Shown here in pieces: positions 1-64,000 of a stretch of DNA of 64,000 bases. The stretch is from positions 18,896,501 through 18,960,500 of the forward strand of contig NC_092660.1 of the NCBI RefSeq assembly GCF_032118995.1, in the 5' to 3' direction. Origin of the DNA: Asterias amurensis. Taxonomy: Eukaryota; Echinodermata; Asteroidea; Forcipulatida; Asteriidae. Position numbers and translations under genes: made by a program. The notes beneath the pieces were generated by a model. That model saw only the letters and a program-made list of their open reading frames with translations, had not been told where the DNA came from and did not search any database. How positions within the stretch are numbered: the first letter of the stretch is position 1; the number at the start of each line of letters is the position of its first letter.

Positions 1-1259
1 TCTGGACGAGCGTAGTCATACTCTGGGCTGCCATTCTCTACTTCAGCTGGTTGGTAGTAGGTGTGTTGTGCGGGATTTGTCTCTTCAGTCGTAGTGGGTT
101 CCATGTAGACGCGATTCTTGTCCTCCGTTGGCTGCAGCTCCATGTAGGGATCGGGTTGGGTGTCTCGGGGTTCTTTCTCAGAGGTTAGTCTTCTTATCAG
201 ACGTTTCTGTCTGATATCACGAAGGATGAGAATGATAATGGAGACCAAGAATATAGCAGCGAGGACTATGAACGCTACAATCCATGGAGTTGAAGATGGG
301 GCTGAAGCAGACGAACTTAGGCTAGACTCGGTTGTTTTCTGCTCTGGTGTTGTTGGTTTTGTCATGGTAGATGTCGCAGAGGACGTTGAAGTAACCTCGT
401 TCTCTGTAGTTGGAGAAGGATTTCCAGTCGATGGTCTAGTTCCTGCTGTAGATGATGTTGACGTGGATGATGTTGTGGGTTCTGTCATGAGTATTGTCAC
501 GGTTTTCCTCACTGTAATTGGTCCGATTTGACATGTACGTTGCATACCAGCAAAATACATTGATGATATGAAGCATTCGAATACAACACCATTATCATCA
601 TCATCCACTGTCAAATCTGATGTTCTTAGGACTGTATCGTTATCATCGTTGATTACTGATATCCAGTTGGTGTATCTAGAAGTCTGTATAGTGGCATTGA
701 TCGTCATTGTGACTGTTCCGTGACTGCTCTCAGATGAACACCTCATATCTAACTCTGTCCCAGCGTCTACTGTAATGGGTCCAGCAGGAGAGCACATAGG
801 GAAGGACGCATTGGGGTAGTATAACACTGAAAGTGTTACACTGGATGTGGCTACGATGGTGTTGCCTACGATCGATAATGGGTCATTGACATTACACACA
901 TATTCATCAGTATCGGCCCTCTGCACATTGGTGATGGTAAAGTCTTGGAGAACTGTTTGAGTATTAACACCTACCGATGTACCGAAGATGATCCGTCCAT
1001 TGTTGTTAAAAACAGTGATTTCACCCCATCTCAAGGTCTTTTTTGGATCTTCAGTTGCCCACTCTACGACATTATCCGACTCGAGGTTTGTAGCGGTACA
1101 CCTCATATCAACCTGCCCGCCCTCCTTACGATCAGCCTCTGGTGTTAAGATCTCCGCATACGCTGTTGGTTGAGCAGTGATAACCATCAGGAGTCCGCCT
1201 GCATCAAGTGAACACCAAACACACACCAACAAAACATACATCGAGATCTTTCCATCCAT
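1..1259 (-). CDS. Class A two-Ig-domain membrane receptor (G1), 3' end cut by window edge
   Basis: My translation from the ATG at 1259 runs open to base 1 (about 419 codons) and the sequence stops in the tail just after the PEYDYARP motif, so only the last two tyrosine motifs and the stop are missing. Order: signal peptide (about residues 1-29), V-like Ig domain with the MRC, EW and DTDEYVC landmarks, second Ig-like domain with the CSPAG start, stalk rich in Ser/Thr, one membrane span and a tail with YMEL and VYMEP. The stalk is longer than in sister genes, with an added block containing TKPTTPEQKT. The start is set by homology with the other copies and by a strong context (A at -3, G at +4). 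Family membership is clear; ligand unknown. Confidence 0.85.
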   Translation of the reverse strand, partial: MDGKISMYVLLVCVWCSLDAGGLLMVITAQPTAYAEILTPEADRKEGGQVDMRCTATNLESDNVVEWATEDPKKTLRWGEITVFNNNGRIIFGTSVGVNTQTVLQDFTITNVQRADTDEYVCNVNDPLSIVGNTIVATSSVTLSVLYYPNASFPMCSPAGPITVDAGTELDMRCSSESSHGTVTMTINATIQTSRYTNWISVINDDNDTVLRTSDLTVDDDDNGVVFECFISSMYFAGMQRTCQIGPITVRKTVTILMTEPTTSSTSTSSTAGTRPSTGNPSPTTENEVTSTSSATSTMTKPTTPEQKTTESSLSSSASAPSSTPWIVAFIVLAAIFLVSIIILILRDIRQKRLIRRLTSEKEPRDTQPDPYMELQPTEDKNRVYMEPTTTEETNPAQHTYYQPAEVENGSPEYDYARP

Positions 1260-1287
1260 CGTATTGAATCTTAGTTTTAAGTTGCTA

Positions 1288-1329
1288 TTAATCATTTCTG
1301 GAGAAGACGGATAAAGGATGGAAATGCAT
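1288..1329 (-). other. Upstream ORF of G1, shortened
   Basis: A 13-codon reading frame, MHFHPLSVFSRND, upstream of the G1 start. It matches the conserved leader peptide frame of the sister genes but ends early because one T is missing after the GAT codon. Confidence 0.4.
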
Positions 1330-2307
1330 GAAGTTGAATGATCCCACGTTCACACACAGCTCAATGTAAGAGGGATTTAATGTACGTTTAACGATGAATG
1401 GCTGACTTCCTTATACTGAGCACGACACGCCAATGAACTTCAACAATAACACAACTCTTGGTTTTCATTTTACGGCAACAAGTTTAACAATAAGGGTCAC
1501 AAGGTCGCAGTTCAACTGATTTTTGATAATACCTAAAAAGAAGAAGAATCAAATCAAATAGTTTGACAAATGTTGCCCTTTAAACTGTCATTTTACAGTC
1601 TTTCAGTCGCTTGGATATATGAGAATTGGTTTGCCAAAGAAGTTATTTCAATTCTTGCTGATCGCTCTCAAAGAATGTGATCCGTATTTGGGCAAAGAAG
1701 ATTGTGATGTCATAGATTTCCCAGGGTAGCACAAAACTGATTTTGGAAATTAACTGATTGTTCAGTTCTGGGTATAGATGTATCTCAACGACACCAACGG
1801 TGCCAGCAGGGGTCTGATGTCCTTTATTGTCTATTTTCAATACAGCATGCACAACTTGATCGAGGGAAACCGTTCATTTGGCCTCAACCAAAAGTTTAAA
1901 AGTCTGTTAAAATCTTTCAGTATTTTGGCAGAATAATTTTCCTAACCCATACAAAGTCCTCGATCTCGTTTTAGTATAACAAAAAATATGAATGGATACA
2001 TTCGTTTTGTAGGAGGAATAATAAGTATACGTGTTGAGGCAATGAGGTCCGTTCTTTCCCGATTGAGATGACGTTTAAAATACACTTGTCATTAATTTAT
2101 TCAAATCCAGCAGGTTCATTTATATAAACACAGTATGATTGCAAACTGATAATCATTTAGGAATGCAAATTTATTCATATCAAGCAGGTTCATACATATT
2201 CATGTTTTCCGATTACATTTATCTGACTCAAAATCTTGGTGCTTTTTTAAATTTATCAATATAAACCACAAGGGAAACTGACTGGGTAAATTTTAAAATG
2301 ATTTTTG

Positions 2308-2416
2308 GGGTTGAACAAAGAATTGACTAGAGTGGGATTCGAACCAACGACCTCTGGCACGTTAATCCGGAGGTCGTTGGTTCGAGTCCCACCCTAGTCA
2401 ATTGTTTGTGCAACCC
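2308..2416. repeat. tRNA-like inverted foldback, copy 1
   Basis: Two near-complementary arms of about 50 bases meet at a short loop around 'ggcacgttaatcc'. Each arm reads outward as a tRNA 3' half: the plus-strand arm has the B-box-like GGTTCGAGTCC preceded by GTTAATCCGGAGGTC, which resembles the anticodon loop and variable region of tRNA-Asn(GTT). No 5' tRNA half or A box is present, so it is not a tRNA gene. Confidence 0.75.
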
Positions 2417-2619
2417 AAAAGAATTATTTTTAATATAAAAATAATGTGTTATTTATTTACAGAAGTTTTAATTCAAAATGAATATTCACAAATCAGTAAT
2501 CATAGCAAGCAGGTTTTTACAGTGTTGATGTAATCTGACTACAAAGAAAAATTCTTTTTTTTTATGTTCTGACTTTGTGTACTTTTATGATCAACCCTAA
2601 AACGTGACGTGAGAATATA

Positions 2620-2746
2620 TTAAAGGGGCTTTGTCGTCTTGCTCATAAAAGGCGTGTGGCTGTACATGGAACTCACACACGGTTACTGTACGTGCACACT
2701 CCCTCCGTATCATATCTATTTGGGCATAAAGACACAGCTCCTTTAA
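2620..2746. mobile_element. 125-bp TTAA MITE, copy 1
   Basis: Terminal inverted repeats of the type TTAAAGGGGCTGTGTCGTC and its complement, flanked by TTAA. Too short to code for anything. The TTAA target points to a piggyBac-like or other TTAA-specific transposase supplied elsewhere. Confidence 0.75.
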
Positions 2747-3240
2747 CCTTAACTTGCACCAACCACATTGATTCAATGTTTAGCGTTATTGAAAAACATA
2801 CAATAACATGAACATAAGTTTGACAAATATAACTTTCATGGACAATACTTTTTTTAATAATCATAAATGCATTTGCAAATATTTTACAACGAGTGTACAC
2901 GCCTTTGAATCGTGTGGAATAAGAAAAATTAATGAGTTTGTTTTGTATATTTAATTTGGATACGTTTAATTACATAATCGAGGTGTACATGTATTTCAAA
3001 ATAATATCAAAATCAATAACTATCGAATAGATCAATGATAGTTTATTATTGTTGTCAGTAATTTATTCATTATGAGGTTCATTTATGAAATCCATAGAGG
3101 ACAATAGAAATTGCCCTCTCTTCCAAAAATGGACGTTTGTATTGTAGCATTTGGGAGATGTTGTGTACAAAGTACTCTGTAATTATCTGAACCTTTTGAG
3201 TGAGTGTCGTCTTGAATATTGTACCACTATGGTTTGTATG

Positions 3241-3470
3241 TACACTGCAACAACTGGGGTGTCAAATTGACACCAAGTGTTTAGTCACATAACGATACCA
3301 AATAGAGAATCAAAGTAATCACCATAGGAGGTTAACGCCAATGTAAATGTTTTCACAGAAATAAGTGGTTTTTTTAAAACACCACATTGTGTAAAATATT
3401 GATGATTTTTTTTCATCTTAACGTGACAACACCCATGGTGCACATTTTAACACCAAGTTTTTGCAATGTA
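3241..3470. mobile_element. Gene-adjacent MITE beside the G2 stop
   Basis: Non-coding element of about 230 bp whose ends are imperfect inverted repeats (start TACACTGCAACAACTGGGG, end complementary to TACATTGCAAAAACT). Copies sit within about 20-40 bp of the stop codon of most class A genes. Confidence 0.65.
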
Positions 3471-3497
3471 TATGGTACTCTTGTGTCTAATTGTTAA

Positions 3498-3878
3498 AGG
3501 AACACGTTGCCTTGGATCGGACGAGTTGGTCTATATAAAGCGTTTGTAACCGCTTTTATAAATTGCATATGGTTGGAAAGATGTTTTAAAAGTAGAATAC
3601 AATGATCCACACAAGTTTGCCCCGAAATTGCCTGGTTTTCCTTTTACTGTGCGAACTAACACGGTCAGCCATTTATGGGAGTCAAAAATTTGACTCCCAT
3701 AAATGGCCGACCGTGTTAGTCTACGAGGTTAAAGGAAAACCGTGCAATTTCGAGGCATGTTTGTGTGGATCATTGTATTCTACATTTACAACATCTTTCT
3801 ACCCATGTGCATTTTATAACAAACGGTTACAAACGCTTTTCAAAGACCAACTCGACCGATCCAAGGCAACGTGTTCCT
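3498..3878. mobile_element. Foldback TTAA MITE inserted into the G2 stop codon region
   Basis: An almost perfect palindrome of 381 bp flanked by TTAA at 3494-3497 and 3879-3882. The ends (AGGAACACGTTGCCTTGGAT and its complement) match along at least 30 bases, and the centre is a second strong inverted repeat around 'gggagtcaaaaatttgactccc'. Sister genes have the uninterrupted sequence GTTAATGTTC at this point, which fixes the insertion site exactly. Confidence 0.9.
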
Positions 3879-5101
3879 TTAATGTTCTGATACTGCTTCT
3901 CAGCTGAACTCTGTGGCACTCTGACCGCTTCATAGCTGGTGTTGGTGCTACCCTCTGGACGAGCGTAGTCATACTCTGGGCTACCATTTTCTACTTTAAC
4001 TGGTTGGTAGTAGGTATCTTCTGTGGGATTTGTCTCTTCAGTCGTAGTGGGTTCCATGTAGACGCGATTATTGTCCTCCGTTGGCTGCAGCTCCATGTAG
4101 GGATCAGCTTGGGTGACTCGGGGTTCTTTTTCAGAGATGAGTCTTTTTATCAGACGGTTCTTTCTGACGTCACGAAGGACGAGAATGACGATGATGACGA
4201 AAAATGTAATGGCAAAAATAATAGCAATTAACGCTAGAATCCATGGAGTTGAAGATGGAGTTGGTATAGTGCTGGTAATTCCATTGTTTTGTGACGTCAT
4301 ACTTTCGGATGTTGTTATCTGCTCCACCGTCATGGGTATTGTCATTGTGTTCCTCACTGTTATTGGGCCGATTTGACAAGGACGTTGCATAGTAGTGAAA
4401 TACATTGATGCGATGACGCAATCGAATGCAACACCATTATCAGCATCATCCACTGTCAAATCTAAAGTCCTTACGACTGTATCGTTATCATCGTTGATTA
4501 CTGATGTCCAGTTGGTGTATCTAGAATTCTGTATAGTGGGATTGATCGTCATTGTGACTGTTCCGTGACTGCTCTCAGATGAACATCTCATATCTAACTC
4601 TGTCCCAGCGTCTACTGTAATGGGTCCAGCAGGAGAGCACATAGGGAAGAACGCATTGGGGAAGTATAACACTGAAAGTGTTACACTGGATGTGGCTACG
4701 ATGTTGCCGCCTCCACCCTGTATTGGGTCATAGACATTACACACATATTCATCAGTATCGGCCCTCTGCACATTGGTGATGGTAAAGTCTTGAACAACTG
4801 TTTGAGTATTCGTACCCGATGTACCGAAGATGAATCGTCCGTTTCTATTATGAATAGTGAACTCACCAAATCTCAGGGTCTGTATTGGATCTTCAGTTTC
4901 CCACTCCACAATATGATCCGACTCGAGGTTTGTAGCGGTACACCTCATATCAACCTGCCCGCCCTCCTTACCATCAGCCTCTGGTGTTAAGATCACCGCA
5001 GACACTGTTGGTTGAGCAGTGACAACCATCAGGAATCCGCCTGCATCAAGTGAACACCAAACACACAGCAACAAAACATACATCGAGATTCTTCCACCCA
5101 T
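3827..5101 (-). CDS. Class A two-Ig-domain receptor (G2) with MITE-derived C-terminus
   Basis: 424 aa. Signal peptide 1-29; V-like Ig domain about 30-147 with MRC, VEWETEDP and DTDEYVC; second Ig-like domain about 150-255; a short stalk (VEQITTSESM type, shared only with G13); membrane span starting at PWILALIAII; basic stop-transfer RDVRKNRLIKR; tail with DPYMEL, VYMEP, TYYQPV, YDYARP, TSYEAV and YQNI. Sister proteins end in QNINN or QNINK. Here the MITE at 3498-3878 has replaced the last two codons and the stop, so translation continues for about 17 extra residues (KGTRCLGSVELVFEKRL) from transposon sequence. In place of the usual 'RKEGG' it has 'GKEGG'. Intact otherwise. Confidence 0.9.
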   Translation of the reverse strand: MGGRISMYVLLLCVWCSLDAGGFLMVVTAQPTVSAVILTPEADGKEGGQVDMRCTATNLESDHIVEWETEDPIQTLRFGEFTIHNRNGRFIFGTSGTNTQTVVQDFTITNVQRADTDEYVCNVYDPIQGGGGNIVATSSVTLSVLYFPNAFFPMCSPAGPITVDAGTELDMRCSSESSHGTVTMTINPTIQNSRYTNWTSVINDDNDTVVRTLDLTVDDADNGVAFDCVIASMYFTTMQRPCQIGPITVRNTMTIPMTVEQITTSESMTSQNNGITSTIPTPSSTPWILALIAIIFAITFFVIIVILVLRDVRKNRLIKRLISEKEPRVTQADPYMELQPTEDNNRVYMEPTTTEETNPTEDTYYQPVKVENGSPEYDYARPEGSTNTSYEAVRVPQSSAEKQYQNIKGTRCLGSVELVFEKRL

Positions 5102-5604
5102 CGTATTGAATCTGAGCTTATTAAGTTGCGTTTAAATCATTCCTTGAGAAGACGGATTTAGGATGGAAATGTATGAAGTAGAATGATCCTACGTTCACAC
5201 ACAACTCAATGTAATAGTGATTTAATGTACATTTAACGATATATGGGTGTACTTCCTTATGCTGAGCACGGCACGCCAATGAACTTCAACAATAACACAA
5301 TTCTGGGTTTTCATTTTTACGGCAACAGGTTTAACAATAAGGGTCACAATGTCGCAGTTCAACTGATTCGATAATACCCTTATACCAACAGAAAACATGA
5401 CGTATTTCTTGCCATTAATGTAATTTTCTTAATATTAGTAGAATGGTTTGAAACAGAAGAATCAAGTCAAATAGTTTGACAAATGTTGCCCTTTTAAACC
5501 TTTATTTTACGGTCTTTTAGTCGCTTTGATACGTGAGAATTGGTTTGTCAAAGAACTTATTTAAATTCTTACTGGGGGCTCTCAAAGAATGTGATCTGTT
5601 TTTG

Positions 5605-5660
5605 GGGAAAAAATATTGTGACGTCATAGATTGCCCAAGGTAGCACGAAACTGATTTGGA
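5605..5660. promoter_or_regulatory. Conserved CRE-like block upstream of G2
   Basis: The palindrome TGACGTCA (a perfect cAMP response element/ATF site) sits in a block reading ATAGATTGCCCAAGGTAGCAC that recurs upstream of most genes in the window. About 0.5 kb from the G2 start. Function inferred from motif and conservation only. Confidence 0.4.
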
Positions 5661-6227
5661 AAGTATCTGATTGTTCAGTTCTGGGTATAGGTGTATTCCG
5701 TCTACAACGCCACCAACGGTGCTAATGGTCTAATGTCCTTTATTGTCTATGTTTAATACAGCATGCACAACCTGATCAAGGAAAACTGGTCATTCGGCCT
5801 CGAATCAAAAGTTTAAAAGTCTGTTAAAATCTGTCAGTATTTATTTTGGCAGAATAATTTTCCTAACTCATACAAAGTCCTTGATCTCGTTTTAGTATAA
5901 CAAAAATATGAATGGATACATTCGTTTTGTAGGAGGAATAATAAGTATACGTGTTGAGGCAATGAGGTCCGTTCTTTCCCGATTGAGATGACGTTTAAAA
6001 TACACTTGTCATTAATTTATTCAAATCCAGCAGGTTCATTTATATAAACACAGTCTGATTGCAAACTAATAATCATTTAGGAATGCAAATTTATTCATAT
6101 CAAGCAGGTTCATACATATTCATGTTTTCCGATTACATTTATCTGACTCAAGATCTTGCTGCTTTTTTTAATTTATCAATATAAACCACAAGGGAAACTG
6201 ACTGGGTAAATTTTAAAATGATTTTTG

Positions 6228-6336
6228 GGGTTGAACAAAGAATTGACTAGAGTGGAATTCGAACCAATGACCTCCGGCACGTTAATCCGGAGGTCGTTGG
6301 TTCGAATCCCACTCTAGTCAATTCTTTGTTCAACCC
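6228..6336. repeat. tRNA-like inverted foldback, copy 2
   Basis: Same palindrome as at 2308; arms pair over the CCTCCGGCACGTTAATCCGGAGG centre. Confidence 0.75.
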
Positions 6337-6528
6337 AAAAAATATTTTCAATATAAAAAAAATGTGTTATTTATTTACAGAAGTTTTAATTCAAAATAAA
6401 TATTCACAAATCAGTAATCATAACAAGCAGGTTTTTACAGTGTTGATGTAATCTGACTACAAAGAAAAATTCTTTTTTTTGTTCTGACTTTGTGTACTTT
6501 TATGATCAACCCTAAAACGTGACGTATA

Positions 6529-6655
6529 TTAAAGGGGCCGTGTCGTCTTGCTCATAAAAGGCGTGTGGCTGTACATCGAACTCACACACAGTTACTGTAC
6601 GTGCACACTCCCTCCGTATCATATCTATTTGGGCATAAAGACACAGCTCCTTTAA
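6529..6655. mobile_element. 125-bp TTAA MITE, copy 2
   Basis: TTAA-flanked inverted ends AAAGGGGCCGTGTCGTC / GACACAGCTCCTTT. Confidence 0.75.
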
Positions 6656-7050
6656 CCTTAACTTGCACCAATCACATTGATTCAATGTTTAGCGTTACTT
6701 TAAAAACATACAATAACATGAACATAAGTTTGACAAAAATAACTTTCATGGACAATACTTTTTTTAATAATCATGAATGCATTTGCAAATATTTTACAAC
6801 GAGTGTACACGCCTTTGAATCGTGTGGAATAAAACAAACTAATGAGTTTGTTTTGTATATTTAATTTGGATACGTTTAATTACATAATCGAGGTGTACAT
6901 GTATTTCAAAATAATATCAAAACTAATATCTATCAAGTAGATCAATGATAGTTCATTATTGTTGTCAGTAAATTATTCATATATTTGAGGTTCATTTATG
7001 AAATCCATAGAGGACAATAGTAATTGCCCTCTCTTCCAAAAATTGACGTT

Positions 7051-7056
7051 TTTATT
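7051..7056 (-). terminator. Candidate polyadenylation signal for G3
   Basis: AATAAA on the minus strand about 340 bases past the G3 stop, at the far side of the MITE; the same hexamer lies at the equivalent place after G7 (25413-25418), G13 (60902-60907) and G10 (46057-46062). Confidence 0.3.
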
Positions 7057-7153
7057 GTAGCTTCTAGGAGGTGTTGTGTACAAAGTACTCTGTAATTATC
7101 TAAACCTTTTGAGTGAGTGTTGTCTTGAATATTGTACCACTATGGTTTTTATG

Positions 7154-7376
7154 TACACTGCAACAACTGGGGTGTCAAATTGACACCAAGTGTTAGTCAC
7201 ATAACGATACCAAATAGAGAATCAAAGTAATCACCATAGGAGGTTAACGCCAATGTAAATGTTTTCACAGAAATAAGTGTTTTTAAACACCACATTGTGT
7301 AAAATATTGATTTTTTTTTTCATCTTAACGTGACAACACCCATGGTGTAAATTTTAACACCCAGTTTTGCAATGTA
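7154..7376. mobile_element. Gene-adjacent MITE beside the G3 stop
   Basis: About 223 bp, ends 18 bases before the G3 stop codon; inner motif TTGACACCAAGTG and CACCCATGGTGTAAA. Confidence 0.65.
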
Positions 7377-7393
7377 TATGGTACTCGCGATGT

Positions 7394-8698
7394 CTAATTG
7401 TTAATGTTCTGATACTGCTTCTTAGTTGAACTCTTTGGCACTCTTACCGCTTCATAGCTGGTGTTGGTGCTGCCCTCTGGACGAGCGTAGTCATACTCTG
7501 GGCTGCCATTCTCTACTTCAACTGGTTGGTAGTAGGTATCGCGTTTTTGAATTGTCTCTTCAGTCGTAGTGGGTTCCATGTAGACGCGATTCTTGTCCTC
7601 CGTTGCCTGCAGCTCCATGTAGGGATCAGGTTGGGTGACTCGGTTTTTGTTCTCAGATGTGAGTCTTTTTATCCTACGGTTCTTTTTGACGTCACGAATG
7701 ATAAGAATGATGATGATGACAAAGAATGTAACAGCGAGGACTAAGACAACAATGAAAGCTACAATCCATGGAGTTGAAGATGGGGCTGCATCAGACGAGC
7801 TTGGGCTAGACACAGTTGAAGAGGTTGAAGTAACCTCGTTCTCTGTAGTTGGAGTAGGATTTCCAATCGATGGTGTCGTTGATCCTGCTGTAGATGATGT
7901 TGACATGGATGATGTTGTGGGTTCTGTCATGGGTATTGTCACGGTGTTCCTCACTGTAATTGGTCCGATTTGACATGTACCATGCATACCAGCGAAATAC
8001 ATTGATGCGATAACGCAATCGAATGCAACACCATTATCAGCATCATCCACTGTCAAATCTAATGTCCTTAAGACTGTATCGCTATCGTCGTTGATTACCA
8101 ATGCCCAGTTGGTGTATCTAGAAGTCTGTATAGTGGGATTGATCGTCATTGTGACTCTTCCGTGACTGCTCTCAGATGAACATCTCATATCTAACTCTGT
8201 CCAAGCGTCTACTGTAATGGGTCCAGCAGGAGAGCACATAGGGAAGGACGCACTGGGGAAGTATAACACTGAAAGTGTTACACTGGATCTGGCTACGATG
8301 GTGTTGCCTCCGATCGATATTGGATCATTGATATGACACACATATTCATCAGTATCGGCCCTCTGCACATTGGTGATGGTAAAGTCTTGAACAACTGTTT
8401 GAGTAGCTTTATCTACCGATGTATCGAAGATGAACCGTCCATTGTTAATAACAGTGGCTCCACCCCATCTCAGGGTCTCTATAGGGTCCTCAGTCCTCCA
8501 CTCCACAATGTGATCCGACTCGAGGTTTGTAGCGGTACACCTCATATCAACCTGCCCGCCCTCCTTACGATCAGCCTCTGGTGTTAAGATCTCTGCATAC
8601 GCTGTTGGTTGAGCAGTGACAACCATCAGAAATCCGCCTGCATCAAGTGAACACCAAACACACACCAGCAAAACATACATCGAGATCCTTCCATCCAT
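7394..8698 (-). CDS. Class A two-Ig-domain receptor (G3)
   Basis: 434 aa, intact. Signal peptide about 1-29, V-like Ig domain with Cys 54 and the DTDEYVC cysteine, second Ig domain with four cysteines, long Ser/Thr stalk (TSSMSTSSTAG, then TENEVTSTSS), membrane span from PWIVAFIVVL, tail with DPYMEL, VYMEP, TYYQPV, YDYARP, TSYEAV and YQNI, ending QNINN. Loop after the last Ig1 cysteine reads HINDPISIGG, unlike neighbours. The tail carries EETIQKRDTYY, where others have NPAQHTYY. Start chosen by homology and strong context; an upstream ORF ends 19 bases before it. Confidence 0.92.
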   Translation of the reverse strand: MDGRISMYVLLVCVWCSLDAGGFLMVVTAQPTAYAEILTPEADRKEGGQVDMRCTATNLESDHIVEWRTEDPIETLRWGGATVINNGRFIFDTSVDKATQTVVQDFTITNVQRADTDEYVCHINDPISIGGNTIVARSSVTLSVLYFPSASFPMCSPAGPITVDAWTELDMRCSSESSHGRVTMTINPTIQTSRYTNWALVINDDSDTVLRTLDLTVDDADNGVAFDCVIASMYFAGMHGTCQIGPITVRNTVTIPMTEPTTSSMSTSSTAGSTTPSIGNPTPTTENEVTSTSSTVSSPSSSDAAPSSTPWIVAFIVVLVLAVTFFVIIIILIIRDVKKNRRIKRLTSENKNRVTQPDPYMELQATEDKNRVYMEPTTTEETIQKRDTYYQPVEVENGSPEYDYARPEGSTNTSYEAVRVPKSSTKKQYQNINN

Positions 8699-8717
8699 CG
8701 TATTGAATCTGAGTTTA

Positions 8718-8771
8718 TTAAGTTGCTATTAAATCATTCCTGGAGACGACGGGTAAAGGATGGAAATGCAT
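8718..8771 (-). other. Conserved upstream ORF of G3
   Basis: 17 codons, MHFHPLPVVSRNDLIAT, with the stop 19 bases before the receptor ATG. Confidence 0.45.
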
Positions 8772-9807
8772 GAAGTAGAATGATCCCACGTTCACATACA
8801 GCTCAATGTAATAGTGATTTAATGTACGTTTACTTCCTTCTGAGCACCACACGCCAATGAACTTCAACAATAACACAATTCTGGGTTTTCATTTTTACGG
8901 TAACAGGTTTAACAATAAGGTCACAATGTCGCAGTTCAACTGATTCTAAAAAATACCCCAAAACCAACAGAAAATATGACGTATTTCTTGCCATTAATGT
9001 AATTTTCTTAATATTAGTAGAATGGTTTGAAACAGAAGAATCAAGTCAAATAGTTTGACAATATTGTTGCCCTTTTAAACCTTCATTTCACGGTCTTTTA
9101 GTCGCTTTGATATGTGAGAATTGGTTTGCCAAAGAACTTATTTAAATTCTTACTGATGGCTCTCAATAAATGTGACCTGTTTTGGGGAAAAAAATATTGT
9201 GATGTCATAGATTGCCCGTGGCACGAAACTGATTTGGAAAGTATCTGATTGTTCAGCTCTGGGTATAGGTGTATTCCGTCTACAACGCCACCAACGGTGC
9301 TAATGGTCTAATGTCCTTTATTGTCTATGTTTAATACTGCATGCACAACTTGATCGAGGAAAACCGTTCATTTGGCCTCAACCAAAGATTTACAAGTCTT
9401 TTAAAATTTTTCAGTGTTTTGGCAGAATAATTTTCCTAACTTTATTACAAAGTACTCGATTTCGTTTTAATATAAAAAATATGAATGGATACATTCATTT
9501 TGTAGGAGGAATAATAAGTATACGTGTTGAGGCAATGAGGTCCGTTCTTATGACGTTTAAGATACCACGTGTTGATATCAATCACTCGTCATTAATTCAT
9601 TCAAATCCAACAGGTTCATTTACATAAACACAGTCTGATTGCAAACTGATAATCATTTAGGAATGCAAATTTATTCATATCAAGCAGGTTCATACATATT
9701 CATGTTTTCCGATTACATTTATCTGACTCAAAATCTTGTTGCTTTTTTTAATTTATCAATATAAACCACAAGGGAAACTGACTGGGTAAATTTTAAAATG
9801 ATTTTGG

Positions 9808-9918
9808 GGGTTGAACAAAGAATTGACTAGAGTGGAGTTCGAACCAATGACCTCCGGCACGTTAATCCGTAAGTCGTTGGTTCGAATCCAACTCTAGTCA
9901 ATTCTTTGTTCAACCCCC
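9808..9918. repeat. tRNA-like inverted foldback, copy 3
   Basis: As at 2308, but with more mismatches between arms (right arm CCGTAAGTC against left CCTCCGG). Confidence 0.7.
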
Positions 9919-10111
9919 AAAAAATATTTTTAATATAAAAATAATGTGTTATTTTTTTACAGAAGTTTTAATTCAAAATGAATATTCACAAATCAGTAAT
10001 CATAGCAAGCAGGTTTTTACAGTGTTGATGTAATCTGACTACAAAGAAAAATATTTGTTCTGACTTTGTGTACTTTTATGATCAACCCTAAAAACGTGAC
10101 GTGAGAATATA

Positions 10112-10238
10112 TTAAAGGGGCTGTGTCGTCTTGCTCATAAAAGGCGTGTGGCTGTACATGGAACTCACACACAGTTACTGTACATGCACACTCCCTCCGT
10201 ATCACATCTATTTGGGCATAAAGACACAGCTCCTTTAA
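10112..10238. mobile_element. 125-bp TTAA MITE, copy 3
   Basis: TTAA-flanked, ends AAAGGGGCTGTGTCGTC / GACACAGCTCCTTT. Confidence 0.75.
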
Positions 10239-10424
10239 CCTTAACTTGCACCAATCACATTGATTCAATGGTTAGCGTTACTTTAAAAACATACAATAAC
10301 ATGAACATAAATTTGACAAATATAACTTTTTTTGACAATACTTTTTTTATAATCATGAATGCAATTGCAAATATTTTACAACGATCAGTACACGCCTTTG
10401 AATCGTATGGTATAATTTGTTTGT

Positions 10425-10808
10425 TTAAAAACACTGGACACTATTGGTCATTGTCAAAGACCAGTCTTTTCACTTCGTGTATCTTAACATATGCATAAAA
10501 TAACAAACCTCTGAAAATTTGAGCTCAATTGGTCGTCGAAGTTGCGAGATAATAATGAAAGAAAAACACCCTTGTCACACGAAGTTGTGTGCGTTTAGAT
10601 GGTTGACTTCGAGACATCAAATTCTAAATCTGAGGTCTCGAAATCAAATTCGTGGAAAATTACTTCTTTCTCGAAAATCATGTCACTTCAGAGGCAGCCG
10701 TTTCTCGCTATGTTTTATACCATCAACATCTCCCATTACTCGTCACCAAGTAAGGTTTTATGCTAATAATTATTTGGAGTATTTACCAACAGTGTCCGCT
10801 GCCTTTAA
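10425..10808. mobile_element. 390-bp TTAA repeat ('cactggacactattgg' family), copy 1
   Basis: Begins ACACTGGACACTATTGGTCA and ends CCAACAGTGTCCGCTGCC, which are loosely inverted, with TTAA on both sides. Inner landmarks: GTCAAAGACCAGTC, GTCGTCGAAGTTGCGAGATA, GAGGTCTCGAAATCAAATTC. Non-coding. The G3 unit lacks it, so it is a later insertion into this unit. Confidence 0.75.
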
Positions 10809-10905
10809 TGAGTTTTTTGTATTTTGAGTTTTTTGTATACTTAATTTAGGTACGTTTTTACTTACATAATTAAAGTGTCCATGTATTTCAAAATAATATC
10901 AAAGG

Positions 10906-11050
10906 AGGAGGAGGTTAACACAAATGTTAATGCTTTCGCAGAAATAAGTGTTATTTAAACACCACGTTGTGTAAAATATTGATTTCTTTTTTTCATCTTT
11001 ATGTGACAACACCCACGGTGTAAATTTTAACACCCAGTTTTTGCAATGTA
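10906..11050. mobile_element. Gene-adjacent MITE beside the G4 stop, left part missing
   Basis: Retains the inner and right half (CACCCACGGTGTAAATTTT, CACCCAGTTTTTGCAATG); the left end is absent. Confidence 0.55.
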
Positions 11051-11070
11051 GGTCTATGGTAGTCATGTGT

Positions 11071-12381
11071 CTAATTTTTAATGTTCTGATACTGCTTCTC
11101 AGTTGAACTCTGTGGCACTCTTACCGCTTCATAGCTGGTGTTGGTGCTGCCCTCTGGACGAGCGTAGTCATACTCTGGGCTGCCATTCTCTACTTCAACT
11201 GGTACTTGGTAGTACGTATGTTGTGCGGGATTTGTCTCTTCAGTCGTAGTGGGTTCCGTGTAAATGCGATTCTTGTCCCCCGTTGGCTGCAGCTCCATGT
11301 AGGGATCAGGTTGGGTAACTCGGGGTTCTTTCCCAGAGGTGAGTCTTTTTATCAGACGTTTCTGTCTGATATCACGAGGGATGAGAATGATGATGATCAC
11401 AATGGATGTAACAGCGACGCCTAAAACAACTATGAATGCTAGAATCCATGGAGTTGATGATGGGGTTTGATCAGACGAGCTTGGGCTAGACTCAGTTGAA
11501 GAGGTTGAAGTAACCTCATTCTCTGTAGTTGGAGTAGGATTTCCAATCGATGGTCTCGTTGATCCTGTTGTAGATGATGTTGACGGTGATGATGTTTTGG
11601 GTTCTGTCATGGGTAATGTCACGGTGTTCCTCACTGTAATTGGTCCGATTTGACATGTGCGTTGCATACCAGTGAAATACATTGATGATATGAAACAGTC
11701 GAATGCAACACCATTATCAGCATCATCCACTGTCAAATCTAATGTCCTTACGACTGTATCGCTATCATCGTTGATTACTGATGTCCAGTTGGTGTATCTA
11801 GAAGTCTGTATAGTGGGATTGATCGTCATTGTGACTGATCCGTGACTGCTCTCAGATGAACATCTCATATCTAAATCTGTCCCATCGTCTACTGTAATGG
11901 GTCCAGCAGGAGAGCACATAGGGAAGGACGCACCGGGGAAGTATAACACTGAAAGTGTTACACTGGATGTGGCTACGATGGTGTTGCCTCCACCCTGTAC
12001 TGGGTCATTGACATTACACACATATTCATCAGTATCGGCCCTCTGCACATTGGTGATGGTAAAGTCTTGGAGAACTGTTTGAGTATTCACACCTACCGAT
12101 GTAACGAAGATGAATCGTCCATTGTTGTTAAAAACAGTGGTTCCACCCCATCTCAGGGTCTGTCTTGGGTCTTCAGTACTCCATACCACGATATGATGCG
12201 ACTCGAGGTTTGTAGCGGTATACCTCATATCAACCTGCCCGCCCTCCTTACGATCGGCCTCTGGTGTTAAGATCTCCGCAGACACTGTTGGTTGGGCAGT
12301 GACAACCATCAGGAATCCGCCTGCATCAAGTGAACACCAAACACATACCAGCAAAACATACATCGAGATCCTTCCATCCAT
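11071..12381 (-). CDS. Class A two-Ig-domain receptor (G4), Ig1 cysteine replaced
   Basis: 436 aa, open throughout. Same order of parts as G3. In the first Ig domain the B-strand cysteine is Tyr (VDMRYTATNLE, residue 54; TGT to TAT), so the usual Ig disulfide cannot form; the F-strand cysteine (DEYVC) remains. The second domain keeps its cysteines. The part from CQIGPITV to the tail, including LPMTEPKTSSPS, the QTPSSTPWILAFIVVLGVAV membrane span and the tail, is nearly identical to G8 (three differences after RDI, among them PRDI where G8 has LRDI), which suggests gene conversion. Head-to-head with G5, 2.0 kb apart. Confidence 0.88.
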   Translation of the reverse strand: MDGRISMYVLLVCVWCSLDAGGFLMVVTAQPTVSAEILTPEADRKEGGQVDMRYTATNLESHHIVVWSTEDPRQTLRWGGTTVFNNNGRFIFVTSVGVNTQTVLQDFTITNVQRADTDEYVCNVNDPVQGGGNTIVATSSVTLSVLYFPGASFPMCSPAGPITVDDGTDLDMRCSSESSHGSVTMTINPTIQTSRYTNWTSVINDDSDTVVRTLDLTVDDADNGVAFDCFISSMYFTGMQRTCQIGPITVRNTVTLPMTEPKTSSPSTSSTTGSTRPSIGNPTPTTENEVTSTSSTESSPSSSDQTPSSTPWILAFIVVLGVAVTSIVIIIILIPRDIRQKRLIKRLTSGKEPRVTQPDPYMELQPTGDKNRIYTEPTTTEETNPAQHTYYQVPVEVENGSPEYDYARPEGSTNTSYEAVRVPQSSTEKQYQNIKN

Positions 12382-12400
12382 CGTATTGAATCTGAGTTTA

Positions 12401-12454
12401 TTAAGTTGCTATTAAATCATTCCTTGAGAAGACGGGTAAAGCATGGAAATGCAT
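12401..12454 (-). other. Conserved upstream ORF of G4
   Basis: 17 codons, MHFHALPVFSRNDLIAT, stop 19 bases before the receptor ATG. Confidence 0.45.
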
Positions 12455-13180
12455 CAAGTAGAATGATCCCACGTTCACACACAGCTCAATGTAATAGGGA
12501 TTTAATGTACGTTTAACGATACATGATTGTACTTCCTTATCTGAACAACACATGACAATGAACTTCAACAATAACACAATTCTGGGTTTTCATTGTTACG
12601 GTAACAAGTTTAACAATAAGAGTCACAATGCTGCAGTTCAACTGGAACAAGAACATGCCCCAAACCAACCGAATAAAATGACGTATTATTCAACATAATT
12701 TGTTTCCATTCTACTCTTCATATTATTAGTAGAACGGTTTAAAACAGAATAATCAAGTCAAATATAGTTTGACAATTGTTGCCACTTTGAACCATTATTT
12801 AACAGGATTTCAGTCGCTTGTGCGATTATTATTTTTGTCAAGAACTTATTTAAATTTTCACTGAGCGCTCTCAAAGAGTGTGATCCATGTTTGGACGCGG
12901 ATTGTGTAATACTTTGATTTGTTTAAACTTTGTCTAGTGCAGACTTTTATTGTTCTTTTCCAGCGCCTTTAAGGCGGATTCTTTCTGCAATTGTTTTTGC
13001 GCTTTATAAATTTCTCTTTATTATCGTGACGTCATAGATTTCTCAGGGTAGCACAAAACTATACTTGGAAATTGCCTGATAGATCAGTTCAGGGTATAGA
13101 TGTAATCCATCAATAAATCACAAATACGCCACCAATGGTGCCAATAGGGTCCTAAATCGTGATTTATATTTGCCTTCTGT
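12455..13180. promoter_or_regulatory. Shared region between head-to-head genes G4 and G5
   Basis: No gene. A TGACGTCA at 13027-13034 lies 0.65 kb from the G4 start and 1.37 kb from the G5 start, in the conserved block ATAGATTTCTCAGGGTAGCAC. The paralogous spacer at 36056-38103 has the one-base variant GGACGTCA. Whether it serves both genes is inference. Confidence 0.35.
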
Positions 13181-13566
13181 TTAAAGACACTGGGCACTTT
13201 TGGTAAAATGTCAAAGACCAGTCTTCTCACGTGTATCTCAACATGCACAAATTAACAAACCTGCGAAAATTCGAACTCAATTGGTTGTCGAAGTTGCGAG
13301 ATAATAATACAAGAAAAAACACCCTTGTCACACGAAGTTGTGTGCTTTCAGATGCTTGATTTCGGTGACTCAAAATCTAATTCTGAGGTCTCGAAATCAA
13401 ATTCAAACATTTAGTGGAAAATTACTTCTTTCTCGAAAGGTAAGTTACTTAGAGCCGTTTCTCGCAATGTTGTATACTATCAACAGCTCTCCAATGCTTG
13501 TTACCAAGTAAGTTTTTATGCTAACATTTATTTTGAGTAATTGCCAATAGTGCCCAGTGCTTTTAA
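13181..13566. mobile_element. 390-bp TTAA repeat, copy 2
   Basis: Starts AAGACACTGGGCACTTTTGG, ends TAGTGCCCAGTGCTT, TTAA on both sides. Present at the same site in the G8-G9 spacer (36858), so it predates that duplication. Confidence 0.75.
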
Positions 13567-13659
13567 TACAGAAACATATTTTAGTAAACATTCTTGAGAG
13601 CAGTACTGAGTGTTATTAATTTAGCTGTCATTCAAAACGAATACAATGATCACACTAGA

Positions 13660-13810
13660 CATACCGATTATGTAACCACTTAATACTCAGTACTTTCCCG
13701 GGTTCTGTGAACAAAATCACAGGCATAGTACTCAGGTGGGATTCGAACCCACGACCTTTGCAATTCTAGAGCAGTGTCATACCAACTAGACCACCGAGAT
13801 TGCCCGGTAG
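13660..13810 (-). mobile_element. tRNA-headed SINE with Deu-like core, copy 1
   Basis: On the minus strand: A box TGGTCTAGTTGG at 13793-13782, B box GGTTCGAATCC at 13749-13739, then a core reading GAACCCGGGAAAGTACTGAG, which I recognise from memory as the Deu domain shared by many deuterostome SINEs. The exact ends, especially the 3' end, are not certain. It lies about 0.6 kb upstream of class B gene G5. Confidence 0.7.
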
Positions 13811-14325
13811 CTAGAGGACATGCAGTTCGAATCATGTGTTAAGCAGCGGGCACTCCATCGAATTAAGAGATGTTAAATTTGCATCGGGCATAAAGAAAGT
13901 TAATTTTGGTTTCACCCATACACACCGAGAAAATATTATTATCCTTTTCGAATAAATTCCTCTGTCGTATAATCTGTATTTGTGTCTCTTCAGTTGTTTT
14001 TTCCGCCATTAGACTTATTTAACTTTAAGAAGTTGCAATCAGTCGGTTTGTGGTCGTGCTAAGGTTCTACAGTATTTCAATGCCATGATATTGGCGAGTT
14101 GCAGATCGTTGTTCATAAATAACTGCAGTTCTAGAATCAGTTGAACTGTGACATTATAATTCTCTTTGTCAAACATGTCTGGATAAATTGAAATTCATGA
14201 GTTGTGTTATTGTTGAAGTTCATTGGCGCGTAGTGCTTAGTAAGAGAAAGTACAACCAAATCGACTTATGTACATTAAATCACTATTACATTGAGCTGTG
14301 TGTGAACGTGGGATCATTCTACTTC
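13811..14325. promoter_or_regulatory. Class B 5' flank (G5)
   Basis: No gene. Conserved with the DNA before G9 and G11, including GAAGTTGCAATCAGTCGGTT and, nearer the gene, GCTGTGTGTGAACGTGGGAT, which class A flanks share. Likely holds the promoter; no clear TATA box seen. Confidence 0.35.
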
Positions 14326-14379
14326 ATGCATTTCCATCCTTTACCCGTCTTCTCCAGGAATGATTTAATAGCAACTTAA
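14326..14379 (+). other. Conserved upstream ORF of G5
   Basis: 17 codons, MHFHPLPVFSRNDLIAT, stop 19 bases before the receptor ATG at 14399. Confidence 0.45.
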
Positions 14380-14398
14380 TAAACTCAGATTCAATACG

Positions 14399-16243
14399 AT
14401 GGAGGGAAGGATCTCGATGTATATTTTGCTGGTGTGTGTTTGGTGTTCACTTGATGCAGGCGGATTCCTGATGGTTGTCACTGCTGAACCAACAGCGTAT
14501 GCAGAGATCTTAACACCAGAGACTGATCGTAAGGAGGGCGGGCAGGTTGATATGAGGTGTACCGCTACAAACCTCCGGTCGGATCATATTGTTCAGTGGG
14601 AAACTCAAGATCCAACACAGAACTTGAGATGGGGTGAATTCACTGTTTTTAAAAACAATGGGCGATTCATGTTCGATACATCGGGGGTGAATACTACAAC
14701 AGTTGTTCAAGACTTTACCATCACCAATGTGCAGAGAGCCGATACTGATGAATATGTGTGTAATGTCAATGAACCAATACAGGGTGGAGGCAACAACATC
14801 GTAGCCACATCCAGTGTAACATTTTCAGTGTTATACTTCCCCAATGCGTCCTTCCCTATGTGCTCTCCTGCTGGACCCATTACAGTAGACGCTGGGACAG
14901 AGTTAGATATGAGGTGTTCATCTGAGAGCCGTCACGGAACAGTCACAATGACGATCAATCCCACTATACAGACTTCTAGATACACCAACTGGATATCAGT
15001 AATCAACGACGATAGCGATACAGTCTTAAGGACATTAGATTTGACAGTGGATGATGCTGATAATGGTGTTGCATTCGAATGCCTCATATCATCAATGTAT
15101 TTCGCTGGTATGAATGGTACATGTCAAATCGGACCAATAACAGTGAGGAACACTGTGACAATAAAAATGACAGAACCAACAACAACGTCCCAGACTTCGT
15201 CCAGTCCTGCCGTCATTGCCGGACCAGTCGTAGGGGGAGTCGCTGCATTTCTTCTCCTCGTAATCCTGATCCTTGTTTGCTGTAAACTACGCTCCGGCAA
15301 CTCGTATCCCAAATCGGAACACTTCAATGCAGACATCAACCCAACAAATACTGACTTGACACTAGATAGACTTGAACAGTCTCAGATCAGTTTCAACGAG
15401 TATGGAGATCTTGACTCAATACAGCATGGATTACAGGATAATATCATATATGTCCCATCCCCGAGCCCAATATCCGGACCAGCTGCGTCTTATGCTGGCA
15501 CTTTGCCGGTACAAACAGCTGAGACGATTGATCCAAGTCTAATTTATGCAAAACCAATCCGTACCAAAACTCAAAAGACTGAACGTGAACTGAAGAAGCA
15601 ACAGTCAGACCCCAACGATAACCCTTCAACTGATCAGAGTTACAACAATCCTGCATTTGATTCTTATGTCTCTGGTGGAACAACAGCGCCCTCTTGTGAC
15701 GACTCACCCACTCCCACACCGGCGGCATCGGTTAGACCAACTCGACCTATTAAACCCACACCTTATAAACCCAACCCGTCACAGCGTAACACATTGGGTA
15801 GGCCTAACAATGACAATCCTGTAATTGAGTCGAGTGTCTCTGATGAAACAACAACGCCCTCTGGAGTCGACTTATCCACATCCACCAAACCGATTGCATT
15901 AGTCAGACCAACTCGACCTAGTAAGCCCAGACCCTATAAGCCCAAGCAAGCAGAGCGTATGAGTGACGCCCCGAGTACCCACAACGACCGGATGCCACCC
16001 TCTCCCCCACCCCTAACAAGCGTCAATGACGGTACCCCTAACCTGGAAAACGACGACGATTCTCCTTATGCCCAAGACTCCGTACCCATGAGACAGCAGA
16101 GTAGTCATGGCAACCCAGCATCTGAGGATCACATTGTCTATGCTGATTTGGATTTGCAATCAGACGAGATTCAAGATGGTGGACACCACCCTCAACCAGC
16201 ATCTGATGAAGCAGTGCTGTACTCGAGCGTAATGATGAACTAA
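14399..16243 (+). CDS. Class B two-Ig-domain receptor with tandem ITIM-like tail (G5)
   Basis: 614 aa, intact. Signal peptide about 1-29; V-like Ig domain with Cys 54, Trp 67 and Cys 121 (DTDEYVC); second Ig-like domain with Cys 155, 173, 228 and 242; very short stalk; membrane span about 271-295 (AVIAGPVVGG to ILVCC). The roughly 318-residue tail has two copies of an RPTRPxKPxPYKP block (446-463 and 503-520), a PPSPPPL SH3-type motif (533-539), and near the end IVYADL (Tyr 581) and VLYSSV (Tyr 608), both fitting the I/V/LxYxxL/V pattern of ITIMs. Such pairs usually bind SHP phosphatases in vertebrates; that role here is inference. This is the only class B copy in the window without a stop inside. 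An ATTAAA at 16374 may direct polyadenylation. Confidence 0.92.
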   Translation: MEGRISMYILLVCVWCSLDAGGFLMVVTAEPTAYAEILTPETDRKEGGQVDMRCTATNLRSDHIVQWETQDPTQNLRWGEFTVFKNNGRFMFDTSGVNTTTVVQDFTITNVQRADTDEYVCNVNEPIQGGGNNIVATSSVTFSVLYFPNASFPMCSPAGPITVDAGTELDMRCSSESRHGTVTMTINPTIQTSRYTNWISVINDDSDTVLRTLDLTVDDADNGVAFECLISSMYFAGMNGTCQIGPITVRNTVTIKMTEPTTTSQTSSSPAVIAGPVVGGVAAFLLLVILILVCCKLRSGNSYPKSEHFNADINPTNTDLTLDRLEQSQISFNEYGDLDSIQHGLQDNIIYVPSPSPISGPAASYAGTLPVQTAETIDPSLIYAKPIRTKTQKTERELKKQQSDPNDNPSTDQSYNNPAFDSYVSGGTTAPSCDDSPTPTPAASVRPTRPIKPTPYKPNPSQRNTLGRPNNDNPVIESSVSDETTTPSGVDLSTSTKPIALVRPTRPSKPRPYKPKQAERMSDAPSTHNDRMPPSPPPLTSVNDGTPNLENDDDSPYAQDSVPMRQQSSHGNPASEDHIVYADLDLQSDEIQDGGHHPQPASDEAVLYSSVMMN

Positions 16244-16500
16244 CATTGATGTATTTGATAGGTATCATAGGATGACAAAGACGCTGCCCTTCTCCTTGCC
16301 ACCTGGCCTGTCTCCCAATATCATCATCGTACCTTCGCCTATATATTGCTTATCGGTTCTTATTTATCTCTTGATTAAACATCATCTTCAGATCAGTTTT
16401 TTCAACAATTCAAACTTGGCCTCGTTGCTTTTTAAATGAACATGCATCAACTTTAGGTATCATAGGATGATGAAGACGCTGCCCTTCTCCTTATCACCTG
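16244..16500. repeat. G5 3' flank with a local tandem duplication
   Basis: A stretch of about 200 bases starting AGGTATCATAGGATGA at 16260 is repeated starting at 16456, each followed by a GACGCTGCCCTTCTCC block. G9 and G11 have it once. Confidence 0.6.
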
Positions 16501-16745
16501 GGCCCAATTTCATAGAATTGCTAAGAACAAAAACATTGCTTAGCATGAAGTTTCTTCCTTGATGAAAACAGGACTACCAACCAAATTTCTATTTGTTGCA
16601 TATTGCTTGTTTACAGGTATTCAGCTGTTGTTTGCTTATCCTGAAAATCACATAGAGATTTGGTTGGTAATCATGTTTATATCAAGGAAGAAATGTCATG
16701 CTTAGCAAATTTGTGTGCTTAGCAGCTCTATGAAATTGGGTCCAG
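16501..16745. mobile_element. Palindromic MITE ('cccaatttcatagaa' family), copy 1
   Basis: Inverted ends GGCCCAATTTCATAGAATTG and CTCTATGAAATTGGGTCC, with a second inner pair (ACCAACCAAATTTCTAT / ATAGAGATTTGGTTGGTA type). The equivalent place after G9 lacks it. Confidence 0.75.
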
Positions 16746-17161
16746 GTCCGGTATTCTCTCCCAATATAATCCACGCACCTTCTCCTAAAATGCTTATCAG
16801 CTCTTATTTATCCCTTGATTAATCTTCAAAGAATTTTGTTCTACAATTCAAGTTGGCCCCATCGCTTTTTAAATGAACATGCATCAATTTTAGAAACATG
16901 AGTTTTCAACTTTTGAACTAAAAACATTTTTAAGAGATGTTATTTTGTTATCGAGCTATTATGCTACCACGGTCTTGAGATCCTATTTGTTAGCCAAGAC
17001 ATTTTCTTGTACACACTTTATAAATAAGGACAAATTTTCACATTAAACATGAATTTGGTTTTACATTGTACCGAAAACTAAAAATCATAAACTTCTTGAC
17101 AACAATTTCATACATTTTTGATTATTTCACTTGAATGAAACTGTTCTGTACTGGGCTTTAA
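16746..17161. other. Intergenic DNA downstream of G5
   Basis: AT-rich, no gene or RNA signal seen. It aligns with 52754-53169 downstream of G11. Confidence 0.5.
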
Positions 17162-17525
17162 AGCCATTATACACTTTCGGTAAACAGTATTGTCCAAGTC
17201 CCACACTTCGTGTATCACAACTTATATATAAAATAACAATCCTGTGGAAATTTAGGCTCAATCGGACATCGGAGTCGGGAGAAAATAACGGGAAAACCCA
17301 CTCCTGTTTTCGCGCGTTTCGCCGTGTCATGACATGTGTTTATAACAAATCCGTAATTCTCGTTAACGAGAATTTATATTGTTTTACCGTTTTCTCAAAA
17401 AGTAAAGCATTTCATGGACTAATATTTCAAGAGAAGTCTTTCACCATTACCTTCTGTAAACCCTGTAAATTATTTGTAAATCTGTGAACTTTTTTTTTAT
17501 TCTGTACCGAAAGGGTCCAATGGCT
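17162..17525. mobile_element. TTAA MITE with proven empty site
   Basis: Ends AGCCATTATACACTTTCGGT and ACCGAAAGGGTCCAATGGCT are inverted, flanked by TTAA at 17158-17161 and 17526-17529. The paralogous spacer after G11 reads GGGCTTTAAGGTTTT at 53162 without the insert. An open frame across it is a chance one. Confidence 0.88.
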
Positions 17526-17789
17526 TTAAGGTTTTAAGATTTTGAAAAACATGTACTCTTTGCTAATATAACCGCATCTAATACATAAACAAACTATAAC
17601 AAACAAAATGTACGTTTACGATTTAAAAGGCGTGTACAAACACTTTGTGTGAATTGATTGCAAATGCATCCTTAATTATTCAGAAGAAAATTAATATCCA
17701 AAAAAGTTACACGTCAAAGTTATGTTTTATGAATGATATATTTTTACATTAACGCTAAAATGAAGTCGGTGTAATCGGTGTTTGCAAGA

Positions 17790-17918
17790 TTAAAGGGACC
17801 GTGTCGTCATGACTAATGATACGGAGTAGGGAAGGCGCGCCTGCAGTAACTGGTTGATAGATCATTGTTCCATGTACAGCAATGACCTGCTTTGACCATG
17901 ACGACACAGCCCCTTTAA
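17790..17918. mobile_element. 125-bp TTAA MITE, copy 4
   Basis: Diverged copy, ends AAAGGGACCGTGTCGTCATG / CATGACGACACAGCCCCTTT. Confidence 0.75.
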
Positions 17919-18657
17919 TCTATTTTCACGTCACACTTTTAGGTTTTGATAAAAAAAAATAAAAAATCAGGAAAAAAAATGAATAATGTCTTTGTATTTA
18001 GATTGCATCAACAGTGTAAGAACTTGCTCGACATGATGTATTTTTTAGTGAATATTCATTTGGAATTATGATAAATGATTATGTCTGAACCTGCTTAAGT
18101 AAATGAATAACTTAAACATCATTTCAGATTAAAAATAACAACAAGATTTTGATTAAGATAAATGTAATTGGAAAACATGAATATGTACGTATACCTGCTT
18201 GATATTAATAAATTTTGCATTTAAAAAATTTTGTATATTAAAATTCTGCTACAGAATTATTGTATAATTTTTTTTTTTTTTATTAAAATACAATCGAGGA
18301 CTTTGTATGAGCTAGAATACAAAATACTCTGCCAAAATACCGAACCATTTTTTTAACAGACTAGATGTTGGTTGAGGACAATGAACGGCACTTGATCAAG
18401 TTTTTTCATTCTGTATTTAAAAGGATTAATAATCAGAATTTGTGACCCTGTTGGCACCGTTGGTGGCGTGTTTGTGATTTATTGATGGGATACATCTATA
18501 CCCTGAACTGAACTACCAGACATTTTCCAAACTAGTTTTGTGCTACCCTGGGCAATCTATGACGTCACAATCCTCGTTCAAATATGTGTCACACTCTGTG
18601 AGAGCGCTCAGTGAAATTTTGAATAAATTCTTTAACAAGCAATATCTCACCTACCTG
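17919..18657. other. Repeat DNA and inverted copy of a gene-upstream block
   Basis: No gene. 18290-18650 is an inverted, diverged copy of the distal upstream block of class A genes, including TGACGTCA at 18560-18567 and TGCTACCCTGGGCAATC. The same arrangement stands at 54290-54640 and in part at 42420-42760. Confidence 0.55.
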
Positions 18658-19726
18658 TTGTTTTGAACTACTCTGTGCCACAGGGGTCGGTACTCGGCCC
18701 GCAGTGGTTTACGCTGTACACTTTACCGATTCGTGACATCATCCTCAAATTTAATCTGAATTACCATGTGTACGCAGACGACACTCAGCTATACATCACG
18801 TTTAAATCTTCTCAAGAAAACGCCAATGCATCTATTGCAAGACTTGAGAAATGCATCCAAGAGATTCGACGTTGGACACAACAAAACTTCCTGAAGTTAA
18901 ATGATGATAAGACAGAGTTCCTTTTATTTGGGTCACGTCAACAGTTAACTAAGGTTTCAGTGCCATACATCTCCATCGGTGATTCTCGGATAGCTCCCTC
19001 GCTGAAAGCTCGGAACTTAGGGGTTATTTTTGATTCATCGATGACACTTCAGCCACACATCAACAACATTGTTCGTTTATCATCATATCACATCAGGAAT
19101 ATAGGTAAGATTCGCAAGTACTTGGACAAAAGTGCCACTGAAAAGGTCATTCACGCATTTGTTACTTCTCGTCTTGACAACGGCAATGCTCTTCTCTACA
19201 GTCTTCCTAACAACCAGATTTCCCGACTTCAACGGCTCCAAAATACTGCTGCCCGCATTGTGACACTGTCTAGAAAATCCTGTTCTATCACCCCCATTCT
19301 GAAACAACTACACTGGCTCCCTATCTCTCAACGAATCATCTTCAAGCTGATGCTCATTGTCCACAAAGCTCTAAATGGCAAGGCTCCCCACTATATTTCT
19401 GAACTGCTTCAAGTTTACACTCCATCAAGGAATCTTCGATCAAGTTCCATGCTTCTCCTCATTGAACCCAAGTCTCGACACTCATGGGGTGACAGGTCTT
19501 TTTCTGTAGCCGCGCCACGCATCTGGAACTCTCTACCACTTAATCTTCGATCTTGTCTTTGTACCGCAAAATTCAAGTCTCTTCTCAAAACTTATCTTAT
19601 GTCACAGGTTTTCAATGACTAATTTTATTGTGTCTGCTTTTCTTTGTGTTGTGTTTTTGTTTTGTTTTGTTTTGGTTTACTGCGCCTTGAACACCCAGCA
19701 GGGTGGATATGTGCGCATTACAAGTC

Positions 19727-19802
<76 letters not shown>
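18658..19802 (+). mobile_element. 5'-truncated LINE (CR1/L2-like), reverse transcriptase 3' part
   Basis: Open for 319 codons (18663-19622). It starts inside the reverse transcriptase at VPQGSVLGP, has the catalytic YADDTQLY, and runs to the typical C-terminal landmarks LHWLPISQRI and SFSVAAPRIWNSLP. It ends in a pure (ATT)n tail from about 19728. A 6-base target duplication TACCTG flanks it (18652-18657, 19803-19808), and the empty site with one TACCTG is at 54638-54643. Non-LTR retrotransposon copy, dead on arrival because it lacks the 5' part. CR1/L2 assignment is by motif style. Confidence 0.88.
19728..19802. repeat. (ATT)n tail of the LINE
   Basis: About 25 ATT units in a row; 3' tail of the element. 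Confidence 0.95.
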
Positions 19803-19806
<4 letters not shown>

Positions 19807-20013
19807 TGTAATTCTCAAAGCAACTAAAGGGCTGTAAAAGAGAAACATTTGTAGAACCAATATTTGGTTTGATTCTCCAATTTCGAACAATCCTCCTAGT
19901 TATATAATGATATATATGCATATCCAGCATATTATTCTGAGGCTGGATTTGTTGACCGTCCTGTTGTATTTCTCTCAGTAACAGCTTTGTGTACAACACT
20001 CCCATAGGCTGCA

Positions 20014-20157
20014 ATAGGAGACTTTTGGGACGCTTGGTGGCAGCAGACTTACCAGGTAAATTTGTTCTCGGTAATGTGCGCGTGCTCAGAGCTACGTAAA
20101 CAATGGAAATTTACCTGGTAAGTCCTGCCACCTAGCGCCTCAAAGTCTCCCAATGAG
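20014..20157. repeat. Hairpin element, copy 1
   Basis: Imperfect palindrome: GGAGACTTTTGGGACGC to TTACCAGGTAAATTT, then AAATTTACCTGGTAAGTC to CAAAGTCTCC. Non-coding; second copy at 54848. Confidence 0.65.
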
Positions 20158-21584
20158 GGAGTCTTTGGAGTATGCAGACCTTCTCTGAAGACGGTTGGAA
20201 CTCAGCCCTAAACGACTCACAAGACTCCCCACTTTACTCGGACTCGGTCTCGAGGATTGAGGTCTCGATTACAAGACTTGTGTACGAGGCTAGGTCATTT
20301 GCTTGTCACAATTAACTTGTTTGCGTCATTTATTGCAGGGGATTCCCTTCTTGTTGTACATAGGCGACGCGGCGTTTACATGATGACAAGTTATGACTAC
20401 AGCTGAACATGTTTCTATACTGTTTTTGATGTGTTCGGGAACACCCGAACACTTATTGTTAGGTGTTCAGACTTCAGCCGAACACTTTGTTTTTGTTCGA
20501 GTTTTCTTGTTTAGATGTTCGACCAGCAGCCGATGCGTGTTGGACAATGACGTCATTTTTTTCCTGATCCAGAGATGGACGTTTAAGATACCACGTGGTT
20601 ATATCAATCAGTCGTCATTAATTTATTCAAGCCAGCTGGTTCATACACATTCACACAATCTGATTAGAAAATGATAACTATTTAAAAATGCTAATTTATT
20701 CATATTTTAAGCAGGTTCATACATATTCATACATCTGATTACAAGAGAACAAACATTTAAAAATGCAAATTTAATCATATCAAGCAAGTTCATACTAAAT
20801 ATTGATTTCCGATTACAAATTTTTTTAGACTCAAAATCCTGCTATTTTTTCTATTCTGAAAACGATGTTAGCATAGAAGCAGGTTCATACATAATCATAT
20901 ATAATCTTATTGCAAATGAATATTCATATAAAATATATAACAGCGAGCAGGTTCTAATTGATGTAATCTGAGTACAAATGATTTTTTTTTTCTGAGTGTG
21001 TGTACTTTTATGATCAAAAACCTAAAAACGTGACGTGAAAATAGATTAAATGGGCTGTGTCGTCTTGGTCAAAGCTGGTCTGTGGCTGTACAGTTATCAT
21101 GAACTCTCAACCAGTTACTGCACATAATCATACTAGTCTAACTCCAAATGAACATTCACAAAAAAACATCACAGCGAGCAGGTTCTTACACTGTTGATTT
21201 AGTCTGAGTACAACGAAATCTTCATTCTATTATTTTTAATAACATTGACAGATATTGCTTAGGTATGTATTGTTTCTGAATAATTGTAGATGCATTTGCT
21301 GACAATTCACATCAATTGTTCATGCCTTTTTAATCTTAGCGAATAATTTGTCTTTTGCGATTGGCGTTTATTCTGTATACTAAAATTGGATACGTTTACA
21401 TCAGCAAAGTGTACACGTTTGTCAAAATCTTAAAAACTTAAAACCCTCAGTAGAAAACAGTTTTATTCGAGTGAAACAATCCCCCAAAATAGCAAATTTT
21501 CAAAACCACAACGCTGATCGGAAATTACATTTAGAGAGATAGAGAAGGGAAAACTAGGAAAACGTTGGAGAACACCCATTGGCG
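20158..21584. other. Repeat-rich spacer between G5 and G6
   Basis: No gene. 20400-20540 has several TGTTCG/CGAACA pieces. 20620-20960 consists of imperfect units of about 70-75 bases, each with ATTTATTCATATCAAGCAGG-like sequence followed by a CTGATTACAA-like motif. A damaged 125-bp MITE lies at 21046-21130. Aligns with 55000-56560. Confidence 0.5.
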
Positions 21585-21755
21585 ATGATGTGGGCATGGG
21601 GATGGGTGTGGCAGTTGGTGTGGCAATGGATGTGGCAAAGGTTGTGGTAGCGGGTGTGCCAAAGGGTGTAACAATGTGTGTGGCTGTATCATGGGTGTGG
21701 CGGGGGTTGTGGCAGTGGGTGTGGCAATGTGTGTTGCAATTGGTAGCACGCATTA
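21585..21755. repeat. 12-bp minisatellite (GGGTGTGGCAAT type), copy 1
   Basis: Degenerate 6/12-base units of GTGTGGCAATGG and variants. It opens spurious His/Thr/Pro-rich frames on both strands. Confidence 0.85.
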
Positions 21756-22179
21756 AGGGATGGATACATACACCTTTTGGTATGGAGAATAAAAATGCTA
21801 CAGTAATTTGACCCTATTCTTAATAATTTGTGACGCTTTTGCAATAGTTGTTTTATCCAAGAATCGTGTTTTATAAAGAACTTCAAATAAAACGTGTAAC
21901 GCCTTCGTTTTTCTGTGGATATTGTTTGAAAGCAATATAAAAATTGGATTAATATGAAAAGTATTTTTAAATTGTGTTGAAGAAATTTTATGGCAAAATA
22001 ATTGGTCAACGATATTTTTTATAGAGTCTCATGTATGTGGTACAAGATTAACCCAATTAAAAAATAATATATCTGCAATAGTTAAACACCCTCAATCACT
22101 CCATTGATTCGAGTAATTTCGTCTGTCTAGAATCTTGCATCTTCTACACCATTATGTTGTACAGGTATATTATGTATGT
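21756..22179. other. Spacer at the 3' side of G6
   Basis: AT-rich, nothing recognised. Contains the empty site TTTTTAAATTG (21964) for the MITE at 57079-57466. The usual gene-adjacent MITE is absent here and after G12. Confidence 0.5.
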
Positions 22180-23484
22180 CTAATTGTTAATGTTCTGATA
22201 CTGCTTCTCAGTTGAAATCTGTGGCACTCTGACCGCTTCATAGCTGGTGTTGGTGCTGCGCTCTGGACGAGCGTAGTCATACTCTGGGCTGCCATTCTGT
22301 ACTTCAACTGGTTGGTAGTAGGTATGTTGTGCGGGAATTGTCTCTTCAGTCGTAGTGGGTTCCGTGTAGACGCGATTCTTGGCCTCCGTTGGTTGCAGCT
22401 CCATGTAGGGATCAGCTTGGGTGACTTTGGGTTCTTTCTCAGAGATGAGTCTTTTTATCAGACGGTTCTTTCTGACGTCACGAAGGATGAGAATAATGAT
22501 GATGACAAAGAATGTAACAGCGAGGACTAATACAACTTTGAAAGCTACAAGCAATGGAGTTGAAGATGAGGCTGCATCAGATGATCTTGGGCTAGACTCA
22601 GTTGAAGAGGTTGAAGTAACTTCATTCTCTGTAGGTGGAGTAAGATTTCCAGTCGATGGTCTCGTTGATCCTGCTGTAAATGATGTTGGCATGGATGTAG
22701 TTGTGGGTTCTGTCATGGGTATTGTCAAGGTGTTCCTCACTATAATTGGTCCGATGAGACATGTATGTTGCATACCAGCGAAATACATTGATGATATGAA
22801 GAATTCGAATGCAACACCATTATCAGCATCATCCACTGTCAAATCTAATGTCCTGGAGACTGTATCGCTATCATCGTTGATTACTGATATCCAGTTGGTG
22901 TATCTAGAAGTCTGTATAGTGGGATTGATCGTCATTGTGACTGTTCCGTGACTGCTCTCAGATGAGCATCTCATATCTAACTCAGTCCCAGCGTTTACTG
23001 TAATGGGTCCAGCAGGAGAGCACATAGGGAAGGACGCACTGGGGAAGTATAGCATTGAAAGTGTTACACTGGATGTGGCTACGATGGTGTTGCCTCCACC
23101 CGGTAATGGGTCATTGACATTACACACATATTCATCAGTATCGGCCCTCTGCACATTGGTGATGGTAAAGTCTTGAACAACTGTTTGAGTATTCACACCC
23201 GATGTACCGAAGATGAATCGCCCATTGTTGTTAAAAACAGTAATTTCACCCCATCTCAAGTTTTGTCCTGGATCTTCAGTTTTCCACTGAACAATGTGAT
23301 CCGTCTCGAGGTTTGTAGCGGTACACCTCATATCAACCTGCCCGCCCTCCTTACGATCAGCCTCTGGTGTTAAGATCTCTGCATACACTGTTGGTTGAGC
23401 AGTGACAACCATCAGGAATCCGCCTGCATCAAGTGAACACCAAACACACACCAGCAAAACATACATCGAGATCCTTCCATCCAT
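22180..23484 (-). CDS. Class A two-Ig-domain receptor (G6), Ig2 cysteine replaced
   Basis: 434 aa, open. Parts as in G3. In the second Ig domain the F-strand cysteine is Phe (VAFEFFISSMYF instead of AFECLIS or AFDCFIS), removing one half of a disulfide; PMCSPAG and HTCLIG cysteines remain. The signal peptide and Ig1 differ from G7 at a single residue (FGTSG against FDTSG), and the 5' flanks are almost identical, so the pair is recent or has been converted. Tail has DPYMEL, VYTEP (Thr for Met), TYYQPV, YDYARP, TSYEAV and YQNI. Ends QNINN. Confidence 0.9.
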   Translation of the reverse strand: MDGRISMYVLLVCVWCSLDAGGFLMVVTAQPTVYAEILTPEADRKEGGQVDMRCTATNLETDHIVQWKTEDPGQNLRWGEITVFNNNGRFIFGTSGVNTQTVVQDFTITNVQRADTDEYVCNVNDPLPGGGNTIVATSSVTLSMLYFPSASFPMCSPAGPITVNAGTELDMRCSSESSHGTVTMTINPTIQTSRYTNWISVINDDSDTVSRTLDLTVDDADNGVAFEFFISSMYFAGMQHTCLIGPIIVRNTLTIPMTEPTTTSMPTSFTAGSTRPSTGNLTPPTENEVTSTSSTESSPRSSDAASSSTPLLVAFKVVLVLAVTFFVIIIILILRDVRKNRLIKRLISEKEPKVTQADPYMELQPTEAKNRVYTEPTTTEETIPAQHTYYQPVEVQNGSPEYDYARPERSTNTSYEAVRVPQISTEKQYQNINN

Positions 23485-23503
23485 CGTATTGAATCTGAGT
23501 TTA

Positions 23504-23557
23504 TTAAGTTGCGTTTAAATCATTCTTTGAGAAGACGGATTTAGGATGTAAATGCAT
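23504..23557 (-). other. Conserved upstream ORF of G6
   Basis: 17 codons, MHLHPKSVFSKNDLNAT, stop 19 bases before the receptor ATG. Confidence 0.45.
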
Positions 23558-24616
23558 GAAGTAGAATGATCCCACGTTCACATACAGCTCAATGTAATAG
23601 TGATTTAATGTACATTTAACGATACATGGGTGTACTTCCTCATGCTGAGCACGACACGCCAATGAACTTCAACAATAGCACAACTCTGGGTTTTCATTTT
23701 TACGGCAACAAGTTTAACAATAAGGGTCACAATGTCGCAGTTCAACTGATTCTAGAAAATACCCCAAAACCAACAGAAAATATGACGTATTTCTTGCCAT
23801 TAATGTAATTTTCTTAATATTAGTAGAATGGTTTGAAACAGAAGAATCAAGTCAAATAGTTTGACAATATTGTTGCCCTTTTAAACCTTTATTTTACGGT
23901 TTTTTAGTCGCTTTGATATGTGAGAATTGGTTTGCCAAAGAAGTTATTTAAATTCTTACTGAGGGCTCTCAAAGAATGTGATCTGTTTTGGGGGAAAAAA
24001 GATTGTGACGTCATAGATTGCCCAAGGTAGCACGAAACTGATTTGAAAAGTATTTGATTGTTCAGATCTGGGTATAGGTGTATTCCATCTACAACGCCAC
24101 CAACGGTGCTAATGGTCTAATGTCCTTTATTGTCTATGTTTAATACAGCATGCACAACTTGATCGAGGAAAACTGGTCATTCGGCCTCAACCAAAGATAT
24201 AAAAGTCTTTTAACATCTTTCAGTATTATTTTTGGCAGAATAATTTTCCTAACTCATACAAAGTCCTTGATCTCGTTTTAGTATAACAAAAAATATGAAT
24301 GGATACATTCGTTTTGTAGGAGGAATAATAAGTATACGTGTTGAGGCAATGAGGTCCGTTCTTTCCCGATTGAGATGACGTTTAAAATACACTTGTCACT
24401 AATTTATTCAAATCCAGCAGGTTCATTTATATAAACACAGTCTGATTGCAAACTGATAATCATTAATTAGGAATGCAAATTTATTCATATCAAGCAGGTT
24501 CATACATGTTCATGTTTTCCGATTACATTTATCTGACTCAAAATCTTGTTGCTTTTTTTAATTTATCAATATAAACCACAAGGGAAACTGACTGGGTAAA
24601 TTTTAAAATGATTTTT

Positions 24617-24727
24617 GGGGTTGAACAAAGAATTGACTAGAGTGGGATTCGAACCAATGACTTCCGGCACGTCAATCCGGAAGTCGTTGGTTCGAATCCC
24701 ACTCTAGTCAATTCTTTGTTCAACCCC
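24617..24727. repeat. tRNA-like inverted foldback, copy 4
   Basis: Both arms carry the same change relative to copies 2 and 5 (left CTTCCGG, right CCGGAAG), so pairing is kept. Confidence 0.75.
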
Positions 24728-24926
24728 AAAAATATTGTTAATATAAAATAATGTGTTATTTATTTACAGAAGTTTTAATTCAAAATGAATATTCACAAAT
24801 CAGTAATCATAGCAAGCAGGTTTTTACAGTGTTGATGTAATCTGACTACAAAGGAAAATTCTTTTTTTTTTGTTCTGACTTTGTGTACTTTTATGATCAA
24901 CCCTAAAAACGTGACGTGAGAATATA

Positions 24927-25052
24927 TTAAAGGGGCTGTGTCGTCTTGCTCATAAAAGGCGTGTGGCTGTACATGGACTAACACACAGTTACTGTACGTG
25001 CACACTCCCTCCGTATCATATCTATTTGGGCATAAAGACACAGCCCCTTTAA
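24927..25052. mobile_element. 125-bp TTAA MITE, copy 5
   Basis: Best preserved ends: AAAGGGGCTGTGTCGTC and GACACAGCCCCTTT, TTAA both sides. Confidence 0.8.
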
Positions 25053-25515
25053 CCTTAACTTGCACCAATCACATTGATTCCATGTTTAGCGTTACTGTAA
25101 AAACATACAATAACATGAACATAAGTTTGACAAATATAACTTTCATGGACAATACTTTTTTGTATAACCATGAATGCATTTTTAAATATTTTACAACGAG
25201 TGTACACGCCTTTGAATCGTGTGGAATAAAAAAAATTAATGATTTTGTTTTGAGGTGTACATGTATTTCAAAATAATATCAAAATCAATAACTATCGAAT
25301 AGATCAATGATAGTTCATTGTTGTTGTCAGTAATTTATTCATATATATAAGGTTCATTTATGAAATCCATATAGGAAAAAAGAAATTGCCCTCTCTTCCA
25401 AAAATGGACGTTTTTATTGTAGCTTTTAGGAGGTGTTGTGTACAAAGTACTCTGTAATTATCTGAACCTTTTGAGTGAGTGTCGTCTTGAATATTGTACC
25501 ACTATGGTTTTTATG

Positions 25516-25739
25516 TACACTGCAACAACTGGGGTGTCAAATTGACACCAAGTGTTTAGTCACATAACGATACTAAATAGCGAATCAAAGTAATCACAAT
25601 AGGAGGTTAACACCAATGTAAATGTTTTCAAAGAAATAAGTGTTTTTAAACACCACATTGTGTAAAATGTTGATTCCTTTTTTCATCTTAACGTGACAAC
25701 ACCCATGGTGTAAATTTTAACACCCAGTTTTGCGATGTA
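25516..25739. mobile_element. Gene-adjacent MITE beside the G7 stop
   Basis: Full-length copy, ends 16 bases before the G7 stop codon. Confidence 0.65.
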
Positions 25740-25755
25740 TATGGTACTCTTGTGT

Positions 25756-27060
25756 CTAATTGTTAATGTTCTGATACTGCTTCTCAGCTGAACTCTGTGG
25801 CACTCTTACCGCTTCATAGCTGGTGTTGGTGATGTCCCCTGGACGAGCATAGTCATACTCTGGGCTGCCATTCTCTACTTCAACTGGTTGGTTGTAGGTA
25901 TGTTGTGTGGGATTTGTCTCTTCAGTCGTAGTGGGTTCCATGTAGACGCGATTCCTGTCCTCCGTTGGCTGCAGCTCCATGTAGGGATCAGGTTGGGTGT
26001 CTTGGGGTTCTTTCTCAGAGGTGAGTCTTTTTATCAGACGTTTCTGTCTGACGTCACGAAGGATGAGAATGATGATGATGACAAAGAATGTAACAGCGAG
26101 GACTAAGACGACTATGAATGCTAGAATCCATGGATTTGAAGATGGGGTTGGATCAGATGAGCTTGGGCTAGACTTAGTTAAAGAGGTTGAAGTAACCTCG
26201 TTCTCTGTAGTTGGAGTAGGATTTCCAGTCGATGGTCTCGTTGATCCTGCTGTAGATGATGTTGACGTGGATGATGTTGTGGGTTCTGTCATGGGTATTG
26301 TCATAGTGTTCTTCACTGTAATTGGTCCGATTTGACATGTACTTTGCATACCATCGAAATACATTGATGATATGAGACATTCGAATGCAACACCATTATC
26401 AGCATCATCCACTGTCAAATCTAATGTCCTTACGACTGTATCGTTATCATCGTTGATTACTGATATCCAGTTGGTGTATCTAGAAGTCTGTATAGTGGGA
26501 TTGATCGTCATTGTGACTGTTCCATGACTGCTCTCAGATGAACACCTCATATCTAACACTGTCCCAGCGTCTACTGTAATGGGTCCAGCAGGAGAGCACA
26601 TAGGGAAGGACGCACTGGGGAAGTATAACACTGAAAGTGTTACACTGGATGTGGCTACGATGGTGTTGCCTCCACCCGGTAATGGGTCATTGACATTACA
26701 CACATATTCATCAGTATCGGCCCTCTGCACATTGGTGATGGTAAAGTCTTGAACAACTGTTTGAGTATTCACACCCGATGTATCGAAGATGAATCGCCCA
26801 TTGTTGTTAAAAACAGTAATTTCACCCCATCTCAAGTTCTGTCCTGGATCTTCAGTTTTCCACTGAACAATGTGATCCGTCTCGAGGTTTGTAGCGGTAC
26901 ACCTCATATCAACCTGCCCGCCCTCCTTACGATCAGCCTCTGGTGTTAAGATCTCTGCATACACTGTTGGTTGAGCAGTGACAACCATCAGGAATCCGCC
27001 TGCATCAAGTGAACACCAAACACACACCAGCAAAACATACATCGAGATCCTTCCATCCAT
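25756..27060 (-). CDS. Class A two-Ig-domain receptor (G7)
   Basis: 434 aa, intact, all canonical cysteines present. Signal peptide, V-like Ig domain, second Ig-like domain (FECLISSMYFDGMQSTC), long Ser/Thr stalk, membrane span from PWILAFIVVLVLAV, tail with DPYMEL, VYMEP, TYNQPV (Asn for the second Tyr), YDYARP, TSYEAV and YQNI. After YDYARP it reads GDITNTSY where others have EGSTNTSY. A DIRS-like element lies about 0.57 kb upstream. Confidence 0.92.
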   Translation of the reverse strand: MDGRISMYVLLVCVWCSLDAGGFLMVVTAQPTVYAEILTPEADRKEGGQVDMRCTATNLETDHIVQWKTEDPGQNLRWGEITVFNNNGRFIFDTSGVNTQTVVQDFTITNVQRADTDEYVCNVNDPLPGGGNTIVATSSVTLSVLYFPSASFPMCSPAGPITVDAGTVLDMRCSSESSHGTVTMTINPTIQTSRYTNWISVINDDNDTVVRTLDLTVDDADNGVAFECLISSMYFDGMQSTCQIGPITVKNTMTIPMTEPTTSSTSTSSTAGSTRPSTGNPTPTTENEVTSTSLTKSSPSSSDPTPSSNPWILAFIVVLVLAVTFFVIIIILILRDVRQKRLIKRLTSEKEPQDTQPDPYMELQPTEDRNRVYMEPTTTEETNPTQHTYNQPVEVENGSPEYDYARPGDITNTSYEAVRVPQSSAEKQYQNINN

Positions 27061-27079
27061 CGTATTGAATCTGAGTTTA

Positions 27080-27133
27080 TTAAGTTGCGTTTAAATCATT
27101 CTTTGAGAAGACGGATTTAGGATGTAAATGCAT
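27080..27133 (-). other. Conserved upstream ORF of G7
   Basis: Same peptide as upstream of G6, stop 19 bases before the receptor ATG. Confidence 0.45.
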
Positions 27134-27631
27134 GAAGAAGAATGATCCCACGTTCACATACAGCTCAATGTAATAGTGATTTAATGTACATTTAACGATA
27201 CATGGGTGTACTTCCTTATGCTGAGCACGACACGCCAATGAACTTCAACAATAGCACAACTCTGGGTTTTCATTTTTACGGCAACAAGTTTAACAATAAG
27301 GGTCACAATGTCGCAGTTCAACTGATTCTAGAAAATACCCCAAAACCAACAGAAAATATGACGTATTTCTTGCCATTAATGTAATTTTCTTAATATTAGT
27401 AGAATGGTTTGAAACAGAAGAATCAAGTCAAATAGTTTGACAATATTGTTGCCCATTTAAACCTTTATTTTACGGTTTTTTAGTCGCTTTGATATGTGAG
27501 AATTGGTTTGCCAAAGAACTTATTTAAATTCTTACTGAGGGCTCTCAATAAATGTGATCTGTTTTGGGGAAAAAATATTGTGACGTCATAGATTGCCCAA
27601 GGTAGCACGAAACTGATTTGGAAAGTATCTG
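27134..27631. promoter_or_regulatory. G7 5' flank with CRE-like block
   Basis: TGACGTCA at 27581-27588 with the conserved ATAGATTGCCCAAGGTAGCAC following. The retroelement begins about 45 bases beyond it, so the block nearest G7 is kept while the more distal upstream DNA is moved more than 5 kb away. Confidence 0.4.
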
Positions 27632-27633
27632 GT

Positions 27634-27783
27634 CTATTTCATTCACTTACCCAAATAGCCACTACTTATGCATATTTCATAGCCGACAGGCTAATTCGCT
27701 AGAAAAATTGACAACCAGAGGGCGCCCTCTCGCGCCCACCCAGCATGCTACGCAGTAGCTCCGCCAAATACGTCCTTCTTTTT
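27634..27783 (+). repeat. Left inverted terminal repeat of the DIRS-like element
   Basis: About 150 bases, running from CTTACCCAAATAGCCACTAC to AAATACGTCCTTCTTTTTC, complementary to 32733-32885. Confidence 0.85.
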
Positions 27784-28869
27784 CTAGCGACCGTACGTGG
27801 TAGACGTGAGTTTTTCCACCCTCTTGCTTTAGCTAGAGTACTTGTACGTTCGCTTTATTCCTATAAGATTACAACCAGTTTATTAGTAGAGTTTTCAGTC
27901 ATTTTGAGTGACGTTTTGGAAGAGCCCGAGACGTCTTTTCTGTTACACTTATCACCGAATTCTTGAGAATTATTGCATGATTTGCTAAGATATATATTCT
28001 GAATTCTGTTGAGACCCGAGCGCGAGTAGCACTCGGGGCTCTCGGGGATCGAGTACATCCCCTTACCTTATTTTCCAAGTGTATATATATTATTGTTGTG
28101 TCTCCGTGCCTTCCTTAATTTAATTAATTACGATATATAAATTAACTAGCGTCTCACCTCCGTGGGACTCCCTCCGGGAGCAGTACTCCCGTCCGTGGTA
28201 GAAAAGCTAGCTTTTTTCTAGGGTCAGTGTTCCACACTCGTGGGACTCCCTACTCTCCGAGAGAAGTACTCCCGGCCGTTGTAGTAGGAGGCTGACTCCA
28301 GGGCTCAATAATTTACGATTGGCTAACGTTCTTCTGGTCGCGACCAGTCGAACTCCCCCGCCCGAGAGAAGTACTCCCGGCCCGGCGCAGGAAGTTAGCG
28401 GAGAGAGCTTGGGTATACCGGTTAAATCCGTTCCCTTCCCCTGCTCGCTCCCCCTCGCTCCAGCGGAGAGCGTGGGCGCAAACGAAAATATATACGGGGT
28501 ATACCGGCCTCTGGCCTCTCCCTTGCCCCGTCTGTTTTCGTACTGAGCCGGTCCCCGAGCTACCAGGAATTTACGCCGGTAAGGCCGTTCGATAAATTCC
28601 ATGGTCAGCCATTTTCCTTCCTCGACACCGCGGTGACTTGGATCGAGGGACTATTGAGGGCGCTGTTGTGAGAAACATCGAACGGACGGTCTTTTTCTTC
28701 CCACATACGCAGTACCGCCCGGAAAGAGGGACGAACTTCAGTACCGGTCAAAATTGAAAAAGACCGCGCTACTGCACGTACGTGCCCTAGCGTCTCCTAT
28801 CACTATCCACGTGATATTAACGCATTAGCGATTTTTTCTTTCGCGCGATTATCCAAATAATAATAATAA

Positions 28870-28908
<39 letters not shown>

Positions 28909-28970
28909 GATTTTTTTTTTTTTTTTTTTTTTGTGCGCGACTTACCACAACATTTCACGGCGCTCCGCGC

Positions 28971-30845
28971 GTGATTATTACAATGGTAAAGAGCACAGCT
29001 AAGGGCTCGAGTAGTACCAAGGGTAAACCCATGAAAAGTACATCACACTCGAAGCCAACGACTGCAACTTCATTCAGTCCTCAGGCGAAGATTTCCTCAG
29101 GATCCTCTACGCCTCAACAATCCTCTGGACTGTTAGCCCAGGCAAGTGAACAAAAGCGAATGGGCTCAGAATTAAATTTTTCTCCGGCCCAATCTTCGTG
29201 TTCCGGGCAATCTGGTCCCCCGCCCGTGGGGCGGACGGACCAGGGACTAGGAGTGAGGGAATCACAGTCCACCTCATTTACGGACCGCTGCTCGGGAATA
29301 CCAATGACTGATTCAGAGTTTTCCCTGGCCAGCGTGGCTTCAGTCAAGAAGACCAAGCAAAAGCGTTCAGTCCCCTCTTCTGATGACTCTTCAGCTACAC
29401 TGAAGGTCAAAAAGAAGAAGAAAGAACAGGATACCATATCCCCGTCAGCCTTTATGAAGGCGTTCGATTCAATCAACGCTTCATTGGCAACGATCGCCCA
29501 ACAGCGATGGGGGGCGGCACCCACCCCACAGCGGGCTCCCCCACCATCCACCTTCCCGGACCCAGACCCGGGATTGGTTGTTCAGGGGCCTATCAGAGCA
29601 GCCCCAGTCGTTACCGAACCTCCACAGTTGGCAGAGGTAATCGATAGTGGGACGGAGGTGCCTCGCACTCCGGGGCATGAATGGCAACGGAGAGGTTCTC
29701 CTACGGCCATCTCGCTGCACCCTTCAACTACCCTTGAGGCATCCAACGGGGAGGAACCCGAGGAGGAGCCCGAAGGGGAGAGGAGCTCACATGAGGCACG
29801 CTCTGAGGAAGACGAGCCAACAGAACCGAGCAGTTTCTCTTCTTTTGAAACTCAACTCCGACTGGTGCAACGGGACATGGTTCGGGTACTCAAGCTACCG
29901 ACCGATGATACCCCAGGGGACTCATCGGACCGTCGCTCTTTCAAGACAAGAACCGGAGGGGAAGAAACGCGCAGCACGCCGTTCCCGACCCTCCCATTAG
30001 ACCGTCTTTGCGTGGACCGCATCAAAAGCACAGCCGCTCTAAAGAAATGGATTCCACATACCAAAAGGTCTAAGAACTACTTCCAGTATCCGCAAAAGGA
30101 CTGTGAGGATTTCTTCACCGTCCCCATCATACCGTCTACCGCAAAAGACAAACTCCAAAGCGATAGCGGTAAAGCCTCAGCTAAGGCGATCTTTGCCGAC
30201 AAGGGGAAAGCCCGACTTGAGGAGCAGATGAGGAAAATCGATGAGGCAGCCCGCTTCGGCGCCAAAGCCAACGCTTTTCTTCTACTGCTCTCGGAATACA
30301 TTGTCTGCGCCTGTGAGGAGGGCGCATCCACTCCAGCGGACATGCTAGCCATAGCTTTTCGCTGTCTAGAGGAAGGCCTTAGGATGTCCTTGGAGCAATT
30401 CACCAGAATTTCGCTCCAGACCACTCGTTCCAGAAGGACAAATGTACTTGAGACACTGTACATTCCCTACGAAGGGGCCAAGAAGAAATTAGAGGATATC
30501 TCTCTTCTTGGGAACGACCTCTTTGGAGGGCAATTCCAAGAGGTTCTTGAGACGGAGGCAAAACGCTTAAAAACCGCAGACAAGCTAAGCCTGCGAAAAC
30601 CAGCGGCCCCAAAAGCCAAGCTTGGGGGAAGAAAGGCTACCAGGGCTGGATTCACGCCACGCCCAGCCTTTCGTAAGGCCCTTAAGTCCCCTCAACAACA
30701 GGCCCCTAGGGCATCCCCCAGCACTGCCCCAGCGGCACCCCGCTACTCCCAGCCTGCACGTCAGAACTTCCAGACAGGCGGCAGGGGACGTGGCGGCGGT
30801 AGGCCCCCTCCCCCTCCTCGCTACTCGGGAGGGTGGAGGCGGTGA
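28971..30845 (+). mobile_element. Gag-like part of the DIRS-like element
   Basis: An open region of 624 codons with a Ser/Thr/Lys-rich start, an acidic middle and an RGRGGGRPPPPP end; no zinc knuckle seen. The position before the reverse transcriptase identifies it as the gag-like part; sequence similarity to a named gag family was not tested. Confidence 0.6.
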
Positions 30846-32459
30846 CGCCCTGCTTCTGACTCTGGCCCCCGAACCGGGACCCGTCGGGGGCCGTCTCAGA
30901 GATTTCGTAGGGTCTTGGAGCGAGATCACGTCCGACGCATGGGTGCTCGCAACGGTCGAACACGGTTACTGTCTAGAGTTCACGAGCACCCCTCCGTCAG
31001 ACACCCTGGTTCGCGAAACGCCAGTTCCGGCGAACAGGGAAAAGCGCCTGGCTCTAGAGAAGGAGATATCCTCCCTACTAGAAAAGCAGGCAGTGCGTCC
31101 GGTAGCGGACGCAGAACAGTTCCAGGGGTTCCTCTCGACGTTCTTTTTAACGCCAAAAAAGGGAACTATGGAATGGCGACCTATAATCAATCTCAAACCG
31201 CTCAATCGGTTCATCAGACCGAGACGCCTCCGGATGGAAACACTAAAAGTGATCCTGGAATCGCTACCCAAGGCGGTATGGGCAGCGTCAATCGACCTCA
31301 GAGACGCTTACCTCCACATACCAATCTCTTCGGGGCACTCCCGATACCTCCGATTCAGATATCGGGGGCGCACCCTGGAGTTCTCGGCCCTCCCATTTGG
31401 ACTCTCAACGTCACCAAGGGCGTTCACAAGAGTCACACGAGCAATCGCAGCCTATCTATGTCGTCGGAATATCATGATCTACATGTACCTGGACGACTGG
31501 CTGATTGTCGGCAGATCGGAAGAGGAAACAGCCCAGTATCTGCAGACCACCTGCGAGGTGACGAGGGCTGTAGGCTTCATTATAAACGAAGAGAAATCTC
31601 GTTTCATACCAACCCAGTCTCCGACCTTCCTAGGAGCGGTCATCGACCTTCGGAACGGCATAACCTTTCCCACAACGGAGCGCATCACAGCTCTATATCA
31701 GTGCGTGGACCTGTTCCTATCATCCACCACGGCCCCAGCACGGGCCTGGTTAAAACTTCTGGGCTTCATGACCAGTCTGGTAGATCTGGTTCCATGGTGC
31801 CGACTCCGAATGTGACCACTCCAGCTACACCTCTTGTCACATTTCAGGCCGAAAAGGGACTATATATCAATCCTCGTACCAATCAGCAGCCACATCCTTC
31901 CTCATCTGCGATGGTGGCAAAAGGAGGAAAACGTCAACTGCGGCCTTGGGTTCCCACCAAGGGCTCCCCAGGTCACAATCTTAACCGACGCATCCAACAA
32001 GGGCTGGGGCGCGTCCCTGGGCCCACGGCAGACAGCTGGGGTGTGGGACAAGTTCTTCAAGTCCCAACACATCAACATCCTGGAGCTCCAGGCGGTCATC
32101 AATGCCCTACGGCACTTCCAAACCGAGGTCAGGAACCGTGCGGTCCTCATCAGGACAGAAAACACGACAGTCGTGTCATATATAAACAGACAGGGAGGCA
32201 CGCGGTCACCTCAGCTGTGCCGTGTCAACATCCTGGGCGTTTTTCAGGGGGATCTCCTTTGCAGAGATCTCACAAGCAGCTTGCTGGAAGGGCCCATCAA
32301 CCTTCACCACCTGCTATCTGCGTGATGTGCTCCAGAACGAAGGGGCTTTTGGGAGAGCAGTGCTGTCAGCATCTCAACCCAGAAGGGAGACCCAAGCAAG
32401 CGACCTGTCCAGGCACCGCCAGGACAGAGCTTGAGGTGAGCCCCAAAGATATCTTCTGA
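30846..32459 (+). mobile_element. Reverse transcriptase and RNase H part of the DIRS-like element
   Basis: Reverse transcriptase landmarks include WRPIINLKPLNRFI, ASIDLRDAYLHIPI, LPFGLSTSPRAFT and YLDDWLIVG; the RNase H region has TDASNKGWGA and INILELQAV. The start of this part overlaps the end of the gag-like region. The part appears broken. Confidence 0.75.
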
Positions 32460-32561
32460 TTTTTATAAGCACTTCCTATCAGTTTGTAGTTTTAAGTCTT
32501 GGGTACTTGTCGACTATAGTCTGATTTTTCATTAAGGCGCCTCGCCTACCCAACCTCCATG

Positions 32562-32690
32562 TTACGGTGCTATTCTATGCATAAGTAGTGGCTATTTGGG
32601 TAAGTGAATGAAATAGACTCCCCCCCCCCCCCCACAATAGTGTGGGACGAGTCTATGATTGATACTTACCCAAATAGCCTTCCCGCCCTC
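32562..32690 (+). repeat. Internal complementary region of the DIRS-like element
   Basis: Holds GTGGCTATTTGGGTAAGTGA, complementary to the left end, directly followed by a C run and ACAATAGTGTGGGACGAG, complementary to the right end. In this order such regions are thought to template circular replication intermediates. Confidence 0.8.
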
Positions 32691-32732
32691 CTTCCCCACT
32701 AACGGCTCGTGTTCAGGGTTACCTGTAAGATG

Positions 32733-32918
32733 AGAAAAAGAAGGACGTATTTGGCGGAGCTACTGCGTAGCATGCTGGGTGGGCGCGAGAGGGCGCCCTC
32801 TGGTTGTCAATTTTTCTAGCGAATTAGCCTGTCGGCTATGAAATATGCATAAGTAGTGGCTATTTGGGTAAGTATCAATCATAGACTCGTCCCACACTAT
32901 TGTGGGGGGGGGGGGGGA
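32733..32918 (-). repeat. Right inverted terminal repeat of the DIRS-like element
   Basis: Complement of the left repeat plus about 30 terminal bases ending in a G run. Confidence 0.85.
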
Positions 32919-33477
32919 ATTGTTCAGTTCTGGGTGTAGGTGTATTCCATCTACAACGCCACCAACGGTGCTAATGGTCTAATGTCCTTTATTGTCTATG
33001 TTTAATACAGCATGCACAACTTGATCGAGGAAAACTGGTCATTCGGCCTCGAACCAAAAGTTTAAAAGTCTGTTAAAATCTGTCAGTATTATTTTTGGCA
33101 GAATAATTTTCCTAACTCATACAAAGTCCTCGATCTCGTTTTAGTATAACAAAAAATATGAATGGATACATTCGTTTTGTAGGAGGAATAATAAGTATAC
33201 GTGTTGAGGCAATGAGGTCCGTTCTTTCCCGATTGGGATGACGTTTAAAATACACTTGTCATTAATTTATTCAAATCCAGCAGGTTCATTTATATAAACA
33301 CAGTCTGATTGCAAACTAATAATCATTTAGGAATGCAAATTTATTCATATCAAGCAGGTTCATACATATTCATGTTTTCCGATTACATTTATCTGACTCA
33401 AGATCTTGCTGCTTATTAAAATTTATCAATATAAACCACAAGGGAAACTGACTGGGTAAATTTTAAAATGATTTTTG

Positions 33478-33586
33478 GGGTTGAACAAAGAATTGACTAG
33501 AGTGGGATTCGAACCAACGACCTCTGGCACGTTAATCCGGAGGTCGTTGGTTCGAGTCCCACTCTAGTCAATTCTTTGTTCAACCC
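33478..33586. repeat. tRNA-like inverted foldback, copy 5
   Basis: Arms as at 2308, with GGTTCGAGTCCCACTCTAG in the right arm. Confidence 0.75.
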
Positions 33587-33788
33587 AAAAGAATTATTTT
33601 TAATATAAAAATAATGTGTTATTTATTTACAGAAGTTTTAATTCAAAATGAATATTCACAAATCAGTAATCATAGCAAGCAGGTTTTTACAGTGTTGATG
33701 TAATCTGACTACAAAGAAAAATTCTTTTTTTTATGTTCTGACTTTGTGTACTTTTATGATCAACCCTAAAACGTGACGTGAGAATATA

Positions 33789-33915
33789 TTAAAGGGGTTG
33801 TGTCGTCTTGCTCATAAAAGGCGTGTGGCTGTACATGGAACTCACACACGGTTACTGTACGTGCACACTCCCTCCGTATCATATCTATTTGGGCATAAAG
33901 ACACAGCTCCTTTAA
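33789..33915. mobile_element. 125-bp TTAA MITE, copy 6
   Basis: TTAA-flanked inverted ends as in the other units. Confidence 0.75.
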
Positions 33916-34100
33916 CCTTAACTTGCACGAATCACATTGATTCCATGTTTAGCGTTACTTTTAAAACATACAATAACATGAACATAAATTTGACAAATTT
34001 AACTTTTTTTGACAATACTTTTTTATAATCATGAAGGCATTTGCAAATATTTTACATCGATCAGTACACGCCTTTGAATCGTATGGTATAATTTGTTTGT

Positions 34101-34485
34101 TTAAAGACACTGGACACTATTGGTCATTGTCAAAGACCAGTCTTTTCACTTTGTGTATCTTAACATATGCATAAAATAACAAACCTCTATAAATTTGAGC
34201 TCAATTGGTCGTCGAAGTTGCGAGATAATAATGAAAGAAAAACACCCTTGTCACACGAAGTTGTGTGCGTTTTAGATGGTTGATTTCGAGACCTCAAATT
34301 CTAAATCTGAGGTCTCGAAATCAAATTCGTGGAAAATTAATTCTTTCTCGAAAACCATGTCACTTCAGAGGCAGCCGTTTCTCACAATGTTTTATACCAT
34401 CAACATCTCCCATTACTCGTCACCAAGTAAGGTTTTATGATAATAATTATTTTGAGTATTTACCAACAGTGTCCGCTGCCTTTAA
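34101..34485. mobile_element. 390-bp TTAA repeat, copy 3
   Basis: Same insertion point as copy 1 beside G4 (10425), which supports a shared G4/G8 ancestor for this 3' flank. Confidence 0.75.
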
Positions 34486-34574
34486 TGAGTTGTTTGTATA
34501 CTTAATTTGGGTACGTTTACTTACATAATTAAAGTGTCCATGTATTTCCATGTCTATGTGTCCAAAATAATATC

Positions 34575-34723
34575 AAAGGAGGAGGAGGTTTACACAAATG
34601 TTAATGCTTTCGCAGAAATAAGTGTTATTTAAACACCACATTGTGCAAAATATTGATTTCTTTTTTCATCTTTATGTGACAACACCCACGGTGTAAATTT
34701 TAACACCCAGTTTTTGCAATGTA
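34575..34723. mobile_element. Gene-adjacent MITE beside the G8 stop, left part missing
   Basis: Same shortened form as beside G4. Confidence 0.55.
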
Positions 34724-34743
34724 GGTCTATGGTAGTCATGTGT

Positions 34744-36055
34744 CTATTTGTTAATGTTCTGATACTGCTTCTCAGCTGAACTCTTTGGCACTCTTACCGC
34801 TTCATAGCTGATGTTGGTGCTACCCTCTGGACGAGCGTAGTCATACTCTGGGCTGTCATTCTCTACTTCAACTGGTACTTGGTAGTACGTATGTTGTGCG
34901 GGATTTGTCTCTTCAGTCGTAGTGGGTTCCGTGTAAATGCGATTGTTGTCCCCCGTTGGCTGCAGCTCCATGTAGGGATCAGGTTGGGTAACTCGGGGTT
35001 CTTTCCCAGAGGTGAGTCTTTTTATCAGACGTTTCTGTCTGATATCACGAAGGATGAGAATGATGATGATCACAATGGATGTAACAGCGACGCCTAAAAC
35101 AACTATGAATGCTAGAATCCATGGAGTTGAAGATGGGGTTTGATCAGACGAGCTTGGGCTAGACTCAGTTGAAGAGGTTGAAGTAACCTCATTCTCTGTA
35201 GTTGGAGTAGGATTTCCAATCGATGGTCTCGTTGATCCTGTTGTAGATGATGTTGACGGTGATGATGTTTTGGGTTCTGTCATGGGTAATGTCACGGTGT
35301 TCCTCACTGTAATTGGTCCGATTTGACATGTGCGTTGCATACCAGTGAAATACATTGATGATATGAGGCATTCGAATGCAACACCATTATCAGCATCATC
35401 CACTGTCAAATCTAATGTCCTGGAGACTGTATCGCTATCATCGTTGATTACTGATATCCAGTTGCTGTATCTAGAAGTCTGTATAGTGGGATTGATCGTC
35501 ATTGTGACTGTTCCGTGACTGCTCTCAGATGAAGACCTCATACATAACTCTGTCCCAGCGTCTACTGTAATGGGTCCAGCAGGAGAGCACATAGGGAAGG
35601 ACGCACTGGGGAAGTATAACACTGAAAGTGTTACACTGGATGTGGCTACGATGTTGACGCCTCCGGTCAGTATTGGGTCATTGACAATACACACATATTG
35701 ATCAGTATCGGCCCTCTGCACATCGGTGATGGTAAAGTCTTGAACAACTGTTTGAGTAGCTATATCTACCGATGTACTAAAGATGAATCGACCATTCGCG
35801 CTGTGATAAGTGTTCTCACCCCCATCTTAGGGCCAATAATGGGTCCTCAGTCCTCCATGCCACGATATGATCCGACTCGAGGTTTGTAGCGATACACCTC
35901 AAATCAACCTGCCCGCCCTCCTTACGTTCAGCCTCTGGTGTTAAGATCTCTGCATACGCTGTTGGTTGAGCAGTGACAACCATCAGGAGTCCGCCTGCAT
36001 CAAGTGAACACCAAACACACACCAGCAAAACATACATCGAGATCCTTCCATCCAT
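34744..36055 (-). pseudogene. Class A two-Ig-domain receptor (G8), frameshifted
   Basis: The first 79 codons (36055-35816) are good through LALRWG, then an extra G in a G run (GGGGG near 35818-35822, where other copies have four) shifts the frame and brings a TGA at once. From about 35800 down to 34744 the second frame carries the rest: DTDQYVC, second Ig domain, stalk, membrane span and the complete tail, ending QNINK. In the second Ig domain the B-strand Cys is Ser, with a new Cys two residues earlier (LCMRSSSESS), another sign of relaxed constraint. The 3' half is nearly G4. A homopolymer error in the assembly is the main alternative to a true pseudogene. Confidence 0.8.
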
Positions 36056-36857
36056 CGTATTGAATCTAAGTTTATTAAGTTGCTATTACATCATTCCTGG
36101 AGGAGACGGATAAATAAAAGGATGGAAATGCATGAAGTAGAATGATCCCACGTTCACACACAGCTCAATGTAATAGTGATTTAATGTACGTTTAACGATA
36201 CATGGTTGTACTTCCTTATCTGAACAACACATGACAATGAACTTCAACAATAACACAATTCTGGGTTTTCATTGTTACGGTAACAAGTTTAACAATAAGA
36301 GTCACAATGCTGCAGTTCAACTGGAACAAGAACATGCCCCAAACCAACCGAATAAAATGACGTATTATTCATCATAATTTGTTTCCATTCTACTCTTCAT
36401 GTTATTAGTAGAACGGTTTAAAACAGAATAATCAAGTCAAATATAGTTTGACAATTGTTGCCACTTTGAACTATTATTTAACAAGCTTTCAGTCGCTTGT
36501 GCGATTATTTTGTTTGTCAAGAACTTATTTAAATTCTCACTGAGCGCTCTCAAAGAGTGTGATCCATGTTTGGACGCGGATCGTGTAATACTTTGATTTG
36601 TTTAAACTTTGTCTAGTGCCGACTTTTATTGTTCTTTTCCAGCGCCTTAAGGCGGATTCTTTCTGCAATTGTTTTTGCGCTTTATAAATTTCTCTTTATT
36701 ATCGGGACGTCATAGATTTCCCAGGGTAGCACAAAACTTACTTGGAAAATGCCTGATAGATCAGTTCAGGGTATAGATGTAATCCATCAATAAATCACAA
36801 ATACGCCACCAACGGTGCCAATTGGGTCCTAAATCGTGTTTAATATTTGCCTTCTTT
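36056..36857. promoter_or_regulatory. Head-to-head spacer G8-G9, left half
   Basis: Paralogous to 12382-13180. The CRE-like site is GGACGTCA near 36706. The G8 upstream frame is altered (MHFHPFIYPSPPGMM, ending early). Confidence 0.4.
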
Positions 36858-37248
36858 TTAAAGACACTGGGCACTTTTGGTAATTGTCAAAGACCAGTCT
36901 TCTCACGTGTATCTCAACATGCACAAATTAACAAACCTTCGAAAAAATTCGAACTCAATTGGTCGTCGAAGTTGCGAGATAATAATAAAAGAAAAAACAC
37001 CCTTGTCACACGAAGTTGTGTGCTTTCAGATGCTTGATTTCGGTGACTCAAAATCTAATTCTGAGGTCTCGAAATCAAATTCAAATATTTAGTGGAAAAT
37101 TACTTCTTTCTCGAAAGCTACGTTACTTAGAGGGAGCCGTTTCTCGCAATGTTGTATACTATCAACAGCTCTCCAATGCTTGTTACCAAGTAAGTTTTTA
37201 TGCTAACATTTATTTTGAGTAATTACCAATAGTGCCCAGTGCTTTTAA
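36858..37248. mobile_element. 390-bp TTAA repeat, copy 4
   Basis: Orthologous in position to copy 2 in the G4-G5 spacer. Confidence 0.75.
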
Positions 37249-37324
37249 TACAGAAACATATTTTAGTAAACATTCTTCAGAGCAGCACTGAGTGTTATTA
37301 ATTTAACTGTCATTCAAAACGAAT

Positions 37325-37490
37325 ACAATGATTACACTAGACATACCGATTATGTAACCACTGTATACTCAACATTTTCCCGAGTTCTGTGAACAAAATC
37401 ACAGGCATAGTACTCAGGTGGGATTCGAACCCACGACCTTTGCAATTCTAGATCAGTGTCATACCAACTAGACCACCGAGATTGCCTGGT
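37325..37490 (-). mobile_element. tRNA-headed SINE with Deu-like core, copy 2
   Basis: B box at 37431-37421, A box at 37475-37464 (minus strand); core reads GAACTCGGGAAAATGTTGAG, diverged from copies 1 and 3 in its second half. Confidence 0.7.
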
Positions 37491-38030
37491 AGCTCGAGAC
37501 ATGCCGTTCGAATCATATGTGGTAGCAGCGGGCACTCCAACGAATTGATAGATGTTAAATTTGCATCGGGTATGACGAAAATTAATTTTGGTTTTACACA
37601 CACACACCGAGAAAATATTATTATCATTTTTCGAATAAATCACCTCTGTCGTATAATCTGTGTCTGTGACACTTCAGTTGTTTCTTTCCGCCATTACATT
37701 TATTTAACCAATAAGAAGTTGCAATCAGTCGGTTTGTGGTCGTGCTAAGGTTCTACAGTATTTCAATGCCATGATGATATGGGCGAGTTGCGGTATGGTT
37801 GTTCTCAAATAACTGTTCTAGATTCAGTTGAACTGTGACGTTATAATCCTCTTTGTCAAACATGTCTGGATAAAATGAAATTCATGAATTGTGTTATTGT
37901 TGAAGTTCATTGGCGCGTAGTGCTCAGTAAGAGAGGAAGTACAAACCGAGTCGACTTCATCGTTAAATACATGTACATTAGATCACTATTACATTGAGCT
38001 GTGTGTGTGAAAGTGGGATCATTCTACTTC
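37491..38030. promoter_or_regulatory. Class B 5' flank (G9)
   Basis: Aligns with the G5 and G11 flanks; no separate gene. Confidence 0.35.
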
Positions 38031-38084
38031 ATGCATTTCCATCCTTCATCCGTCTTCTCCATGAATGATTTAATAGCAACTTAA
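38031..38084 (+). other. Conserved upstream ORF of G9
   Basis: 17 codons, MHFHPSSVFSMNDLIAT, stop 19 bases before the receptor ATG. Confidence 0.45.
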
Positions 38085-38103
38085 TAAACTCAGATTCAAT
38101 ACG

Positions 38104-39879
38104 ATGGATGGAAGGATCTCGATGTATGTTTTGCTGGTGTGTGTTTGGTGTTCACTTGATGCAGGCGGGTTCCTGATGGTTGTCACTGCTCAACCAACAG
38201 TGTATGCAGAGATCTTAACACCAGAGGCCGATCGTAAGGAGGGCGGGCAGGTTGATATGAGGTGTACCGCTACAAACCTCGGGTCGGATCATATTGTTCA
38301 GTGGGAAACTCAAGATCCAACACAGAACTTGAGATGGGGTGAAATCACTGTTTTTAATAACCATGGACGATTCATCTTCGGTACATCGGTAGTGAGTACT
38401 GGAACAGTTGTTTAAGACTTTACCATCACCAATGTGCAGAGGGCCGATACTAATGAATATGTGTGTAATGTCAGAGACCCAATACCGACCGGAGGCAGCA
38501 CCATCGTAGCCTCATCCAGTGTAACACTTTCAGTGGTATACTTCCCCAGTGCGTCCTTCCCTATGTGCTCTCCTGCTGGACCCATTACAGTAGACGCTGG
38601 GACAGAGTTAGATATGAGGTGTTCATCTGAGAGCAGTCACGGAACAGTCACAATGACGATCAATCCCACTCTACAGACTTCTAGATACACCACCTGGACA
38701 TCAATTATCATCGATGATAGCGATACAGTCGTAAGGACATTAGATTTGACAGTGGATGATGCTGATAATGGTGTTGCATTCGACTGCTTCATATCATCAA
38801 TGTATTTCGCTGGTATGCAACATACATGTCAAATCGGACCAATTACAGTAAGGAACACCTTGACAATACCCATGACAGAACCCACAACATCATCCACGTC
38901 AACACCATCTACAGCAGGATCAGCGATACCATGGACTGGAAATCCTACTCCATCTACAGAGAACGAGGTTACTTCAACCTCATCCTCTACATCTACTCCA
39001 TCTACGTACACGACTTTGTTCAGTCCTGCCGCCATTGCCGGAGCAGTCGCTGGGGGAGTCGCTGTATTTATTTTCCTCGTAATCCTGATCCTTATTTGCT
39101 GTAAACGATGCTCCGGCAACCCGGATCCCAAATCGGAACAGTTCAATGCAGACATCAACCCAACAAATACTGACTTGACGCTAGATAGACTTGAGCAGTC
39201 TCCGATTAGTTTCAACGAGTATGGAGATCTTGACTCAAAACAACATGGGTTACAGGATAATATTATATATGTCCCCTCACCAAGCCCAATATCCGGACCA
39301 GCTGCGTCTTATGCTGGCACTTTGCCGGTACAAACAGCTGAGACGATTGATCCCACACCGGCGGCATCGGTTAGACCAACTCGACCTATTAAACCCACAC
39401 CCTATAAACCCAACCCGTCACAGCGTAACACATTGGGTAGGCCTAATAATGACAATCCTGTAATTGAGTTAAGTGTCTCTGATGGAACAACAACGCCCTC
39501 TGGAGTCGACTTATCCACATCCATCAAACCGATTGCATTAGTCAGACCAACTCGACCTAGTAAGCCCAGACCCTATAAGCCCAAGCAAGCAGAGCGTATG
39601 AGTGACGCCCCGAGTACCCACAACGACCGGATGCCACCCTCTCCCCCACCCCTAACAAGCGTCAATGACGGTACTCCTAGCCTGGAAAACACCGACGATT
39701 CTCCTTATGCCCAAGACTCCGTACCCATGAGACAGCAGAGTAGTCATGGCAACCCAGCATCTGAGGATCACATTGTCTATGCTGATTTGGATTTGCAATC
39801 AGACGAGACTCAAGATGGCGGACACCACCCTCAACCAGCATCTGAAGCAGTGTTGTACTCGAGCGTTGTGATAAACTAA
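38104..39879 (+). pseudogene. Class B two-Ig-domain receptor (G9) with one premature stop
   Basis: 592 codons in one frame with a single TAA at 38413-38415, where sister genes have CAA (GTVVQDF). Everything after it is open and well conserved: DTNEYVC, the four-cysteine second Ig domain, a long stalk (TENEVTSTSS), membrane span (AAIAGAVAGG to ILICCK), and the tail with two RPTRP blocks, PPSPPPL, IVYADL and VLYSSV. Compared with G5 and G11 the tail lacks about 60 residues between ETIDP and TPAASV (the part with LIYAKPI and SYNNPAFDS), an in-frame deletion. One C-to-T change is enough to explain the stop, so it is recent, polymorphic or an error. If translated to the stop it would give a secreted partial Ig domain of 103 aa. 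Confidence 0.82.
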
Positions 39880-40616
39880 CATTGATGTATTTGATAGGTA
39901 TCATAGGATGAGAAAGACTCTGCCCTTGTCCTTGCTGCCATGCCCGGTCTTCTCTCCCAATCTCATCCTCGTACATTCTCCTGTTGTTTATCACTTCTTG
40001 CACATAGTACAGTTTATCTCTTGATTAAATATCATCTTCGGATCACTTTTTCTACAACTCAAACTTGGCCTCGTTGCTTTCTAAACGAAAATGTATCAGT
40101 TTTAGACATCTTGGGTTTTTGTAATTTTATATGTTAACCTTATTTAGAATAATGTTTAGGGTAGATGGCCTTAGCTTTCGATCCAATCCGGACCTTCTTC
40201 AGAGGCATAAAACAAGTACAAACAAATACATATCCATTTATAGAAAAAGAGAGGGGGAAAGGGATTAAGGAAAGGATACAGAAAGAAGCGGGAAAATAAC
40301 AGCCAATCACAGTTTCTATTTCAGAAACAATATTGGTGGCTATGAACCAATAGGAGTGAAGTGGCGAGGACCATTTTGTAATCGACTTGTTTTACTATCA
40401 CCATCTTTAGAATATAATCGTTTATAGTAAAAAGTAAAAAAAAAAATTGCCATACGATTTCTTCAACGCACTTTAAAAATAATGACAAACTTTTCATATT
40501 AAACCTGCTTTTGATTTTATATTATACCAATAACCAGAAATGCAAAAGTATTTTTCTTTTGATAAAACCTTGCCTTTCTGCAAAAAGGAACCACAAGAAA
40601 ACCGCAGCTTGACATT
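39880..40616. other. G9 3' flank
   Basis: Shares the GATAGGTATCATAGGATGA start with G5 and G11, has ATTAAA at 40024-40029, and lacks the palindromic MITE present after the other two. From 40140 to 40600 there is nothing I recognise. Confidence 0.5.
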
Positions 40617-41020
40617 TTAAAGACTATGGACACCATTGGTAATTGTCAAAGACCAGTCTTCTCACTAGGTGTGTCTCACAATCAACATATGCATAAAATC
40701 ACAAACTTGGTAAATTTGAGCTCACTTGGTCGTCGAAGTTGCGAGCGAATAATGGAAGACAAAACCCCCTTTTGCACAAGTTGTGTGCTTTCAGATGCTC
40801 GATTTCGGGACCTCAAAATCAAATTGTGAGGTCTCGAAATCAAATTCACATAATTATTTTAGTGAGAAATTACTTCCTTCTCAAAAACAATTTACTTCAG
40901 AGTAAGCTGTTTCTCACACTGTGTTATACTATCAACAGCTCTCCATTACGATCGTTACCAATTAGTGTTTTATTCTAGGAATAATTTTTAGTAATTACCA
41001 ATAGTGTCCACTGCCTTTAA
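40617..41020. mobile_element. 390-bp TTAA repeat, copy 5
   Basis: ACTATGGACACCATTGGTAA to CCAATAGTGTCCACTGCC, TTAA both sides. Confidence 0.75.
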
Positions 41021-41177
41021 AAGTTAGCCTCCTAACAAGTAAAGTGTACACATAACGCTTCTTGTTTTAAAAATATGCCAGAAGCGTCACAAGTTGTCAG
41101 GGGTTAGAACAAAAATACTGCATGGGTTTGTTTTTCACAATATCGAGCGGTATGTATCTCCCTAAATTCAACCAGTA

Positions 41178-41274
41178 CCACACCCATTGCCACACCCATT
41201 GCCACACCCATTGCCACACCCACTGCCACACCCACTGCCACACCCACTGCCACACCCACTGCCACTCCCATACC
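41178..41274. repeat. 12-bp minisatellite, copy 2
   Basis: About eight units of CCACACCCATTG / CCACACCCACTG, the reverse complement of the unit at 21585 and 56610. Confidence 0.9.
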
Positions 41275-43003
41275 ATCACCAAAATGTGTTCGTCTATGTC
41301 CTCCAAGTTTTCACTCCACTATATCTGCCTAAATTTCCAAACAGTTTCGTAGTTGGAAACTTTGCTATTTTGTAATCACAACAATTTCATACATGTTGGG
41401 TTATTTCACTTGAATGGAACCGTTCTGAACTGTGGGCTTTAAAGTTTTACGATTTTTAAAAACATGTTCACTTTGCTGGTATAATCGGATCTAATACAGA
41501 AAAAAACTAATGTTGTAAACAAATTGCAATTTACCCTAACGACTAAAAGTTGTGTAGGCCTACAAACACTTTGTGTGAATTTATTGCAAATGCATCCTTA
41601 ATTATTCCGGAGAGAATTAGTATTCAAGAAAGTTTTATGTCAAAGTTATGTTTTATGAATGATATATGTTACATAAACGCTAAAAATGAAGTCGATGTGA
41701 TGGTGTTCTTTAAGATTAAAGGGGCTGTGTCGACATGACCAAATAGCTATGATATGGAGGGAGGGCGCACATGCAGTAACTGGTTGACAAATCATAACTC
41801 CATGTACAGCCACAAGCTTTGATCATGACGACACAGCCCCTTTCATCTTTTTCAGGTCACATCTTTTGGATTCGATCATAAAGTAAACAGAGTCAGGATA
41901 ACACAAAATGAATATACTCAGATATAATCAGTTCCACTAAGATTACGTCAATAATGTAAGAATTTGCTCGCCTTAATGATTTTTAGTGAATATTCATTTG
42001 AAATACGGATATAGTATTGGCTGAACCTGCTGTTGTAAATAAATTACTAACAAATCATTTTTCTGATTATAAAGAACAACAAGATTTTGACTAAGATAAA
42101 ATGTAATCGGAAAACATGAATATGTACGTACCTGCTTGATATAAATAAATTTGCATTTGTAAATGTTTGTGCGTTTGTAATCAGATGAATATGTATGGAC
42201 CTACAGATATGAATAATTTAGCACTTTTAAATGATTATCAGTTTGTCATAAGATTGTGTTTATATTAAATGAACCTGCTGGATTTGAATAAATTAATGAC
42301 GACTAGTGGATATCAACACGTGGTATCTTAAACGTCATCTCAATCAGGAAAGTCCGGGTTCAACATGTATTTAAAATTTTGCTACAAAAATATTGTATAA
42401 TTTCATTTTCAATTTAAAAAAGAATTGAGGACTCAAATATAATTTGTTCTGCCAAAATACTGAACGATTTTAACAGACGCTTGAATGTTCTTTTGAGACG
42501 AAATGAACGGCACTTCTTTAATCAATTTCATTCTGTATTTAAAAGATGAGAAATATTAAGGCGTTGTTGGCACCGTTGGTGGCGTTCGTTTTTTGTGATT
42601 TATTAATGGGATACATCTACAGAACTGAACAATCAGACATTTTCCAAATTAGTTTGTGCAACTCTGGACAATCCATGGCGTCACAATCCTTTTCCAAACG
42701 TGAAACACACTCATTGGGAGCGCCCAGTTAGAATTTAAATTAGTTCTTTCACAAACAATATCTCACATTACTTTAATTCTCCAAGCGACTAAAGGACTGT
42801 AAAAGGGAAACATTTTGTAAAACTATTATTTGATTTGAATTTTCGACCAATCTTTATAGTTATGTGATGATAAATGAAAATAATTTTCAGGAATACGTCA
42901 TTTATTTTAGTGTCTTTGGAGCATGTTGTAAATCAGGCGACATTGTGATCATTTTTGTAAAACGTGATGCCAAAAGAAAACCCACATACATTTGTGTTAT
43001 GTT
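41275..43003. other. Repeat-rich spacer between G9 and G10
   Basis: No gene. Includes a 125-bp MITE (41716-41844), an inverted run of the GAACCTGCT/ATGAATATG short repeats (41980-42330) and an inverted upstream block (42420-42760) where the CRE-like site is lost (CCATGGCGTCACAATCC). Confidence 0.5.
41716..41844. mobile_element. 125-bp TTAA MITE, copy 7
   Basis: TTAAAGGGGCTGTGTCGACA start; right flank changed to TTTCAT. Confidence 0.65.
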
Positions 43004-43007
43004 TTAA

Positions 43008-43580
43008 AGTCACCTGGAAATAGATTTTTTTTTTCTTTCAAACATAAGAGTACATGCTTACGAACAATAAAACAATTTTTTTAGTAATTTTTTGTCACGA
43101 TTTATATGTTTAAAAAATATATATAAAGTTGTTTGGGGGGCTGACTCCGCCTACCCCTTTTGTGACGTCAATCGGTGCAGACCTGCATGCAATGCGTATA
43201 GTAAACACACGTGCAAAGTACATGTACGTCCAAGTCGTGAGTTGGTACATTTCAAAAAGTGTTTTTCTGCATTCAGCAGCAATACACCTGGTCGGCATTG
43301 CCGGAAAAAAAAACATTTTTTTTTTAAACGTACAAACTCACGACTTGGTCCGTATATGTACTTTGCAATTGTGTTTACTCTACGCATTACAGGCAAAGTC
43401 TGCCTCGATTGACGTCACGAACAGCGCCCTCTCGGGTCGGGGTCTACTCTTAAATTTGTAAATAACATAAGAACTGATTTTTTAAAACCTTAGTTAACTG
43501 TTTATTCACATTCCACTTATCAAAACACATATATTAGTGACAAAAGCTTTATTTTGAAAAAATACCACTTCCAGGTGACT
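43008..43580. mobile_element. TTAA foldback element of 573 bp
   Basis: TTAA at 43004-43007 and 43581-43584, ends AGTCACCTGGAA and TTCCAGGTGACT inverted. A second, longer imperfect palindrome fills the middle (43160-43425; GTACGTCCAAGTCGTGAGTT against AACTCACGACTTGGTCCGTA). Open frames on both strands are by-products of the palindrome. Confidence 0.8.
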
Positions 43581-43584
43581 TTAA

Positions 43585-44422
43585 GTTCATTGGCGTGTAA
43601 GTATAAGGAAGTACAGGAACGTTAACTTCACATGTGCATTGGTAAATCGCTGTTACATTGTGGGCTGTGTGTGAACGTATGTGGCATTAATCGTAAAGGT
43701 TGTTACAGAATGGAAGTTCGCATTTCCTATCATTGTTTTCCGCAATACAAACTGAAATTGATCTTTTAGTGTAAAGTGAACCCTTTAAAGCACTGGATAC
43801 ATTGTCAAAGACAGACACTCTCTCTAGGTGTATCCATCAGTATCCATAGGATTAACCATATTCATAAAATAACAAATCTGTGAATTTTTTTACTCAATTG
43901 CTCATCGAACGTGCAAGAGAATGTTGAAAGAAAAAACACCCTTGCACAATAATTTGTGTATGGTATGCTTTCATTTGTCTAACAAAAGGCTTAAGGCGTA
44001 TGTATTTTAATATTTGAGTGAGATAACTGCCCCTTTCTAAAAAATTAGTTCCTACAGAGGGAGCCGTTTATAACAATGTTGTATACTACCAACAGCTCTC
44101 CATTGCTCGTTACCATGAAAGTTTTTACGCTAACAATTATGAGTACAAACCAATAGTGTCTAGTACCTCTAAACAAACATCGTGTTTGAGACTGGTACCG
44201 TGTTGTACCAAGCCCACCTCCAGATGAAGTGAAAGTGGTTGTGGGTAGCCTACACTTTCCCGGAGTCGGGCAGGATGTTTGCTTAAAATCATGCATTGCT
44301 ATAAATACTTGCAAAATAAATCACTGCTACAATAGTACGTGCGTGATGAACGCCGGATCGTCCGTTTCTTGCTTTTCAAATGAATTTTTTAGTAGTAACT
44401 TAATAAACTAACATTCAATACA
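43585..44422. promoter_or_regulatory. G10 5' flank
   Basis: The first 100 bases match the class B type flank (GTTCATTGGCGTGTAAGTAT), then a diverged 390-bp TTAA repeat (43785-44175). The last bases before the ATG (AGTAACTTAATAAACTAACA) match the family, but the upstream ORF is gone. No other gene. Confidence 0.4.
43785..44175. mobile_element. 390-bp TTAA repeat, copy 6, diverged
   Basis: AGCACTGGATACATTGTCAA to CCAATAGTGTCTAGTACC; several small gaps relative to others. Confidence 0.6.
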
Positions 44423-45730
44423 ATGGATGGAAGGATCTCGATGTATGTTTTGCTGGTGTGTGTTTGGTGTTCACTTGATGCAGGCGGATTCCTGATGGTT
44501 GTCAGTGCTCAACCAACTGTGTATGCAGAGATCTTAACACCAGAGGCTGATCGTAAGGAGGGCGGGCAGGTTGAAATGAGGTGTACCGCTACAAACCTCG
44601 AGCCGAACCATATCGTGGAGTGGAGGACTGAGGACCCTATAGAGACCCTGAGATGGGGTGGAGCCACTGTTTTTAACAACAATGGACGGTTCATCTTCGA
44701 TACATCGGTAGATAAAGCTACTCAAACAGTTGTTCAAGACTTTACCATCACCAATGTGCAGAGGTCCGATACTGATGAATATGTGTGTATTGTCAATGAC
44801 CCACTATCGATCGGAGGCGGCCTCGTCGTAGCCACATCCAATGTAACACTTTCAGTGTTATACTTCCCCAGTGCGTCCTTCCCTATGTGCTCTCCTGCTG
44901 GACCCATTACAGTAGACGCTGGGACAGAGTTAGATATGAGGTGTTCATCTGAGAGCAGCCACGGAACAGTCACAATGACGATCAATCCCACTATACAGAC
45001 TTCTAGATACACCAACTGGACATCAGTAATCAACGATGATAGCGATACAGTCTTAAGGACATTAGATTTGACAGTGGATGATGCTGATAATGGTGTTGCA
45101 TTCGACTGCTTCATACCATCCATGTATTTCGGCGGTATGGCACGTGCATGTCACATCGGACCAATTACAGTGAGGAACACCTTGACAATACCCATGACAG
45201 AACCCACAACATCATCTACGTCAACATCATCTACAGCAGGATCAACGAGACCATCGACTGGAAATCCTACTCCATCTACAGGGAACGAGGTTACTTCAAC
45301 CTCCACAACAGTGTCTAGCCCAAGCTCGTCTGATGCAGCCCCATCTTCAACACCATGGATTGTAGCTTTCATTGTTGTCTTAGTCCTCGCTGTTACATTC
45401 TTCGTGACCATCATCATTCTCATCCTTCGTGACGTCAGACAGAAACGTCTGATAAAAATACTTAGATCTGAGAAAGAACCACGAGACACCCAACCCGATC
45501 ACTACATGGAGCTGCAGCCAACGGAGGACAAGAATCGCATCTACATGGAACCCACTACGACCGAAGAGACAATTCCAACACAAGATACCTACTACCAACC
45601 AGCTGAAGTAGAGAATGGCAGCCCAGAGTATGACTACGCTCGTCCAGAGGGCAGCACCAACACCAGCTATGAAGCGGTCAGAGTGCCAAAGAGTTCAGCT
45701 GAGAAGCAGTATCAGAACATTAACAAATAG
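44423..45730 (+). CDS. Class A two-Ig-domain receptor (G10)
   Basis: 435 aa, intact, the only class A gene on the plus strand. Signal peptide about 1-29; Ig1 with Cys 54, Trp 67, Cys 122; Ig2 with Cys 156, 174, 229 and 243; stalk 260-309; membrane span about 311-335; tail tyrosines at 361 (YMEL), 374 (YMEP), 390/391, 403, 405, 416 (TSYEAV, ITSM-like) and 430 (YQNI). The loop after the last Ig1 cysteine (IVNDPLSIGGGLVV) and the Ig2 end (GGMARACHIG) are its most divergent parts. Its 3' flank is a reversed copy of the class A unit, so the whole unit has been inverted here. Confidence 0.92.
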   Translation: MDGRISMYVLLVCVWCSLDAGGFLMVVSAQPTVYAEILTPEADRKEGGQVEMRCTATNLEPNHIVEWRTEDPIETLRWGGATVFNNNGRFIFDTSVDKATQTVVQDFTITNVQRSDTDEYVCIVNDPLSIGGGLVVATSNVTLSVLYFPSASFPMCSPAGPITVDAGTELDMRCSSESSHGTVTMTINPTIQTSRYTNWTSVINDDSDTVLRTLDLTVDDADNGVAFDCFIPSMYFGGMARACHIGPITVRNTLTIPMTEPTTSSTSTSSTAGSTRPSTGNPTPSTGNEVTSTSTTVSSPSSSDAAPSSTPWIVAFIVVLVLAVTFFVTIIILILRDVRQKRLIKILRSEKEPRDTQPDHYMELQPTEDKNRIYMEPTTTEETIPTQDTYYQPAEVENGSPEYDYARPEGSTNTSYEAVRVPKSSAEKQYQNINK

Positions 45731-46603
45731 ACATATGAGTACCATCATCATCAGGTTCACTGTATAAACTGGAGTTTTCGAATGTACACCATGGGTAATG
45801 TCCCATTAAGATAAAACAGGGGGAAAATTACACAAAGTGGGGTTTAAATAACACTTATTTCTGCGGAAACATTTACATTGGCGTTAACCTCCTTTGGTGA
45901 TTACTTTGATGTGACGACACCCTTGGTGTCAATTTGACACCCCAGTTGTTGCAGTGTACATAAAAACCATAGCCGTAAAATATTCGAGACGACACTCACT
46001 CAGAGGGTTCAGATAATTTACAGAGTACTTTGTTGACAACGTTTTCAAAAAGCTACAATAAAAACGTCAATTTTTGGAAGAGAGGACAATTTCTATTTCA
46101 TAAATTTTGGATTAGGATTTCATAAATGAACCTCATATATATGAACAAATTACTGACAACAATAATGAACTATCATTGATCTATTCGATAGTTATTGATT
46201 TTGATATTATTTTGAAATACATGTACACCTCGATTATGTAATTAAATGTATCCAAATTTAAGATACAAAAAAACTCATTAACAATACAATACAAAATTAT
46301 ACAATACGTTACAAAGGCGTGTACACTCGTTGTAAAATGTTTGCAAATGCATTTATGATTGTAAAAAAAAGTATTGTTCAAGAAAGTTATTTGTCGAACT
46401 TATGTTCATGCTATTGTGTGTATTTATAGTAACGCTAAACATTGAATCAATGTGATTCGTGCAAGTTAAGGTTAAGGAGCTGTGTGGCTTTATTACCAAA
46501 TAAATATGATACGGATGGAGTGTGCACGTACAGTAACCGTGTGTGAGTTCCATGTACAGCTCAATGTACAAGTGATTTAATAAAGGAATCAATGTGTGGT
46601 GAA
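45731..46603. other. G10 3' flank: class A unit in reverse orientation
   Basis: Mirror image of the DNA downstream of the minus-strand genes: reversed gene-adjacent MITE (45780-45960), a candidate AATAAA at 46057-46062, and a truncated 125-bp MITE from 46472. Confidence 0.65.
45780..45960. mobile_element. Gene-adjacent MITE beside the G10 stop, reversed
   Basis: ACACCATGGGTAATG start to CCCAGTTGTTGCAGTGTACA end, about 50 bases after the stop codon. Confidence 0.6.
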
Positions 46604-46715
46604 GAGGTTGTCAACTAGTGGTTTAGTCCCAACGAGGCCTGGTTCTTGATAATTTTACCGAGACGAAGTCGAGGTAATTTATCAAGAACCAGGCCTCGGC
46701 GGGTTTAAACCACTA
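46604..46715. repeat. Inverted repeat before the large TIR element
   Basis: GAGGCCTGGTTCTTGATAA and its complement TTATCAAGAACCAGGCCTC pair across ACGAAGTC; GTGGTTTAG and TTAAACCAC extend it. Probably one end of an older element that the next one entered. Confidence 0.6.
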
Positions 46716-47988
46716 CACTGCAAAAACGTTGGTCAAATCATTTGTTGGGCAAAGTAACTTCAACAATTATTGGTCGATAATTGCCCAACAAAACAAATAA
46801 TTGGTCTTGTTGGGCAAACATTTTGTTTGCCCATTCTTTGTTTAAAAAGCGGAACAAAAGTTGGGCAAGTGTTGGGAAAATATTTCGTAATCTGAATTCA
46901 TCATAACTGTTGGTTACACTTTTGCTTATTTAATGGGCAACTTTTTGGTAATTTTAATTAATCTCGATTGTTGGTTAAAATTATGCACAGTAGTTGGTCA
47001 AAATCGTCCGATCATGCGCACTACGATTAAAGAGTTGCCAAAAAGTTGGGCATTAAACAGTAGAACAAAGATATTTTCCAACATGGCGAGTGGAAGAGTG
47101 GCTGTGACGAGCGGGGTTGTCCAGTGGATATAGATCCAATTTGAAGGTGAGTTTTTAACTAAATATGAAGTTGTGTTTTCTATTCAGTCGTACGTAGTCG
47201 TGACAATTGCAGAGCGAGCAACACATTGACACTACTGTGATAGTTTCAGTTTTATCATGCCATTATGTGCAACGCCGCATGTGGCATGTATGCGTGGTTG
47301 TGTTGCTTTGTGTATGAAATACATGCATGGAACTATCACTGCATTGCTTGTTGTGTTGCTTTGTGTATGTAATACATGCATGGAACTATCACTGCATTGC
47401 TTGTTGTGTTGCTTTGTGTATGAAATACATGCATGGAACTATCACTGCATTGCTTGCGCTGCAACTGTCATGACTGTGTACAACAACTGAACAGGAAACA
47501 AACTGTATTTAGTTAAAAACTAACCTTCCAAAGCATCTACAAACCACTGAGCACCCTCACGATTTTGAGAGAGATGCCAAGGTCACAACTCACCACCGTT
47601 TGCCATCGTGGAAAATATATTTTATATGCCTGGTTGTATGACGCATCACAGGAGAAACTGTAAATCAAAGGGTTAAATACATTCACCATTTGTTGGATAA
47701 CACCAAAAAAGGTTAAACATTTTAACTAGATTATGAATAAAATCATCGCCCAATAAGTGGGTAATTGATAATTATTAAATACCCAGAAAATGGGTAAACA
47801 AAAAATTACCCAACTGTTGGTTACCAAAATATACCCAACTATTGATGATGAAATATTACCCAATTATTTGGCAATCAGAGCGCCCAACTTTGATGGGTAA
47901 AACTTTGCCCAAAAGTTGGAGGAGTTCACTATTCGCCCTTAAATGGGTAAAAAGTTGGGCATTTTTTTACCCAATTTTTTTACAGTGT
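46716..47988. mobile_element. Non-autonomous DNA transposon with long TIRs (about 1.27 kb)
   Basis: Ends CTACACTGCAAAAA and TTTTTTTACAGTGTAG are inverted; about 200-300 bases at each side are crowded with TTGGGCAA/TTGGGTAA motifs in opposite orientation. The middle has no transposase frame. It contains a 53-bp triplicate and a short exon-like stretch. Superfamily not determined. Confidence 0.65.
47300..47455 (+). repeat. 53-bp tandem repeat, three units
   Basis: Units begin GTGTTGCTTTGTGTATG at 47300, 47353 and 47406; the units are nearly identical. Confidence 0.9.
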
Positions 47989-48420
47989 AGTTGAAAACCG
48001 ATTCAACACACTTTGATTCCCATTCATCAAAACCTTTTCGGTCAAAAAACATCAACACTTTTGGTCAAAAAGTAAAATAAATGCACAAATTATAATTGTT
48101 TAATGATTTCTTTCAACACAACACCCCTCTAGCTATGAAATAGTAAGGCCCTCCGCCGCCCTCGGGTAAACAACTCCTTATAAGGGAATGCTGTGCGCGT
48201 CGCGCGTTTCGTGTGATGTGGCACAACTGTCCCGGTCGTTGCTCTCGACCAATAGGAATGAAGAAACTGTCTTATAAGAACAGGTGCAAGCTCACGTGTC
48301 ACGCCCATGTTTCAACACTTTTTACTGGTCATAAACAAAGGTTTATACACACCCACGTGACGCGCTCTCCACTAATAGGAATAGCGAAACTGTCTGAGGT
48401 ATTTATGAATGTACGTTTAA
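47989..48420. other. Unassigned DNA right of the TIR element
   Basis: No gene seen. CG-richer than surroundings around 48150-48250, with two copies of an ACCAATAGGAATGA / CTAATAGGAATAG motif. Confidence 0.3.
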
Positions 48421-49724
48421 CGATAAATGGTTGTACTTCCTTAATATTCTGAGCACCACACGCAAATGAACTTCAACAATAAAACAATTCTGGGTTTTCA
48501 TTTTTACGGTAACCAGTTTAACAATAAAGGTCGCAATGCCGCAGTTCAACTGATTCAAGAACATGCCCCAAACCAACAAAATAAATGACGTATATTATTC
48601 AACATAATATTGTTTCCATTCTCTTCGTATTAGTAAGATGGTTTAAACCAGAAAAATCAAGTCAAATATGTGTTTGACAATACTTGTCATTTTATACCGT
48701 TATGTAACAGGCTTTTAGTCGCTTGTGCTATTTTTGTGGCAGGAACTTATTAAAATTCTCACTGGGTGCTCTCAAAGAGTGTGATACGAGGATTGTGACG
48801 TCATAGATTGCCCAGGGTAGCACAAAACTAGTTTGGAAAATGCCTGATAGATCATTTCAGGGTATAGATGTTGATGTATCCCATCAATAAATCACAAACA
48901 CCCCAGCCACCAACGGTGCCAACAGGGTCACAAATCGTGATTAATATTTGCCTTCTTTTTAAAGACACTATGGACGCTTTTGGTAATATTGTCAAAAACC
49001 AGTCTTCACTCACTTGGTGTATCTCAACATGACAAAAAAACCTTTGATTTTGGTACTCAAAATCTAAATATGAGGTCTCGAAATCAAATTCAAATATTTT
49101 ACTGGAATATTAGTTCTTTCTCGAAAACTACGTTTACTTCAGATGGATCCGTTTCTCACAATGTTTTATACTATCAACAGCTCTCCATTGATTGTTACCA
49201 AATATGTTTTTATGCTAACAATGATTTTGAGTAATTATCAATAGTGTCCGGTGCCTTTAATACAAACAAAATATTTTAGTAAACATTCTTCAGAGCAGTA
49301 TGAGTGTTATTAATTTAACTGTCATTCAAAACGAACACAATGATCACATACACTAGGCAGGGATATTGGATAGAGGGCGCACTCTGCCGCTGTGTCAACG
49401 TTACGATAAATTGGGGAGGGGAATTTTGCATCAGAAGCAAACCACGACAATGCCACAATCTCATGATTCGGTCGAATTGACTCGATGGCGAATCAATTAT
49501 CTAAATGACATTATTGGTTGTACATAGTGTAATTAAAGACATAAACAATACCTTGTTTGCTTGAGGGCCTACTGTTGGAAAACGTTCACGTTGCACACTT
49601 CCATTAACTGAAATGAGGGGGAAAGGTAACAGTTTTTCTTTCTGCTGGCGAACTACATAGTTCTAATCTGCGTGTGTACAAGTTTCTTTGCTGATTGAAG
49701 TAAATACCATTCGTTTTGGTATAA
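48421..49724. other. Spacer upstream of G11
   Basis: A diverged family upstream block with TGACGTCA at 48796-48803, then a 390-bp TTAA repeat (48959-49261, shortened in the middle). 49360-49720 is not paralogous to the other class B flanks and holds nothing I recognise. Confidence 0.5.
48959..49261. mobile_element. 390-bp TTAA repeat, copy 7, internally shortened
   Basis: Starts AAGACACTATGGACGCTTTT; lacks the GTCGTCGAAGTTGCGAG middle part. Confidence 0.65.
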
Positions 49725-49880
49725 CCCATATATACCGACTGTGTAACCACTTAATACTCAGTACTTTCCCGGGTTCTGTGAACAAAGTCACAGGCATAGT
49801 ACTCACGTGGGATTCGAACCCACGACCTTTGCAATTCTAGATCAGTGTCATACCAACTAGACCACCGATATTGCCCGGTA
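49725..49880 (-). mobile_element. tRNA-headed SINE with Deu-like core, copy 3
   Basis: Minus strand, B box near 49820-49810, A box near 49864-49853, core GAACCCGGGAAAGTACTGAG as in copy 1. About 0.6 kb before G11. Confidence 0.7.
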
Positions 49881-50418
49881 GCTAGATGACATGTAGTTCG
49901 AATCATATATGTGTTAGCAGCGGGCACTCCAACGAATTGATAGATGTTAAATTTGCATCGGGTATGAAGAAAATTAATTTTGGTTTCACCCATACACACC
50001 GAGAAAATATTATTATTATTTTCCAATAAATCTCCTCTGTCGTATAATCTTACTGTGTTGGCATCTCTTCAAATGTTTCTTTCAACCATTATTTGTTTGG
50101 AACTTTAAGAAGTTGCAATCAGTCGGTTTGTGGTCGTGCTGAGGTTCTGCAGTATTCCAATGTCATAATATGGGTGAGCTTGCGGTATGGTTGTTCATAA
50201 ATAACTGTTCTATATTCAGTTGAACTGTGAAGTTATAATTCTCTTTGTCAAACATGTCTGGATAAAATGAAATTCATGAATTGTGTTATTGTTGAAGTTC
50301 ATTGGCGCGTAGTGCTCAGTAAGAGGAAGTACAAACCAAGTCGACTTCATCGTTAACTACATGTACATTAAATCACTATTACATTGAGCTGTGTGTGAAC
50401 GTGGGATCGTTCTACTTC
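49881..50418. promoter_or_regulatory. Class B 5' flank (G11)
   Basis: Aligns with 13811-14325 and 37491-38030; no gene. Confidence 0.35.
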
Positions 50419-50472
50419 ATGCATTTCCATCCTTTTCCCGTCTTCTCCAGAAATGATTTAATAGCAACTTAA
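50419..50472 (+). other. Conserved upstream ORF of G11
   Basis: 17 codons, MHFHPFPVFSRNDLIAT, stop 19 bases before the receptor ATG. Confidence 0.45.
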
Positions 50473-50491
50473 TAAACTCAGATTCAATACG

Positions 50492-52444
50492 ATGGAGGGA
50501 AGGATCTCGATGTATGTTTTGCTGATGTGTGTTTGGTGTTCACTTGATGCAGGCGGATTCCTGATGGTTGTCACTGCTCAACCAACAGTGTATGCGGAGA
50601 TCTTAACACCAGAGGCTGATCGTAAGGAGGGCGGGCAGGTTGATATGATGTGTACCGCTACAAACCTCGAGTCGGATCAGATTGTTCAGTGGGCAACTGT
50701 GGACCCAGACATGACTCTGAGATGGGGTGGAACCACCGTTAATAATAACAAAGGACGCTTCATCTTCGGTACATCGGGGATGAATACTCAAACAGTTGTT
50801 CAAGACTTTACCATCACCAATGTGCAGAGGGCCGATACTGATAAATATGTTTGTAATGTCAATGACCCAATACAGGGTGGAGGCAACGCCATCGTAGCCA
50901 CATCCAGTGTAACACTTTCAGTGTTATACTTCCCCAGTGCGTCCTTCCCTATGTGCTCTCCTGCTGGACCCATAACAGTAGACGCTGGGACAGAGTTAGA
51001 TATGAGGTGTTCATCTGAGAGCAGTCACGGAACAGTCACAATGACGATCAATCCCACTATACAGACTTCTAGATACACCAACTAGCAATCAGTAATCAAC
51101 GATGATAGCGACACAGTCGTAAGGACATTATATTTGACAGTGGATGATGCTGATAATGGTGTTGCATTCGACTGCTTCATATCATCAATGTATTTCACTG
51201 GTATGCAACGTACATGTCAAATCGGACCAATTACAGTAAACACCGTGACAATACCCACGACAGAACCCGCAACGTCATCCACGTCAACATCAACTACATC
51301 AGGATCAACGATACCATTGACTGGAAAACCTACTCCAACCACAGAGAACGAGGTTGCTTCAACCCCCTCCTCTGCATCTACTCAATCTACGTCCACGACT
51401 TCGTTCAGTCCTGCCGCCATTGCCGGAGCAGTCGTAGGGGGAGTCGCTGCATTTCTTCTCCTCGTAATCCTGATCCTTATTTGCTGCAAACGACGCTCCG
51501 GCAACTCGGATCCCAAATCGGAACATTTCAATGCAGACATCAACCCAACAAATACTGACTTGACACTAGATAGACTTGAGCAGTCTCAGATCAGTTTCAA
51601 CGAGTATGGAGATCTTGACTCAATACAACATGGATTACAGGATAATACCATATATGTCCCATCCCCGAGCCCAATATCCGGACCAGCTGCGTCTTATGCT
51701 GGCACTTTGCCGGTACAAACAGCTGAGACGATTGATACAAGTCTAATTTATGCAAAACCAATCCGTACCAAAACTCAAAAGACTGAACGTGAATTGAAGA
51801 AGCAACAGTCAGACCCCAACGATAACCCTACAACTGATCAGAGTTACAACAATCCTGCATTTGATTCTAATGTCTCTGGTGGAACAACAGCGCCCTATTG
51901 GGACGACTCACCCACTCCCACACCGGCGGCATCTGTTAGACCAACTCGACCTATTAAACCCACACCCTATAAACCCAACCCGTCACAGCGTAACACATTG
52001 GATAGGCCTAACAATGACAATCCTGTAATTGAGTCAAGTGTCTCTGATGGAACAACAACGCTCTCTGGAGTCGACTTATCCACATCCACCAAACCGATTG
52101 CATTAGTCAGACCAACTCGACCTAGTAAGCCCAGACCCTATAAGCCCAAGCCAGCAGAGCGTATGAGTGACGCCCCGAGTACCCACAACGACCGGATGCC
52201 ACCCTCTCCCCCACCCCTAACAAGCGTCAATGACGGTGCCCCTAGTCTGGAAAACACCGACGATTCTCCTTATGCCCAAGACTCCGTACCCATGAGACAG
52301 CAGAGTAGTCATGGCAACCCAGCATCTGAGGACCACATTGTCTATGCTGATTTGGATTTGCAATCAGACGAGATTCAAGATGGCGGACACCACCCTCAAC
52401 CAGCATCTGAAGCAGTGCTGTACTCGAGTGTAATGATGAACTAA
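50492..52444 (+). pseudogene. Class B two-Ig-domain receptor (G11) with one premature stop
   Basis: 651 codons in one frame with a single TAG at 51083-51085 in the second Ig domain, replacing the TGG of SRYTNW. The DNA before and after is open and well conserved: signal peptide, Ig1 (MMCTATNLES, DTDKYVC), Ig2, a long stalk, membrane span (AAIAGAVVGG to ILICCK) and the full tail with LIYAKPI, both RPTRP blocks, PPSPPPL, IVYADL and VLYSSV. The codon after the stop (CAA for ATA) also differs. As in G9 the lesion is one base, G to A here. A truncated product would be secreted with Ig1 and half of Ig2 (197 aa). Confidence 0.82.
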
Positions 52445-52506
52445 CATTGATGTATTTGATAGGTATCATAGGATGAGAAAGACGATGCCCTTCTCCTTGT
52501 CACCTG

Positions 52507-52750
52507 GGCCCAATTTCATAGAATTGCTAAGAACAAAAACATTGCTTAGCATGAAGTTTATTCCTTGATTAAAACAGAACTACCAACCAAATTTCTATTT
52601 GTTGCATATTGCTTGTTTACTGGTATTCAGCTGTTGTTTGCTTATCCTGAAAATCACATGGAAATTTGGTTGGTAATCCTGTTTGTATCCAGGAAGAAAT
52701 GTCATGCTTGGCAAATTTTTGTGCTTAGCAGCTCTATGAAATTGGGTCCA
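52507..52750. mobile_element. Palindromic MITE, copy 2
   Basis: Same ends and same place as at 16501, so inserted before the block duplication. Confidence 0.75.
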
Positions 52751-53431
52751 GGCCCGGTATTCTCTCCCAATATAATCCACGTACCTTCTCCTAAAATGCT
52801 TATCAGCTCTTATTTATCCCTTGATTAATCTTCAAATAATTTTGTTCTACAATTCAAGTTGGCCTCATCGCTTTTTAAATGAACATGCATCAATTTTAGA
52901 AACATTAGTTTTCAACTTTTGAATTAAAAACATTTTTAAGAAATGTTATTTTGTAATCGAGCTATTATGCTACCACGGTCTTGAGATCCTATTTGTAATA
53001 GCCAAGACTTTTTCTTGTTCACACTTTATAAATAAGGACAAATTTTCACATTAAACATGAATTTGGTTTTACATTGTACCGAAAACCAAAAATCATAAAC
53101 TTCTTGACAACAATTTCATACATTTTGGATTATTTCACTTGAATGAAACTGTTCTGTACTGGGCTTTAAGGTTTTAAGATTTTGAAAAACATGTACTCTT
53201 TGCTAATATAACCGCATCTAATTCAGAAAAAAACTATAACAAACAAAATGTACGTTTACGACTAAAAGGCGTGTACAAACACTTTGTGTGAAGTGTTTGC
53301 AAATGCATCCTTAATTATTCAGAAGAAAATTAATATCCAAAAAAGTTACACGTCAAAGTTATGTTTTATGAATGATATATTTTTTTCATTAACGCTAAAA
53401 ATGAAGTCGGTGTGATCGGTGTTTGCTAAGA

Positions 53432-53560
53432 TTAAAGGGACCGTGTCGTCATGACTAATGATACGGAGTAGGGAAGGCGCGCCTGCAGTAACTGGTTGAT
53501 AGATCGTAATTTAATGTACAGCAATGGCCTGCTTTGACCATGACGACACAGCCCCTTTAA
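53432..53560. mobile_element. 125-bp TTAA MITE, copy 8
   Basis: Same diverged form as copy 4 at 17790. Confidence 0.75.
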
Positions 53561-53751
53561 TCTATTTTCACGTCACACTTTTAGGTTTTGGTAAAAAAAA
53601 AAAAAGTCGGAACACAAAATGAATAATTTATTTGTACTCGGATTGCATCAACAGTGTAAGAACCTGCTCGACATTATGTATTTTTTAGTGAATATTCATT
53701 TGGAATTATGATAAATGATTATGTCTGAACCTGCTTCTGTAAATAAATTAC

Positions 53752-54105
53752 TTAAAGAAATTGGACACTATTGGTAATTGTCAAAGACCAGTCTTCTCAC
53801 TTGGTGTATCTCAACATATGCATAAAGTAACAAACCTGTAAAAGTTTGAGCTCAATCGGTCATCGAAGTTGCGAGATAATAATGAAAGAAAAACACTCTT
53901 TTCACACGGAGTTGTGTGCTTTCAGATGCATGATTTCGAGACCCTAAGTTCCAAATCTGAGGTCTCGAAATCAAATTCGTGGAAAATTACTTCTTTCTCA
54001 AAAGCTACTCCACTTCAGAGGGAGCCGTTTCTCACAATGTTTTATACTACCAACCTCTCCCCATTACTCGTTACCAAGTAAGGTTGTATGCTAATAATTA
54101 TTTTA
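53752..54105. mobile_element. 390-bp TTAA repeat, copy 8
   Basis: GGACACTATTGGTAATTGTC start; right end missing beyond GCTAATAATTATTTTATT. The paralogous site near 18108 is empty. Confidence 0.7.
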
Positions 54106-54110
54106 TTCAG

Positions 54111-56604
54111 ATTAAAAATAACAACAAGATTTTGATTAAGATAAATGTAATTGGAAAACATGAAGATATACGTATACCTGCTTGATATTAATAAATTTTG
54201 CATTTAAAAAAATTTGTATATTAAAATTCTGCTACAGAATTATTGTATAATTTCATTTTTTTTATATTAAAATACAATCGAGGACTTTGTATGAGCTAGA
54301 ATAGAAAATACTCTGCCAAAATACAGAACCATTTTTTACCAGACTGTTAGATGTTGGTCGAGGACAATGAACGGCACTTGACCAAGTTTTTTCATTCTCT
54401 ATTTAAAAGGATTAATAATCAGGATTTGTGACCCTGTTGGCACCGTTGGTGGCGTGTTTGTGATTTTTTGATGGGATACATCTATACCCTGAACTGAACT
54501 ATCTGACGTTATCCAAACTAGTTTTGTGCTACCCTGGGCAATCTATGACGTCACAATCCTCGTTCAAATATGGGTCACACTCTGGGAGAGCGCTCAGTGA
54601 AATTTTGAATAAATTCTTTAACAAGCAATATCTCACCTACCTGTAATTCTCAAAGCAACTAAAGGGCTGTAAAAGAGAAACATTTGTAGAACCAATATTT
54701 GATTTAATTCTCTAATTTCGAACAATCCTCCTAGTTATATAATGATATATATGCATATCCAGCATATTATTCTGAGGCTGGATTTGTTGACCGTCCTGTT
54801 GTATTTCTCTCAGTAACAGCTTTGTGTACAACACTCCCATAGGCTGCAATAGGAGACTTTTGGGACGCTTGGTGGCAGCAGACTTACCAGGTAAATTTCA
54901 TTGTTCTCGGTAATGTGCGCGTGCTCAGAGCTACGTAAACAATGGAAATTTACCTGGTAAGTCCTGCCACCTAGCGCCTCAAAGTCTCCCATTGAGGGAG
55001 TCTTTGGAGTATGCAGACCTTCTCTGAAGACGGTTGGAACTCAGCCCTAATCGACTCACAAGACTCCCCACTTTACTCGGACTCGGTCTCGAGGATTGAG
55101 GTCTCGATTACAAGACTTGTGTACGAGGCTAGGTAATTTGCTTGTCACAATTAACTTGTTTGCGCCATTTATTTCTTGGGATTCCCTTCTTGTTGTACAT
55201 AGGCGACGCGGTGTTTACATGCTGACAAGTTATGACTACAGCTGAACATGTTTCTATACTGTTTTTGATGTGTTCGGGAACACCCGAGCAGATATTGTTA
55301 GGTGTTCAGACTTCAGCCGAACACTTTGTTTTTGTTCGGGTTTTCTTGTTTAGATGTTCGACCAGCAGCCGATGCATGTTGGGCAATGATGCCTTATTTT
55401 CCTGATTGAGAGATGGACGTTTAAGATACCACGTGTTTATATCAATCAGTCGTCATTAATTTATTCCAGCCAGCTGGTTAATATACATTTACACAATCTG
55501 ATTGCAAAATGGTAGGTATTTAAAAATGGCTAATTTATTCAAATCAAGCAAGTTCATGCATAATAATGTTTTCTGATTACAAAATTGTTTATGACTCAAA
55601 TCGTGCTGTTTTTTTCTGTTCTGAAAATGATGTGAGCAATTTGTTTATAGAAGCAGGTTCACACTTAATCATAATTCCAAATGAATATTTACTTAAAATA
55701 CATAACAGCGAGCAGGTTCTTAAAAATGATATAATCTGAGTACAAAAAAGGAATAATCGTTTTTTTGTTCTGACTGTGTGTACTTTTATGACCAAAAGCT
55801 AAAAACGTGACGTGAGAATAGATTAAAGGGGCTGTGTCGTCTTGGTCAAAGCAGGTCTGTGGCTGTACATTATGAACTATCACGCAGGTACTGCACATGC
55901 GCACTATCCCTACGTATCATATCTAAGGCGAGAGAGCGCATGCGCGTGTGCAGTAACTGGGTGAAAGTTCATAATTTCATTTTCAGTCCATTGTTCATGA
56001 TAACACGGCGACTTTATTAATCTTAACATAAATGTATGACTAAATTTTTAGCGTTACTGTAAAAGCATCAATTTAAGTGAACATACCATTGACAGATATA
56101 ACTTCCTTATATATATTTTTTTCTGAATAAGTAATGATGCATTTGCAAATAATTTATTTATAACATAACTGTATACACCTTGTGGTTTTATGACGTTAGT
56201 TTATATTCTGTATATAATTTTAAACTGGATGCGTTTACATAAAAAAATTGAACATGTAAATTCGAAATAAATCTTCCAAAATTTGAACATAACATTGGCA
56301 GATATTGAATTGTTTCTGAATAATTAAAGATGCATTTAATTACAATTTACATTATTTGCACTTTAATCGTAACGTATAATTTGTCTTTTGCGACATTAGC
56401 TTGTTCCGTTTATTCAATTTTTGATGCGTTTACATCATCAAAGTGTTGTTTTTCTAAACCTTAAAATCCTCAGTAGAAAACGGTTTCATTCGAGGGAAAC
56501 AATCCCCCAAAATAGCAAAGTTTCCAACCACAACGATGTTAGGAAATTACATTTATAGAGATATTGAAGGGAAAACTAGGAGAACGTTGGAGAACACCCA
56601 TTGG
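54111..56604. other. Convergent spacer G11-G12, right part
   Basis: Inverted upstream block with TGACGTCA at 54546-54553, the empty LINE site TACCTG (54638-54643), the hairpin element, a copy of the 20.4-21.0 kb repeats and a 125-bp MITE fragment from 55823. No gene. Confidence 0.55.
54848..54992. repeat. Hairpin element, copy 2
   Basis: Same palindrome as at 20014. Confidence 0.65.
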
Positions 56605-56875
56605 CGATGATGTGGGGTTAGGTGTGGCAATGGGTGTGGCAAAGGTTGTGGTAGTGGGTGTGCCAAAGGGTGTAACAATGTGTATGGCTGTGGGTGTGGC
56701 ATGGGTGTGGCGGTGGGTGTGGCGGTGGATGTGGCAATGGGTGTGGCAAAGTTTGTGGTAGTGGATGTGCCAAAGGGTGTAACAATGTGTATGGCCGTGG
56801 GTGTGGCATGGGTGTGGCGGTGGGTGTGGCAATGGGTGTGGCAATGGGTGTGGCAATGGGTGTGGCAAATGGTAG
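56605..56875. repeat. 12-bp minisatellite, copy 3
   Basis: GGGTGTGGCAAT units in a longer array than at 21585, with a higher-order unit of about 100 bases (the AAAGGGTGTAACAATGTGTA block appears twice). Confidence 0.9.
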
Positions 56876-57078
56876 CACGTATGAATACACCTCCATTTTG
56901 GTATGGAGAATAAAAAAAGCTGCAGTAATTTGTTCCCATTCTTCATTTGTGACGCTTTTGCAAAAGTTATTTTATAAAGAGCTTTATTTATAACGTGTAA
57001 CGCTGCAGTTTTTCTGTGGATATTGTTTTTAAGCAATATAAAACAAAATGTATTCATAAGAAAAGGTTGTCATTATTT

Positions 57079-57466
57079 TTAAAGGGACATTACAGAATTG
57101 GTTTTCGCTAACAAAACAGTTGCTGGCAGTGTAAGCACTTTATGTAATCCACCATATACATAAACTGACAACAAACCTGTAGAAGTTTGAGATCCATCGG
57201 CGATCTGGGTCACGGGAGAATAGTGAAAAACCGAGTGCAAATTTTGCATTGCATCGATGCAAAAATAAAAACGAATAAAACGCTCACTGAGCGATAAACT
57301 CCAAACACGAAGTTAGATTATTTATTTCTGATCAAATATGACATTTCAGACAGAAATATTTCAAGGGATGTTTTCTACTATCATCATCATTAGACCATGT
57401 AAGTTTTATGTAAATCTGTGATCTTCACGATTTTTGTTTCTTACCAATTCTGTAACGTTCCTTTAA
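57079..57466. mobile_element. TTAA MITE, 380 bp, with empty site
   Basis: Ends AGGGACATTACAGAATTGG and CCAATTCTGTAACGTTCCT inverted, TTAA at both sides; the G6 side reads TTTTTAAATTGTGTTG at 21964 without it. Confidence 0.85.
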
Positions 57467-57646
57467 AGTGTGTTGGAGAAATTGTATGACAAAATAATTT
57501 GCTAACGAGAGAGTCTCATGTATTTGGTACAAGATTAGCTCAATTAAAAAATAATATATCTGCAATAGTTATACACCATCACTCCATTGATATTAGTGAT
57601 TTCGTCTGTCTAGAATGTTGCATCTTCTACACCATTATGTTTTTAA

Positions 57647-58969
57647 TCATGAATGTCTAATATTGTTAATGTTGTGATACTGCTTCTCAGCTGAACTCTG
57701 TGGCACTCTGACCGCTTCATAGCTGGTGTTGGTGCTGCCCTCTGGACGAGCGTAGTCATACTCTGGGCTGCCATTCTCTACTTCAACTGGTTGGTAGTAG
57801 GTATGTTGTGCGGGAATTGTCTCTTCAGTCGTAGTGGGTTCCATGTAGACGCGATTCTTGTCCTCCGTTGGCTGCAGCTCCATGTAGGGATCAGCTTGGG
57901 TGACTCGGGGTTCTTTCTCAGAGGTGAGTCTTTTTATCAAACGGTTCTGTCTGATAATACGAAGGATGAGAATGATAATGATCACAAAGAATGTAACAGC
58001 GAGGACTAAGACAACAATGAAAGCTACAATCCATGGAGTTGAAGATGGAGCTGCACCAGACGAGCTTGGGCTAGACACAGTTGAGGAGGTTAAAGTAACC
58101 TCGTTCTCTGTGGTTAGAGTAGGATTTCCAGTCGATGGTCTCGTTGATTCTGCTGTAGATGATGTTGACGTGGATGATGTTGTGGGTTCTGTCGTGGGTA
58201 TTGTCACGGTGTTCCTCACTGTAATTGGTCCGATTTGACATGTACGTGTACGACCAGCGAAATACATTGATGATATGAAGCATTCGAATTCAACACCGTT
58301 ATCAACAACATCCACTGTCAAATCTAATGTCCTAACGACTGTATCGCTGTCATCGTTGATTACTGATATCCAGTTGCTGTATCTAGAAGTCTGTATAGTG
58401 GGATTGATCGTCATTGTGACTGTTCCGTGACTGCTCTCAGATGAACACCTCATATCTAACTTTGTCCCAGCGTCTACTGTAATGGGTCCAGCAGGAGAGC
58501 ACATAGGGAAGGACGCACTGGGGAAGTATAACACTGAAAGTGTAAGACTGGATGTGGCTACGATGTCGTAGCCTCCACCCTGCATTGGGTCATTGACATT
58601 ACACACATATTCATCAGTATCGGCCCTCTGCACATTGGTGATGGTAAAGTCTTGAACAACTGTTTGAGTATTCACACATACCGTTGTATCGAAGATGAAT
58701 CGTCCATTTCTATTATTAACGGTGGTACCACCCCATCTCAATGTCAGTATTGGGTCCTCAGTCCTCCATTCCACAATATGATCCGACTGGAGGTAATTTG
58801 TAGCAGTACACCTCATATCAACCTGCCCGCCCTCTTTACGATCAGCCTCTGGTGTCAAGATCTCCGCATACACTGTAGGTTGAGCAGTGACAACCATCAG
58901 GAATCCGCCTGCATCAAGTAAACACCAAACACACACCAGCAAAACATACATCGAGATCCTTCCATCCAT
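57647..58969 (-). CDS. Class A two-Ig-domain receptor (G12)
   Basis: 440 aa, intact. One residue longer before the Ig1 tryptophan (TNYLQSDHIVEW), with an extra cysteine in TTVCVNTQTV. Second Ig domain VEFECFISSMYFAGRTRTC, Asp-Ala of the usual DDADNG replaced by DVVDNG. Membrane span from PWIVAFIVVL, RIIRQNRLIKR, tail with DPYMEL, VYMEP, TYYQPV, YDYARP, TSYEAV. The C-terminus is YHNINNIRHS instead of YQNINN because two extra bases before the old stop extend the frame by four residues. Start ATG is followed by the family sequence DGRISMYV. Confidence 0.9.
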   Translation of the reverse strand: MDGRISMYVLLVCVWCLLDAGGFLMVVTAQPTVYAEILTPEADRKEGGQVDMRCTATNYLQSDHIVEWRTEDPILTLRWGGTTVNNRNGRFIFDTTVCVNTQTVVQDFTITNVQRADTDEYVCNVNDPMQGGGYDIVATSSLTLSVLYFPSASFPMCSPAGPITVDAGTKLDMRCSSESSHGTVTMTINPTIQTSRYSNWISVINDDSDTVVRTLDLTVDVVDNGVEFECFISSMYFAGRTRTCQIGPITVRNTVTIPTTEPTTSSTSTSSTAESTRPSTGNPTLTTENEVTLTSSTVSSPSSSGAAPSSTPWIVAFIVVLVLAVTFFVIIIILILRIIRQNRLIKRLTSEKEPRVTQADPYMELQPTEDKNRVYMEPTTTEETIPAQHTYYQPVEVENGSPEYDYARPEGSTNTSYEAVRVPQSSAEKQYHNINNIRHS

Positions 58970-58988
58970 CTTATTGAATCTGAGTTTA

Positions 58989-59045
58989 TTAAGTTGCTAT
59001 TAAAATATTCCTGATGGAGGAGACGGGAAAAGGATGAAAATGCAT
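58989..59045 (-). other. Conserved upstream ORF of G12
   Basis: 18 codons, MHFHPFPVSSIRNILIAT; it has a 3-base insertion that keeps the frame, and the stop stays 19 bases before the receptor ATG. Confidence 0.45.
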
Positions 59046-60067
59046 GAAGTAGAATGATCCCACGTTCACATACAGCTCAATGTAATAGTGATTTAATGTA
59101 CGTTTAACGATACATGGTTGTACTTCCTTATACTCAGCACGACACGCCAATGAACTTCAACAATAACACAACTCTGGGTTTTCATTTTTACGGCAACAGG
59201 TTTTACAATAAGGGTCACAATGTCGCAGTTCAACTGATTCTAGATAATACCCCCATACCAACAGAAAATATGACGTATTTCTTGCCATTAATGTAATTTT
59301 CTTAATATTAGTAGAATGGTTTGAAACAGAAGAATCAAGTCAATGAGTTTGACAATATTGTTGCCCTTTTAAACCGTTATTTTACAGCCTTTCAGTCGCT
59401 TGGATATGTGAGAATTTTGTCAAAGAACTCATTTAAATCCTTACTGAGGGCTCTCAAAGAATGTGATCTGTAGCCCAAGGTAGCACGAAACTGATTTGGA
59501 AAGTATCTGATTGTTCAGTTCTGGGTATAGGTGTATCCAATCTACAACGCCACCAACGGTGCTAATGGTCTAATGTCCTTTATTGTCTATGTTTAATACA
59601 GCATGCACAACAGATCGAGGAAACTGGTCATTCGGCCTCGAACCAAAAGTTTAAAAGTCTGTGTTAAAATCTGTCAGTATTAATTTTGGCAGAATAATTT
59701 TCCTAACTCATACAAAGTCCTCGATCTCGTTTTAGTATAACAAAAAATATGAATGGATACATTCGTTTTGTAGGAGGAATTATAAGTATACGTGTTGAGG
59801 CAATGAGGTCCGTTCTTTCCCGATTGAGATGACGTTTAAAATACACTTGTCATTAATTTGTTCAAATCCAGCAGGTTCATTTATATAAACACAGTCTGAT
59901 TGCAAACTGATAATCATTAGGAATGCAAATTTATTCATATCAAGCAGGTTCATACATATTCATGTTTTCCGATTACATTTATCTGACTCAAAATCTTGGT
60001 GCTTTTTTAAATTTATCAATATAAACCACAAGGGAAACTGACTGGGTAAATTTTAAAATGATTTTTG

Positions 60068-60176
60068 GGGTTGAACAAAGAATTGACTAGAGTGGGATTC
60101 GAACCAACGACCTCTGGCACGTTAATCCGGAGGTCGTTGGTTCGAGTCCCACTCTAGTCAATTCTTTGTTCAACCC
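60068..60176. repeat. tRNA-like inverted foldback, copy 6
   Basis: Arms as in copy 5. Confidence 0.75.
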
Positions 60177-60379
60177 AAAAAAAATATTTTTATTATAAAA
60201 ATAATGTGTTATTTATTTACAGAAGTTTTAATTCAAAATGAATATTCACAAATCAGTAATCATAGCAAGCAGGTTTTTACAGTGTTGATGTAATCTGACT
60301 ACAAAGAAAAATTCTTTTTTTTTATGTTCTGACTTTGTGTACTTTTATGATCAACCCTAAAACGTGACGTGAGAATATA

Positions 60380-60506
60380 TTAAAGGGGCTGTGTCGTCTT
60401 GCTCATAAAAGGCGTGTGGCTGTACATGGAACTCACACACGGTTACTGCACGTGCACACTTCCTCCGTATCATATCTATTTGGGCATAAAGACACAGCTC
60501 CTTTAA
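60380..60506. mobile_element. 125-bp TTAA MITE, copy 9
   Basis: TTAA-flanked ends as in the other units. Confidence 0.75.
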
Positions 60507-61014
60507 CCTTAACTTGCACCAATCACATTGATTCAATGTTTAGCGTTATTGAAAAACATACAATAACATGAACATAAGTTTGACAAATATAACTTTCATG
60601 GACAATACTTTTTTAATAATCATAAATGCATTTGCAAATATTTTACAACGAGTGTACACGCCTTTGAATCGTGTGGAATAGAAAAAAAATTAATGAGTTT
60701 GTTTTGTATATTTAATTTGGATACATTTAATTACATAGTCGAGGTGTACATGTATTTCAAAATAATATCAAAGTCAATAACTATCGAATAGATCAATGAT
60801 AGTTCATTATTGTTGTCAGTAATTTATTCATATATATGAGGTTCATTTATGAAATCCATAGAGTACAATAGAAATTGCCCTCTCTTCCAAAAATGGACGT
60901 TTTTATTGTAGCTTCTAGGAGGTGTTGTGTACAAAGTACTCTGTAATTATCTGAACCTTTTGAGTGAGTGTCGTCTTGAATATTGTACCACTATGGTTTT
61001 TATGTACACTGCAA

Positions 61015-61225
61015 CAACTGGGGTGTCAAATTGACACCAAGTGTTTAATCACATAACGATACCAAATAGAGAATCAAAGTAATCACAATAGGTTAACACC
61101 AATGTAAATGTTTTCACAAAAATAAGTGTTTGTAAACACCACATTGTGTAAAATATTGATTTCTTTTTTCATCTTAACGTGACAACACCCATGGTGTAAA
61201 TTTTAACACCCAGTTTTGCAATGTA
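61015..61225. mobile_element. Gene-adjacent MITE beside the G13 stop
   Basis: Full-length form, ends about 18 bases before the stop codon. Confidence 0.65.
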
Positions 61226-61242
61226 TATGGTACTCGTGATGT

Positions 61243-62443
61243 CTAATTGTTAATGTTCTGATACTGCTTCTCAGTTGAACTCTTTGGCACTCTGACCGCT
61301 TCATAGCTGGTGTTGGTGCTGCCCTCTGGACGAGCGTAGTCATACTCTGGGCTGCCATTCTCTACTTCAACTGGTTGGTAGTAGGTATCTTCTGTGGGAT
61401 TTGTCTCTTCAGTCGTAGTGGGTTCCATGTAGACGCGATTATTGTCCTCCGTTGGCTGCAGCTCCATGTAGGGATCAGCTTGGGTGACTCGAGGTTCTTT
61501 TTCAGAGATGAGTCTTTTTATCAGACGGTTCTTTCTGACGTCACGAAGGACGAGAATGACGATGATGACGAAAAATGTAATAGCAAAAATAATGGCTATT
61601 AACGCTAGAATCCATGGAGTTGAAGATAGAGTTGGTATAGTGCTGGTAATTCCATTGTTTTGTGACGTCATACTTTCGGATGTTGTTATCTGCTCCACCG
61701 TCGATGGGCCGATGTGACAAGGACGTTGCATAATAGTAAAATACATTGATGCGATGACACATTCGAATGCAACACCATTGTCAGCATCATCCACTGTCAA
61801 ATCTAATGTCCTTAAGACTGTATCGCTATCATCGTTGATTACTGATATCCAGTTGGTGTATCTAGAAGTCTGTATAGTGGGATTGATCGTCATTGTGACT
61901 GTTCCGTGACTACTCTCAGATGAACACCTCACATTTAACTCTGTCCCAGCGTCTACTTAATGGGTCCAGCAGGAGAGCAAATAGGGAAGGACGCATTGGG
62001 GAAGTATAACGCTGAAAGTGTTACACTGGATGTGGCTACGATGGTGTGGCCTCCGGTCGGTATTGGGTCATAGACAATACACACATATTCATCAGTATCG
62101 GCCCTCTGCACATTGGTGATGGTAAAGTCCTGAACAACTGTTTGAGTATTCACACCTACTGATGTATCGAAGATGAAACGTCCATTGTTGTTATTAACAG
62201 TGACTCCACCATATCTCAGGGTCCTTTCTGGGTTTTCAGTGCCCCAAACAACGATGTAATCCGACTCGAGGTTTGTAGCGGTACACCTCATATCAACCTG
62301 CCCGCCCTCCTTACGATCAGCCTCTGGTGTTAAGATCTCCGCATACACTGTTGGTTGAGCATTGACAACCATCAGGAATCCGCCGCATCAAGTGAACACC
62401 AAACACACACCAGCAAAACATACATCGAGATCCTTCCATCCAT
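61243..62443 (-). pseudogene. Class A two-Ig-domain receptor (G13), two frameshifts
   Basis: Starts at the family ATG at 62443, but a T is missing in the signal peptide region (GGAATCCGCCGCATC near 62390, others CCGCCTGCATC), and a G is missing between the Ig domains (GTCTACTTAATGGG near 61957, others TACTGTAATGG). Between and after these the frames are open: Ig1 from MVVNAQPT through DTDEYVC (62372-61953), then Ig2 to the end of the tail (61932-61243). Ig2 ends CHIGPSTVEQITT, missing about nine residues present in G2, with which it shares the stalk and the PWILALIAII span. Likely a true pseudogene. Confidence 0.85.
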
Positions 62444-62462
62444 CGTATTGAATCTGAGTTTG

Positions 62463-62516
62463 TTAAGTTGCTATTAAATCATTTCTGGAGAAGACGGATA
62501 AAGGATGAAAATGCAT
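62463..62516 (-). other. Conserved upstream ORF of G13
   Basis: 17 codons, MHFHPLSVFSRNDLIAT, intact even though the receptor frame is broken. Confidence 0.4.
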
Positions 62517-62867
62517 GAAGTAGAATGATCCCACGTTCACACACAGCTCAATGTAATAGTGATTTAATGTATGTATGTATGTATTAATGTTAACGATGAA
62601 GTCGACTTGGTCTGTACTTCCTCCTGCTATAACTACGCGCCAATAAACTTCAACAATAACACAATTCATGAATTTCATTTTATCCAGACATGTTATCCAG
62701 ACAGAGTTATAAAGTCACAGTTCAACCGATTCTACAACAGTTATTTGAGAACAGCCATACCGCAACTTACCTAGACTTGTGGACAAGTCGTTAAATCGGC
62801 CCCACGCGCTGAGATAGTGGTCTCGCGAGATCACTGCTCTCGCGCGAACTGATGGCTCCCCGATTTC
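62517..62867. other. G13 5' flank of class B type
   Basis: No gene. Reads as a reversed, diverged copy of the DNA before class B genes (GAAGTCGACTTGGTCTGTAC, CATGAATTTCATTTTATCCA), so a class A pseudogene carries a class B flank. Confidence 0.5.
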
Positions 62868-63920
62868 ATAATAATAATAAATCTTATAAAGCGCTGGTAT
62901 CTAGAAAACTAATCACTGCGCTAAAATATGACCAAGGGAAAAATTAATGGTAGGCTTTACTGAAGAGGTAAGTTTTGAGATTGGATTTGAATGAAGAAAT
63001 GTCAGGTTGTGATCTAAGGGTGAGAGGCAGGTCGTTCCACAGGCGGGGGGCTGCAACCGAGAAACTTCTATCCCCATATGTTTTCAACCTGGAAGGTGGA
63101 ACGGCAAGCAAGTTGGCATTACTGGACCTTAGCTGGCGAACGGGCTTATACGGCAGGAGAAGCCTCTGCAAGTACAACGGGGATGAAGTCTCTGTCATAC
63201 AACGGTATGTTGTACAAAGGAGTTTGAAGATGATGCGTTGCTCAACAGGGAGCCAGTGTAATGCTTGAAGAACCGGGGTGATATGCTCAAACTTTTTTGA
63301 GCGTGTTAGGATACGAGCTGCAATGTTCTGACTGTCTTGTCGCTATTGAGTTGAAGTTTGTTTGCGACCATCTATTCCTTAACTTCGGCAACACACGCTT
63401 CTGTACGAGCAACTGCAGTGTTTGCGTCCGTGGAGACAAATGGCAGATATAGTTGTGCGTCATCCGCGTAAAGCTGAACGGACAGACCGTGGTTACGAGC
63501 AATGTTCGCAACAGGTGAAAAGTACAAGGAAAATAACACTGGACCGAGCACCGACCCCTGAGGGACGCCAACACGTGGTGTAGTGTTGGATGAGAAGGAC
63601 CCGTCAATTTTTACATTTTGGGTGCGATTTTCCAGATATGAAGTAAACCACTTCAAAGCAGTTCCAGTGATACCGAAATTGTAGTGAAGACGTTGAAGGA
63701 GGATTTGGTGGTCGATAGTGTCAAAAGCAGCAGAAAGGTCAAGTAACACTAAGATTACAGAGAGTTTCTTGTCAATGGCTCCAAGGATGTCATTTTGAAC
63801 ACACAGGAGCGTAGTCTCGGTGCTGTGGTGTTTACGATATGCTGACTGTGCCAGCTCAAGCAGGTTGTTAGATGTTAGGTAGTCATTGAGTTGACCAGCT
63901 ACCCCTTCGACTCCTCATCA
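62868..63920 (-). mobile_element. 5'-truncated, internally deleted LINE (CR1/L2-like)
   Basis: Minus strand. Reverse transcriptase from AYRKHHSTETTLL through LLDLSAAFDTIDH, GVPQGSVLGPVLF and YADDAQLYLPF (to about 63372), then a gap of perhaps 100 codons, NIAARILTRSKK and LHWLPVEQRIIF, and the C-terminal part with TYGDRSFSVAAPRLWNDLP (63198-62944). The 3' end is GCGCTTTATAAGATTTATT plus ATT units. A different, more damaged copy from that at 18658. The 5' end is near 63920, where DNA resembling the class B flank (CACAAACCGACTGATTGCAA) resumes. Confidence 0.82.
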
Positions 63921-64000
63921 TGAATACTGTACTACGTCACTACCACAAACCGACTGATTGCAACATTTGAAAGTTCCACCAAGGTCTAATTGTGGAAAGA
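63921..64000. other. Window edge, class B flank-like DNA
   Basis: Complement of the GTTGCAATCAGTCGGTTTGT block found before G5, G9 and G11. Nothing else can be said from 80 bases. Confidence 0.4.

Follow-up and report, generated by a model that had tools for sequence, protein, structure and literature searches.

The 64,000-nucleotide stretch of Asterias amurensis DNA analysed here (the window) carries an array of 13 related receptor genes, in which one kind of ectodomain, variable in two patches of its first domain, is joined to either of two unrelated tyrosine-bearing tails. On balance, we read the array as a germline repertoire of variable receptors in which genes with tail B would be inhibitory and genes with tail A would give another output, probably an activating or switch-type one. 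A preliminary description of this DNA had counted thirteen such genes within positions 1-62443 and given tail A to ten of them and tail B to the others; tblastn searches of the window with the g7 (A) and g5 (B) proteins gave the same numbers (Table 1). A permissive search of the window returned only fragments outside the 13 copies, at E values of at least 1.2. Eight copies (g2, g3, g4, g5, g6, g7, g10 and g12) are complete with an open frame, each a single ORF encoding a signal peptide, two Ig-like domains, a stalk, a transmembrane segment and a tail. Because these eight are complete in one ORF, the earlier term "intronless" is valid for the coding part; a UTR may still contain an intron. Frameshifts or stops break four of the 13 copies, g5 being the only B gene spared, and g1 runs off the edge of the window upstream of TSYEAV, the array extending beyond the window's left edge.

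Table 1. Receptor genes and associated features in the window
Feature	Type	Positions	Strand	Remark
g1	A	3..1259	-	truncated by window edge, tail end missing
g2	A	3827..5101	-	open frame, longer C-terminus
g3	A	7394..8698	-	open frame
g3 tail, YQNI (YxN) site	A	7403..7414	-	
g3 tail, TSYEAV, ITSM-type site	A	7445..7462	-	
g3 tail, DPYMEL site	A	7610..7627	-	
g4	A	11071..12381	-	open frame; Tyr in place of one D1 cysteine
g4 (A)/g5 (B) head-to-head interval		12382..14398	.	2017 bp
g5	B	14399..16243	+	sole B gene with open frame
g5 tail, first ITIM, IVYADL	B	16133..16150	+	
g5 tail, second ITIM, VLYSSV	B	16214..16231	+	
g6	A	22180..23484	-	open frame; Phe in place of one D2 cysteine
g7	A	25756..27060	-	open frame
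g7 variable patch 2, aa 122-134	A	26659..26697	-	FG region
g7 variable patch 1, aa 58-100	A	26761..26889	-	BC to DE of V-set domain
g8	A	34744..36055	-	one frameshift
g8 (A)/g9 (B) head-to-head interval		36056..38103	.	2048 bp; block duplicate of g4/g5 interval
g9	B	38104..39879	+	one in-frame ectodomain stop; tail shorter
g10	A	44423..45730	+	open frame; 5' flank differs from others beyond ~40 bp
Orphan A-type 5' flank upstream of g11		48408..48785	.	84% to 12504-12884
g11	B	50492..52444	+	one in-frame ectodomain stop
g12	A	57647..58969	-	open frame
g13	A	61243..62443	-	two frameshifts

Chance likeness and merged haplotypes were rejected as the source of the array because the copies lie on both strands and their differences are distributed segment by segment, though single blocks may derive from a merged haplotype. 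A search for relatives in viral contigs (viral_contigs) gave 108 stretches that matched a pattern, none of which was confirmed.

The first Ig-like domain (D1) matches the Pfam ig and V-set models. A structure prediction of the ectodomain had been proposed in the preliminary description; the D1 model, built on 11 of the 13 copies (pLDDT 76.6, pTM 0.72), resembles antibody VH domains in a structure search. As modelled, D1 is an antibody-VH-like V-set domain and the second domain (D2) is probably an Ig domain. The two-domain model, built on 9 of the 13 copies, has a pLDDT of 60.1; since its Foldseek TM scores are near 0.3 and its matches include proteins other than Ig receptors, we take it only to mean that a tandem Ig ectodomain is likely. 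Searched against the PDB, the ectodomain profile gave carcinoembryonic antigen (CEA) as its best match (E 2.6e-5), among antibody and other matches, but this match spans only parts of D1 and D2 and is a weak likeness at the family level, from which membership of the CEA family gains no support. Pfam detected no sushi domain in the four receptor proteins scanned, and the model shows two Ig-like domains. An NCBIfam scan of two proteins gave a rifin model on the stalk and transmembrane segment (E 0.0043), far below its cut-off and judged compositional. Each gene would encode a receptor of the type I membrane class, in which a VH-like V-set domain is followed by a second Ig-like domain and a Ser/Thr-rich stalk, then by a single transmembrane helix and one of the two tails. 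The ectodomain is shared throughout, but "near-identical", as it was first described, is too strong: eight other copies compared are 85-94% identical to g7.

Differences between the ectodomains are concentrated in two patches of D1, the BC-to-DE stretch (patch 1) and the FG region (patch 2), both of which we take, from antibody numbering, to be antibody CDR positions. Amino-acid diversity is 0.303 in the two patches versus 0.097 elsewhere, and 0 of 254 circular shifts are as high, for patches picked after inspection of the data and with g8 and g13 left out. The diversity sits where V-set receptors bind ligand, and ligand would be contacted by a CDR-like and C-C'-C''-FG surface that varies between copies. 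Substitution ratios for the ectodomain come from 11 of the 13 copies (g8 and g13 dropped). The FG patch has a dN/dS of 2.88 and a pN-pS interval of 0.008 to 0.241. Patch 1 has a dN/dS of 0.49, a pN-pS below zero and a high dS, and we do not claim positive selection on it. Between the block duplicates g4 and g8, identity is 0.968 in the 5' flank and 0.983 in the 3' coding part, versus 0.760 in patch 1 and 0.769 in patch 2. The patches are more divergent than the flanks in 8 of the 11 pairs compared; this is not so in the other three, where patch 1 is as alike as the flank or more so. It is possible, though we lean against it, that the CDR regions are swapped or rapidly renewed by segment after duplication while the frame and flanks stay near constant, and that a single pool of variable domains is displayed on inhibitory and activating or switch-type tails by single-exon genes of a non-vertebrate. 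If true, CDR diversification would here have a counterpart that involves no rearrangement and is coupled to opposing outputs.

Tail B is about 260-320 amino acids long and, as reported earlier, ends in IVYADL and VLYSSV in all three copies, the two canonical ITIMs lying 26-27 residues apart. Motif shuffling was done on one tail per type, g3 for A and g5 for B. Two strict ITIMs were reached in 0.8% of shuffles of the g5 tail; with a looser ITIM motif the figure was 6.2%, which is not significant. Tail B is under purifying selection (dN/dS 0.39, pN-pS interval -0.071 to -0.015). We infer that its ITIM pair would recruit an SHP-type tandem-SH2 phosphatase and so give an inhibitory output.

Tail A, of about 96 amino acids with up to eight tyrosines, is built differently. 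The preliminary description gave it YMEL, TSYEAV and YQNI: YMEL is indeed present in 10 of 10 tails, but TSYEAV and YQNI each occur in only 8 of the 9 that are complete, g8 having ISYEAV and g12 YHNI. DxYMEL and three YxxP sites are found in all ten. YxxP sites, which are bound by Crk-type SH2 domains, and PxxPx[RK] sites occur in the tails, and the g5 and g11 tails also have an NPxF site. Motifs were scanned over whole proteins for g2, g5 and g13, whose tail start was not located, and matches outside the tail were discarded. Two ITSM-type sites, as in g3, were matched by 0.2% of shuffles; four of the nine complete A tails have one such site or none. The dN/dS of tail A, 0.72, is indistinguishable from neutral over eight copies, with g8 and g13 left out and g2 cut to its last part by the anchor (stalk and transmembrane values are from seven copies). 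Tyrosine columns were not significantly better conserved than others (7 of 8 versus 49 of 86, p 0.09). "Activating" is a label that we infer, because no canonical ITAM was found in any A tail scanned; with its DxYMEL, three YxxP sites, TSYEAV and YQNI, tail A would be expected to serve as a scaffold, probably for an activating or switch-type output.

Tail type is not predicted by ectodomain sequence. Identities within A, between A and B, and within B are equal, and 81 of 286 relabellings of the genes do as well. We do not claim conversion between A and B as proven; a tail swap shortly before the duplication burst fits these equal identities as well. Of the 78 pairs put through the conversion tract test, five reached p<0.01 without correction: four A/A pairs, one B/B pair and no A/B pair. 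We found no A gene in the window whose variable patches match those of a B gene, patch 1 identity between A and B being 0.884 at best and 0.781 on average. The earlier word "paired" is apt in that one ectodomain kind carries two unrelated tyrosine-bearing tails, but a strict pairing is weakened by the lack of a close A/B match in patch 1 and by the stops in two of the three B genes. As in paired receptors, similar ectodomains stand on different tails and, at the motif level, there is an ITIM-bearing member; an activating member with an ITAM or a charged transmembrane segment was not found in the array, the aligned A copies having no transmembrane charge apart from a lysine in g6. The proposal of a system comparable to vertebrate paired families is supported as to the shared ectodomain, the two tails and the diversity at the binding face, and weakened as to strict pairing.

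Three other accounts of the array must be weighed. Both tails might be inhibitory or regulatory, A through ITSMs and B through ITIMs, with the two types tuning strength or partners rather than opposing each other. ITSMs can bring in either phosphatases or activating adaptors (PMC4810170), tail A lacks an ITAM, and the ISYEAV of g8 fits the ITIM motif. Eight of the nine complete A tails, however, have no ITIM match and all nine have YxxP and YxN sites, unlike the C-terminal pair of B, and we consider this account fairly unlikely. That the array is decaying or neutral, a recent block duplication of a receptor of little present function whose patches preserve old diversity, is very unlikely in our judgement. 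The four broken copies fit such decay, as do the loss of a disulfide cysteine in two more (g4 in D1, g6 in D2), the retroelements within and adjoining the array, and the low dN/dS and high dS of patch 1; but eight frames are open and complete, tail B is constrained, the FG patch has an excess of non-synonymous change, and patches that outdiverge noncoding flanks in g4/g8 are unlike neutral drift.

The remaining account is a cell-adhesion or cell-fusion family akin to echinoderm KirrelL, mediating contact of like cells with each other, with tails that organise the cytoskeleton or endocytosis and patches that confer adhesive specificity. The kirrelL gene is, like those of the array, an intronless Ig/transmembrane gene, a relation compared by description only; it is intronless in all echinoderms examined and required for skeletogenic cell fusion, and an ITIM tail is not mentioned in the portion of that source used (PMC8903837). 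Foldseek matched the two-domain model, itself of low confidence, to SYG-1 D1-D2 among other structures, and the YxxP, PxxPx[RK] and NPxF sites would suit such tails. Against this stand the retention of both ITIMs in every B copy, the two unrelated tails on one ectodomain kind, and the divergence of the g4/g8 CDR-like patches after duplication, far beyond that of their flanks. We regard an adhesion role as unlikely. For the variable-receptor repertoire that we favour, the role would most likely be immune or self/non-self recognition. The broken copies, the missing cysteines of g4 and g6, a tail A that has no ITAM and is indistinguishable from neutral, the low dN/dS of patch 1 and the want of an A/B match in the patches count against this repertoire. 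A and B genes are possibly produced in the same cells, since their proximal 5' flanks are similar.

The preliminary description recognised no described family here, and our searches of the open-access PMC literature turned up neither such a family nor a description of this array. The array resembles known kinds, CEACAM and Botryllus FcoR, as a new variant; receptors of the same logic are described in the parts consulted of PMC12065747 for Botryllus and PMC2832619 for CEACAMs. CEACAM1/CEACAM3 of vertebrates likewise place a V-set N domain on differing tails, there ITIM/ITSM and ITAM-like, and their likeness is maintained by conversion amid rapid diversification (PMC2832619, PMC5112662, in part). 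CEACAM genes are multi-exon with ITAM or ITAM-like partners, whereas the array has one coding exon and no ITAM. Siglec-11 and Siglec-16 are inhibitory and activating receptors whose ectodomains are held alike through gene conversion (PMC5701461, in part); these are primate sialic-acid lectins, while no A/B conversion tract was found in the array. Botryllus FcoR and the candidate allorecognition genes of Hydractinia, the latter taken solely from the review PMC12065747, are, like the array, invertebrate multigene V-type Ig receptors with ITIM or other tyrosine tails. As that review describes it, FcoR combines a V-Ig domain with a sushi domain and two C2-Ig domains, and its exons are alternatively spliced; the receptors of the array have two Ig-like domains and are encoded by a single coding exon. 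Amphioxus BbLcLRR, of ITIM type, has ITIM-like tyrosines that recruit SH2 phosphatases in human T cells; unlike the array, it has an LRR ectodomain, and the excerpt of PMC8211107 used reports no variable array.

Sea urchin immune gene surveys may label Ig/transmembrane genes IgTM. Our searches of the open-access literature met this label together with "sea urchin" in a single paper, where it names a skeletogenic Lytechinus protein; should the label extend to arrays such as this one, the novelty is lower. Paired Ig receptors are best known from vertebrates, the invertebrate cases, Botryllus and Hydractinia, being linked to allorecognition. As a compact set of single-coding-exon genes with their diversity at the antibody CDR positions, the array would suggest that neither the paired-Ig design nor a diversification focused on the V-set binding face needs gene rearrangement to arise. 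Since the genes require no splicing and occur in intact and naturally broken copies, the action of each tail is directly testable.

No A coding sequence adjoins the orphan A-type flank upstream of g11 by tblastn and permissive search of the window. Stop-free ORFs of at least 75 amino acids outside known features were listed, and nine of the 25 longest were scanned together with one retroelement ORF. Six of these ten had no match and three had weak matches below the cut-off; the one clear match is a reverse transcriptase at 63375-63914.

The DNA of the window is eukaryotic by content, with Ig receptor genes and retroelements. The array reported in the preliminary description was borne out: thirteen related receptor genes (g1-g13, numbered along the window) lie within 1-62443, ten with tail A and three (g5, g9 and g11) with tail B. 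The description needs correction as to integrity. One frameshift interrupts g8 and two interrupt g13, g9 and g11 each carry a premature stop in the ectodomain, and g1 is truncated by the window edge. In the eight complete copies (g2, g3, g4, g5, g6, g7, g10 and g12) a single open frame spans signal peptide, two Ig-like domains (D1 and D2), stalk, transmembrane helix and tail.

Nucleotide diversity among the 13 copies is mostly 0.01-0.07 across the ectodomain, peaks at about 0.2-0.28 at aa 59-84 and at 0.18-0.19 in the FG region of D1, and climbs again from aa 223 (0.11-0.28) toward the stalk. Amino-acid diversity was computed by structural element over 11 copies. The D1 values are A-B 0.073, BC 0.276, C 0.279, CC'-C' 0.303, C'' 0.300, D 0.169, DE 0.404, E-EF 0.041, F 0.045, FG 0.362 and G 0.099; D2 averages 0.084 and reaches a maximum of 0.263 at aa 224-240. 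Within two patches (patch 1, aa 58-100, BC to DE; patch 2, aa 122-134, FG; g7 numbering) amino-acid diversity is 0.303, compared with 0.097 in the rest, and no circular shift out of 254 was as high; because the patch limits were set with the data in view, this result is descriptive. In patch 2 dN/dS is 2.88, with a pN-pS interval of 0.008 to 0.241 (13 codons, non-independent pairs). With a dN/dS of 0.49 and a dS of 0.375, compared to 0.05-0.21 in the remaining segments, patch 1 seems to owe its diversity to replacement or to great age rather than to classical selection.

Identity between the duplicates g4 and g8 is 0.968 in the 5' flank, 0.983 in the 3' part and 0.936-0.951 in the frame segments, versus 0.760 in patch 1 and 0.769 in patch 2 (patch 1 versus flank, p ~2e-14 from rounded counts). 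The g8 gene is itself frameshifted, which relaxes constraint, but relaxed constraint alone should not carry divergence beyond that of noncoding flank. No donor for the g8 patch was found within the window (best identity 0.783). Patch 1 identity falls below flank identity in 8 of 11 compared pairs (g4/g8, g5/g9, g5/g11, g9/g11, g6/g12, g7/g13, g2/g6 and g4/g3), though only slightly in g5/g9 and g7/g13; the pairs lacking a deficit are g3/g7, g6/g7 (patch 0.984, flank 0.812) and g3/g10, which offers only 11 flank bases.

Ectodomains are equally similar within and between tail types. Mean identities for B/B, A/B and A/A pairs are 0.961, 0.960 and 0.960 over nt 1-171, 0.954, 0.954 and 0.953 in D2, and 0.814, 0.781 and 0.799 in patch 1. 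Of 286 relabellings, 81 for the ectodomain, 70 for the patches and 119 for the frame matched the true labels in how well they separated A from B. Conversion across types and a tail swap shortly before the duplication burst would both fit these equal identities; the five pairs that share long tracts all join genes with the same tail type.

IVYADL and VLYSSV, spaced 26-27 residues, occur in all three B tails. Two PxxPx[RK] sites are present in these tails too, and NPAF occurs in those of g5 and g11. Shuffling the g5 tail gave two strict ITIMs in 0.8% of cases and two matches to the looser motif in 6.2%. In the B tail, dN/dS stands at 0.39 and the pN-pS interval lies wholly below zero; this constraint suggests that the stops in g9 and g11 are recent or not fixed. 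DxYMEL and three YxxP sites (YxxP being a motif for Crk-type SH2 domains) are present in 10 of 10 A tails, and TSYEAV and YQNI in 8 of 9 each. The A tail dN/dS (0.72) is indistinguishable from neutral; 7 of 8 tyrosine columns are conserved, versus 49 of 86 other columns (p 0.09). Shuffles of the g3 tail gave two ITSM sites in 0.2%, three YxxP in 1.1% and DxYxxL in 0.7%, and YxN in that tail was at chance frequency. ITIM and ITSM draw phosphatases or SAP-type adaptors and YxN draws Grb2, according to the available part of PMC4810170. An amphioxus receptor with ITIM-like sites is described, in the available text of PMC8211107, as inhibiting human T cells via SH2 phosphatases, which means that the pathway extends beyond vertebrates.

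In g5, g7 and g10, D1 scored above the Pfam cut-off for ig, and in g7 also above that for V-set; no Pfam match to D2 exceeded the cut-off. The D1 model (pLDDT 76.6, pTM 0.72) resembles antibody VH domains, with pLDDT only 54-59 at model residues 41-70, most of patch 1. A low-confidence two-domain model (pLDDT 60.1) matches diabodies, KIR2DL, SYG-1 and PECAM-1, but also proteins that are not Ig receptors. The ectodomain profile search placed CEA first (E 2.6e-5), followed by mixed proteins including an unrelated dehydrogenase entry and many antibodies. Another residue stands in place of the first D1 cysteine in g4 and of one D2 cysteine in g6. A lysine close to the beginning of the transmembrane helix, as in adaptor-coupled receptors, occurs in g6 alone among the aligned copies.

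The proposed two-tail recognition system is supported in part: the equal ectodomain identities favor it, but the ITAM or adaptor-type partner of paired receptors was not found in the array. The array would work most like the CEACAM and Siglec paired receptors and the Botryllus FcoR family. Assigning it to one of these families is not justified, because that partner is missing and the FcoR domain order is absent. A non-immune, KirrelL-like adhesion family is a possible alternative, since the kirrelL gene of echinoderms likewise encodes an Ig protein in a single exon (PMC8903837, available part).

Self-comparison of the window DNA revealed the block layout tabulated below. From the tail onward, g5 and g11 match at 94-96% in five pieces and at 76-78% in two more distal ones. 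Head-to-head A/B pairs are 2017 bp (g4/g5) and 2048 bp (g8/g9) apart; together with the A-type flank at g11 they appear to have been copied from a single ancestral arrangement and were therefore scored as one event.

Coordinates of repeated blocks, flanks and other features in the window
Feature	Position	Counterpart	Remarks
Multi-gene block	9248-15190 (g4, g5)	32919-38895 (g8, g9)	93% match
Block	4329-9247	22712-27631	92% match
Block	21966-26151	57462-61635	91% match
Gene g6	22180-23484		
A-type 5' flank	48408-48785		upstream of g11, without an A gene
g10 5' flank	44280-44423		
tRNA gene (Ser, AGA)	13728-13800, minus strand, between g4 and g5	37411-37482, between g8 and g9	Rfam finds both, ARAGORN only the first
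Minisatellites, 12 bp, related sequence	21602-21744; 41178-41270; 56621-56868		downstream of each B gene
Retroelement, 5.3 kb, presumably DIRS-like	27631-32919	5669/5670, uninterrupted site	inverted terminal repeats, reverse transcriptase; inside duplicated unit
Reverse transcriptase fragment, presumably non-LTR	18658-19803	near 54638-54644, continuous DNA	ends in (TTA)26 run
Reverse transcriptase fragment	63375-63914		right window edge; RVT_1, E 2.9e-20

About 265 bp 5' of the start codon are similar between A and B genes, with the likeness highest close to the start. The flank of g10 alone is unlike the other copies beyond ~40 bp and carries TATAAATA ~100 bp before the start codon, features by which g10 may be regulated differently from the other copies.
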